Assembly (NCBI GenBank): GCA_014871385.1
Contig: CM026428.1
Location: 15,096,476 to 15,160,475, forward strand
Direction of reading: 5' to 3'
DNA from: Ceratodon purpureus
Lineage: Eukaryota; Streptophyta; Bryopsida; Pseudoditrichales; Ditrichaceae
Length of the DNA stretch: 64,000 bases
Program-made: the position numbers and the translations under genes
Shown: piece by piece, positions 1-64,000 of the stretch
Layout: every line of letters starts with the position of its first letter
Position numbering within the stretch: the first letter of the stretch is position 1
The notes under the pieces: model-generated
What the model saw: only the letters and a program-made list of their open reading frames with translations
Told to the model about the DNA's origin: nothing
Databases searched by the model: none

Positions 1-753
1 ATTTCCAAGATGTTACAAGATGTTTGACTCCACAGAATTCTATCGAGCTAGGACATAGTCAGATGCAATTCATATACTGAGTACGTTTTCCTGTGCCCCT
101 CGAGCTACTTATGCATGTCGTTACTTATCTTCTGAAATGACGAAACTCTTGGCGCGCCACCGAGCAAGTTTGCTCCAGGGGGATTTTCCGCAATCATGAC
201 TATCTTTTGATAGGATTTAGTGAACGAGTGAATCTCCTTTGCTTGTGGCGTCTTGAAAGAGGATCTACCTTACTGCTCGATCACTTCCCTAAATTGTATT
301 CAGAAGAAATTCCGAAATTACTGGTTCAGTTTGGTGCATAAGAAACGGTATGTTGCATTTGGCATCTAAGGCGGACTCACTAGGGTATGAACTTTATACT
401 GATGAACCTTATCGTTAACGAATATTTTACTGTATCATATGAGAAATGTCAAGACTAAGAAGACAATATGTTTTAAGACTCTTCCCAAATTTTCCTAGAG
501 ACTGCCATTCTTTGGAACATTCGTTTGATGCCTAATTCTTCTACAATAAAGTTTAGGAATTTTGGATTTTTGAGTGATTCTGGCTTCATGGATGTTAGAA
601 GATAACAATTGCAGAGACCAACAAATTACATATGAAGCAGATTGAAGATGTTGATGCACGGACTCCTACTTCGATATGTGTTGTAATTGTTCTCCGTCTG
701 TATCTCTTCCAGTTCGAGAACAACTGAACATCCTTCCTATCTCATACATGTTA
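1..753. other. intergenic, no gene seen
   Basis: Mixed-composition DNA with only short open frames that lack coding character. I see no recognisable gene or repeat before the MITE at 754. Confidence 0.5.
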
Positions 754-1019
754 GAGCATCCCCAGTAGTCTTGTAACCCCGTAAGCCTGTAATCATGAGA
801 ACGTCGTTCTCCCAAACCTGAGTGTCTTTCCAAAACAAAGCATTCCAAAACTGTTTACAAGCCCCCAAAAAAAACCTTCCAAAACCAGGTTTCAACCTAT
901 AAACTAGAGGCTTACAAGCTTGAATACAGGCTTTTCCCCTGCTGGCCTGAACCGCAATTCACGTCTTTCCACTTCTTTCCGCTTTCAGGTTTACAATACA
1001 AGCCTTATTGGGGATGCTC
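754..1019. mobile_element. MITE with GAGCATCCCCA terminal inverted repeat
   Basis: A 266-bp segment starts GAGCATCCCCAGTAG and ends TATTGGGGATGCTC, giving an imperfect terminal inverted repeat of about 12 bp. It has no coding capacity. GAGCATC-type ends are common in small plant DNA-transposon derivatives. Flanks are TTA on the left and TTG on the right, so a clean target duplication is not visible and the superfamily is left open. Confidence 0.6.
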
Positions 1020-2423
1020 TTGTAAATATTAAAAGAAACATGTTCAAGCTAGAGTATAATGTAATTATTTTACCTGCACAACTGTGGTCTTCTAGGGTAT
1101 CCAGAAAATAATGACTAGTTCATGCAATTAGTTGTTTACAAGGGAGACATAACCATATTGTACAATAATTCTTTCATGTTTGTAATTCTTTTGAGATTTT
1201 TTACTGACTCACATGAATACAATTTTGTTGCATTAAGTTAGAAAATAATTTAATTTGAAACATAGTGTGTTATTGTAAATCACATGCATAATTAAAATAA
1301 TATATAAAATTAGGATCTCAAGACCAAACTATATAAGATATGGAGAGGGAAACAATTTTGCAAATATTTGTGGTGATTTGATTAAAGTTTGTTTTTGTAT
1401 GATGGATGAGAAGAATGAATTCTAAAAGTCTTCATTGGTTTGTCACATCATAACTATTTATTGTAAAAGCCCAATGATATTTAATAGTATAAATATATTT
1501 TCACGAAGATCTTATAATTTCCTATATTCACAAATTTTATTCACAAAACATACACTGAAAAGTGGCATATTAAGAACTTACCTTGAACTCTGAAGTCTCA
1601 ATTGTTCATCCAAACAACAAAAATAAAGTTTTCTTGATTAAAATTTTCAAAATTTTCAAAATTGTATTAGTCTATTCTAAATTATTGTATTCGATGCAAA
1701 ATCATTCCAACACATTCTTCTTTATTTGAATTTTTTTTGTACACTTTATTTAAATTATCCATCATTTGAAATTTGAATAATTGTTAAATTATAAATGCAC
1801 TCGAGTTGTTATTCAATTGTAAAATCTTTGAGTTATTAAAGGACACATTTGACACAAGTAGGCTATATATGTTAGAAATGTGATGTGTTCAATTGTGGTT
1901 AGTGACTTTGTATACCTTAAAAATATGGAGATTCAGTGAATTCATGGTCAAACAATGATATATATTATTGATAAAAACAAGATTAGGAGTATCACTGATT
2001 GAGTAAAACAAACAATTGACTATTTATAGACTTTATTAACAACTTATGATGGTACAAATTTTTCACTCTTCATTTTTACTATTAATAACTTGTCATTGGC
2101 GTATGAATAGTTGAACATTCATTTGAACTTTTAAAAGAAAGCTTGCGACAGATCCAATTAGCTCATATTCTCGGTTATTGAGATTTTATTTTTAAACCTT
2201 TAAAAATGACAAAAGACCAAAAATACAGTTCTTCTATATTTGTCCAACCTTTGTACGATTTTATCACACCTCATATGCCATTTAAGCATCATGAAGGCTC
2301 AAATTGTATCCATTTCTTGTATTGCTACGATCATAATCCTTATAGTTTTTTTGTGTGATGGTTTGTCTTACCTCTTCTATATATCTGTTGAGGCATTGCA
2401 TTGGGAATTTTTTGGTCCAGTAT
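1020..2423. other. AT-rich intergenic DNA
   Basis: Strongly AT-rich, with no convincing ORF, tRNA or terminal repeat. Confidence 0.5.
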
Positions 2424-2427
2424 TTAA

Positions 2428-3241
2428 CCCCTAAAGGACGAAACAACCACTTTTGGGTTGCGCCAGAAATTGAAAACCGCGTAAAATGTCCTAGAAGGGT
2501 CGGATTTGAGTGTTTTTTGTTCCTAACCTCTTTAGAACCAAGTTGGCAATAAGAATATGCTAAAATTTTGGTGAAAAAGTGAAACCCTGATTTCAGAAAA
2601 AAGAAAGAACATGAGTCGGTCCTATGTTTCTATAGTGAAGTTAGTGTTTCTACAGAGAAAATGTTTCAACCAAAACTTTGAGCACATTGAAAACTGAAAT
2701 GAAGATCCGTCCTTGTGGATTTTTTTTTTAGCATTATCTTTTTGGAATGCTTGTATGACCACTCTTTTAAGGCTTCACCATTTTGGATTTATCAGAAACC
2801 CTTTTGAATTTTGCAAAAAGTGCCATGTTGAAAAAAATAAAATTCAGAATAACACTTATGTCAAACTCATTTTCTCCAAATTGGTAGCTCAAAAAAATCT
2901 AAAAACAATTGTGCATGCTCTTAACATACTAAAGAAGAGAATAAGCTTTAGTTGCCAAGTTTTTATAAATTTTTGAATTAACAACTTTCAATCAAACTCG
3001 GAAACTCACTGTTAGTATTTTGGATATTCACTAATCTTCCAAACTTCACATGTTATTATCTTCCAATCCATTGCTTCTCCAAATCCAAAATTTGGTACAG
3101 ATTTTGATAGCCCACTAATTTCAAAGATCTTACGGTTAAATTGCTTATGGTGATTCTCAAATTTGTCTCACCTTGGAAAATGCAAGAATGGCACCATATG
3201 GTACTGAAAAACTGTGGAAATATCCCTTCGTCTTTTAGGGG
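2428..3241. mobile_element. TTAA-flanked piggyBac-like non-autonomous element P1
   Basis: An 814-bp element with TTAA at 2424-2427 and 3242-3245. The ends are inverted: CCCCTAAAGGACGAA at the left and TTCGTCTTTTAGGGG at the right. The only long frame (2713-2976, 87 aa) has no transposase features and recurs in P2, so it is part of the repeat. Exact TTAA flanks plus CCC-type ends are the hallmark of piggyBac transposition; assignment to that superfamily is inference. P1 lies just outside the left edge of the big palindrome, and its nearest relative in the window is P2 in the palindrome spacer. Confidence 0.7.
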
Positions 3242-3566
3242 TTAATCATAGATTGTATCAAGCATGTCCTTGACTAAATTTTCATATTGGACTTTGTATC
3301 ACGTGTACTTTAGCATCTACCTATTATGCATTAGTTGATGGTTGCTAGAAAGAACATATTATAGATGAGAAGTATTAATTGCAATCAAAATCAAACTCAA
3401 CTATTCTCACGAACAATTTGATTGCAGATTACTCTTCATTGTGTCGGAGGCCCTTCTCCTCTGGGCAACAATACTTGAGAGAGTTCATCGCAACCACAAT
3501 CATCATGGCACTCTAGCAGGTACTTGCCCTACCGCCAAGACTGGATTATTTGGAGAAGCAGCTTTC

Positions 3567-3734
3567 ATGGCTTTGGACTCAACGCTCCTCTGGCTCATTT
3601 GCTTGATGATAACCGTCAATACCCGTGCTGACGACTTCGGTTATGGCGGGGAAGACGTGAGGGGGAACTACGCGGACATGCCATCTGCTGATTATGGTCC
3701 AGCACTTGATGCACACATTACACTCAAAATGTAA
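3567..3734 (+). pseudogene. possible truncated 5' fragment of a secreted-protein gene
   Basis: A short frame from ATG 3567 begins with a good signal-peptide shape (MALDSTLLWLICLMITV, then an Ala cleavage-type site). An acidic, glycine- and tyrosine-containing stretch follows before the stop after about 55 residues. The frame runs into the left edge of the palindrome region near 3750, where the oppositely oriented broken gene F starts. It may be a gene start whose remainder was lost or displaced when the palindrome formed, or a chance frame. Family not recognised. Confidence 0.3.
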
Positions 3735-3799
3735 CGCTTGCCAAGATGCAGTATGTAGAAATCGAGGATCAGCATAGCAGACAATATTAGACTCGCCAT
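3692..3799 (-). pseudogene. gene F: broken paralogue of the secreted-protein family (start only)
   Basis: On the minus strand, ATG 3799 opens a frame whose first codons (MASLILSAML) match gene E at 32875. After about 13 residues the similarity ends abruptly near 3755, and the frame continues through unrelated sequence to a stop at 3692. The conserved sequence upstream of this ATG (to about 4060) corresponds to gene E's promoter and leader, so this is a real paralogue whose body is missing. The TATA region is also altered (see 3926-3933). It is very unlikely to make a functional family member. Confidence 0.75.
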
Positions 3800-4981
3800 G
3801 ATGTGAATAGGATAAGCAGCAACGCTCTGGAATACAAAGTAGCTTAAGGTGAGATGTGACCTCACCGGAGGCAAACAAGTAGGTAATTTGGTGTGATTTG
3901 TGCTGGGTGGGGCTGGTGGTGTGACCTTAAATACTGCACTGAGCATGGTGCATGTCGATGCGGAATGGGATTGCTCACATTCATGGCAAGGGCCACTTTC
4001 CAATCAGTAAAAGCTTCGAGCCACTGGGCGATGGTAAGTTTCTTATCCAAACTAGAATCACAATGTCATCGGCTTTTGAAATTCTATTCATCGACCACCT
4101 TTTTAAATTTTCAGTGTATAATTGGTGAAATTGAATATTGCCTCCGGATTATGTCAAGGTCGCGCGACGGGGGTACTGCGAATCAAGCCAGAACCCGCTT
4201 TTGCCCTAGAACTATGAGGGATTAACGACATGTGGTGTCATCCAAATCAGAGATGTCAAATATCAAATGCCATTAATTAGAAACAAATGCGATTTTCGAA
4301 CTTAGATGTGTGCTCCGAAGCCGCATCCAAATGTAATGTATATCTGATCGACCGGCACATTTTTTTTTTTTAGTATGAATCATGTCACAAACACTTCACA
4401 GGTAATTACTCAATCAGAAATAATGGACCATAGTTAACAAGTAGGAAAAACATAGCACATTTCCAGAAAGTCATGGTGCACTACACAAGGTGCTGCAAAT
4501 GATAACTTGTTAAGGCAAAGCAAATCGACTGATCTCCGCTCCTCTCGCCGATGCAGGCTTGCACCAGAGAGAGAGAGTGTGCGAATAAACCCGACAGCAT
4601 TCCCCAAGTCAACTTCTCCACATATCTCTCAATCGACAACGACTTCCCAATTCAAATAAATGACATGTGATATTATCATCCGCCACATTTACCGTTTCCA
4701 AAGACAACCTTCGTAGCAAACTAGAACACACACCTTCAACGTCCAGACGTTCTGTTATATTCGTATATAACACGAAGTAAACTAGCCTAGTAAAACTCTA
4801 CTTCGCAATCTACAACATCATGCCGATATATCAACATCAGCCCGTCATATCAAGCCCGACGAAAGGACCCGTTCCAACATCTCAACGTGCTACATCCGCA
4901 AAAATCAAATTCCATTATCTGACATTTCACAACAATTGGAACGAACCAATAATTCCATCCACCCAAGTAACCACGCCACCA
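3755..4981. repeat. diverged outer palindrome flank, left
   Basis: In reverse complement this stretch aligns with 31640-32920. Shared landmarks include the block at about 4190-4350 with 32310-32470, the block at about 4420-4560 with 32080-32260, and the leader and start codon of genes F and E. Substitutions and small indels are frequent; my rough impression is 85-90% identity. This contrasts with the nearly perfect inner arms. Confidence 0.8.
3926..3933 (-). promoter_or_regulatory. altered TATA region of gene F
   Basis: Reading the minus strand, the intact family members have GCAGTATAAG here, whereas F has GCAGTATTTAAGG. The surrounding promoter block (CGCATCGACATGCACC upstream, CACACCA-rich leader downstream) is retained. 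Confidence 0.5.
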
Positions 4982-5436
4982 AACATCATCATCCCATCAG
5001 CTCAGCTCAAGTCATTCATCTCACCACGCCAAGTGACCAATCCAAGAATCCGAATACCCAAGTACTCCAAAGTGAAACTTTCCATTCCACAAGCCAGCCA
5101 GTACAAACATCGGCGCACAGACGGCACCAAAGCGGCATCAAAGCCCACACGGCCTGCTCGTCCTCATCATCTCTACAACGCCTCGAAAGCCACTAGCTCT
5201 CCTTCCCGGATTCCCATTCAAAACCCATGCGAAACCACAGCCTACATACACATATATTCTGCGCACTACGCAGCTGGCTCGCTACACAGCATTTCATATA
5301 CACAGTTTACTCAGGTCTACACATACACATTATGTCCATTGGCTCACTATGATCCACTCGATGTCCTCCGCTCCTCTCCGGCCATGTACAATACCGCTCA
5401 GAATTCCAAGAGTCGCCCAGATTTGTGCCCAATTCC

Positions 5437-5901
5437 TCAGACTTCCACCAGCAGGTGGACGAGCACCTTGTTGCCGCACAGCAGCTTGATCACCTTGCCC
5501 TCCACGCCCTCCACGACCTCCTCCACCACGTCCAGCAGCAGCTCCGTCACGCCATTGATCAGCTTGCCCAACAGGCTCAGGTTCACGTTCAGCACGGCCT
5601 TCACCTTGAGCAGCTTGCCGTTCTTGTCGAACACGAAGAGCTGCAGCTTCAGCAGGTTCAGCACCTCCAGCTTCACCGTCACGGGGCCCAGCACCGCCAG
5701 CTGCCCCTTCTTGCAGTCCAGCACCTTGCCCACGCCCACAACCAGGCGCACGTCTTCCTGGCACTTGTTGTTCAGCTTAATCAGTACATTGGCATTCAAC
5801 AGACCGAGACCGCCCTTGGTGGCACTGGCCTCCGTCATGCAGAAGGCGGCCACCACCAGGAAGCCAAGGACCAACACCGCAGACGCTGATCGACCGGCCA
5901 T
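5437..5901 (-). CDS. gene A: small secreted protein of unrecognised family, 154 aa
   Basis: Identical in protein sequence to genes B, C and D, and a paralogue of gene E. Start chosen at ATG 5901, the first true ATG in the frame and the position aligned with gene E's start. Residues 1-27 form a clear signal peptide (hydrophobic VLVLGFLVVAAF, cleavage near ATEASA-type residues), so secretion is likely. The mature part is rich in Leu, Val and Lys, with alternating hydrophobic stretches that look beta-rich. Shared landmarks with E are NNKC (Cys47), LDCKKG (Cys63), VLGP, FVFDKNGKLLK, GVTEL, DVVEEV and VIKLLC (Cys142). High G/C at third positions suggests selection on an expressed gene. A TATA box lies about 120 bp upstream. 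The function is unknown; I do not recognise the family. Confidence 0.85.
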   Translation of the reverse strand: MAGRSASAVLVLGFLVVAAFCMTEASATKGGLGLLNANVLIKLNNKCQEDVRLVVGVGKVLDCKKGQLAVLGPVTVKLEVLNLLKLQLFVFDKNGKLLKVKAVLNVNLSLLGKLINGVTELLLDVVEEVVEGVEGKVIKLLCGNKVLVHLLVEV

Positions 5902-6022
5902 ATTGACGCAAGCAGTGGAAGACACTAGAGAACGCGATTCCGCGAGAATGTGAAGAAGTCGATCCCAGGTTGCGGAGTGAGCTGATGAGATTGGTGTGAT
6001 GTGTGCCGGCCGGGTGCGGGTT

Positions 6023-6028
6023 CTTATA
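6023..6028 (-). promoter_or_regulatory. TATA box of gene A
   Basis: TATAAG on the minus strand, about 120 bp before the ATG and in the same place in genes A-E. The conserved CGCATCGACACGCACC block lies just upstream. Confidence 0.75.
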
Positions 6029-6642
6029 CTGCGTCAGGCATGGTGCGTGTCGATGCGAAATGCGATCGCTCTCATGCACGGCAGAGGCCACCTCCCACCC
6101 GAAGCAATTCGAGCAGCCGGCCTGGTAAATTTGGAGCTCGGTAGCTCTAGAGCTAGAGCTGTCGAGGCAGGTCAGTGCGTGTCAGCGGGTTTCGGGATCC
6201 CAAAGTTACATGCACGTAGCTCGTTACTCATGCAACATTCAGTGTCACATACAACGGGCTGACGTCGCAAAACCCGCCCCTAGATTTCGTCTAGGCTCGC
6301 GGACGCCAGAACCGCTTTCGCTCTGGAGTTGCGTCTCCCCGACAAGTGGTGCCGTGGTGCTTATATTAGCCTTCCCTTTTGTCAACGCACAGTTCCAGAT
6401 TCACTCCGAGCTCCGAAGATCGGAGCAGGCCTCAGGCTGTGTGTCGCATCCGGGAATCTAATTATCTATCGGCCGAGCACTGTGCATTTCGCACCATAAT
6501 TGACGTTGGCACGGGGTTCGCATCCCGGAGCAAGTGAGCGTGTCCACATGCCAGGACCTCATGAGCCAAGATCAACGCAAGTCAACTGCTCGGCATCGAA
6601 AGTTAACCAAAGATGCCTCTACTTTTTTATCCATTGGAGTTC

Positions 6643-7570
6643 AGGTCAGAAGGAATGGTGTTATTGCTGAAATAATCGCTCTCGTCACAGGCCGTGTTTG
6701 GGTAACGCAGGTACATGCATGTCTTGTTCTCGTTCAGTGTTTTCTGTAGGGGCAGGATGTGATTTTTAAAATATCGTCTGAAGTTCTCTATTATTCTTAT
6801 CGCCTCTTGTACGGATATTGTTGATGATCATTTCAGCGTTGTTGCGAGTTGTCAACTTTCAGAGAGCATGCAGGGTGGGTCCCTGGAACTGTCAAATTTT
6901 GCACAACAGAACTCTGCAATCTTTTTGGTGAGTGACTTCCCATTTACGCGGTTAGTCTCCAAATTGACGTCGTCTCCTACTCGAGCTGCGCAGGAAGTGC
7001 GGAGGCAGTAACTACCGCCGCGGTTGAGTCCGAGCTGGAACTTTAGTGGTGCATCAGGAACTAAAATCGGTACTCAACCTTGAGCCTGGTGGTGCCACCT
7101 GTACACACCCATCCTACCGCGGAACGACACTTTGAATCAGCTGATTCCTCCGACACTTTCGCATTCCCGATGATATCTGACATCTCCACCAGCTGTGAAG
7201 ACTCGGAAGTGGTGTGGCCGAGCCATTGCATAAGCACGTCGGGACTCGGGAGGCGCTGACTTGGCTGCTGAGGTTGGTGTCCTTCTTATTCGGGCGCTAC
7301 CTTGATGGTAGCATGGTCGGACCATTCATGCCATGCCACTTCGGAGCGATGGACGTCGAATACTTCGCAGGATCGCAAGAGGTTTGCGGGGACATTGCCA
7401 CCACCATCCAGCGAGTCTCTCTGGAAGTAGCCGAAGTTGGTGTTCACTTTCATCGATCGGGTGGAGTTTCACGGAACCTAAGTTGGCACCAGCCTCATGG
7501 CGTGCTTTGATGGTAGAGAATATATTAGAAACTCCGATCCCTTGCTGGGTGAATGGAATGAAATGTACGA
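6643..7570. other. loop of nested repeat, G/C-richer unassigned segment
   Basis: This segment lies between units A and B and is mirrored at 29066-29993. It is richer in G and C than the flanking transposon DNA. Overlapping short frames (for example 7214-7510 plus, opening with GTG) have some coding look but no ATG near their start and no family I recognise. It may be a decayed gene or upstream regulatory DNA shared by the divergent genes A and B. Confidence 0.4.
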
Positions 7571-7906
7571 AACTGAAAATGTAAATGGTGATTTCCCTTG
7601 GTTACTGAAGACACTCCGATTAGACTATGTCATTGTGTATGAATGGTTACTTAGAAGAAGAAATTTCATAAGTTAGAATTTATAGTACACAGTCCATTTT
7701 TGGTTAAGTTGGTGCTCTTTGCCATTCTTAGAGTCCATATGGTTCCTTTTTATAAACTCATTGAGTGGTACTTAGAAAAGGTTTTTTATTATACTTAGTC
7801 TAAACCAAACCCTACTTCTTCAAAACATCCTTGCATGCAGCACGTTGCTTTTGGAATAATATGTAGTAAAGTTTTTTTATAATATAGGAAGTTTCGTACC
7901 ATAGTT

Positions 7907-8647
7907 GGGGGAAAGCATGATAAAGTGTACAACAAAGTGACCGATGTGACCAAATGGAAGTGATTATGAAGTGTGCTGTTTTTCAAAGCTCATATCTGAT
8001 TCTGAGCATTTTGGTGTGGTTTTCGAGTGTTTTAGTCACTTTTTAAGGTGTCACAAGGTATCTTATATACATATTCAGGAAGAAAGTATCTTCAATTGAA
8101 ACTTAATTTGATCACTAGTTCTAAATCATGAAAATGAACTTTTTCAATGTCTTCATTTCTTCATTTGGGGCCCTCTATTGACTTTAGAGGATGTTTTTTC
8201 CAATTTAAAAAACAATGTTCGGTGAAGAAAAAGTAACAAAAACTATCGCTGAAGTGACCCTATTAAAAAACATCCTTGCGATACTTTTGGAATCCTAAAT
8301 CAAACAATGAGTATATGAATTGTCTACTTTAGAATACCTCTTAAACATACAGAGAGCCCCACTTCATCAAAAGTGGTTTTTAGATAGTTTTTGATACTTT
8401 TGTAGCCACTTTTTCAAATATTTGTATCCACTTTGCTTGGGTTTGAAGCCCTCATACAATAACTTTAAAGTGTCTACTTAGCACGAAACTTTTCCGAGTT
8501 GTACAAAAACAAGTTGAGAATCTATATTAGCAAAAAAAAATTGACTTCAATTACATCTTTCCATCACTTTTGTGCAGTTTTTGCGGAAGGGCTGAAATTA
8601 ACAAATAGATAAGCACTTTTTCTGTACACTTTATCATGCTTCCCCCC
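7907..8647. mobile_element. 740-bp family MITE M1 (left arm)
   Basis: A 741-bp element with inverted ends GGGGGAAAGCATGATAAAG and CTTTATCATGCTTCCCCCC. The 4-bp target duplication AGTT is at 7903-7906 and 8648-8651. There is no transposase frame. It shares length, ends and internal blocks with M2 and M3 but is diverged, so it is a separate subtype. Confidence 0.75.
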
Positions 8648-8651
8648 AGTT

Positions 8652-9400
8652 ACATGATTTGTCATTTCTTAACAAACTTATAATTTTTGAATGCTTTAAT
8701 ATAAAGAAGAAGTTAAAAGTTTCTTTGAATAAAAGCCGACATGGTCTTCTGTGCATAATACGGAACTGACGAGTTCCTCATATTTTCCCCTATGTAGATT
8801 AGAGCCAACGCTCATATCTCCAGCACCTACTTTCTCAACAGAATTGACACCCAATTTGAGTTCAATCCAAGCACAATAAACGATTTTTTGTCCTTTAATA
8901 ATGGTTGTTGTCAATTTAACGTCTTTAATTCGAATATATTTAATGGCCTTAATTTTGTGAACTTCCATATTTTAGAAAATTGGAATTGATTTCTAATGAC
9001 CGTGCTAACCTACAATTAAAATTTATTGATGCCCCTCTTAACATCAAAATCCAACTTCATATCCAAACTAAGTTTCAATAATTATAGAAAATTACAAAGT
9101 TTCTAATTATGTTTTTCTAAACATGCATTTCCTAAGTCCCTCCACTAGAAACCCTTGCATGTGATTACATTAAAGAGACTAATCTGTAACCTTTTGATAC
9201 CTAAGACATGAAAGAGACTAATTTTAACCAGATCGCATCCTCCAACCCCTTACAACGCTAACTTACAACGCTAATGATAAAACTGAGCTGTTTTATATAC
9301 GTAGTACATGATACTGGCATGCAAAAACAATAAAAGCATGTCCAAAATACAGTTTACTTCGACTTCCAAGTCCCCAACATCATTTCAAATCCAAGACAAT
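8652..9400. other. inner part of loop between units A and B
   Basis: AT-rich DNA mirrored at 27236-27984. A 90-codon minus frame (8696-8968, opening MEVHKIKAIKYIRIKDVK) is intact in both arms but has no recognised domain, so I do not call it a gene. Confidence 0.4.
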
Positions 9401-9747
9401 GAACTCCAATGGATAAAAAAGTAGAGGCATCTTTGGTTAACTTTCGATGCCGAGCAGTTGACTTGCGTTGATCTTGGCTCATGAGGTCCTGGCATGTGGA
9501 CACGCTCACTTGCTCCGGGATGCGAACCCCGTGCCAACGTCAATTATGGTGCGAAATGCACAGTGCTCGGCCGATAGATAATTAGATTCCCGGATGCGAC
9601 ACACAGCCTGAGGCCTGCTCCGATCTTCGGAGCTCGGAGTGAATCTGGAACTGTGCGTTGACAAAAGGGAAGGCTAATATAAGCACCACGGCACCACTTG
9701 TCGGGGAGACGCAACTCCAGAGCGAAAGCGGTTCTGGCGTCCGCGAG

Positions 9748-9764
9748 CCTAGACGAAATCTAGG
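9748..9764. promoter_or_regulatory. short inverted repeat in gene B upstream region
   Basis: CCTAGA and TCTAGG are separated by five bases, about 250 bp upstream of the TATA box, and are followed by GGGGCGGG and a GACGTC core. A second small palindrome, AGCTCTAGAGCT, lies near 9890. Copies exist in units A, C and D. They could be factor-binding sites, but there is no direct evidence. Confidence 0.3.
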
Positions 9765-10014
9765 GGCGGGTTTTGCGACGTCAGCCCGTTGTATGTGACA
9801 CTGAATGTTGCATGAGTAACGAGCTACGTGCATGTAACTTTGGGATCCCGAAACCCGCTGACACGCACTGACCTGCCTCGACAGCTCTAGCTCTAGAGCT
9901 ACCGAGCTCCAAATTTACCAGGCCGGCTGCTCGAATTGCTTCGGGTGGGAGGTGGCCTCTGCCGTGCATGAGAGCGATCGCATTTCGCATCGACACGCAC
10001 CATGCCTGACGCAG

Positions 10015-10020
10015 TATAAG
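10015..10020 (+). promoter_or_regulatory. TATA box of gene B
   Basis: TATAAG lies 127 bp before ATG 10142. The block CGCATCGACACGCACC (9986-10001) just upstream is shared with genes E and F despite general divergence there, which marks a conserved core promoter. Confidence 0.8.
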
Positions 10021-10141
10021 AACCCGCACCCGGCCGGCACACATCACACCAATCTCATCAGCTCACTCCGCAACCTGGGATCGACTTCTTCACATTCTCG
10101 CGGAATCGCGTTCTCTAGTGTCTTCCACTGCTTGCGTCAAT

Positions 10142-10606
10142 ATGGCCGGTCGATCAGCGTCTGCGGTGTTGGTCCTTGGCTTCCTGGTGGTGGCCGCCTT
10201 CTGCATGACGGAGGCCAGTGCCACCAAGGGCGGTCTCGGTCTGTTGAATGCCAATGTACTGATTAAGCTGAACAACAAGTGCCAGGAAGACGTGCGCCTG
10301 GTTGTGGGCGTGGGCAAGGTGCTGGACTGCAAGAAGGGGCAGCTGGCGGTGCTGGGCCCCGTGACGGTGAAGCTGGAGGTGCTGAACCTGCTGAAGCTGC
10401 AGCTCTTCGTGTTCGACAAGAACGGCAAGCTGCTCAAGGTGAAGGCCGTGCTGAACGTGAACCTGAGCCTGTTGGGCAAGCTGATCAATGGCGTGACGGA
10501 GCTGCTGCTGGACGTGGTGGAGGAGGTCGTGGAGGGCGTGGAGGGCAAGGTGATCAAGCTGCTGTGCGGCAACAAGGTGCTCGTCCACCTGCTGGTGGAA
10601 GTCTGA
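10142..10606 (+). CDS. gene B: small secreted protein of unrecognised family, 154 aa
   Basis: Same protein as genes A, C and D. The first true ATG, 10142, follows TCAAT and opens MAGRSASAVLVLGF, the signal peptide. Mature-region cysteines are 47, 63 and 142. The stop is TGA after VEV. The gene is divergent from gene A (5' ends face each other across about 4.2 kb) and convergent with gene C across the palindrome centre. No intron is needed. The reverse strand is also open over the gene, an effect of G/C-rich codon choice. Function unknown. Confidence 0.87.
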   Translation: MAGRSASAVLVLGFLVVAAFCMTEASATKGGLGLLNANVLIKLNNKCQEDVRLVVGVGKVLDCKKGQLAVLGPVTVKLEVLNLLKLQLFVFDKNGKLLKVKAVLNVNLSLLGKLINGVTELLLDVVEEVVEGVEGKVIKLLCGNKVLVHLLVEV

Positions 10607-11061
10607 GGAATTGGGCACAAATCTGGGCGACTCTTGGAATTCTGAGCGGTATTGTACATGGCCGGAGAGGAGCGGAGGACATCGAGTGGATCATAGTGAG
10701 CCAATGGACATAATGTGTATGTGTAGACCTGAGTAAACTGTGTATATGAAATGCTGTGTAGCGAGCCAGCTGCGTAGTGCGCAGAATATATGTGTATGTA
10801 GGCTGTGGTTTCGCATGGGTTTTGAATGGGAATCCGGGAAGGAGAGCTAGTGGCTTTCGAGGCGTTGTAGAGATGATGAGGACGAGCAGGCCGTGTGGGC
10901 TTTGATGCCGCTTTGGTGCCGTCTGTGCGCCGATGTTTGTACTGGCTGGCTTGTGGAATGGAAAGTTTCACTTTGGAGTACTTGGGTATTCGGATTCTTG
11001 GATTGGTCACTTGGCGTGGTGAGATGAATGACTTGAGCTGAGCTGATGGGATGATGATGTT

Positions 11062-12007
11062 GTGGCGTTTTTCAGGCTGATTATTCTCGCTTTCGGTATT
11101 AAATGTTGTGTTCGTCTTCCGTTTTTCACCTATGAGATCTCTCTTTGTAGGGTATGGTAATGATCCGAGAATTTAATTATCTGTCTTTGTTTTCTTAATG
11201 ATTTAATTCTGATCAGATTTGACACAGAGGATTAGCTGTTTTTGGGGCCCGGGATTAGAGAGAGAGGGATCGTAACAGTGGCGTTGGTTAGGTTATTTTG
11301 CGGTATGAGTAGAGGTACTTTGTCTTGGATAAAACAATTGCGGTTGGTTTATTGACTGCGGATGAGAGCAGTTTCCATCAAACGTACTACGTCATATTCC
11401 ATGACTTGAATAATTTGGAAGCGACTGCTTCGTCACTCTATGTGTAGTATTTTGCTTTATACAGAAGAGAAATTGTGGCATAGTAAATTGTAACATTTGA
11501 CGACATCCTAGTAACCAAAGTAATTCTTGTTCACCACAGTTCTAGCAAGGCTTCCACAATTAATCAACTTACATGTATGTATAGAACATATATAATGTGA
11601 CAAGACTCTTGTTGGGAATAACTATAATAATATTTGGTTGAATGAGAAATCGGTGCACACATTGGCTTGTAGAATGGTAATGGGGTTCAATATATTATAT
11701 TTCTACACATTCTTGGCTGTAATCTTGCATTCGCAAATCAAATACATATCAATTTAAGCACCTTGTAAAGAGCACCCTAACTCTCATCGGAACATTACAA
11801 CCTGCTATCTTACAAGTAGGGCCTACTCTTCAAGAGATTTACATATCCAACATGTGAGACCTACATATCCAATGTGTGGAGTGATCAAAGTAATACAAAT
11901 GGATTGTTCAAAAGTTCAAAATCCTTGGCAATTATTGATTAAGATAAAGAACAATTCAAACGTTCCTACATGTATAATGAAATTCATCTTTTTTTGTGAT
12001 GGCCAAT
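11062..12007. other. intergenic part of left arm
   Basis: AT-rich sequence with a GAGAGAGAG tract near 11258 and no ORF of note. Mirrored at 24629-25574. Confidence 0.5.
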
Positions 12008-12747
12008 GGGGGAGAGCACAATAAAGTGGACCACAAAGTGCAAAATGTGACCACCAACAAGTGAATATGAAGTGTGCTGTTTTTTAAGGCTTAGAGCTAA
12101 TTTTTAGCATTTTGGTTTAGTTTTTGAGCATTTTAGTCACTTTCTAGGGTGTCATAAGGTATCTTATATACATCTTCTTAAAAAGAACATCTTCAATTGA
12201 AACTTAATGTGACCACTAGTTCTTATTCATGAAAATGAAAATTTCCAAAGTCTTAATTTCTTCATTTGGAGCCATCTATTGTCTTTAGAGGATGTTTTTT
12301 TCAAATTGAAATACAATGTTCGGTGAAAAAAAACGCACAAAAAGTACCGCGGAAGTGACCCTCTTAAAAAGTATCCTTGCGGTACTTTTGGAACCCTAAA
12401 CCAATCAATGAGTATATTAATTGACTATTTTAGAATACTTCTTAAACATATAGAGTGCACCGCGAAATTAAAAGTGATTTCGGACAAAACCCTAAACCGT
12501 TATGTTCACTTTTCCAAATGACGACCATTCACTTTGTCTGACTTTGACGTCTCCGTTTTCCATTGTAAACTCAATATCTTTTCTCGCAACTTTGGGAAGT
12601 TGAAGAAGATCAAGTCTACTTTCCGTATCCCAAACTTAATTTTGCATCAACATAACGTAAATCCCACTTTCTCTAGTCTTTACAGAAGGGGCTGAAATTG
12701 GAAAAAAGATAAGCACTTTTGTGGTTCACTTTATTGTGCTTCCCCCC
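12008..12747. mobile_element. 740-bp family MITE M2 (left arm)
   Basis: A 740-bp element with ends GGGGGAGAGCACAATAAAG and CTTTATTGTGCTTCCCCCC. The target duplication CAAT is at 12004-12007 and 12748-12751. Near the middle, AAAAGTACCGC (12340-12350) and GCGGTACTTTT (12379-12389) form an internal hairpin that is also recognisable in M1 and M3. No coding capacity. Confidence 0.78.
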
Positions 12748-12751
12748 CAAT

Positions 12752-13357
12752 TGCTTTTACATCTTCAAACGAAGTAACTAATCAAATAAAGAAAAACTTT
12801 ATTTGCCAAACAAATTATTTGATGTTCCAAAAAATTAATGACTTGAATAATAGAAGATTTAGTAACCAAATATTTCTTGCAAAGTTGCAAAGGTAAAAAG
12901 AGTCTATAAAGGAGGAAAAATCCACATTCCTCAATGACCAATTTTAATATCCTATCATTTGTTGTAGATACTAAGATTCATGGATTATAATTGTCTTGAA
13001 TACAAGTTCTATCTACATCTCAAACTTAATAAACCACGTGTATAGAACATCTTTTGCATGTTTTTACATGTTTGAAGGGCATTACATCAAACATATGATA
13101 CCAATTTCTTTTTATTTAAAAAAACATGTACAAATGATGTACATCAAATACACAATTTTATTTATTTTTTTTTAAAATTGCATGTTATTTGTACATCACT
13201 TGTATGTTGTTTCTTATATAAATGTATTGTCATTGTATGTTTCACGTAATGTCCATCACACCTACAAGAAACAGTGCAAAAGACATGATATGCTAAGTCT
13301 GAGATGTGTCAAATCGTAAGTTGTAACAAACCGCCCTTGTAGGCTACTTTTTAGACT
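12752..13357. other. AT-rich intergenic DNA, left arm
   Basis: Contains a local AT-rich hairpin-like stretch near 13105-13200 (ACATGTACAAATGATGTACA and an inverted counterpart). No gene seen. Mirrored at 23279-23884. Confidence 0.45.
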
Positions 13358-13361
13358 TTAA

Positions 13362-14221
13362 CCCATAAAGTTCTGAGGGTATTTTTCATTAAAACTGCCT
13401 CAAAACAGCCCTTCTTCAAAGCAAGGTAGATTTTGCAAACTTGGGGTCTTTTTTAGAACATCTAACCGTAAGATCTTGTAGCTAACTTCTATGTCTACAT
13501 GTCCACCAGATCTCACATACTCATTCCTCACCAATTGCAAGATCGTAACGTTCAAAGTAGAAAAACAAGTTTTTTTCCCTGCAAAAAAAGGGGACAGCAT
13601 AGTTTTGAAGGCCCAAAAAACCATTTTTTTGCATTATGGATTTTGGGGGTTTTGATGCACGTCAAAGAAGACTGAGTTAGCTAATTGTTCTAAGAAAATT
13701 TTATTCAAATAAGTTGTGGAAAGTTGCCAAAAAAATCATTTTCCGCTAGGGGGTATACTGAAATTCACAAACAAAGGCCGTTTTTGGACAATAAAAATAG
13801 CATATGAAAAAAATTTGGATTAAAAATCCGAACGGTGGGAACATGCTCTACTGCCTTATCTATAAACAGATATTTCTATTTTTGAAAAATCTCAAAATCT
13901 CAATTTTTGGTGGGATTTCAAAGTTTCGTCTTTGGGCAGATTTTGGCAGTTTTGGGCAGTTTTGGGCAGTTTTGGGCAGAATTTGCTACATTCACAGTGG
14001 CTTAGAAAAATTCAGCAGCTGCCCAACGAGCAGCGTTTGACACTTAAACCTTCATAACTTTTGATCCCAATGTCGGAATTGAAAAATAAAAGTACCCACA
14101 CGAAGATCTCCGAACAACCCACCTTCAACAAAAATTTCAGAAAATCCAGATATAAATTGCATTCATAGGTACATGCCCAAATTCCAAAAAAGCCCAAATG
14201 TGGCAGATTGTCCTTTAGGGG
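13362..14221. mobile_element. TTAA-flanked piggyBac-like element P3 (left arm)
   Basis: TTAA at 13358-13361 and 14222-14225 brackets an 860-bp element with ends CCCATAAAG and GTCCTTTAGGGG. It contains three tandem TTTTGGGCAG repeats near 13943-13979. Short frames inside are repeat sequence. Most arm-to-arm differences that I found in the giant palindrome fall inside this element. Confidence 0.7.
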
Positions 14222-14225
14222 TTAA

Positions 14226-14542
14226 AGAGTGTCCCGCAAAGCTCCACTCCTCCTTGTGACCTCATAGGTTGTAATTGTCACCCCCAACCTTGGCTAGGAT
14301 TCTATAGCGTCCGCCCGCCTACCTATGTGCCCCTAGACTCTTGTTTGTAGGCTCATGCTTCTTTAAAGGTGCAACGCCTTGATCATTGTTGCCTTCCACA
14401 TTTTGTAGAGGCTGAACAATTCCGAAAGCCAAAATAACAGTTCTTTGAAAGCATAGCTTCCCAAAGCCACCACTTGTGTAGACTACTCCATCGTCAGAAG
14501 TGCAGCTCATTTTCAAAGGCGGAGGCGCAACACAATTGTGCA
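14226..14542. other. unassigned fragment between two elements, left arm
   Basis: More even base composition than its neighbours. On the minus strand, a frame of about 60 codons (KMSCTSDDGVVYTSGGFGKL and onward) runs to a stop at 14319. It may be a gene relic cut by MITE M3. The full 84-codon frame starts inside M3, so it is not an intact gene. Mirrored at 22093-22409. Confidence 0.35.
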
Positions 14543-14546
14543 GTCT

Positions 14547-15288
14547 GGAGAGAAGCACAATAAAGTGGACCAAAAAAGTGCTTAACTATTTGTTAGTTTG
14601 AGCCATTTTGCAAAAATTGCACAAAAGTGATGGAAAGATGTAATTGAAGTCAATTTTTTTTGCTAATATAGATTCTCAACTTGTTTTTCTACAACTTAGA
14701 AAAGTTTTGTGCAAAGTAGAAACTTTAAAGTTATTGCATGAGGGCTTAAATCCAAGCAAAGTGAATGCAGTCATTTGAAAAAGTGGCTAGAAAATAATCA
14801 AAAACTATCTAAAAATCACTTTTGATGAAGTGGTGCCCTCTGTATGTTTAAGAGGTATTCTAAAATAGTCAATAATTCATATACTCATTAATTGGTTTAG
14901 GGTTCCAAAAGTACTGCAAGGCTGTTTTTTTAGAAGGTCACTTCCGCAGTACTTTTTGTGAGTTTTTTTTCACCAAACATTATTTTTTAAATCTAAAAAA
15001 ACATCCTCTAAAGACAATAGAGGGCACTAAATGAAGAAATTAAGACTTTGGAAAAGTTCATTTTTATGATTTAGAACTAGTGGTCAAATTAAGTTTCAAT
15101 TGAAGATGTATTTTTTACAAAGATGTTTGTAAGATACGTTATGACACCTTAGAAAGTGACTAAAATTCTCAAAAACTACACCAAAATGCTCAAAATCAGC
15201 TTTGAACTTTAAAAAGCAGCACACTTCATATTCACTTCCTAGTGATCACATGTTGCTCTTTGTGGTCCACTTTATTGTGCTCTCCCCC
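14547..15288. mobile_element. 740-bp family MITE M3 (left arm)
   Basis: A 742-bp element in the opposite orientation to M2. Ends are GGAGAGAAGCACAATAAAG and CTTTATTGTGCTCTCCCCC. The target duplication GTCT is at 14543-14546 and 15289-15292. Confidence 0.77.
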
Positions 15289-15292
15289 GTCT

Positions 15293-15957
15293 ACACAAAG
15301 ATTGTTGGATTGCAATAGTAGTGGTTGCTCCACACAATAATGGCTTCGAGGAGGGCGTCAGGGGTTTGTAGATTAGGCGATGGACAAGGATCAAGACTCG
15401 ACGCCAAATGTGAGTATAACTTTTGTCTTGATAAGGTTAATTGTTGAATTTTGGAATTAGGGTTTACAGAAAGACGGTTGATATTTGGTGCTATTTTGGA
15501 ACAAAGTCTTTAGTTCATGTGTGTTTTAGGATTTTGAAAGACTCTTGTCCATGTGGGATATGATTAGAGCCTTTACCTCACACATAAATTATTGCTACCT
15601 CCCGATAAGATTAAACATTCTTGAAGGTTTAGGATTTTTCAATTCTAACATTTATTGGTGTTGTAGAGAGGTCTAGACTTTGTTTGTGCATGAATTTAGT
15701 GGACTCTTGACAATGTTTGGAAATTTTTGTGTAGAAAAAAAGTGCTCCAAGCCTCTAGGCCCCTACCAACATTGGAAAGATTTATCCCAACATGTCTAAT
15801 CTAACACATACTAAGGTTGTGGGTGCATTGATGAAGCTAGCAATAGTCCTTGATGTCAATGCCTTAGCCAAGTCTAATTGGTAGAAGGTGCTAAAGAATG
15901 TGACTATGTCATTGTTTTTTTTATAAGCTTGTGACATTCGTGGTTTATGAATGTAGT
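15293..15957. other. innermost part of left arm
   Basis: Mixed composition, no gene recognised. Mirrored at 20678-21342. Confidence 0.45.
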
Positions 15958-18900
15958 ATAGGATTAGGGTTGGCGGTGGCTTTTTTTTGCTGTTTTATTA
16001 TTTTTTTCCTCCTGAAAATGTACTTTCCGTCACTTCAAAGAACCTCTCTGAAATATGTAACATACCACCCCATGATAAGGATCTTGGACATTTTCTGAAA
16101 AGGAGGAATTTGTGTATGTTTCTACATGTCACCATAGAAGAGAATTATGGGTTGAACAACACACAAGGTACTCTAAAAAGTGTAGAGCGTGACAGAGTTT
16201 GATTGAATGGTAGTAGAGGTCATTGTTGTGTGTAGGCAAAATAACAAGCTTATTTGTTAGGACGGGAAGAGGGGGAGGGTGCCATTCTTCTGTCTAGATT
16301 ATTATGTGGACATGGTGGGCAAATTTGCTTTTGAGACGCATTGTAGGGCAGACGAGTGTACAATGTATGACAACGTTCCTTGGAGGAGGGTAAGGATGTA
16401 TTCCATGTATGGGTCTGCAAGGACAAGTCAAAACGGTCCATCTTCTCCCTATACCACATTAAGCTACCATGTAACCATGGCAACGTTGGGGCACTTGATA
16501 AAAGCCCTCTTTAGACTCAAATGATGACAATGATGCATTTGGCAAATATGACATCTGGCAAAGAAGATGACTATCAAGGATCATATGACAATTCAACCTT
16601 TGTAAGGAGAACTTAATCGAATATGATGGACTTGATAGAGGCTAACAACAACAACTTTGACATGGAACATGTTGGCCAAATTAGAAGAGGATGGGGATTC
16701 TCAGCACCATTATAGTAGCAAGATCAAGAAGCTTGTCTAAGAGGCGGCTCGTGAAACGAAATTGCCATCAAAATCAAAAGACACTAGCTAGGATATGTCA
16801 ATAATGTTGTCAAGAAGGTGCCTTTTAGGTGTGGATTGTGCTATCTTGTATGCCTTCGTCAATTGAATCGCCTTAAGCTTATGGTTTTGTTTCTATGGAT
16901 GCATTAGGAGAAATGGGGGTTCTCCAAAGGGCCTTATAAGACAGCCCGAAGGTAGGTGAACTTGCTGCCCACGCATGCCTCTCTAAGTAATCTCATTGGT
17001 GGATATCCTGCCCGCTGACAACACAATCGGCTACTGTCCAATGAGGTGACAGCAGTGGCACACGCCCGTTGACAACGTCATTACTGCTCGTACTGTCCAA
17101 TGGGGTGACAGCAATGGCACACGCCGTCGCTGGCAGCGATTGGCTGGACCCCCCAAACATCGATTTGGCGACCTGCTGGCACCTTGGGTGCCAGCGGATA
17201 AAGTGCACGGGCTCGGCCAAATTTTTAGGCATGTGGGAAACCCAAAGGCACTTTGGAGACCCCAGATTTCCTCTAATGCTAGTGGTTAGCATCGACGCCA
17301 TGGACTTATAGGTGTCTTATATTTGATGAGCTATAATATCGGCATTGAGAATTGTAAAGATCTTATGCTATAGTTTGAGCCTATTAATATCCTAGAAGCA
17401 ACCATGATAAAGTGATGAAGGAACTTACCACCTAAATTCAAGATTAGAACAATGGAAGTTCAAAGAATATAAAACTTACAGGCACTGGTGGAATATAATA
17501 TATGATTGGGTACTTAGTTCTGAGAATAGAACATATTATTTAGTTCCAACAATAAAATTAAATACTTACGTCTTAATTCCAAAGGTAGGATCATGTGCTT
17601 AGTTCAAAAGGTAGGACATGATATCGCATGGAAAAAGTTGTAGTTTGCATAGAAGTAGTGGATTATTTAAAGTGTAGATTGTTTTTCATTTTTAAAACCT
17701 CATTTAAGCAAAACATGCAAACTCTTTTTTAATGTTATGTAATTTTCTTTGTACTTTGTAAATGTTGGTTGCCATTATATCAAATAAAAAGAATTGGAGT
17801 CCAATTCCATGATCATAGAAGAGATATTCTATATAATAGATCAACGCTGTTTGACTCGCAGTTCTGAAAAACAAATTTAGGTTGAAAGGAAGTCTGCACG
17901 AAATAAAAAAGAGGGATCATAAGATTAGGGTTTTAGATGAAAATGGGCTTTCTATGCTCTATATACCTTAGGAACGTGGCTTTCTATCTTTTGTTTGAAA
18001 TCCAAATTACATGAGAATATCAAATGGTCTTAAATATTAGCCAAAAGAAAGCTCTTTCAATGGACTCTTTCTTTGGTACAAATGAGAATTAGGTGAATTG
18101 CTTTCATATTTCAACAAGTTGTTTTCATCCTCTTTGAGCCAATCGATTATGACTAATCTTTTGTCGTTGATACTTACTGTTAGCTTGGGGTTAGAGTATG
18201 GTGATGCCAGAGACAAGGGAGGCCAAGGAGAGGTGGAGAATATTAGTGAAGCCAGGGGGTAAAGGCAATGATATACTGATCACGGGAGTCTTAGGAGCCG
18301 GAGTATGTCCGAGTGTATGTCATGAGGGACAGGGGGTTTGTAGTGGGAAGAGTAAGGGAGTTTGCAGTGGGAAGAATAGGGGAGTTTAGACAAAGGCAGT
18401 CGAACCTAGCGTATTGGCTAGGCCACGGTGACAACCAAGGAGCCAGGGGTAGGAGAGAGAGAGAGACGGTAAGCAGGCTATGACGAGAACAGCAGTAACC
18501 TAGTAACAGCATTCATATCAACAAGAGTAGAGAAGGTGCATGGAAGATAAAGGCAAGTAGAGAGTGTTAATGGAAGAGAGACCACGGTGTCCAAAGTCTC
18601 AAGGAAAATGGGTCAACATCCAAAGGAGCGAGACAAGGTATAAAGGGAAGTCCAAGAATCGGGACTTGACTCAAAATGAGGAGTGTTCATCTCTACTGTC
18701 TAGTCTTATTAGTAGTATTGTTGAATCCTAGCTCTACGGTGTCACTGCAGTAGCATCATTGCCTTTGTCCTAGCTGGACGAGTCTTCGTCCTTGTTGGCA
18801 AGGTCTTCCATGGTGGTCTTGTTCGTCAAGTCTTCTTGTTGCTGAAAGTACTGCCGGTAACACTTACGTTGTCCTTTGAACCTTTCATGGAGTACATCTT

Positions 18901-19776
18901 CTTAATGCTATCATAATCATTAATGAGTCGGAGAGTAGCATGTAAATCTTTGTATGGTTTTTGAAAAGTCTTATAAAAACTATATTTTCATGGCTAGAAG
19001 ATATGAAAGAAATTTTTTGGCTATTCAACCAGATTGATCACCAAATGCAATTATAGTGGACGATGATCAAGTTGAATTAAATGCCAATAAGCATGCTTCT
19101 CTTCTTTTCCACTGGCAAGTTTGTCACTTTTCTTGTATTTCAATGTTTCTAATGTTAAACCGCTCTAGATTTTAACTTATTTTGTTGTCCTTGTTAATTT
19201 GCGCAGAAAGGTTTATCCACTACAAATATTAATATGCTATGCCTATTGCATGTGAAGGAGGCATGATAGCAGAATGTTGTTTCAAAGATAAAAGTTGAAT
19301 AATATGTTAGAGCCAGGCTTGATTCCTTGTCTTGAAAGTGTTGGGTAACTTCATATATGCTTTCAAGAGAAGGATCCAATCCCACAATAATCTCAAAAAG
19401 CATTTGAGAGTCATCCATGCAGAAGTTTGGCGAGTGATGGACATTGAACAAACTAACTTATCAAAATGCTAAGAAAATAAGTTGTTCCACATTTTTTGAA
19501 CTCTGTATTATGGAAGATTTACCACTTTGTGATAAATGGAGAGGATGATGGTATTGTGGTAGAAATAGTCATTCAAAGTTTGCACGGATCAAACAACTAT
19601 ATATTACGTTGTTGTTCCCTATTAGTAAGGACATTGTACTCGTTTCAACCATCATTCACTTTTTTACAAGGGAGAAGCTAAAGCAAGACACCTCTAAGAA
19701 GTAGTTAGCAGGTGTCACGAACCTCTTGCAAGAAATTAGGATATACCAACTTTGAAGCCCTTCTTCCTTCCACATC
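15958..19776. other. palindrome spacer
   Basis: Unique sequence between the arms. No intact gene was recognised. Near 17033-17125 a block reading TACTGTCCAATG...GTGACAGCA...GGCACACGCC occurs twice with about 58-bp spacing. A short repeat of the AGTGGGAAGA type lies at 18340-18380. Several frames of 70-100 codons (for example 16993-17301 minus) are overlapping, strand-ambiguous and without domain signals. The segment may hold a decayed retroelement, but I cannot show it. Confidence 0.4.
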
Positions 19777-19780
19777 TTAA

Positions 19781-20598
19781 TCCCTAAAGGACGAAGCAAC
19801 CACTTTTGGGTTGCGCCAGAAATAGAAAAACCTAGTAAAATGCCATAGAAGGGTCGGATTTGAGTTTTATTTATTCCTAACGTCTTTAGAATCAAGTTGG
19901 CAATAAGGATATGCTGAAATTTTAGTGAAAAAGTGAAACCATGATTTCAGAAAAAAGAAACAACATGGGTTGGTGATGTGTATTTATAGTGAAGTTGGTG
20001 TTTCTACAATGAAAATGATTCAATTGTACTTTGAGCACATTGTGTATTGAAATGAAGATCTCTGCTTGTCGATTTTTTTTAGCATTATTTTTTTTGGGAA
20101 TGCTTGTATGACTACTACTTTATGGCTTCACCGTTTTGGATTTATCGAAAACCCTTTTGAATTTTCCAAAAAGTGCCATGTTGAAAAAAATAAAATTCAG
20201 AGTGACACTTATGTCAAACCCATTTTCTCCAAATTAATCACTCAAAAAAATCAAAAAACAAATGTACATGTTCATAACATACTAGAGAAGAGAATCGACT
20301 TTAGTTGCCAAGATTTTATAAATTTCTAAAATTGAAATTGTAAGTCAACCATGGAAACTCTCTGTTAGTATTTCAAAAATTCAATAATCTTACAAACTTC
20401 ACATGTAATTATCTCCTAATCTGTTGCTTCTCCAAACCCAAAATTTGGAACACATTTGGATAGCCCATTACTTTCAAAGATCTAACAGTTAAATTGCTTA
20501 TGGTGATTATCAAATTTCTCACTTTAGGAAATGCAAGAATGGCATTGTAGGTACTTAAAAAGTTAAAAACTATGAAATATCCCTCCGTCCTTTCGGGG
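19781..20598. mobile_element. TTAA-flanked piggyBac-like element P2
   Basis: TTAA at 19777-19780 and 20599-20602 brackets 818 bp. Ends are TCCCTAAAGGACGAA and TCCTTTCGGGG. It is the same subfamily and orientation as P1 (2428-3241), with shared interior including GGGTTGCGCCAGAAAT. It lies only about 75 bp from the inner end of the right palindrome arm. Confidence 0.68.
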
Positions 20599-21346
20599 TT
20601 AAGTCCAACATGCACCTTTTAAAAGATAAACTATTGAAGCTAAAAGCAAGTTAGAAGCTTGCATGATTCAATACTATGCTACATTCATAAACCACGAATG
20701 TCACAAGCTTATAAAAAAAACAATGACATAGTCACATTCTTTAGCACCTTCTACCAATTAGACTTGGCTAAGGCATTGACATCAAGGACTATTGCTAGCT
20801 TCATCAATGCACCCACAACCTTAGTATGTGTTAGATTAGACATGTTGGGATAAATCTTTCCAATGTTGGTAGGGGCCTAGAGGCTTGGAGCACTTTTTTT
20901 CTACACAAAAATTTCCAAACATTGTCAAGAGTCCACTAAATTCATGCACAAACAAAGTCTAGACCTCTCTACAACACCAATAAATGTTAGAATTGAAAAA
21001 TCCTAAACCTTCAAGAATGTTTAATCTTATCGGGAGGTAGCAATAATTTATGTGTGAGGTAAAGGCTCTAATCATATCCCACATGGACAAGAGTCTTTCA
21101 AAATCCTAAAACACACATGAACTAAAGACTTTGTTCCAAAATAGCACCAAATATCAACCGTCTTTCTGTAAACCCTAATTCCAAAATTCAACAATTAACC
21201 TTATCAAGACAAAAGTTATACTCACATTTGGCGTCGAGTCTTGATCCTTGTCCATCGCCTAATCTACAAACCCCTGACGCCCTCCTCGAAGCCATTATTG
21301 TGTGGAGCAACCACTACTATTGCAATCCAACAATCTTTGTGTAGAC

Positions 21347-22088
21347 GGGGGAGAGCACAATAAAGTGGACCACAAAGAGCAACATGTGATCACTAGGAAG
21401 TGAATATGAAGTGTGCTGCTTTTTAAAGTTCAAAGCTGATTTTGAGCATTTTGGTGTAGTTTTTGAGAATTTTAGTCACTTTCTAAGGTGTCATAACGTA
21501 TCTTACAAACATCTTTGTAAAAAATACATCTTCAATTGAAACTTAATTTGACCACTAGTTCTAAATCATAAAAATGAACTTTTCCAAAGTCTTAATTTCT
21601 TCATTTAGTGCCCTCTATTGTCTTTAGAGGATGTTTTTTTAGATTTAAAAAATAATGTTTGGTGAAAAAAAACTCACAAAAAGTACTGCGGAAGTGACCT
21701 TCTAAAAAAACAGCCTTGCAGTACTTTTGGAACCCTAAACCAATTAATGAGTATATGAATTATTGACTATTTTAGAATACCTCTTAAACATACAGAGGGC
21801 ACCACTTCATCAAAAGTGATTTTTAGATAGTTTTTGATTATTTTCTAGCCACTTTTTCAAATGACTGCATTCACTTTGCTTGGATTTAAGCCCTCATGCA
21901 ATAACTTTAAAGTTTCTACTTTGCACAAAACTTTTCTAAGTTGTAGAAAAACAAGTTGAGAATCTATATTAGCAAAAAAAATTGACTTCAATTACATCTT
22001 TCCATCACTTTTGTGCAATTTTTGCAAAATGGCTCAAACTAACAAATAGTTAAGCACTTTTTTGGTCCACTTTATTGTGCTTCTCTCC
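21347..22088. mobile_element. 740-bp family MITE M3 (right-arm copy)
   Basis: Mirror of 14547-15288, with the complementary target duplication AGAC on each side. It arose by duplication of the arm, not by independent insertion. Confidence 0.75.
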
Positions 22089-22413
22089 AGACTGCACAAT
22101 TGTGTTGCGCCTCCGCCTTTGAAAATGAGCTGCACTTCTGACGATGGAGTAGTCTACACAAGTGGTGGCTTTGGGAAGCTATGCTTTCAAAGAACTGTTA
22201 TTTTGGCTTTCGGAATTGTTCAGCCTTTACAAAATGTGGAAGGCAACAATGATCAAGGCGTTGCACCTTTAAAGAAGCATGAGCCTACAAACAAGAGTCT
22301 AGGGGCACATAGGTAGGCGGGCGGACGCTATAGAATCCTAGCCAAGGTTGGGGGTGACAATTACAACCTATGAGGTCACAAGGAGGAGTGGAGCTTTGCG
22401 GGACACTCTTTAA

Positions 22414-23274
22414 CCCCTAAAGGACAATCTGCCACATTTGGGCTTTTTTGGAATTTGGGCATGTACCTATGAATGCAATTTATATCTGGATTTTCTGAAA
22501 TTTTTGTTGAAGGTGGGTTGTTCGGAGATCTTCGTGTGGGTACTTTTATTTTTCAATTCCGACATTGGGATCAAAAGTTATGAAGGTTTAAGTGTCAAAC
22601 GCTGCTCGTTGGGCAGCTGCTGAATTTTTCTAAGCCACTGTGAATGTAGCAAATTCTGCCCAAAACTGCCCAAAACTGCCCAAAACTGCCAAAATCTGCC
22701 CAAAGACGAAACTTTGAAATCCCACCAAAAATTGAGATTTTGAGATTTTTCAAAAATAGAAATATCTGTTTATAGATAAGGCAGTAGAGCATGTTCCCAC
22801 CGTTCGGATTTTTAATCCAAATTTTTTTCATATGCTATTTTTATTGTCCAAAAACGGCCTTTGTTTGTGAATTTCAGTATACCCCCTAGCGGAAAATGAT
22901 TTTTTTGGCAACTTTCCACAACTTATTTGAATAAAATTTTCTTAGAACAATTAGCTAACTCAGTCTTCTTTGACGTGCATCAAAACCCCCAAAATCCATA
23001 ATGCAAAAAAATGGTTTTTTGGGCCTTCAAAACTATGCTGTCCCCTTTTTTTTGCAGGGAAAAAAACTTGTTTTTCTACTTTGAACGTTACGATCTTGCA
23101 ATTGGTGAGGAATGAGTATGTAAGATCTAGTGGACATGTAGACATAGAAGTTAGCTACAAGATCTTACGGTTAGATGTTCTAAAAAAGACCCCAAGTTTG
23201 CAAAATCTACCTTGCTTTGAAGAAGGGCTGTTTTGAGGCAGTTTTAATGAAAAATACCCTCAGAACTTTATGGG
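22414..23274. mobile_element. TTAA-flanked piggyBac-like element P3 (right-arm copy)
   Basis: Mirror of 13362-14221, with TTAA at 22410-22413 and 23275-23278. It carries one extra T in the CCCCTTTTTTTTGC run and two substitutions near 23120-23127 relative to the left copy. Confidence 0.7.
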
Positions 23275-23888
23275 TTAAAGTCTAAAAAGTAGCCTACAAG
23301 GGCGGTTTGTTACAACTTACGATTTGACACATCTCAGACTTAGCATATCATGTCTTTTGCACTGTTTCTTGTAGGTGTGATGGACATTACGTGAAACATA
23401 CAATGACAATACATTTATATAAGAAACAACATACAAGTGATGTACAAATAACATGCAATTTTAAAAAAAAATAAATAAAATTGTGTATTTGATGTACATC
23501 ATTTGTACATGTTTTTTTAAATAAAAAGAAATTGGTATCATATGTTTGATGTAATGCCCTTCAAACATGTAAAAACATGCAAAAGATGTTCTATACACGT
23601 GGTTTATTAAGTTTGAGATGTAGATAGAACTTGTATTCAAGACAATTATAATCCATGAATCTTAGTATCTACAACAAATGATAGGATATTAAAATTGGTC
23701 ATTGAGGAATGTGGATTTTTCCTCCTTTATAGACTCTTTTTACCTTTGCAACTTTGCAAGAAATATTTGGTTACTAAATCTTCTATTATTCAAGTCATTA
23801 ATTTTTTGGAACATCAAATAATTTGTTTGGCAAATAAAGTTTTTCTTTATTTGATTAGTTACTTCGTTTGAAGATGTAAAAGCAATTG

Positions 23889-24628
23889 GGGGGGAAGCAC
23901 AATAAAGTGAACCACAAAAGTGCTTATCTTTTTTCCAATTTCAGCCCCTTCTGTAAAGACTAGAGAAAGTGGGATTTACGTTATGTTGATGCAAAATTAA
24001 GTTTGGGATACGGAAAGTAGACTTGATCTTCTTCAACTTCCCAAAGTTGCGAGAAAAGATATTGAGTTTACAATGGAAAACGGAGACGTCAAAGTCAGAC
24101 AAAGTGAATGGTCGTCATTTGGAAAAGTGAACATAACGGTTTAGGGTTTTGTCCGAAATCACTTTTAATTTCGCGGTGCACTCTATATGTTTAAGAAGTA
24201 TTCTAAAATAGTCAATTAATATACTCATTGATTGGTTTAGGGTTCCAAAAGTACCGCAAGGATACTTTTTAAGAGGGTCACTTCCGCGGTACTTTTTGTG
24301 CGTTTTTTTTCACCGAACATTGTATTTCAATTTGAAAAAAACATCCTCTAAAGACAATAGATGGCTCCAAATGAAGAAATTAAGACTTTGGAAATTTTCA
24401 TTTTCATGAATAAGAACTAGTGGTCACATTAAGTTTCAATTGAAGATGTTCTTTTTAAGAAGATGTATATAAGATACCTTATGACACCCTAGAAAGTGAC
24501 TAAAATGCTCAAAAACTAAACCAAAATGCTAAAAATTAGCTCTAAGCCTTAAAAAACAGCACACTTCATATTCACTTGTTGGTGGTCACATTTTGCACTT
24601 TGTGGTCCACTTTATTGTGCTCTCCCCC
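23889..24628. mobile_element. 740-bp family MITE M2 (right-arm copy)
   Basis: Mirror of 12008-12747, with ATTG on both sides as target duplication. Confidence 0.76.
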
Positions 24629-26029
24629 ATTGGCCATCACAAAAAAAGATGAATTTCATTATACATGTAGGAACGTTTGAATTGTTCTTTATCTTAATCA
24701 ATAATTGCCAAGGATTTTGAACTTTTGAACAATCCATTTGTATTACTTTGATCACTCCACACATTGGATATGTAGGTCTCACATGTTGGATATGTAAATC
24801 TCTTGAAGAGTAGGCCCTACTTGTAAGATAGCAGGTTGTAATGTTCCGATGAGAGTTAGGGTGCTCTTTACAAGGTGCTTAAATTGATATGTATTTGATT
24901 TGCGAATGCAAGATTACAGCCAAGAATGTGTAGAAATATAATATATTGAACCCCATTACCATTCTACAAGCCAATGTGTGCACCGATTTCTCATTCAACC
25001 AAATATTATTATAGTTATTCCCAACAAGAGTCTTGTCACATTATATATGTTCTATACATACATGTAAGTTGATTAATTGTGGAAGCCTTGCTAGAACTGT
25101 GGTGAACAAGAATTACTTTGGTTACTAGGATGTCGTCAAATGTTACAATTTACTATGCCACAATTTCTCTTCTGTATAAAGCAAAATACTACACATAGAG
25201 TGACGAAGCAGTCGCTTCCAAATTATTCAAGTCATGGAATATGACGTAGTACGTTTGATGGAAACTGCTCTCATCCGCAGTCAATAAACCAACCGCAATT
25301 GTTTTATCCAAGACAAAGTACCTCTACTCATACCGCAAAATAACCTAACCAACGCCACTGTTACGATCCCTCTCTCTCTAATCCCGGGCCCCAAAAACAG
25401 CTAATCCTCTGTGTCAAATCTGATCAGAATTAAATCATTAAGAAAACAAAGACAGATAATTAAATTCTCGGATCATTACCATACCCTACAAAGAGAGATC
25501 TCATAGGTGAAAAACGGAAGACGAACACAACATTTAATACCGAAAGCGAGAATAATCAGCCTGAAAAACGCCACAACATCATCATCCCATCAGCTCAGCT
25601 CAAGTCATTCATCTCACCACGCCAAGTGACCAATCCAAGAATCCGAATACCCAAGTACTCCAAAGTGAAACTTTCCATTCCACAAGCCAGCCAGTACAAA
25701 CATCGGCGCACAGACGGCACCAAAGCGGCATCAAAGCCCACACGGCCTGCTCGTCCTCATCATCTCTACAACGCCTCGAAAGCCACTAGCTCTCCTTCCC
25801 GGATTCCCATTCAAAACCCATGCGAAACCACAGCCTACATACACATATATTCTGCGCACTACGCAGCTGGCTCGCTACACAGCATTTCATATACACAGTT
25901 TACTCAGGTCTACACATACACATTATGTCCATTGGCTCACTATGATCCACTCGATGTCCTCCGCTCCTCTCCGGCCATGTACAATACCGCTCAGAATTCC
26001 AAGAGTCGCCCAGATTTGTGCCCAATTCC

Positions 26030-26494
26030 TCAGACTTCCACCAGCAGGTGGACGAGCACCTTGTTGCCGCACAGCAGCTTGATCACCTTGCCCTCCACGC
26101 CCTCCACGACCTCCTCCACCACGTCCAGCAGCAGCTCCGTCACGCCATTGATCAGCTTGCCCAACAGGCTCAGGTTCACGTTCAGCACGGCCTTCACCTT
26201 GAGCAGCTTGCCGTTCTTGTCGAACACGAAGAGCTGCAGCTTCAGCAGGTTCAGCACCTCCAGCTTCACCGTCACGGGGCCCAGCACCGCCAGCTGCCCC
26301 TTCTTGCAGTCCAGCACCTTGCCCACGCCCACAACCAGGCGCACGTCTTCCTGGCACTTGTTGTTCAGCTTAATCAGTACATTGGCATTCAACAGACCGA
26401 GACCGCCCTTGGTGGCACTGGCCTCCGTCATGCAGAAGGCGGCCACCACCAGGAAGCCAAGGACCAACACCGCAGACGCTGATCGACCGGCCAT
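26030..26494 (-). CDS. gene C: small secreted protein of unrecognised family, 154 aa
   Basis: Identical protein to genes A, B and D, starting at ATG 26494. Signal peptide at residues 1-27, mature cysteines 47, 63 and 142, and the DKNGKLLK, GVTEL and VIKLLC landmarks. It lies convergent with gene B across the palindrome centre and divergent from gene D across a 4.2-kb interval. Function unknown. Confidence 0.87.
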   Translation of the reverse strand: MAGRSASAVLVLGFLVVAAFCMTEASATKGGLGLLNANVLIKLNNKCQEDVRLVVGVGKVLDCKKGQLAVLGPVTVKLEVLNLLKLQLFVFDKNGKLLKVKAVLNVNLSLLGKLINGVTELLLDVVEEVVEGVEGKVIKLLCGNKVLVHLLVEV

Positions 26495-26615
26495 ATTGAC
26501 GCAAGCAGTGGAAGACACTAGAGAACGCGATTCCGCGAGAATGTGAAGAAGTCGATCCCAGGTTGCGGAGTGAGCTGATGAGATTGGTGTGATGTGTGCC
26601 GGCCGGGTGCGGGTT

Positions 26616-26621
26616 CTTATA
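26616..26621 (-). promoter_or_regulatory. TATA box of gene C
   Basis: TATAAG on the minus strand in the same context as genes A, B and D. Confidence 0.75.
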
Positions 26622-27235
26622 CTGCGTCAGGCATGGTGCGTGTCGATGCGAAATGCGATCGCTCTCATGCACGGCAGAGGCCACCTCCCACCCGAAGCAA
26701 TTCGAGCAGCCGGCCTGGTAAATTTGGAGCTCGGTAGCTCTAGAGCTAGAGCTGTCGAGGCAGGTCAGTGCGTGTCAGCGGGTTTCGGGATCCCAAAGTT
26801 ACATGCACGTAGCTCGTTACTCATGCAACATTCAGTGTCACATACAACGGGCTGACGTCGCAAAACCCGCCCCTAGATTTCGTCTAGGCTCGCGGACGCC
26901 AGAACCGCTTTCGCTCTGGAGTTGCGTCTCCCCGACAAGTGGTGCCGTGGTGCTTATATTAGCCTTCCCTTTTGTCAACGCACAGTTCCAGATTCACTCC
27001 GAGCTCCGAAGATCGGAGCAGGCCTCAGGCTGTGTGTCGCATCCGGGAATCTAATTATCTATCGGCCGAGCACTGTGCATTTCGCACCATAATTGACGTT
27101 GGCACGGGGTTCGCATCCCGGAGCAAGTGAGCGTGTCCACATGCCAGGACCTCATGAGCCAAGATCAACGCAAGTCAACTGCTCGGCATCGAAAGTTAAC
27201 CAAAGATGCCTCTACTTTTTTATCCATTGGAGTTC

Positions 27236-27984
27236 ATTGTCTTGGATTTGAAATGATGTTGGGGACTTGGAAGTCGAAGTAAACTGTATTTTGGACATGC
27301 TTTTATTGTTTTTGCATGCCAGTATCATGTACTACGTATATAAAACAGCTCAGTTTTATCATTAGCGTTGTAAGTTAGCGTTGTAAGGGGTTGGAGGATG
27401 CGATCTGGTTAAAATTAGTCTCTTTCATGTCTTAGGTATCAAAAGGTTACAGATTAGTCTCTTTAATGTAATCACATGCAAGGGTTTCTAGTGGAGGGAC
27501 TTAGGAAATGCATGTTTAGAAAAACATAATTAGAAACTTTGTAATTTTCTATAATTATTGAAACTTAGTTTGGATATGAAGTTGGATTTTGATGTTAAGA
27601 GGGGCATCAATAAATTTTAATTGTAGGTTAGCACGGTCATTAGAAATCAATTCCAATTTTCTAAAATATGGAAGTTCACAAAATTAAGGCCATTAAATAT
27701 ATTCGAATTAAAGACGTTAAATTGACAACAACCATTATTAAAGGACAAAAAATCGTTTATTGTGCTTGGATTGAACTCAAATTGGGTGTCAATTCTGTTG
27801 AGAAAGTAGGTGCTGGAGATATGAGCGTTGGCTCTAATCTACATAGGGGAAAATATGAGGAACTCGTCAGTTCCGTATTATGCACAGAAGACCATGTCGG
27901 CTTTTATTCAAAGAAACTTTTAACTTCTTCTTTATATTAAAGCATTCAAAAATTATAAGTTTGTTAAGAAATGACAAATCATGT
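27236..27984. other. loop between units C and D, left part
   Basis: Mirror of 8652-9400, including the unassigned 90-codon frame at 27668-27940 on the plus strand. No gene is called. Confidence 0.4.
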
Positions 27985-27988
27985 AACT

Positions 27989-28729
27989 GGGGGGAAGCAT
28001 GATAAAGTGTACAGAAAAAGTGCTTATCTATTTGTTAATTTCAGCCCTTCTGCAAAAACTGCACAAAAGTGATGGAAAGATGTAATTGAAGTCAATTTTT
28101 TTTTGCTAATATAGATTCTCAACTTGTTTTTGTACAACTCGGAAAAGTTTCGTGCTAAGTAGACACTTTAAAGTTATTGTATGAGGGCTTCAAACCCAAG
28201 CAAAGTGGATACAAATATTTGAAAAAGTGGCTACAAAAGTATCAAAAACTATCTAAAAACCACTTTTGATGAAGTGGGGCTCTCTGTATGTTTAAGAGGT
28301 ATTCTAAAGTAGACAATTCATATACTCATTGTTTGATTTAGGATTCCAAAAGTATCGCAAGGATGTTTTTTAATAGGGTCACTTCAGCGATAGTTTTTGT
28401 TACTTTTTCTTCACCGAACATTGTTTTTTAAATTGGAAAAAACATCCTCTAAAGTCAATAGAGGGCCCCAAATGAAGAAATGAAGACATTGAAAAAGTTC
28501 ATTTTCATGATTTAGAACTAGTGATCAAATTAAGTTTCAATTGAAGATACTTTCTTCCTGAATATGTATATAAGATACCTTGTGACACCTTAAAAAGTGA
28601 CTAAAACACTCGAAAACCACACCAAAATGCTCAGAATCAGATATGAGCTTTGAAAAACAGCACACTTCATAATCACTTCCATTTGGTCACATCGGTCACT
28701 TTGTTGTACACTTTATCATGCTTTCCCCC
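27989..28729. mobile_element. 740-bp family MITE M1 (right-arm copy)
   Basis: Mirror of 7907-8647 with AACT on both sides. Confidence 0.74.
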
Positions 28730-29065
28730 AACTATGGTACGAAACTTCCTATATTATAAAAAAACTTTACTACATATTATTCCAAAAGCAACGTGCTGCA
28801 TGCAAGGATGTTTTGAAGAAGTAGGGTTTGGTTTAGACTAAGTATAATAAAAAACCTTTTCTAAGTACCACTCAATGAGTTTATAAAAAGGAACCATATG
28901 GACTCTAAGAATGGCAAAGAGCACCAACTTAACCAAAAATGGACTGTGTACTATAAATTCTAACTTATGAAATTTCTTCTTCTAAGTAACCATTCATACA
29001 CAATGACATAGTCTAATCGGAGTGTCTTCAGTAACCAAGGGAAATCACCATTTACATTTTCAGTT

Positions 29066-29993
29066 TCGTACATTTCATTCCATTCACCCAGCAAGGGATC
29101 GGAGTTTCTAATATATTCTCTACCATCAAAGCACGCCATGAGGCTGGTGCCAACTTAGGTTCCGTGAAACTCCACCCGATCGATGAAAGTGAACACCAAC
29201 TTCGGCTACTTCCAGAGAGACTCGCTGGATGGTGGTGGCAATGTCCCCGCAAACCTCTTGCGATCCTGCGAAGTATTCGACGTCCATCGCTCCGAAGTGG
29301 CATGGCATGAATGGTCCGACCATGCTACCATCAAGGTAGCGCCCGAATAAGAAGGACACCAACCTCAGCAGCCAAGTCAGCGCCTCCCGAGTCCCGACGT
29401 GCTTATGCAATGGCTCGGCCACACCACTTCCGAGTCTTCACAGCTGGTGGAGATGTCAGATATCATCGGGAATGCGAAAGTGTCGGAGGAATCAGCTGAT
29501 TCAAAGTGTCGTTCCGCGGTAGGATGGGTGTGTACAGGTGGCACCACCAGGCTCAAGGTTGAGTACCGATTTTAGTTCCTGATGCACCACTAAAGTTCCA
29601 GCTCGGACTCAACCGCGGCGGTAGTTACTGCCTCCGCACTTCCTGCGCAGCTCGAGTAGGAGACGACGTCAATTTGGAGACTAACCGCGTAAATGGGAAG
29701 TCACTCACCAAAAAGATTGCAGAGTTCTGTTGTGCAAAATTTGACAGTTCCAGGGACCCACCCTGCATGCTCTCTGAAAGTTGACAACTCGCAACAACGC
29801 TGAAATGATCATCAACAATATCCGTACAAGAGGCGATAAGAATAATAGAGAACTTCAGACGATATTTTAAAAATCACATCCTGCCCCTACAGAAAACACT
29901 GAACGAGAACAAGACATGCATGTACCTGCGTTACCCAAACACGGCCTGTGACGAGAGCGATTATTTCAGCAATAACACCATTCCTTCTGACCT
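29066..29993. other. loop between units C and D, G/C-richer part
   Basis: Mirror of 6643-7570. The same uncertain coding-like frames are kept intact in both arms. Confidence 0.4.
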
Positions 29994-30607
29994 GAACTCC
30001 AATGGATAAAAAAGTAGAGGCATCTTTGGTTAACTTTCGATGCCGAGCAGTTGACTTGCGTTGATCTTGGCTCATGAGGTCCTGGCATGTGGACACGCTC
30101 ACTTGCTCCGGGATGCGAACCCCGTGCCAACGTCAATTATGGTGCGAAATGCACAGTGCTCGGCCGATAGATAATTAGATTCCCGGATGCGACACACAGC
30201 CTGAGGCCTGCTCCGATCTTCGGAGCTCGGAGTGAATCTGGAACTGTGCGTTGACAAAAGGGAAGGCTAATATAAGCACCACGGCACCACTTGTCGGGGA
30301 GACGCAACTCCAGAGCGAAAGCGGTTCTGGCGTCCGCGAGCCTAGACGAAATCTAGGGGCGGGTTTTGCGACGTCAGCCCGTTGTATGTGACACTGAATG
30401 TTGCATGAGTAACGAGCTACGTGCATGTAACTTTGGGATCCCGAAACCCGCTGACACGCACTGACCTGCCTCGACAGCTCTAGCTCTAGAGCTACCGAGC
30501 TCCAAATTTACCAGGCCGGCTGCTCGAATTGCTTCGGGTGGGAGGTGGCCTCTGCCGTGCATGAGAGCGATCGCATTTCGCATCGACACGCACCATGCCT
30601 GACGCAG

Positions 30608-30613
30608 TATAAG
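30608..30613 (+). promoter_or_regulatory. TATA box of gene D
   Basis: TATAAG lies 127 bp before ATG 30735, with the conserved CGCATCGACACGCACC upstream. Confidence 0.78.
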
Positions 30614-30734
30614 AACCCGCACCCGGCCGGCACACATCACACCAATCTCATCAGCTCACTCCGCAACCTGGGATCGACTTCTTCGCATTCTCGCGGAATC
30701 GCGTTCTCTAGTGTCTTCCACTGCTTGCGTCAAT

Positions 30735-31199
30735 ATGGCCGGTCGATCAGCGTCTGCGGTGTTGGTCCTTGGCTTCCTGGTGGTGGCCGCCTTCTGCATG
30801 ACGGAGGCCAGTGCCACCAAGGGCGGTCTCGGTCTGTTGAATGCCAATGTACTGATTAAGCTGAACAACAAGTGCCAGGAAGACGTGCGCCTGGTTGTGG
30901 GCGTGGGCAAGGTGCTGGACTGCAAGAAGGGGCAGCTGGCGGTGCTGGGCCCCGTGACGGTGAAGCTGGAGGTGCTGAACCTGCTGAAGCTGCAGCTCTT
31001 CGTGTTCGACAAGAACGGCAAGCTGCTCAAGGTGAAGGCCGTGCTGAACGTGAACCTGAGCCTGTTGGGCAAGCTGATCAATGGCGTGACGGAGCTGCTG
31101 CTGGACGTGGTGGAGGAGGTCGTGGAGGGCGTGGAGGGCAAGGTGATCAAGCTGCTGTGCGGCAACAAGGTGCTCGTCCACCTGCTGGTGGAAGTCTGA
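30735..31199 (+). CDS. gene D: small secreted protein of unrecognised family, 154 aa
   Basis: Same 154-residue protein as A, B and C. Start at ATG 30735, as in the other copies. The leader differs from the others by one base at 30685, so this copy can be told apart in transcript data. It stands in tandem (same direction, about 1.7 kb apart) with the diverged paralogue gene E, which probably reflects the ancestral arrangement. Function unknown. Confidence 0.87.
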   Translation: MAGRSASAVLVLGFLVVAAFCMTEASATKGGLGLLNANVLIKLNNKCQEDVRLVVGVGKVLDCKKGQLAVLGPVTVKLEVLNLLKLQLFVFDKNGKLLKVKAVLNVNLSLLGKLINGVTELLLDVVEEVVEGVEGKVIKLLCGNKVLVHLLVEV

Positions 31200-31638
31200 G
31201 GAATTGGGCACAAATCTGGGCGACTCTTGGAATTCTGAGCGGTATTGTACATGGCCGGAGAGGAGCGGAGGACATCGAGTGGATCATAGTGAGCCAATGG
31301 ACATAATGTGTATGTGTAGACCTGAGTAAACTGTGTATATGAAATGCTGTGTAGCGAGCCAGCTGCGTAGTGCGCAGAATATATGTGTATGTAGGCTGTG
31401 GTTTCGCATGGGTTTTGAATGGGAATCCGGGAAGGAGAGCTAGTGGCTTTCGAGGCGTTGTAGAGATGATGAGGACGAGCAGGCCGTGTGGGCTTTGATG
31501 CCGCTTTGGTGCCGTCTGTGCGCCGATGTTTGTACTGGCTGGCTTGTGGAATGGAAAGTTTCACTTTGGAGTACTTGGGTATTCGGATTCTTGGATTGGT
31601 CACTTGGCGTGGTGAGATGAATGACTTGAGCTGAGCTG

Positions 31639-32925
31639 AGGCGATTTTTTTGTTTGGTGGCGTGGTGACTTGGCTGGATGGTGTTTTCGGTTCGTGCCAA
31701 TTTTAAGTGTCAAAGCACGGGGTTAGATTCTTGTGGATTTATCTCGTTGAGAATTTGGAATTTATGCTTGCTTCTGTCGGGTTTGACTTCACTTCTGACG
31801 GTTGATGTTCAGTTACTAGCTCAAGATGTTATGGATTGCAATGGAGAAGATCAGTAAGCTAGTTATCTTTCGTGTTATGTACAGTTAAGATAACGTCGGG
31901 TTGTTGATGCTGTCACGTATATATTCTAGTTTGCTACGAAGGTTGTCTTTGGAAACGGTACATGTGGCTGATGATAATATCCATTGTCATTGATTTGAAT
32001 TGGTAATCTGTAGGTGATTGAGAGAATAGGTGGAGAAGATGACTTGGGGAATAGTGACGGATTCATTTGTAAAGTTATCTGTGGTGCAAGCTTGCATTGG
32101 TGAGAGGAGCGGAGATCAGTCGATTTCCTTTGCCTCAACAAGTTATCATTTGCAGCACCTTGATTAGTGCACCATCACTCTCTCTGGAAAATTTCAACGA
32201 TTTTTCCTACTTGTAAACTATGGTCCGTTATTTCTGATTGAGGAATTACCCTAAGTTAATTCATTGCCTTTAGAGGCTCTGTGACCTGATTTATTCTAAT
32301 AAATAATGTGCCAGTCGATCAGATATACATTACATTTGGATGCGGCTTCGGAGCACACATCTAAGTTTGAAAATCGCATTTATTTCTAATTAATGGCATT
32401 TGGTATTTGACATCTCTGATTTGGATGACACCACATGTCGTTAATCCCTCATAGTTCTAGGGCAAAAGCGGGTTCTGGCTTGATTCGCAGTACCCCGTTG
32501 CGCGACCTTGACATAATCCGGAGGCAATATTCGAATTCACCAATTAGACACTGAAAATTAGATATGGGTTAAAAACGTGGTCAATAAATAAAACATTAAA
32601 ACCCGATGACACTGTGATTCTAGTTCGGATAAGAAACTTACCATCGCCCATTAGGTCGAAGCTTTTACTGATTGGAAGGTGGCCCTTGCCGCGAATGTGA
32701 GCAATCCCATTCCGCATCGACATGCACCCTGCCTAATGCAGTATAAGATCACACTACCAGCACCCACCCAGCACAAATCACACCAAATCATCTACTCGTT
32801 TGTCTCCGTTGAGCTCTCATCCCACCTCAAGCTACTTTGTATTCCATTGCGTTGCTACTCATCCTATTCACATCATGGCGAGTCTGATATTGTCTGCTAT
32901 GCTGGTCCTCACTTTCCTAGTGATG
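31639..32925. repeat. diverged outer palindrome flank, right
   Basis: Reverse-complement partner of 3755-4981, with frequent substitutions and indels. It runs from the edge of unit D through gene E's promoter into E's signal-peptide codons, where its partner on the left stops. Confidence 0.8.
32742..32747 (+). promoter_or_regulatory. TATA box of gene E
   Basis: TATAAG, 133 bp before ATG 32875, in the context GCAGTATAAGATC. Upstream is CGCATCGACATGCACC, one base different from the A-D block. Confidence 0.78.
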
Positions 32926-33342
32926 ACTGCCTTTGGCATGGCGGAAGCGAGTGGGATGAACCCCCAGGACTTCGATCGGCTGGAGGCCAAGGTGAAGATT
33001 ATGCTGCACAACAAGTGTAAGCAAGACGTGCAGCTGAAGGTGGGCGGTCGGGGCAAGGGATTGGACTGCAAGAAGGGCAAGCATGAGGTGCTAGGCCCCT
33101 TGAAGTGTAAGCTTCTGGAGCGCAACCTGCTGAAGCTCGAGCTCTTCGTGTTCGACAAGCATGGCAAGCTGCTCAAAGACACGGCTTGTGTGAACCTTAA
33201 CCTGGCCCTATGGGGTGTGCTCCACAAGGGTGTCACGGAACTCGTGTTCGACGTGGTGGAGGAGGTCTTGGAGGACTGCAAGGTGATCAAGCTCCTGTGC
33301 GACGCCAAGGTGCTTGCCAAAGTTGTTATCAAGCTGATCTAA
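32875..33342 (+). CDS. gene E: cysteine-rich paralogue of genes A-D, 155 aa secreted protein
   Basis: ATG 32875 opens a signal peptide of about 26 residues (MASLILSAMLVLTFLVMTAF, then MAEAS). The mature region aligns over its whole length with genes A-D: HNKC (Cys48), LDCKKGK (Cys65), VLGP, LFVFDKHGKLLKD, GVTEL, DVVEEV and VIKLLC (Cys142). Three further cysteines (78, 105, 135) are absent from A-D, so E has six and could form three disulfides. It is more basic (many Lys) than A-D. Intronless, stop TAA. It lies outside the near-identical arms and has diverged freely. Function not recognised. Confidence 0.87.
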   Translation: MASLILSAMLVLTFLVMTAFGMAEASGMNPQDFDRLEAKVKIMLHNKCKQDVQLKVGGRGKGLDCKKGKHEVLGPLKCKLLERNLLKLELFVFDKHGKLLKDTACVNLNLALWGVLHKGVTELVFDVVEEVLEDCKVIKLLCDAKVLAKVVIKLI

Positions 33343-35166
33343 CGTATGCACAAGTCTGGCTGATCATATCTCGGAAGTGGAATTGTGCGATGTGATACTT
33401 GGCCGAAGATGGGAGGATAAGAGAACAATTCAACAATGAACTAATTCGTGTTTGATTTATCGAGACACATGAATGTATGATTGTGCGACTGTGTGATCGC
33501 ATTCAAACTAAGCTTTGTAGTATGCTATTCAAATTACGGTAGAGGAGTCTGCGGCTCGTGTGGAATGTGAGAAGACAATCAGGCAGCAGTATTATCAACT
33601 TGTAGAACAGCATTTGGGATTTTTGGCCTCGGTGATGCGGTCCATTGGTTATTGTGGCTGCCTTGAGTCATGGGTTTCTATTCAGGAATCATTGGCATCA
33701 AGTGCTTTTAATTATGTGTGATTACATGGTGACATGATCAGTTTTGGCTGGGCTATGATTTCCTTATGGTGTTTTGAAAATTTGAGATCATTAATTTTGT
33801 TCATGAAGTCAACATTTGGGTATGTCCTGTAGTACAGGCGAATGGAGACTTCCTTGAATGTTGTGTAACGTGGGCTGCATCATGTAGTTGATATCAATGG
33901 TTGAATTGAATTCTTGAGGTATCTAGGACACCTGAAGGGACCCTCAAACACACTTGAGAGAATGTGTGGCATTTTGTGGTACACAAGTACTGGTGTTAGC
34001 AGGGAGGTTCTTAGATTTGGTCCCAATTACTAGCCAATTCGAAACGTACTTCAGATTTAAGTGCTCAGATCATGAAGGTTGTGTGAAAGTCTTCGTGGAT
34101 ATAGAATTGACTCACAGAAACGAGATTCAGTATTGGATATATTTACTGTACACCAGATATGATAGATGCCGTTGGGCTTAACAAATTACTGTGAACAATT
34201 TCATTGCTGACTGCACTTCACTTACTGTATCATCTCCTCAATCTGAAAGCTAAATTGAACAGATACAAGATTGCCCTACTGTGCATTTAAATCTCAAACA
34301 GAGCATTTTGTTTTGGGCAAAATGAATTATTCATCAATTCATTACGGAGACTGAGACAAGGCAGCCAAAGCAAGGGCTAGCTACAGCCCCCGCGCCCTAC
34401 TTAACCATACTACTTTCATGCCTCGCCAATCACAGAAGATACAATGCATTTTATGTGTCATGCAACACCACAAATCGCTTTAATCGTTTAAGTGGACAAT
34501 CCTCGTCATTAACTTCCCCATAACTTAGTCATTGTATGTGCATGCCCTGGCCCTTGCATCGGTTGGATCTGAATCTAACCTGCCACTACTGAAGCGTGGG
34601 AACGCTAAAAGATTCTGAGGCGCCTCATGATTTTAATACTGCAAAACAAACCACATCGATTTCCAGCGCATCGTATTCATGACCTGTCTCGATATACTGC
34701 AATTGCCACATCTGTGTACAGCACAGTACAGAACCCTCCTCTTCGTTGCCGAACCAATTAGTTGGTTTTGAGAATGCTGAATGACTATAATGTATGTAAC
34801 AATGAGGAGTAGTTTCAGCTTCAAGGCAGAAGAAAAGGATGTAATGATTCCATACATCAATCGTACCATGTATGAGATGAACGTGCACAAAACACAATTG
34901 GGAGAATTTGTAAATGGCAGCGAAAGGTAATCTTGAACATAGATACTTTTAGAGATGCTTGATAAAAGATTTTGCGCACTTGGCATACAATAAATCAATG
35001 ATGGAGAAGTTGGAGCAAAGCAGCTTCCCTCCTGATGCATGGTATAGCTTTTCTATAAATGAGTATTACAATTTACACTATTGCTAGGTAATAGTCTTCC
35101 TGGATGTCAAGAGAAAAGGACCACTGTTCGCAGTAAAGTGACACAACCATTGTAGCAATTTGACAA
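33343..35166. other. 3' flanks of gene E and of the Obg gene
   Basis: No further gene was recognised between these convergent genes. Short frames (for example 33954-34181 plus and 34633-35040 minus) lack domains. Part of this will be the 3' untranslated regions of both genes. Confidence 0.45.
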
Positions 35167-38714
<3,548 letters not shown>

Positions 38715-40643
38715 CCTGGAGCCCAAGAACAACCTCTTCTACAACCCCTCCTCTCAAATTTAAACGCTGCTGCGGCTAGGGCAATCTAACACCCTGCATT
38801 GCAATTGAATCAACATCAAAATCTTATCACCTTCTCACATCCTAGGAGGAGAATCACGCGAAAGCCTAGAAACCCAACTCGACATGCAACACTAGTGAAT
38901 TCATCCTAGACCTCGTCATGGCCATGACCAAGGAAATTCCTCAAAAATCACTCCCATAACCCACAGTAGCCAATGGCTCACCCTACCAGATAAGGCTCCC
39001 AAAATTCAGCAAAACTTAACTTCATCACAAAAAATCTACACTCACGCCAAAACTCTTCGAAACATTCTCTAGAACCCAAACTCAATGCAAAATCATTTCA
39101 AAACCCACGCCGACTCGAAACCAAAATCCTTGACAAGCCCAATTACCCACCCACTGAAATGAAAGAAAAACCTGAAAAAAATCCAAAATAATTTCTTAAA
39201 CCCATGGAGAACCCAATCTGTCTGTGTAACAAGCAAATGAGTCACATCCTAAACCATTCAGAGAAAATTGAAGGAACAAACCGCAAGCAGACAAGCTTGT
39301 TGAGCAGCATCTGCTTGACTGACTTGGCTCCTAAGCTGCACGCTCCAACTTAGAGATGGCAAAATGATGGTGAACCTGAATGTGAATCTGCTGAGCTCAT
39401 GCTCCACAGTCCACACCTGCACTTGCACTTGCACTTGCACTGCAAATCTAAGTGAGAAATCCGAACTGCAACTTCACCACTATGCAAGGCCTGTGCTTCA
39501 AGTCTCTCTCTGCTTCCCTTCCCTTGCAACAAACACTATCCACATTGCACATTCCCAAAACCGTTACTATATCCCTGAACCGGTCGGTTCTGTCTACCAC
39601 GGGCTTACATTTTGGATTCGAAAGTAGATAGGTTTTGTGGATAGACGTGAGTGATGTGGGTTTTTGGTTTTTGGTGGGGGTGTTGGTTTTGTGTGTGCTT
39701 CCCCTAAACCTCGCTAAAACCCTGCACTACAGTGGTGGGATGAGTAGTTCGGTTGCGGATTCATTTGTGTCTGGAAATGAAGACTCAGAGTTTAGGTTTC
39801 TCTTTCTCTGAAACCGAGTAATGGATATCTTTATGAACTCTTTAGCATGTTTTATCCTTGGTAATTGGTCCTTTTCCTGAATTTCTTTGTCACCTTGCTT
39901 GTTTGTATCATTGGAACACATGTTCTAAGATGATAGAATTTAACTTTACTCTGGGGCATTGCAGTATATAACACTTTAGTAGTTTTAAGTGAAAATTTTC
40001 TTGTCGAAAATCTAATTATAATAAAGAAATATCTATTTTACGAAATTTGGGCATAATAACTTTTCATTGAATTCTTCATAGAGGAAAACTTTGTTACTCA
40101 ATGGAGTGATTTTTAATGCAAAATATGTGTGTATGTATGTTCCTTACATATCTTTGCAATCAGATATAAAAAAATTATCACCAATTATTTTCAATAAAAT
40201 ATATTGTAAATTCATAAAAATTGACTTTTAAATCCACCAAAAATTAGAATTTTACTTTCTTGAAATTGAAACTTGGTATGCTTGAGTGGGATTGGCTAAG
40301 AACTGAGTGATAATTTTGCAAGATAAAATAGACCAATTTTATTGTATGTTATATACAAATATTTGAATGCCTCAAAAAGGCATTATATAAACATCTTGTA
40401 GGCGACTATACATACAACATTAACCCTTCGTCCAGCCCAAGCTTACTGTATACTTAAGTTTTGGTGCGGAGTAGAAAATGTATTTAAGCGATTCCAACCT
40501 TGTGCATTTAATACCCCATCATGTATTCATGACCAAGGCTTACCTCTATACAATTCATTGAGATGGTTAATAAAAGTGGTATTTCAAATCTGACCCTTCA
40601 AGAAATGTTTGAAAATTTTGTAATATTTTTGTTAAAACAATGT
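38715..40643. other. 5' region of the Obg gene and intergenic DNA
   Basis: Upstream promoter and leader of Obg, C/A-rich on the plus strand to about 39.2 kb, then AT-rich. It contains a short CACTTG/GCACTT hexamer repeat at about 39414-39443. No other gene was seen. Confidence 0.5.
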
Positions 40644-40647
40644 TTAA

Positions 40648-41570
40648 CCCCTAAATGCCCACCATGAATTTACATCAAAAACTGCCTTTCAACACTCATT
40701 TGTGAATCAAGTTAGTTTTTCCACTAATATGGCATGTTTTTGCAATTTCAACCGTAGGATCTCATAGCTAGCTTATTGAGACAATCTTTTCCAAAATTTT
40801 AGAGAAAAAGACAACACCAATTGCAAGATCGTAATGTTCAAAGTTAAAAAACAAGTTTTTTTTAATCCTTCAAAAAGCTGAAATCTCACTTTCAATGAAT
40901 TTTCAAAAAATATGCTTTACAAATTTGAAATGGGCAACTCCATATTCTAATATAAAAATGACTTGAGAATCTACACAAAAAATATCAAAAGAAAAAACTT
41001 AAATTTTCATCTTCAAAAGATATGTGAATCTAAATATACAGTAGAATACAAGGAAAAACTAAATTGCTAATTACATCCACATAAAAGTGGATAACGTTAC
41101 TTTCAACGTAAAAATGATGTGATACATAACAAAAAACTTTTCCAATTTTTATTTTTGAAAGATTGTCAAAATTGTATTCAAAATGAGCACTTAAAGTTTT
41201 TTTTCATGAAGATTTGACCAAACTACCCGCATAACATGAACTTGTCATATCTTTTACCTCACTTGTTGGAATGGAAAGAATCAAAGCATTATATTTAAAT
41301 ATGAATCTCTACAAAATGGTGATATTTTTAATTATTTTGAAAAAAATACTTAAATTTTTTTTGTGGCTGCCCGCCTTGAGATCTTTTACCTTCAACCATT
41401 CATAACTTTTGCATTACATATCCAAATCTTATGAAACAAAGTTTGGCATGTACATAATGACCTAGAGAATCCACATGCAAAATCTCAAAACTTGAAAGTT
41501 ATTTTTGACACTGTGGAACCCTACCCAAAATAGCCGGCGACCACATTTTGGTTGCCTGGGAGTTTAGGGG
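40648..41570. mobile_element. TTAA-flanked piggyBac-like element P4
   Basis: A 923-bp element with TTAA at 40644-40647 and 41571-41574 and ends CCCCTAAATGCCCA and TGGGAGTTTAGGGG. It is close to P5 (56982-57905), sharing length and interior, including GACCACATTTTGGT near the right end. Non-coding. Confidence 0.72.
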
Positions 41571-41820
41571 TTAAATATGATACATTTAGTGTGGAAATTG
41601 TTTGGGTATGTCTTGTCATCACAATATATACAAAGACAGTTAATTTTACATATATTTTCAATGTCGCATTTCCCATTGAGCATCATAGTAGCAACATGGT
41701 CATCACGCTACTTCCAATAAGATTTTGTGAGCAACTCTGTCAATTACAAGTGAAAATTTTAAGACTCAATCGACCATGCAGCTTGAAAGGCCAAGATTTT
41801 AGATTTGTTCTATCATTTAA

Positions 41821-42431
41821 CTCCTAAAATACCACAAAACCCAAAAACCCAAAGTGGGTAAGCTATTATAGTTAGGATTTTTAATATTTTTTGACAAGAT
41901 TTTTTTTTAGTGGAAATGATAAATCATACTCCCTCCGTCCCAAAATGATCTTCCTATTTGATAAAATGATCTGGATTAAGGTTGAAAATGACAATTTTGA
42001 AATCATTTTCGAACTAGAAGTAGAGTTTGGTGCACTCTTTTATTCCTGAAAATTTGAGTTTCAAAATCCTTTCAAAAGTGCAGATTTGGAGCATTGAAAA
42101 GTGGGATTTTTTGGCCATTTTTGAGGAGCATTGGTAGCCACTCATTTCCTTAGCTCCCTTGGTTCTTCTTGGAACATTCATCCATGTTATCCAAATGTTC
42201 ATCCAAAATGTTCCAAATTTCATCCAAATTTCTAAAAATCATCCAATAAATTCCATCCATCCACCAGGAAGATCATTTTGGGACAGGAAATGCAAGCCAA
42301 CAGGAAAATCATTTTGGGACAGAGGGAATAATTGTTATGGGGTCGAAATTTCAGCATTTATTTTTTATTTTTAAATAAGGATTTTAGAAGTGAAAATTGG
42401 CAAAAAAAAAAAGGGACTGGAATTTTAGGGG
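41821..42431. mobile_element. TTAA-flanked element P9, interrupted by a Stowaway-like MITE
   Basis: TTAA at 41817-41820 and 42432-42435, with ends CTCCTAAAAT and ATTTTAGGGG. The interior is occupied by the 400-bp MITE at 41929-42328, which leaves only about 210 bp of the host element. Confidence 0.6.
41929..42328. mobile_element. Stowaway-like (Tc1/mariner) MITE
   Basis: It starts CTCCCTCCGTCCCAAAATGA and ends TTTTGGGACAGAGGGAA, with TA on both sides (41927-41928 and 42329-42330). CTCCCTCCGTCCC is the well-known Stowaway terminus of plant genomes. A second internal copy of the end motif (GATCATTTTGGGACAGG) lies near 42270-42286. Non-coding. Confidence 0.85.
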
Positions 42432-42435
42432 TTAA

Positions 42436-44168
42436 TTAGAGCAGATTGCTTTGAACATTTGAGGTTTTTACTGCTTCCCCTAAGTTGACCTCCACAGTAC
42501 TTCTAATAGTAAATTATAAGAGGTGATACTCAAAGATTTAATAATAATTTAAACATGTGATTATAACATCAAAAAATTAACATACATCCATCCTCTACCA
42601 TACTTGTCGTTCCTTTGAACTAAAGTAATTATAGTCATTCCTTCGAACTAATGTAATTGCTAGTGTCCTCCCTGTTGATAAAATTAACCCACTGGATATT
42701 ATGAGAGTATAGTGAATAATCCAGGATGTCAACCGTAGGAAAATCCAGTTAGGACAGGGCCTGCAAGCCACGGACGAAGATTCTGTCCATTATCTAGGCA
42801 CTGGAAACCAATTGACACCATTTGCACAGGATTGCTACTTAGTGAAATTCGACTTGCCACGCTCATGATTCAACAATACGCCCTCCGCTTCTCCGAGTGT
42901 AAAAACATCGCCTGTCCGTGACTCTTTTCAATGCACTTTAAATAGTAGCAAAAGTTTTGGATAAAACACTTAAGGAACATCAACTGCAAAGGGGCAGGTG
43001 CAACTCAGGTTAAACTCACACCAACCCTCCAAGCAACCTCCCTGAGCCAATTGCACGTACGTGAATTCTTTATATTCCATAGTCCATAGTGTTCCAAAAC
43101 CACAGCATAAAAGCATGAATCACCACTAACTGTATCACATCCAAGGGAGGACCACAACTGCTGAAATCAGAAAAAGAAACTGCTTTTCTCCGCGGGTGGC
43201 TCGATCCCCACTTCAGGGCACACCACATCGGAAGCAATGCAAAAGGCAAAACGCACTTTCATCCATCCCCAATTGAAAAGAAAAAAAGACACTAACTACA
43301 AGTAGACTCCGAACCAACTTGATTCTCAGACCAATCAAGCCTCTTGCCACCTACATGATGATAAGAATACACTGGATTAGTCCCATTACCCCTCATTCTC
43401 CCATGCCCCTCAATAAGGCTACGTCCCTGATTACAAAACAAAACCTACCGCTTACGTCATAAAAGCGCTCTAAGGATTTCAGGTGGTTCTAGGCTGGTAA
43501 GACAGGTCTAACCAAATTCTTGGGCTTACATAGACGTCACAGTTTTCATCATCAGATCCCAAAGCGCTAACAGCACTAGGTGAAACAAGGATCGTAATAG
43601 CGAAGTACACATCAACCCGCACAACAAATTTGCCCAAAGGTTACACCCCCTCTCATTGGTCATATGTGCGACCCAACTAATTTTCACAGGGCTCCACCTG
43701 TGGCATTGTGCTTTTCCAGGATTATTTCCAACTCGGTTTCAAAGCAAGGTGGTACAATACAAAATTCTATGACGATTTAGTACTACAAAAATCAATCTAC
43801 ACTTATGGTCTATAATAAAACACGGTAAAATAAAGCAGTTCTATAAATAAAAGGCGGCTACAACATTACAGAGGATGGGTTTGGAGGACCCTCACCGTGG
43901 ATACCGAAGTTACAAGGCGAGCTGTATACGCCACTCAACTCATCATGGGAGAGATGTCTGGCCAACCACAAAAATCCCATGTCACCCAAAACATCAGTCT
44001 TGCACAGATGATAACAAAATCACATCTGCTGAATGTGCTTCCCAAATTGACAACCACTACCAAGTCTGTCGTTCTAAAAACTCGACAACCAACAGTAAAA
44101 AGAGAAAAATCAATTTCCAGTGCATCGACAATTTTCAATGCCGAACATCACTTCTACCATCCCAAAAA
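42436..44168. other. 3' region of the WOX gene and intergenic DNA
   Basis: No independent gene recognised. The part next to 44168 may contain 3' untranslated sequence or a last exon of the WOX gene: a good donor (CAA/GTGAGT, minus strand) near 44196 would allow splicing to something here. Confidence 0.4.
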
Positions 44169-46000
44169 CTACATCGTTGCCGATGTCAAAAGTTGAATAC
44201 TCACTTGAGTCAGAAAACCACTGCAGACTACAAAAACCATACAGAGAACTAAACCGAGTCCATCCAACTGCAAGAACAATGACAGAGAGCTGCAATTACC
44301 TTGGGGCATACTGTGAGAATCAAACCCGGTGCCCCGATTAAATGATGATACATCGGGTTTGGTCTCCGGTTGTGGATGCAGAAGCGGAGACGAAGTGGCA
44401 TCTTGCTGGTCAAACTTGGCACTTCTTTGCTCCGGAACCCCGTTCCCTCCTCCATCGGAATTTCCTCCACCATTTGCGTCTCCAATACCTCCTGATTCGT
44501 CTTGAATTTGATCACCCTCCGGCTTTGTACGCTTCTCCTTTGGGGAATCCACATCTGTATCTGCTTCTGATTCCCCGTCCTTCGGCGTGACCTGCAATCG
44601 AAGTTTTTGTGCCAGCGATTACTATCAACCAAAGATGCACTCTCTAAATATCACATACGCGAGACTTGACCTCAACCCGAACTTCGTTGATTAGCACTTC
44701 GCCATCTATCCTAGCTTCACCCATACAGAATTCACTTCGGCATACAAGATATGTCAAAGAGAAGGAACTTCAAAGGACTCGAGAAACTCCAGCAAACAAG
44801 AAAATCAATTCGCCCAGTCTACAGCCCGTACCATTTGCTGTTTCCTTTTCGCTCGAGCCTTGCGGTTCTGGAACCAGTTGTACACGTTCGTCTCCGAGAT
44901 TGCACCGTGCTGACTCAGCTCCGCCGTGATCTCTTTGATACGCTGCTTGTTCGGAGTGCCATTCCCTTGCTCAAACAGCTTCTCCAGTATTTGCAGCTGG
45001 TGCTGACTAGGAGTCCATCGCTGCCTTGCCGTCGATTTATGCGTCGGTGTTCCCGTCATCTGGTCCAAGGACGAAATCTGACCACCTACTAACATACCTG
45101 CAATACGTACACATAGTCCGAGCATTTCGTAAAAGTCATACTCAACACCTATCAGTGATTTCATAAATAATGAGTACTCCCTATGCCATGCCCAACAGCA
45201 CAGAATCAGCCACCGCACCCGTGAAGCTTGCCATTCTAGATGACAACCGTGGCGAACAAAACGAATCCGCTCACTCTCTCTCCAAAACTACCTAAGAGTC
45301 CTCGACAAGCTTGTAAAATCGCGAGTCCTGTCCCATGAAAACATTGTTGGAATAGATGCCTGAATGCTCCCATGCAACCTACGATAATGAGCGACCACAT
45401 CCCTGTTGCGAACGTACAAAATATATCCGGAACGCCATGTGCCCAGGCAGGACAGCAACTCACCAGGAAGGGCTGCTTGCTGCGACACACTCGCTTTATG
45501 CATTTCAACCAGCTGTTGACATATCGTAGAATACACTGAAATCTGCCGTCGCAATGTCTCCAGCTGCTCATCCGTCATCACCTGACCAACACTCCCCGCA
45601 AATGCACTCACAATCAGCAAAAAAACCAAAATAGACATAATCTTTCCAACATCCCCGTCACCTCCAAATCACAAAATCCATCCCTCCACTCCCTCGCAAC
45701 TGGTCAAAAAACTCATTGCAAGTAAATGAGCCATGAACGAAAGCAATGCACAGCAATTCCCAAACAACATCCCATAAATGCCACCGCACATCTCCGATCA
45801 ATCCCAGTTTCCACTACCATGACATGAATTCAAAACCTCACTGAAGGTAGGGTTCCCCGCATGCTGACCTGCCCAGAGCCCCGCGTATACAACGGCTGCG
45901 GCAACGAGCTCTCCAGCGAAGGCCCCAGCACGAGGCCAGACCCAGGCTGCCCCATGGACACCATATCCCCCATCCGCCCTAACCTAGATTCCGACTCCAT
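44169..46000 (-). CDS. WOX13-clade homeobox transcription factor, 4 exons visible
   Basis: Minus-strand exons: 46000-45869, 45581-45464, 45097-44832 and 44591 to about 44169. Junctions are GT-AG and in phase. Residues 1-44 are a Gly/Ser-rich start. Exon 2 carries the WOX13-type motif [20 protein letters not shown], followed by CQQLVEMHK. The homeodomain spans about residues 108-170 ([52 protein letters not shown]), with the extra loop residues of WOX proteins. No WUS box is expected or seen. The acidic, Ser/Gly-rich tail follows in exon 4. The extreme C-terminus is uncertain, because after PQGNCSS the frame becomes hydrophobic and a donor (CAAG/GTAATT) lies near 44309. WOX13 genes are nuclear regulators of cell fate and growth in mosses and other plants. 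Confidence 0.9.
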
Positions 46001-46025
46001 GCCCGCCCTCCCGCCCTGCGACCTC

Positions 46026-46031
46026 TCACAT
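46026..46031 (-). promoter_or_regulatory. minimal start-stop uORF in the WOX leader
   Basis: On the minus strand ATG is followed directly by TGA, 25 nt before the main ATG at 46000. If transcribed, ribosomes would stall or terminate there at once, lowering or conditioning WOX translation. Whether the transcript starts upstream of it is not known. Confidence 0.45.
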
Positions 46032-47969
46032 GGAGCCCCACATCCCCCGCCCTCACCACCACCACCAGCAATCCCTCCCTAGCCCTCCACGCAAACCCCC
46101 GCGACCAGAGCCTCCCTACCAACACCCCCCTCCCTCCATCGCCACCACTGAATTCGCACTCCTTGGAAAGCGCCCCGAGCGGCGATCCTGGCGTCGTTCC
46201 GAACCCTCGGAGTCGGCAGTGGCCCCGCAATCCCAACCCCCCCTCCCGAACCGCAAACTGACTCGGTTCAGAAGCGCGAGAAAATAAACTCTCAGTCCAG
46301 CCCCGTGTGAATGGGTCACTCGCGCCACAGCCCAATGCGCATAGATTGGCTCCTCTCGCCTTGTCTCTCTCAGCCAGGGTTGCCAGATCGATGCCCACTC
46401 TTGCTCTCTACTCTTCTCTTCGCTTCTATGCTCTGCTCTGGTTTGGTCTGTGCTTTGCTTTGAGCCGACGCTTTGACAAAACTTGACGACATCGCGACCT
46501 GGGCCTCCGCCACGGCATGGATGAATGGGGCGGTGGGGAGGATGAATGAGGCGGGCGGGGTGGTGGGGGAGGGATGAGAAGCGGTGGACGGGGATGGAGC
46601 ATAGGAGCGTGGGGAATGTGGAGCGAGGCGTCGGAGGTGGGCACTGGGGCTGTTGCTGATTTTTAACTGACGTGGTGTATTCAATAATTTCCATGTCGCT
46701 ACAGTTGAAAGTTGTAGCCGTCGTTTTTGTTGCATCGGCTTCTGGTTGCGTTGGGTAGTTGGAGCGTCTTCTTTTCGAACTTGTTTTTTTTTTTCTTTTG
46801 GTGTGTTTATCCGAAATTGGTGTTAATCCTTAAATTGCATTTTACGTTCTCAGTGGGGAGACGGAAGAACCTTGGCTAGAATATGGATTATATGTTTAGA
46901 TTAAATAGGATGCATGACCAAACACAACAAAGGGAGAAGCATGTGGGAATTAATTGAGAACTTTTGTATAAACTAAATGATCTTCTAAAATAGTTATAAA
47001 AATAAATTTGAAGTTGTAAGTTGTAAGTTGTTGTATTGAGATCCAATGATGGATCTTTCATAACTATTACATGTAAAAGACACTCTTGTTTGAAAACAAA
47101 ATCTCGATGCCTTTAATGAAGGGGCTAAGGTTGCTACTCGAAGTTTGAAAAACAACTTGATTTGACACTTTAGTCTTGGAAATAGTGTAACATCTCAGTT
47201 ATAGAAATGGATTTCTATTGAACAAAAAATTATTTGCTTCAATTTTTTTAGTAGTTAATAATTTGAAAACTTCTTGAATATTCAAATTTCAAATTAGATA
47301 AGATATAATAAATTTGCAAAATAAGAGAAAGTTATGAAAAATAACCATAAAATATGAGAAAAATTATAAACATTTTTAGAAGAATAAAAGGTGCATTTTT
47401 AATTTATCTTTATCAAAAGCAATATTAAAGTGATTTATAATTCATGTTCTATACTATGACATATTTGAAAAATTCAAAAATTATAATGTTGTTAATGTCT
47501 CATCTTATTGAATATATGTTTAAAAAGATTCTTATAAGTTCCTACAAGTTTCGAGAAGTCTCTTTACAAGGAATTCTCTTATTCCTTACATGTCATTTTC
47601 ATATTTGGACAAACAACCAAAGGTATCTAGTTATAGAGTTCAACAAGCATTGCAGAGGGCAATCAATATTTTCAATGTTCAACCAATGAGGTGCCAAATG
47701 CAATCACAATTTAGCACAATGATTGCACCTTGTATATATCAAATGACCCTAGTCTACTCCAAAGGCAATGAGAGAGTTTTCCTAGGAGAATGGATATTCT
47801 TTCAAACCGCAGCAAGTGGGCTAACAAAGTTGTTTAAGGATTATAATGGAAGATCTTTAGGGTCTTTCAACTAGAAACGTCATTACGTATAGGAAATCTT
47901 GAAAACATTTCAGTTGAAGAAAAAAATAGTTTTAGATGCCTTAGAAATTAAAGAAGATAGGTGCATGTA
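46032..47969. other. WOX upstream region and AT-rich intergenic DNA
   Basis: To about 46.7 kb the minus strand is purine-rich (GAGAG and GGTGGGGGAGG), typical of a plant promoter and leader. Beyond that it is AT-rich, with a GTAAGTT triplicate near 47015-47030. A plus-strand stretch at 47590-47874 has a weak coding look (94 codons) but no recognised domain. Confidence 0.4.
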
Positions 47970-48593
47970 TTATGCATGTATTACACGTGCACGATATTGG
48001 TAAATGAAGCGGTCTAGCACTGGCTCTGCATGTCGAATGGCCCACTTCATACCATAGAACGAAACCGGATATAATTTGGCGCCCAAAGTATGAAGCGCAT
48101 TGGACATGACTGAAATTGATAGATTAACTTGGTTTTGTATTAATGTAGAACTATCCGTACTAGAAGTCAATGTGAAACCATGAACCAACTGGAGTTCCTG
48201 TATCATAGACTTTCTGAATGCCATTCTCTGAGCCTCGATACCGCCGGCAAACACCTTGACCATTACTGGATCCAATATCACATGCAACCAATCACTAAAC
48301 TTGGGAAGGTCTCTAGCCTGCACTCTCTGATTTGCCGGACGGGCCATAATGCCAAATAAGTCAAAGAAACCTCTGGTGAGCATCATGAAACAAGTTGCAT
48401 TAAGGTCAATCCGCGCCGGATTATAAAAGTCTTTCAATGGCAATTCCTCCAAATTTGCGCTTGCCTCAACCATGGGAAGGAAACGACGCAGTAAAGGTGT
48501 TGTCCTCGGTATGCTAGACAGATCTCGAACATACAAGCGCCTGAGAGATGGCTCACCACGCTCCGGAGCAACGGGTGGCTGCCCGGCTGACAT
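47970..48593 (-). CDS. unrecognised 207-aa ORF, possibly repeat-derived
   Basis: An uninterrupted minus frame from ATG 48593. It opens MSAGQPPVAPERGEPSLRRL, with a Pro-rich start. It continues with a soluble-looking body rich in Leu, Arg and Phe (LTRGFFDLFGIMARPANQRV, LPKFSDWLHVILDPVMVKVF) and ends ARVIHA. The open frame extends upstream of this ATG to a TAG about 70 nt away. A coding-looking segment in another frame follows (see 48675-48779), so the gene is either spliced or decayed. The composition is more even than the AT-rich surroundings. No domain I know is visible; a lineage-specific gene or a mobile-element relic are both possible. Confidence 0.5.
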   Translation of the reverse strand: MSAGQPPVAPERGEPSLRRLYVRDLSSIPRTTPLLRRFLPMVEASANLEELPLKDFYNPARIDLNATCFMMLTRGFFDLFGIMARPANQRVQARDLPKFSDWLHVILDPVMVKVFAGGIEAQRMAFRKSMIQELQLVHGFTLTSSTDSSTLIQNQVNLSISVMSNALHTLGAKLYPVSFYGMKWAIRHAEPVLDRFIYQYRARVIHA

Positions 48594-48674
48594 GGAAACA
48601 ATCGGCGGTCGAGGAGGAGCTGTAGGTAGCAGCTCGAGAGATGGCGGCTCAGAAGCAACTGGTGGCTAGGTAGG

Positions 48675-48779
48675 AGGTATCATACCTGGTCATCTTCATA
48701 AATGCTATGGAAATCGAACAAAGGTGCTTTGAGCCTCCTAGCTTCGGTTGCGCGGCTCCTAACAACGTCCATCACCATC
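48675..48779 (-). pseudogene. upstream coding fragment linked to the 207-aa ORF
   Basis: In a different minus frame from the ORF below, the stretch EMVMDVVRSRATEARRLKAP, then LFDFHSIYEDDQ, reads well as protein and ends at GTATGA. It may be an exon ending in a donor (CAG/GTATGA), or a frameshifted part of a decayed gene. The gap to the ORF would be too small for a normal intron, which favours decay. Confidence 0.35.
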
Positions 48780-50574
48780 TCACAACGCTCCCAAGCAACG
48801 CGTCAATGCCTAGCTTATGGTAGCTCAACATCAAGAGGTGGCTGGATGGAGCTACGGGCACCTCATTGTCTTCATTGGGGTTGCTATCTTAAAAAATAAA
48901 TCTTAAAATGTATTTTAAGAGGTTCTCTATTTTGGAGTGATAGAAGGATTTATAGTACTTTGCCACATGATGGATCAAAGTATCTAAACGAAGACACCAG
49001 CAACTAACCCTTCCACCATCCAAAAAATGAGGTAGTCCTCCACCTACGACCTTCATAAGATGATGAACCACTTGCACATAACCACATATGGAGTTAATAT
49101 AAAAATTTATATAACATCATTGTCCACTATCATCTAAAGTTTGTTTGCTCATGCGTGAGCCTTGGCCAAGTACCACTGGAGAAGCTCTTATGAAATGCAA
49201 CATCTTGCACTTCACTTTTTCCACCCAAGAATTGAGGAAATTTAGAGGAAGCTGACTCTACACTGTGAGTTTGACTATTCTTGCCATTACAATCAAGCTA
49301 AGTGATTCGAATGGTTGTGTGGCTGGCCAAAAGTCCTTTCGGTGAGTGGCAGCAACCACCTACGTGGAGGTAGTGCTTCATCTACGAGTAGAGATCCCTT
49401 CAAAGTTCAACCGAGAGATCTTTCACAATCCTCCCATCAACATTGCCTCCAGTTGCAAATTATTTCATACACGATTCTTGTAAGAGAAGCATTTCAATAT
49501 TTTAAGTATTGCCATCAAGTCGACCTTTGATACAGGCAATTATTAGGATACAAAATCCAAGATTGCATTCTGTCCAGCCAAGACAGCTTTTGCAAATAAT
49601 GAGAGAATAGGCAAATGAACAACGTTTAGTCGCAAACCAAATATGAAAACAAGATATGTACTGTACAGCTTCAGCTGATTCATAATAGATAAGAGAAGAA
49701 GAGTCCACTTCACCCGAAAATGCCGGTATTGGTATCTTACATTATATGCAAAAGAATGTCCCAAATAATAGGGGGATGGGGTTGCACCCCAAGAGGCAAG
49801 GTTTTAAAATACACTAAACATGAGGGGTAATTCGAACCCACTTACACACAATTGTAACCATGGCCACTATCGACTCTTTCCACCCAAGCTATCCACCCTC
49901 AACTCCACAAAGGGACTCCTCACAGTTGAGGGAACCCAAAAAATGGTCTCCAATCGTGTCATGCTTCACAACCATCAGCTCACCTGAAGCAAATAGAGTC
50001 ACATATCAGTTCTCAAGTACACCCAGATCACTACCAGTATTGCATCAGCATTGCTGTGATATCCACTAAGCTATTGTAACTTGAGATCAATTTTCATCGT
50101 ATCAAGCAATAAGCTAAAGTAGTACAACAATTCGGAAGGTAGAAATCAATGTGCTTCAGCATGCAAATTCGGCAAGAAAAAAGTAAGAACTTCAGAGTTG
50201 TTACCTGTCAATGACTTTCCATGGCCGTTGGAGCTCATTGTGCAGGTGGAAGGAAAACAAGGTCGACAGCTTCAATTCCAGATTAGCGTTGTATCGTAAT
50301 AGAGTGCATGAGAGGTCCCCCCTTGCCACAGGGTATAGTGTCGCCCACCCACTTTGGTGGCAGATAAATCTTTTCCATTGCAACAACCAGCACACCACCA
50401 TGCACCTGTAGTGTGTAAAGACAGAAAGGTGGCAATCCGTGGTTTTGCCGAAAAATTTAGTAGTCCATCTCAACTCAGCGCTTTACATGTGCGGGTCTCA
50501 GAGAAAGCATCATCGTGGTATCCACTAGGTCATTGTACTAGTATATATGGATGCAAGAGATAAGAAGTGAGAAA
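48780..50574. other. intergenic and 3' flank of the trihelix gene
   Basis: No gene recognised. The end near 50574 should hold the trihelix 3' untranslated region. Confidence 0.45.
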
Positions 50575-52107
50575 TCAAGCAGCTTCAACTGGCCGCCCAA
50601 GGATTGCTGTGAGCTCGGTATAATAAGGACTCTCTCGTTGATCACGCTTGCCATCTGTGACGTCCTTGTACTCTGCCATGAGCTTATCCCACTTCTCCCT
50701 GCATTGTTTGCCATCTCGCTTAATCCCTTGCCCCAGCAGACGCTCCGCAAGCTCGTCCCACAAGGCAGCGCGACGAGTGGAGTGAGCGAACCGGTTGTCC
50801 ATCTCCCCTCGCAGCTTGATCAGCTGCAAGACTTCCGCTCGTTTCCAGTTTTTGGAGCGTCGCTTAGGGGCACCCTGGTGACCCTCTGGACTGCCAACTG
50901 CAGGAGGTGGAGGCTCAGCTTTGGCAGCGGGAGGTGGTACAGGGGGTGCTAGCGGCAAGCTCGCACCGATCTGCTCGCCCACAAGCTTCTGTGTGAGAAC
51001 AATCATGGCATTGTTAAAAACGCCACGTTGTGCTCGCTCTTCAGCCCGCCATTTATCTTCTTTCTCTTGGCGCATCTGCTCCCTCATCTGCTCTTTCCTC
51101 TCCATAGCATCCAGAAGCTCCCTGAAAAAATCTTGTTGCCGGGTGATGACAGTCTCCAGCACATTCTGCACTGCCTCCACATCAGTGACCGGTATGTACT
51201 TGGTCCCAGCGCGTGTTTTCTTCCTCGCAGGCTCCAATTCGTCTGTTTCCTCCTCATCCTCCTCGAGTTGCATTTCACTCGTTTGGAGAGGATCCAGCTT
51301 CACCTGCTCCATGACAATGTCCTGCGTGGAGCTCTTGGGCAGCTCTTTCTCTCTCTCGCGTTCCTTGCTGTAATCTTCCCTCTCCTTATCTCGGTCCCGC
51401 TTCATGGACTTACCAGATAAAAGTGAGTGGAGCTCCTCATAGAAAGGGTTGTCTTCCTTCTCCTTTATCCCATCTCGAACCTCCTTGTACCCAGCCGTCA
51501 GCTTCTCCCACTTGTCCCGGCACTGCTGTGCGTCGCGGGTGTAATTATCCTTCTGCAAGGAGTCCGCAATCTCGTCCCAGAGCTCGGTCTTGCGACCACT
51601 CTTCGCGAACCGTGGCTCAAGCTGTGTGCGCAGCCGAATCAGGAGCAGCGACTCGGGCCTCGTCCAATTCTTGCTCCTCTTCTTGTGGCTCTCACGCTGC
51701 TTCTTCTCATCTTCATCCGCACCCTCTCCAGGGGCGCCTGAACTGGATCCATTCTCCAAGTTCTTCGCCTCGGCTTGTTGTGCGGATGATGCCTGCAAAG
51801 TGGACATGGATTGGTGGGGAGCGGGTAATGGTGAGGAAAGAGAGTGTGGAGATCGGAGGGAGTGGTTGGGCGACACAGCTTCTGTGTTGTCGAGGGTGAG
51901 GAGTTGAGCTGGCGTTAATAATTTCTCTCTGAGTACTTGCTGTTGCTCGCTGGAGGATGAAGGGAGTAGCATTTGATGGTCCGTGAACATGAAAGCCTCG
52001 TCTGTTTTCCTATCTGCAGGGTCATGTTCTAGTGCCCGTGAGGCGTGGGACAGTGATGCCTTTAGAGCCCGCGTGAGCGTCGGAAACGATGTCTGAGAGC
52101 TGTACAT
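50575..52107 (-). CDS. trihelix transcription factor with two Myb/SANT-like domains, 510 aa
   Basis: A single open frame; ATG 52107 is the first true ATG (MYSSQTSFPTLTRALKASL). The first trihelix domain is at about 147-230 (NWTRPESLLLIRLRTQLEPR, LWDEIADSL, QQCRDKWEKL, then FYEELHSLL). A charged region, a KKTRAG basic patch and a Glu/Arg/Gln-rich helical segment follow (about 318-375). After a Pro-rich linker (PPVPPPAAKAEPPPPAV) comes the second trihelix domain, at about 419-503 (NWKRAEVLQLIKLRGEMDNR, ALWDELAERL, KQCREKWDKL, YYTELTAIL). The two-domain layout recalls GT-2 factors, while the tyrosine-containing helix after each domain recalls the GT-1 group. The likely role is nuclear binding of GT elements. 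The coding region is intronless. Confidence 0.92.
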   Translation of the reverse strand: MYSSQTSFPTLTRALKASLSHASRALEHDPADRKTDEAFMFTDHQMLLPSSSSEQQQVLREKLLTPAQLLTLDNTEAVSPNHSLRSPHSLSSPLPAPHQSMSTLQASSAQQAEAKNLENGSSSGAPGEGADEDEKKQRESHKKRSKNWTRPESLLLIRLRTQLEPRFAKSGRKTELWDEIADSLQKDNYTRDAQQCRDKWEKLTAGYKEVRDGIKEKEDNPFYEELHSLLSGKSMKRDRDKEREDYSKEREREKELPKSSTQDIVMEQVKLDPLQTSEMQLEEDEEETDELEPARKKTRAGTKYIPVTDVEAVQNVLETVITRQQDFFRELLDAMERKEQMREQMRQEKEDKWRAEERAQRGVFNNAMIVLTQKLVGEQIGASLPLAPPVPPPAAKAEPPPPAVGSPEGHQGAPKRRSKNWKRAEVLQLIKLRGEMDNRFAHSTRRAALWDELAERLLGQGIKRDGKQCREKWDKLMAEYKDVTDGKRDQRESPYYTELTAILGRPVEAA

Positions 52108-55100
52108 ACTATTTCCTCCTTCAAACAAAACTACTAAAAACTACTACAATCTTGGCGTTCATCTTCTCTCCGAACACCAGGTTCAGAAAACATCTTAATC
52201 CTCCGTATTCTGTACACTGAAATTGCAACAGCATCTTGGTAGAGTCAAAGCCTAGGAATAGAGGACAACACAGTACTCCATGGCATGAATGTATCAGAAC
52301 ACCGAGTAGGAAGAGAAAGAAACGCACCTCACGAACTTTTAGTGATCTCCGTGCATTGTGTGCTTTTGTACTTCCAAGCAAACCCCAAATAAACTACGTC
52401 AGGCTCCAGGCACACCACCTCTATTGTACATCCGTCTCAATCGGCCAGTTCTCCCGTTTGGATACTTTGTTGACATAATTTGAGAGCAACTTTATTGTAA
52501 CCCCAATCCTGAACACAGTTTCTGCCAACTACACCATCTGTGGACAAACGTATCGCATTCGTGATGAGCCTCTGCGTGCATCAAAAATAACAGGCAAACT
52601 ATTAGCGAAGGTCAACAACTCAGAGAAGTTGGGACATGAGAGAAATCCTCTTAGTTGTGTACTCCATCCCTCGCCATCTCTAATGCTGCCAACAGTAACT
52701 CTTCCGAAGCCACGGTGATTCCTTAACGCAACCACTTATATTACAAAAGCACTGCAATGAAACCCATGCCATGACTACAAACGCAACCCTCCCCAGACTA
52801 CAAAACTCGAATGAACAATAGTGGAGGTCTTCGGAGGCTGTTTCTAGTTTATCCCAAACATGGTTTCAGAAGTTAATTCGCAAATTTCCGAGCGGGGTAG
52901 AACCAGTTCAGGCTGCAAATTCTTAAAAATCCAATGTCTTGTGGAAGAGTAGAACCAGGAAAACAAAAACCGATTACATACTCTTGAGAGAAACAGTGCT
53001 TGGATCTCTAGCAGAGCAGGTTGGTGGTATTTAATTTTGCGAGCTTCAAGCTGGGTCATCTTCCCTTTTCCTCTTGCAACTACGGAAGCTGCTCATTTGT
53101 GTTAGGTTCAAGTGCAGCAATTAATTCTATCTTCTAATCTATTAGCTCGACTGTTGCTGCTTCTAGAGGAACTGCACGGCTATGACCTGAAGGATCAGTG
53201 ACTCAATCATTTCAGAACATCTCTTACGGAGCTCGAACCATTCCACTTCGACCTGAATAGATGATGCTGTTCTCATATCTCGTCACCAGCGAAAGCGACT
53301 AGATACACACAGCAGATACACTCACTGGCTAAATTGTAAGTTTTCACATGTGAGAGCGCCAAAACTTTGAGCTTTACTTCAAGCATCAGCAGAGAAACCT
53401 ATATATGCAGAGTTAAGTACTGGACCGCAAACTAGCCAACCCTCGGAACTGCCATACAAGCTACATGGGACCATGGTCTTCGATGCCCTAGTCAGTTCCA
53501 TCGGACTAAAAAAGCTTCTCAGTATGGTATTCATTTTAAGTCGGGAAAGAAACTCAACCTTCAAGGCTCTATCAGGCAATGAGATTCTTGAAGTCAGTCA
53601 TGTATTGCCACGTCCTGATCGTTGGCTATTACTCTCCTCTTCCAACGCACAAGGTCAGCATGAACGTAAATTCTACACTGATGTGTGTTTGCTCTTCTAA
53701 ATGCACGAGTCCAGAGAATATAAATTATGATTAACTTCACTATACAAAACTCAACATGTAAACCCAGTTCCGCTCTCCAAAACTGATAAAAATCACAGAT
53801 ATCGTTCAAGCTTCGAAACGACCTATTCTGAGAAAAGAAGACCTCCGCGCGATTGTACGAAAGTCTGATGCACACGAAGAGGAGCAAAAGCAAAGCGGTT
53901 GCGAAAATAAACTGTGACGACGTGATCGTCATAGTGCAAGAAACAGTAAGACGAGTAACCACAAGAGAAAAGTGTACATACCAGAATTCAATTCCCCTCC
54001 TGTCTGTGTGCACGCTGGTCTTTTCGACAGCCGCCAACCGTGCCAACAAAGGCACAAACAAACGACAGCCTTCACCACCTCGTTCCAAACCGACTCCTCT
54101 TCTCACTGAAGACTGCACTCAATTCCGGAGCTCCACTCCAAGCCGCCCCAATTTCGTCACAGCTCCAAAAATGCACTCCACTTCGCAAAAATAGCAAATC
54201 TTCACTCCCACGACAGTGAACTCCCAAAAAAACAACCACCCTCCAAAAACCACCCCCGAATTATCCCCCCACCTTCTTGAGCTCGCCGATTCCCTCGTCT
54301 CCCAAGCCAACACTCCACCCACTGGCGGTCCTCCCCAAACTCAACACTCCTCCACGAAAACCACCACCACCACGACGATGATCAACCAATCCAACTTAAC
54401 AACTCCCACTCGTTATAATCCTCCACATGTTCACCATCTCCAACATGCCACACACGTCCCCACACATGCTACTCACCCTCTTGCACTGCACCATGGTCAT
54501 GTCTCCCAACTCACTCCCTCACTCACTCACTCCCCCCTCCCTACCTCCCTCCCAACAGCCACCTTTGGGACCCAAGTTGCAACCTTTGGCTCACCTTTCA
54601 GGTTGGTCTACAATCTCACGGTTCACAGCAAAAGATAGAGAAAAGGAAAAACAAAAACAAAAAAGAGGAGACGTAAAAAAGAAGGTAAGATGGAGACGGG
54701 AGAGGATGGGAAGCAAAGCCTGCTAGCCCAGCCCTGCAACCAAAAAAGTGTTCAATAGCTAGCAACAAAACAAGGTATAAACCAGTGTTGGTGTTGTGTG
54801 TGTGTTTGTCTAATCCAGATAGAGACGTGAAATGAAAGCTAAAGAGAGAATGGGCAAGCACAACAAGGAGAGGCTACTGAACTTACTGAACTTAACTCAC
54901 TGATGTTGTGTTGTGTTGTGTTGTGTTGGAAGTAGTAGTTGTTGGCGGTGTTGTGGTGTGGTGTTGTGTTGTGTGTGTATGTGTGCAATCCAGACAGAAG
55001 CCAAGCAAGCATGGCACCCGAGCTGGGACCAACACCAACAGCAACTCCAACAGCAACAACAGCGCCTTTGTGGGTCGGAAAAGGGCGTTTGCTACCTACC

Positions 55101-56977
55101 CGCTTCTAACGGCCTAGTCGGTAAGGTCAAACCGCGCTCGGTAGGAACCGGGGACCGTTCTCGGTAGGAAAAAACGAAGGTGAATTTTCTATTCGAAAGG
55201 GGTAAAATAATACATAAAACAGGCAGAAGGCACTGGTGAGGTAAAAACTGTTTGGGGTTATGATGGGGATGGTGAAGGGGAAGTGTAATTAGAGAATGGA
55301 GTGTAGTAATGTAGGCCTGCATTTAGAATTAATGAGGGGTCTTTTTCTGATTATTGTATTTATAGGGACAGCAGTGCTTATTTTAATGTGCGTTTATTTG
55401 GTGTTATTATTAGCTGGTGGTGACTCGACGAAATTTGGAGAATTTTTGTTGCAACTGAATGAATGAGCACTTCAGTGAGTTATATTATTTTTTATGCTTT
55501 TTGAGTCGGCTTTTGGTTTTTCCCAGAAATAAAACGTTCATAATTCTGGTTTTATTTTAGCTTTATTTCATTGATTTCTTTATTGGGAATACTGAAAATG
55601 AAATTTAGAAAAATCGGCAGAATTCGGTCAGGGAAAACATTGATGTGGGAAATTTTATAAATGGAAATTTCGTATGAAGAAGATTACGACGCATACAACA
55701 AGCACCATTTGTGCAAACACCCTTCCATCACTGTCCTCTTTTTTCTTTTTTTCTTTTTTTTGGAACATACGGGTTACTTTTTCTCAATCCACAGAAAAAA
55801 AATTATTATTTAATTTTTTTTAATTTTTTAATTCCGAATACTGTACTTCCGGATACCATACATTAGGGGAGCTTCATCACTCCTCAGTCGAGTATTTAAT
55901 TAATTTCAAATTTTGATGTCCGGCAATAAGAAAATGTAATTTTTTGAAATTTAATTTTTCAGAAAATAAATAACTTTGATTTGGACTTTCATCCATAATT
56001 GATGTATTTTTATTGAATGTTTATTATTTTAGTGGACTTCATGTGATCACTTTTGACATTTTTAATTTATTATATCTTTAGCTCATGTGTTATTTCAAGA
56101 TATTTCATCATTCATCTAATTTTATTTCATGATTTTTTGGCAAATAGGCAACATGATGTTTTATTAATCGGACACTTTTATATGGAATTACTTTTTGCCG
56201 AAGCTGCCCCTAAGGAAGGGTAGGTTATATTTCTTCATCATGTTTAGGATTCTCTACATAGATAACTCCATTTTGCCATGTGGTTGACCCTGATTCAAGA
56301 AATTTTGCGTCCTTGCATCGACAAGAAATTCTCTCACACAAAAATCCTTGATACAAAAATTCAAATAGGCCACTCACTAGTGGAAATGCAGACCATTTAC
56401 ACCGAGTATTACACTGAAAATCAGGCAAAATGGGGCGCTCTGCTGTTACATGGACCGTGCAACAGTACAACTGCAGTCCTGATTCAAAGAATTTGGATTA
56501 AGTTAAGCTATGTGATGCATAAGTCATGTGGAGATTAGAGTGCCCTTCAGTTCGAAGGGCTTGTCCAGTGCGAACCTTGTCTCTTTGTATGGAAGTTTCT
56601 GGTCCACAGTAGTGGGCCATCCATCCTTGAGATGGCACAAGTGTGCACATAACAACATAATCATTCTCTTGGATCCTATGCAGACTGCCGTACACACTAC
56701 AGATTGTAGTAAGTTACTAGAACCATGTAGAAATTTACTGTGGAATAGGTTGTGTTCATGGATTCCTGCAGCTACTGTGGTGTGCAGTAACTTAGTAGGA
56801 ATCACCTCTTACTGGTGTATGTGCACAAAGAATTGTGGTGTTGTTGTGCATTCACCGAGTAGCAGAATAAAATTTAAGAGAGTCATGCAAATGTATATGT
56901 ATGTTTGTAGAAAAAAAAAATCAAAAGTCAACAAAGATAAAATTTCAACCTTTTGAGGGATTGAAAAGAAATCTTTT
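52108..56977. other. upstream region of the trihelix gene and AT-rich intergenic DNA
   Basis: No second gene recognised. From about 52.1 to 55.2 kb base composition is fairly even, compatible with a long leader, leader introns or promoter. A (GTTGT)n microsatellite lies at about 54904-54930, and C/T-rich tracts lie at 54480-54560. From 55.3 kb it is AT-rich. The frames at 54216-54726 and 54908-55167 are low-complexity and not called genes. Confidence 0.4.
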
Positions 56978-56981
56978 TTAA

Positions 56982-57905
56982 TCCCTAAATGCTCTTGAAA
57001 ATTTGAGGCTCAAACTGTCTTTTAATACTTCTTTGTAAAGCAAGCTGATGTTTTTAGTTTCATAACATTCTTTTGCAATTTCAAATGTAGGATTTTGTAA
57101 ATAACTCATCAAAAAACTATTTCTCAAATTCTTAGAGTCAGAAACCAAACCAATTACAAGATCATGATGTTTAAACTTCCAAGACAAGTTATTTTCCAAT
57201 CCTTCAAAAAACTAAAATCTTGTCTTCAACGAATTTTCAAAGAATATGCTTTAGAATTTTAGAATGGGCAATTGGATAATTTGTTTAAAGAATGACTCGA
57301 GATTCTTCACAAAAAAATTTAAAACATTAAACCTTGATTTTCATCTTCAAACCATAAATAATTAGAATAAGATGTAGAATAGGGGGAAAAATTAAACTAC
57401 TAATTTTGTCCACATAAAAGTAGACATTTTTAATTCCAACAATGAAAATGATGTAACAAGTAACTATAAACTTTTCCAATTTTTAATTTTGGGAAATTGC
57501 TAAAATCAAGTCCAAAATCAATAGTTGAAGTTATTTTTGATGAAGAGTTCATTGAACTGCTTGCATAATATGACTTCTCATATCTGTTACCTCACTTATT
57601 GGATTGGCATAGCTCAAAGCTTCCTATGTGCATACAAATCAGTAGAAAATGATGATATTTTAATTTATTTATTTTTAAAAAAAAGTTGAGTTTTTTTTAT
57701 GCTGCCCGCATTGAAATTTTGAACCTTTAACCCTTCATAACTTTTGCAATACATATCAGAATCATATGAAACAAAGCTTGACATGTACGTAATGACTGAA
57801 AGAATCTACATACAAAATTTCAAAACTTAATAGTTATTTTTGACGCTGTAGCAACCTGCCCAAAATAGGCTGCGACCACATTTTGGTCGCCAGTACATTT
57901 AGGGG
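56982..57905. mobile_element. TTAA-flanked piggyBac-like element P5
   Basis: A 924-bp element with TTAA at 56978-56981 and 57906-57909 and ends TCCCTAAATGC and TACATTTAGGGG. Same subfamily as P4. Confidence 0.72.
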
Positions 57906-57909
57906 TTAA

Positions 57910-60105
57910 CTTGTTTTTGATAATCTTGCAATTGGTTTTGTTTCTCGCTTTAAAATTTTGGAAAAGAATGTTTCAATAAATTGGCTATTAGATCCTATGG
58001 TTGGATTTGCAAATGAATGTTATGAAATTAAACACACTAGCTTGTTTTACAAAGGGGTGTTGATAGGCAATTCTTGGTCTTAAATCATCAAGGGCATTTG
58101 AAGGTTAATAAGCTAATTCATTGTAATTTCAAAGTATGTGTATTTCAATTCTTCCAATTTTCGGTGAAACCAAAGAGACCTAGGTTTTGCAGGCCATGAC
58201 ATATTAAAAACAAAGTACCTTAGCCCACCAAAAACAATTCAACTACTAAAAATTAAGCAATACATTCTTCAACAAGTAACATCCTCAACCTTTTATTTGG
58301 AAAAAAACAACCATTTAGAAAGTTTTATATTAACATCTAAAGTTCTTTGAGACCATATTCTTGTCACATTACTTCTACATACACTATCTTATGCTCCATA
58401 TTTTTTGAAATTTTATGATTTTTTTACCATGCATACATTCTACCTGTAGTTTTCCAATGCCGTGATTTTTGAAGAATTGAAGTGATAATACAAAAATATT
58501 GGAAGGACTTGCCTTGAATCTGATAAACTCAACCGCTCGCGATCTTCCATTTTTGCTCGTGTTGCCTATTATACACAAGGACAAAAAATGAAAAGATTAA
58601 TGTTTAAAGGATGGAAACTTACAACATAATAGTTATAATATTTTTTATCCATATGTATAGATGAAATTTTTCATGTATATGACATTTTTCATCTAACATA
58701 ATTTTCATCCTACTTAATAATTAAAAAAAAATCATCCTTACTAATTATCATTCCATGCATGGGATATACGTCCAATTACCAAAATACACGGTTTTTTTAT
58801 CCTTTCCAAGTAGGCAAGGGGCTCAAACTTGGTGAGTGTAAACCTAACTTCAATGTTTAAAAGAATCAATAATCCTTCTTTGACCAAATGTTTATGCAAA
58901 ATAAACTTTTGGAGCATCAAAACCAAAGTATAGTGATGTGAGAGTATTAAAATGACTTTGAACATCATAATCTCGTGTAAATCACTCTTTGATTGGATGC
59001 ACACCGTTGTATACAATGTATCTATAAAATTTTATTGTTATAAATCTCATACGATCATTAATTTTAGAAATCATTAGGTTGCTATCAATAGATGTTTGTT
59101 TTGGAAGTTTTGCTTCAAGTACACTAAAGAACTTTAAAGGATAATTACACTATGGCATTTATGGCCATAATGAGTGAAGAAATCAAATAAAAGTGATGGA
59201 AAATTCCTAAAAGGTAGAGTTATTATATTCCTTAAAAGTAAAGGTGTTCAAAGGAATCTTTAAAGAATGCAATTTTGTTTAGATTAAAATCATTAGTTAG
59301 TTAGTTCATTTTTTATAATTTATTTTTGAATATTTGAAAGCTTTTTTCTTATTTCTTTAGTACACAATTGGTATTCTAACTATCAAATGATAGTTCATTC
59401 AGCCAAAAGTTGCTATCTTTAATTATTTATACTTGCAAAATGAATAAATGTAAAATTTTGGGAGCTATACCTTCAAGAATTCATCAAGTCACGATATGCA
59501 ATAAACTTATCAAACTCACCCACCCCATTTATACATGGTTTACTTGCAGTTACTCCATATTTAAATCTTACTTTACTTATAGACTATTGCAAAATGCATG
59601 ACCACTTGATCTAGACTAACCTACATCTAAGGATTACAAATGGATGGAGAAGCGAGGTTAATGGTTTATATAGACTCTTCATACAAGTAACAAGTAAAAT
59701 TATGGACATTTATGTAAAACTACCGAAGTTTCTTTGCCATATACATATGATCGTTTGTCTCATTTGAAAGTAACTCTAACTTGCTACATGTGTATAAAAG
59801 ACTTTTAGAGCATGTGACTTATATTAATGTGGAACAAGTGGAGAGTGCAACATGGGTGAATCTGGTGGAATTATTAGTTAGGTATTCCAATTTATGATTG
59901 TAATTAGATTCTTTGATCTCACCCTTTGATTTGTATCTATGGTATAGAGATAAATCCAAATTTATGTCTAATTCAAAAGAACTTCCAAAATTGACCATCC
60001 TTGAAGTTTTGACCTTTTTCTTGATTTTTTTTACTAATACAAGCTTTTTTATATAAAAGTATTCCATATTTTTAAAGTCAAAGGTCCCACTCTAGTTACC
60101 CTATG
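57910..60105. other. AT-rich intergenic DNA
   Basis: The first 250 bp (to about 58100) resemble internal parts of P4/P5 in reverse order (TTCCAAAATTTT, ATCCTATGGTTGGATTTGC), so another truncated copy may be present. No gene seen. Confidence 0.4.
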
Positions 60106-60109
60106 TTAA

Positions 60110-60935
60110 CCTCTAATGTCAAATGCCCTCAAAATTGCAAAAAACCCTCAAAACTGCCCTCTTTAAATGCAAGGTGCAAATTATTAAGTTTTGATGTATT
60201 TTTTAGTATGCAACCGTAAGATCTTGTACCTAACTTGTATGTGCATATGTATGTCAAATCTTAAATTCGAATTCCTTACTAATTGTGCATCGTAATGTTT
60301 AAAGATGGAAAAAAAAATTGTTTTGCTTATTGGAAAAACGGTAACTGGTTTTTTTGAAGGCCAAAAAAACCATTTTTGGTAGAAATTTGATATAAGGCTA
60401 TTTAAATTCTTCTTTTTAGGTGAGTTGAGAACATGCCTTTGCAATTTTTACCCTCATACGATCTATAAAACCTATAGAAATGCTTGATTATTCACATAGA
60501 GGTATGCTGAAATTCAACTACAAAGGCCAATCTTTGACAATAAAAAAGGCATGTGAAGAATAATTGGATTGAAAATCCAAACGGTGAGATCATGCCTTAA
60601 AACCTGATTTACTTGAAAAAAAAAAACAGAACTTGGAAAAAAGTAAAATCTCAATTTTTGGTGAATTTTTGAAGTTTCTGCAATTTAATTGATTTTGGGC
60701 AGTTTTTGAGAATAAATGAGCATATACTGCAGTTTGGGCAGTTTTGGGCAGATTTCAAATAGTATTTTCAAACCTTGAGTGTGTGTATCTCCTAAAGTAT
60801 GAGGAATTTTGAAGCATGAGATGACTATTCGGAAAGGTATAAAAAAACTCTACAATTTTCCCAAAATAGCAACTTCATCTGATCTAAATTTAGTAACTGC
60901 GAGCCTGACCATCGGGGTGATTTCAACATTAGGGG
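60110..60935. mobile_element. TTAA-flanked piggyBac-like element P6
   Basis: TTAA at 60106-60109 and 60936-60939, 826 bp, ends CCTCTAATGTC and AACATTAGGGG. The interior is related to P3 (poly-A tract, AACCATTTTTG, GGGCAGTTTTGGGCAG). Confidence 0.66.
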
Positions 60936-60939
60936 TTAA

Positions 60940-62105
60940 ACAGAAACAAATATGACAACACAACCATCAATGCTAACTTTTTTTTTTTTTGTATGGGGTG
61001 CGGGACAAAATTAGATCATGGTGAGATATGAGTATCGCCAAACTGAGAGTGGGTAGTTTGTGTGAATTATGAATGACTCCCACTTGAGGAAAAAATTAGC
61101 ATAAGCTATATTCCTCTGCTGCATGCAAAATCAACCATCTTTCAAGTGAAGTTTAATGAGTGGAAGGTCTCAGTTAAAGTTATAACTTATGAGATGGACT
61201 TGAAGTTAGTATTGCTAAATTTGGGCAAACTGCTCAGAAAATGATGAAACAAAAGAAAGAAAAGGGGAGCATCTATCCACAGAAGCATATTTGTAACCCC
61301 AGTGTCTTGGATGCCACGCATGCAGCTCATCAATCAATCACTGACCTCGCCAGGATTGTAGATTATTTTTTTTGTTTTTTTATTTTTTTTGGTTGAGGAT
61401 TGCAGATTTTTAGCCTGCCCAGTTAATGGGCCGTCGCCAAGAATTTAGAATACGGTAAACCTGCACCACATCCAAAGTTGCAAACATGCACACATGCAAA
61501 AATAAAATGGGGAAGATCTCCTACAGGCAAGCACTGTGGAGTTGTTGAAACATTTATCTATTAATTAATTGGAATAATTGACCTAGATGTATGCCAAAAA
61601 AACAAAAGAGAGGTGAAACTCAAATGGGCAGTAAAATAGAGCAACAAACTTCAATGCCCTTTTTTCTTTTCTTTTCTTTTCTGGTATTATGGGAATGTAA
61701 GCACTTTTTACTATCCATTTTTGGTTGTAATCATTGAAATCGTTGAAGTTATGGAGCAGATATATAAAATACGTCCCAAATGAAAACACAATAAATAAAT
61801 TTAGAATTCAACGTGAATGAAAATGTTTGAAAAAGTGAGGATATACACATTTGGATAAATGAAATCATGCTAATATGCATGACGAAATCATTTAGGATTA
61901 TTATGTAAATGTCTTACATAATTGGATCATCTAAGATTGATGTTTTTTAAGGTAGTGTGGTTTCTTGAAATTCATAAATGACTCTTGCATTATATGGAGA
62001 GATGATAAAAAGCTATAGGACAAACCACTAGTCAATAAAAAAGAATTATGTATTGAAACAAGCAATAGTAGTGGACATTTTTGTAGAATTTATTACTTCA
62101 TGCAA
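60940..62105. other. AT-rich intergenic DNA
   Basis: Contains a (TTTTC)n tract at about 61660-61682. No gene seen. Confidence 0.5.
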
Positions 62106-62109
62106 TTAA

Positions 62110-63857
62110 CCCCTAAAGTTCCTTGACTATGTTTCACCAAAAAACACTCCAAAACTGCAATTTCCAATGTAAAAAGCATGAAATTTTAAAACAAACTTTT
62201 TTGACAAGATTTTCGACTAGGTTGATACACTCTACCTTTTTTTTTTTTTTTTTCCGTTTTTTGCATTATGGATTTTAAAGGTTTTGATGCATATCAAAGA
62301 AGACTAAGTTAGCTAACTGTATTAAAATAATTACACTCGAAAGTAAAGTGTAGCATGTTGAAAACAATATTTTTATTAACCCCTAAGTGCCCAGGAAAGC
62401 CAAAATGGCTATCTGTTGTTTCGAGCAACCTAGATGAAGGGGTTAAAATTGATATTTTTGCCTAAGATTTTTACTATATGCTCCTGTACTGCAAAGTGTA
62501 TGTGGTAAAATTTGCAAAGCCAAATTCCAATTTTAAGACCTTCATTTAGAAATTCTAGGTTTCAAGTCCAAAACGGACATCTTAAAATTAGGTTTTTTTT
62601 TTAAAAAAAAAAATCTTGAAATATGTTCATGACCAAACCACCACTTAGATTCCAAAGAGACCCAAGTCAAAAAATATACCAACTTTACAAGGGCAGCCTC
62701 TAAAAATTACAAAGACAAGCTTCAATGTTTTCATTAATTTTTTAATTACTTCTTTTAGAATTCGTCAAAATTTGAGATTTTGAAATTTTTCAAAAATAAT
62801 TTCGCTCAGAAATCAAAAACTTATAAAGGCACCTAACCATCGTTTAGATTTTTTTAAAACCAATTATACGTAACCCAATTATGCATGTTTTACTATATCA
62901 AAGGTTTCAGATCTACTTCTAGAAAACAATATTTATGAGAGCCAAACAAAGGAATGAATCTCTCAAATTTTCCACGGAGGTACTCAACTTGATTACCTAC
63001 ATGAAAAAAAATATGGGCAAAATGTTTGGAGTAACAATCTTCAACTCCCCCTTTGCACCATTTTCACTATGTCATTCAGCCAATGCCCAAAAAAAGTTTT
63101 GCTGCAACTTTGAATATTATAATCTCTAAGTTGGTAAACATCCAACGGCTCAAAAGTTTATCAGTACTTCTAAAGAAGGTTTAGTACAAGATCTTATGGC
63201 TGGATGTCTAAAAAAAGTAATTTTAAAAAATTAAAATCGTCGTTTCTACAAGGTGGTCAAAAATCATGTGTGCAGGTTTTGAGATCCAAAACATGCTTGG
63301 GCACTTAGGGGTTAAGTTGAATACACGAGAACGCTAAATCTTGTTTCTTTCCTAAAAATTCCAATATTCAATAAGGTCCCAATCCAAACCGTCAAGGTAA
63401 TGATTGATGTCCACATTTTCACTGAAAAAAAGAAAAAACCTATACTAATATTTCTTGTAAATTTTATGAAGGAAAGAAGATTTTTTTTTTGGTACACTGC
63501 CCGAAATGGTGAGAAAATTTTAATATTTTGTAGAGTGAATATTATGCACTCAAAGTCCTTTTTTTTTGGAAACCTCAAAGATGACATCATGAAGTATTTA
63601 TAGAAATATTTTTAGAGGTAATTGATGTATTTAACACGGCTGCCCAAATTGCCCATCGAACAACTTTTTCCACTTCAGGTACCATAACTGTTTTTATAAA
63701 TGTCCAATCAAAAGAAAAATAAATAAAAAAATCCCTCAAAGTTCTTGATATGGCCTACATTCACAAAAAGTTTCAAAAAATCTCGACTTCAATTGAAGTC
63801 ACAGGTACATGCCCGAATTCTAAAAAAGCCCATTCTAGGACAATTGTCCTTTAGGGG
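62110..63857. mobile_element. TTAA-flanked piggyBac-like element P7, split by P8
   Basis: TTAA at 62106-62109 and 63858-63861. The left end is CCCCTAAAGTTCC and the right end GTCCTTTAGGGG. Interior blocks match P3 (GCATTATGGATTTT, CAAAGAAGACTAAGTTAGCT, TACATGCCCGAATTCTAAAA). With the P8 insertion removed the element is about 812 bp, in line with P1-P3. Confidence 0.68.
62380..63311. mobile_element. TTAA-flanked piggyBac-like element P8, nested in P7
   Basis: A 932-bp element with TTAA at 62376-62379 and 63312-63315 and ends CCCCTAAGTGCCCA and TGGGCACTTAGGGG, an excellent terminal inverted repeat. It sits inside P7 and so is younger than it. Confidence 0.75.
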
Positions 63858-64000
63858 TTAATGACAAAATATTGATCATTGTACACCTCTATTATTTTAG
63901 ATGCAACTTATGATTTTTATAAAACCTCAAATATTCACTTATTATATACACAGAATTTTTAAGTATGGTGACTTTAAAAATCACTTCTATTTTTTATTTT

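Follow-up and report, generated by a model that had tools for sequence, protein, structure and literature searches.

The window analysed here, a 64,000-nucleotide stretch of the moss Ceratodon purpureus, carries a block of about 11 kb twice, as inverted copies on either side of a 4.7-kb spacer (Table 1). Each copy, or arm, holds two genes for a predicted secreted protein together with three MITE-like elements. A diverged fifth paralogue, gene C', lies beyond the outer end of arm 2, and the right-hand neighbours, at 36-52 kb, are ordinary genes encoding a GTP1/OBG GTPase, a homeodomain protein and a trihelix (Myb/SANT-like) factor.

Table 1. Positions of the palindrome, its genes and associated elements in the window
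Feature	Position	Strand	Remarks
Gene C	3758-4003	-	5' region and first 14 codons of the C' counterpart; homology then stops
Outer flank of arm 1	3758-4997	+	1046/1225 aligned sites identical to 31639-32916
Gene unit A	4973-6643	-	Outer half of the nested palindrome of arm 1; 99.88% to 9400-11068, 0 mismatches, 2 gap openings
Arm 1	4998-15956	+	10,959 bp; 5 substitutions and 1 indel relative to arm 2
Gene A	5437-5901	-	Single uninterrupted frame for a 154-aa predicted secreted protein
M1, MITE-like	7906-8648	.	Terminal inverted repeats of ~35 bp; mirrored in arm 2
Gene unit B	9400-11068	+	Inner half of the nested palindrome of arm 1
Gene B	10142-10606	+	Coding sequence identical to A
M2, MITE-like	12008-12746	.	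Same family as M1; mirrored in arm 2
M3, MITE-like	14536-15298	.	M1/M2 family, inverse orientation; mirrored in arm 2
Spacer	15957-20678	.	4722 bp; one TTAA-bounded MITE-like element at 19777-20602
Arm 2	20679-31638	-	10,960 bp; inverted copy of arm 1
Gene unit B2	25568-27236	-	From self-comparison and four-copy alignment
Gene B2	26030-26494	-	Coding sequence identical to A
Gene unit A2	29993-31639	+	Holds the sole private difference of the four copies in 1647 columns
Gene A2	30735-31199	+	Coding sequence identical to A
Outer flank of arm 2	31639-32916	-	Older mirror homology, stopping 42 bp inside gene C'
Gene C'	32875-33342	+	Diverged fifth paralogue; full open frame, 155 aa
Trihelix (Myb/SANT-like) factor	50575-52107	-	Right-hand neighbour

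The palindrome arms and the spacer

Self-BLAST of the window returns one dominant inverted match, which pairs 4998-15956 with 20679-31638. The first-pass annotation had proposed just such a giant palindrome, with about five differences between its arms, and a base-by-base walk along both arms bears this out. The two copies are separated by five substitutions (5951/30685, 8585/28051, 13507/23129, 13514/23122 and 14408/22227) and one homopolymer indel (A7/A8 at 13590/23046), which corresponds to 99.954% identity over substitutable sites. Paired coordinates sum to 36636 and then, past the indel, to 36635, so that the shift nearer the centre that the annotation had reported is located at this indel. 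Five exact arm-to-arm runs exceed 500 bp (954, 2633, 4921, 818 and 1548 bp), the third being the longest; in 20 windows simulated under a first-order Markov model, by comparison, the maximum length of an exact reverse-complement run was 15-20 bp.

All five substitutions are transitions, a frequent class among young point mutations. Three of the six differences fall within 84 bp (13507-13590), an arrangement with a chance of 0.003 if differences were placed uniformly. This cluster overlaps a stretch (13529-13587) resembling a repeat at 40815-40876, and it could mean a local assembly error.

Inverted matches of the spacer, whether internal or to the remainder of the window, are absent at E <= 1e-4. 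The locus shows the arrangement by which gene-conversion palindromes are recognised, namely two inverted arms of more than 99% identity (99.954%) around a non-repeated spacer (4722 bp). At the inner edge, which had first been placed at 15965/20670, the last nine BLAST-aligned base pairs hold two mismatches and homology then stops, and the edge is better set at about 15956/20679. Genes, MITE-like elements and non-coding DNA had all been described as mirrored, and this holds for the four identical coding sequences, for M1-M3 and for the 11-kb arms as a whole. The three elements carry terminal inverted repeats of about 35-41 bp, are 83-87% alike among themselves, and are mirrored without exception. 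No Rfam match was found in the window at gathering thresholds.

Nested gene units and their predicted secreted protein

Within each arm, a gene unit of 1.65 kb is present twice in opposite orientations as a nested palindrome (4973-6643 with 9400-11068, plus the mirror images), and across the four units (A, B, B2 and A2) only one of 1647 shared columns is variable, in A2 alone. Over ~15 bp beyond position 4998, A is indistinguishable from B and B2, whereas A2 has six differing columns; A and A2 nonetheless have the older flank described below in common further out. These unequal outer ends fit conversion tracts that ended differently, and later change in A2 alone could produce them too. A comparison of 3000-9399 with 9300-13000 revealed no older homology beside the edges of the A and B units, and this pair, taken alone, could be a plain recent duplication. 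Both the nested units and the outer mirror at 85% identity had been overlooked in the first-pass annotation.

All four arm coding sequences are open and mutually identical. The 154-aa product is rich in L, V and K and begins with a hydrophobic segment of 27 residues (mean hydropathy 1.5), which we read as a predicted signal peptide from its hydrophobicity rather than from a dedicated predictor. The GC content of the four-copy unit is 0.552, and GC3 is 0.89 in A versus 0.78 in C'; this GC richness could be explained by coding bias alone. Antisense open reading frames of 306-377 aa that run through the unit were judged to be by-products of the same codon bias (GC3 0.89). Between A and C', dS is 0.58 and dN is 0.30, and the resulting dN/dS of about 0.5 suggests some constraint.

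Homologues of the 154-aa protein number ten and include the Ceratodon purpureus proteins M758_7G130300 (93%) and KC19_2G285200 (78%). P0002, from C. purpureus M758, shares 93% identity with the window's four identical proteins and is a candidate orthologue; this difference, set against identity among the window copies, is a suggestive hint, and only that, of a concerted pattern within the lineage. The relatives of C' are P0132 at 99% (on a 3,789-bp contig), followed by M758_7G130300 and KC19_2G285200. The 198-aa and 201-aa frames containing genes B and C' matched no Pfam family at E <= 0.01, and a PDB sequence search with the 154-aa protein gave three matches (E 0.7-0.94), none of them a solved relative. 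The AlphaFold model of this protein (alignment A1, 10 rows) has a mean pLDDT of 42.5 and is unusable. Among viral contigs there were 87 pattern matches and no confirmed relative, in a scan that may omit records near the window's genome. We considered the protein as the antibacterial agent of Ceratodon exudates and dropped this idea, as that activity reportedly lies below 1 kDa and survives proteinase K treatment (PMC10057591).

An older mirror beyond the arms and its possible history

The mirror had been taken to end at 4998/31638. Instead, it continues outwards with its register kept for ~1.25 kb, to 3758/32916, at 85.4% ungapped identity (1046/1225 sites, 68 gap columns; 81.7% by BLAST with gaps included). 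Homology runs out 42 bp inside the C' coding sequence; C' is open on the right, and C is truncated on the left. Identity along the flank is patchy, with 100-bp steps at 88-99% over 3758-4357 and at 70-89% over 4358-4957 (597 versus 588 sites; Fisher p = 6e-11, using counts rebuilt from the rounded per-100-bp identity rows). The lowest values, 70-72%, occur at 4758-4957, directly adjoining the near-identical arm. The outer edge is sharp: a single alignment drops there from 99.95% identity to about 70%.

Divergence per site is 4.6e-4 in the arms (5/10,959) and 0.146 in the outer flank (0.16 after Jukes-Cantor correction), a ~350-fold difference. At a substitution rate near 1e-8 per site per year, these values would correspond to ~20 thousand years for the arms and ~8 million years for the flank, which are order-of-magnitude figures whose ratio alone is meaningful. 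Because the mirror extends outwards in register at only 85% identity, the duplication appears to be old and the arms to have been homogenised later. Judged from these flanks in a single genome, the inverted duplication looks older than the identity of the arms implies.

We consider it probable, at roughly three chances in four, that the palindrome arose by an old inverted duplication of a gene cluster and was later homogenised by arm-to-arm gene conversion. The process would have begun with inverted duplication of a moss secreted-protein cluster of at least 12.2 kb (3758-15956 with 20679-32916), with one outer breakpoint inside gene C'. The two halves would then have drifted to about 85% identity, still visible in the outer 1.25 kb, until homologous recombination without crossover replaced the inner 10.96 kb of one arm with the sequence of the other, whether as gene conversion or as break-induced copying giving an equal outcome. 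Copying would have halted outwards at the ~70%-identity stretch (4758-4957), and the same process may hold the four gene units identical both within and between arms.

The 99.95% and 85% stretches form one mirror-register alignment, which argues that one arm was overwritten by homology-directed copying of the other; had the arms arisen by a recent independent duplication, there would be little reason for their edge to meet old inverted homology in register. Homogenisation may represent one long recent tract or continuing conversion, as five substitutions in one genome fit both. Non-coding arm DNA shows no elevation of GC (0.386 and 0.352 versus 0.381 in the spacer), which gives no hint that GC-biased conversion has acted for long outside the gene units. 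Both Ceratodon purpureus and Physcomitrella are reported to carry out homologous recombination efficiently (PMC8803787; PMC5675891), and the tandem genes of Physcomitrella are described as highly alike, with concerted evolution by gene conversion suspected (PMC3045890). Given this efficiency in mosses, arm-to-arm conversion is plausible.

It is unlikely, in our estimation, that the arms instead derive from one recent inverted duplication of the 11-kb block (e.g. by template switching or break-induced copying) whose identity has since been unmaintained. The small number of differences over 10,959 bp (five substitutions and one indel) agrees with such an event, as do non-coding arms without GC elevation, but its outer edge would have to adjoin 1.25 kb of older inverted homology in mirror register. 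Because the edge abuts this in-register homology, copying must have followed homology that was already there, and would amount to a conversion-like event on a palindrome of greater age. What then mainly separates the two readings is whether copying occurred once or repeatedly.

An assembly artefact, whether a chimeric inverted read or a wrongly duplicated repeat, has little probability. Large inverted repeats are difficult to assemble, one arm difference is a homopolymer run, and half of the six differences are clustered in 84 bp. However, a foldback chimera would lack both the 4.7-kb non-repeated spacer and the 85% in-register flanks, with a gene truncated on one side and open on the other. 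Two haplotypes laid side by side are likewise unlikely, as moss vegetative tissue is haploid and the source tissue is assumed to have been haploid as well. Part of the arm identity, or the exact count of differences, could be affected by polishing.

The first-pass annotation had also likened the structure to the gene-conversion palindromes of sex chromosomes and ampliconic regions. Its resemblance to conversion palindromes is upheld by the in-register 85% flanks beside the 99.95% arms and by the homogenised nested units, whereas the sex-chromosome suggestion fits poorly with contig size. For the trihelix protein of the window, the longest listed contig measures 17,972,677 bp, and the Ceratodon U and V chromosomes are reported to exceed 100 Mb each (PMC8000587) and to surpass the autosomes in size (PMC13120521). 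With 17.97 Mb far below the size of U or V, an autosomal location of the window is probable. An ampliconic palindrome on U or V, protected by conversion from decay in a non-recombining region, is an improbable origin, even though Ceratodon does have large U and V chromosomes (PMC8000587), such palindromes are present on the willow W (PMC7023750), and a fragmentary U/V assembly would weaken the argument from size.

Relation to known palindromes and significance

The moss palindrome belongs to a known and wide kind, palindromes evolving in concert, and is probably not of the sex-chromosome type. The usual explanation for conversion palindromes is that they compensate for the recombination that a Y or W lacks; those of the human Y are larger than the moss palindrome. 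Human Y palindromes such as P6 resemble the moss arms in that their arm similarity, above 99.9%, is ascribed to gene conversion, but they are sex-linked (PMC3723533), unlike the probably autosomal moss palindrome. Similar structures are also described on the human X (PMC8981503). The willow W palindromes are closer in being from a plant, with identity above 99% (an average among four arms), a few-kb spacer and repeated gene content, and gene conversion has been inferred for them as well (PMC7023750). In contrast to the probably autosomal moss case, they occupy a female-specific sex-chromosome region, with shared arms of about 20 kb, and carry independent retrotransposon insertions that are unmirrored in the opposite arm, whereas the moss MITE-like elements are mirrored (PMC7023750).

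Long inverted repeats in Caenorhabditis likewise have inverted paralogous genes and intergenic DNA that are near-identical between arms, and HSP16 forms a palindromic locus of four genes, matching the number of arm genes here (PMC1803023). Inverted gene pairs are reported to be maintained across Caenorhabditis species, with gene conversion proposed as one mechanism (PMC1803023). Arm length in those genomes is far smaller (F44E5.4 locus, 2207 bp), and the age of the arms was shown through a three-species comparison (PMC1803023), whereas the age of the moss palindrome is estimated from outer flanks in one genome. The inverted hsp70 pairs of flies also comprise clustered, conversion-homogenised genes; there, homogeneity is reported to decay away from the coding region (PMC3071340), whereas in the moss it covers 11 kb, including MITE-like and non-coding DNA, and stops at a sharp edge. 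We considered palindromes as a remedy for asexuality, as raised for Folsomia, and rejected this comparison; the Folsomia blocks have a wide Ks range, and their authors conclude that concerted evolution is not the explanation (PMC5490193).

What is special to the moss case is its occurrence in a plant, its probably autosomal setting, its nested identical gene units and its sharp outer edge. The likely consequence of the palindrome is one of dosage, in the form of four identical copies of one predicted secreted-protein gene. We can imagine, though we hold it doubtful, that in this haploid-dominant plant continuing conversion driven by strong moss recombination holds the gene at four identical copies in an autosomal palindrome, and that such palindromes outside sex chromosomes are the moss rule rather than the exception. 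If this were true, spacer-inversion polymorphism would be expected between isolates. The probably autosomal moss palindrome is a place to ask whether strong homologous recombination alone makes and holds such structures, and haploid vegetative cells with efficient targeted recombination make the moss setting apt for that question. Moreover, its outer edge, where 99.95% identity gives way to about 70%, would be a natural record of the place at which conversion stopped.

Unevenness of the arm differences and of the outer flank

Three of the six differences between the near-identical palindrome arms are packed into only 84 bp (13507-13590 in arm 1 and 23046-23129 in arm 2), a clustering that would arise by chance with a probability of 0.003 if uniform placement is assumed. 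This cluster, at its arm 1 position, overlaps a stretch that is related to 40815-40876. Within the older outer flank, where mirror homology is 85%, we noted an island of 96-99% identity (4158-4357), which is possibly a separate small conversion tract.

Antisense frames and odd homologues of the secreted protein

The gene unit carries long ORFs of 306-377 aa (at 4820-5953 and in mirror copies) antisense to the secreted-protein frame, and these are probably a by-product of codon bias. Among the homologues, the metagenomic proteins P0010 and P0011 join a piece of the moss secreted-protein family to a piece bearing Pfam PF01509 (labeled H/ACA ribonucleoprotein subunit 4 by the source), a fusion that probably reflects a wrong gene model.

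Repeats and neighboring genes

Compared within the window, the two TTAA-bounded elements are 85% alike and lie in direct orientation. Each exhibits terminal inverted repeats of about 19 bp and TTAA at its borders, an arrangement that we take to be that of piggyBac-type MITEs. A further dispersed repeat family (40643-41574 and 56977-58108) has copies about 75% alike, with part of the repeat inverted internally.

Elements near the arms and neighboring genes
Feature	Position	Strand	Remark
0.82-kb TTAA-bounded element	2424-3245		about 0.5 kb beyond arm 1 outer end
0.82-kb TTAA-bounded element	19777-20602		within spacer, 76 bp from arm 2
GTP1/OBG GTPase gene	36703-38120		known domain
Homeodomain protein gene	44805-45284		known domain
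Trihelix factor gene	50575-52137	-	known domain

The GTPase, homeodomain and trihelix genes can serve as synteny anchors.
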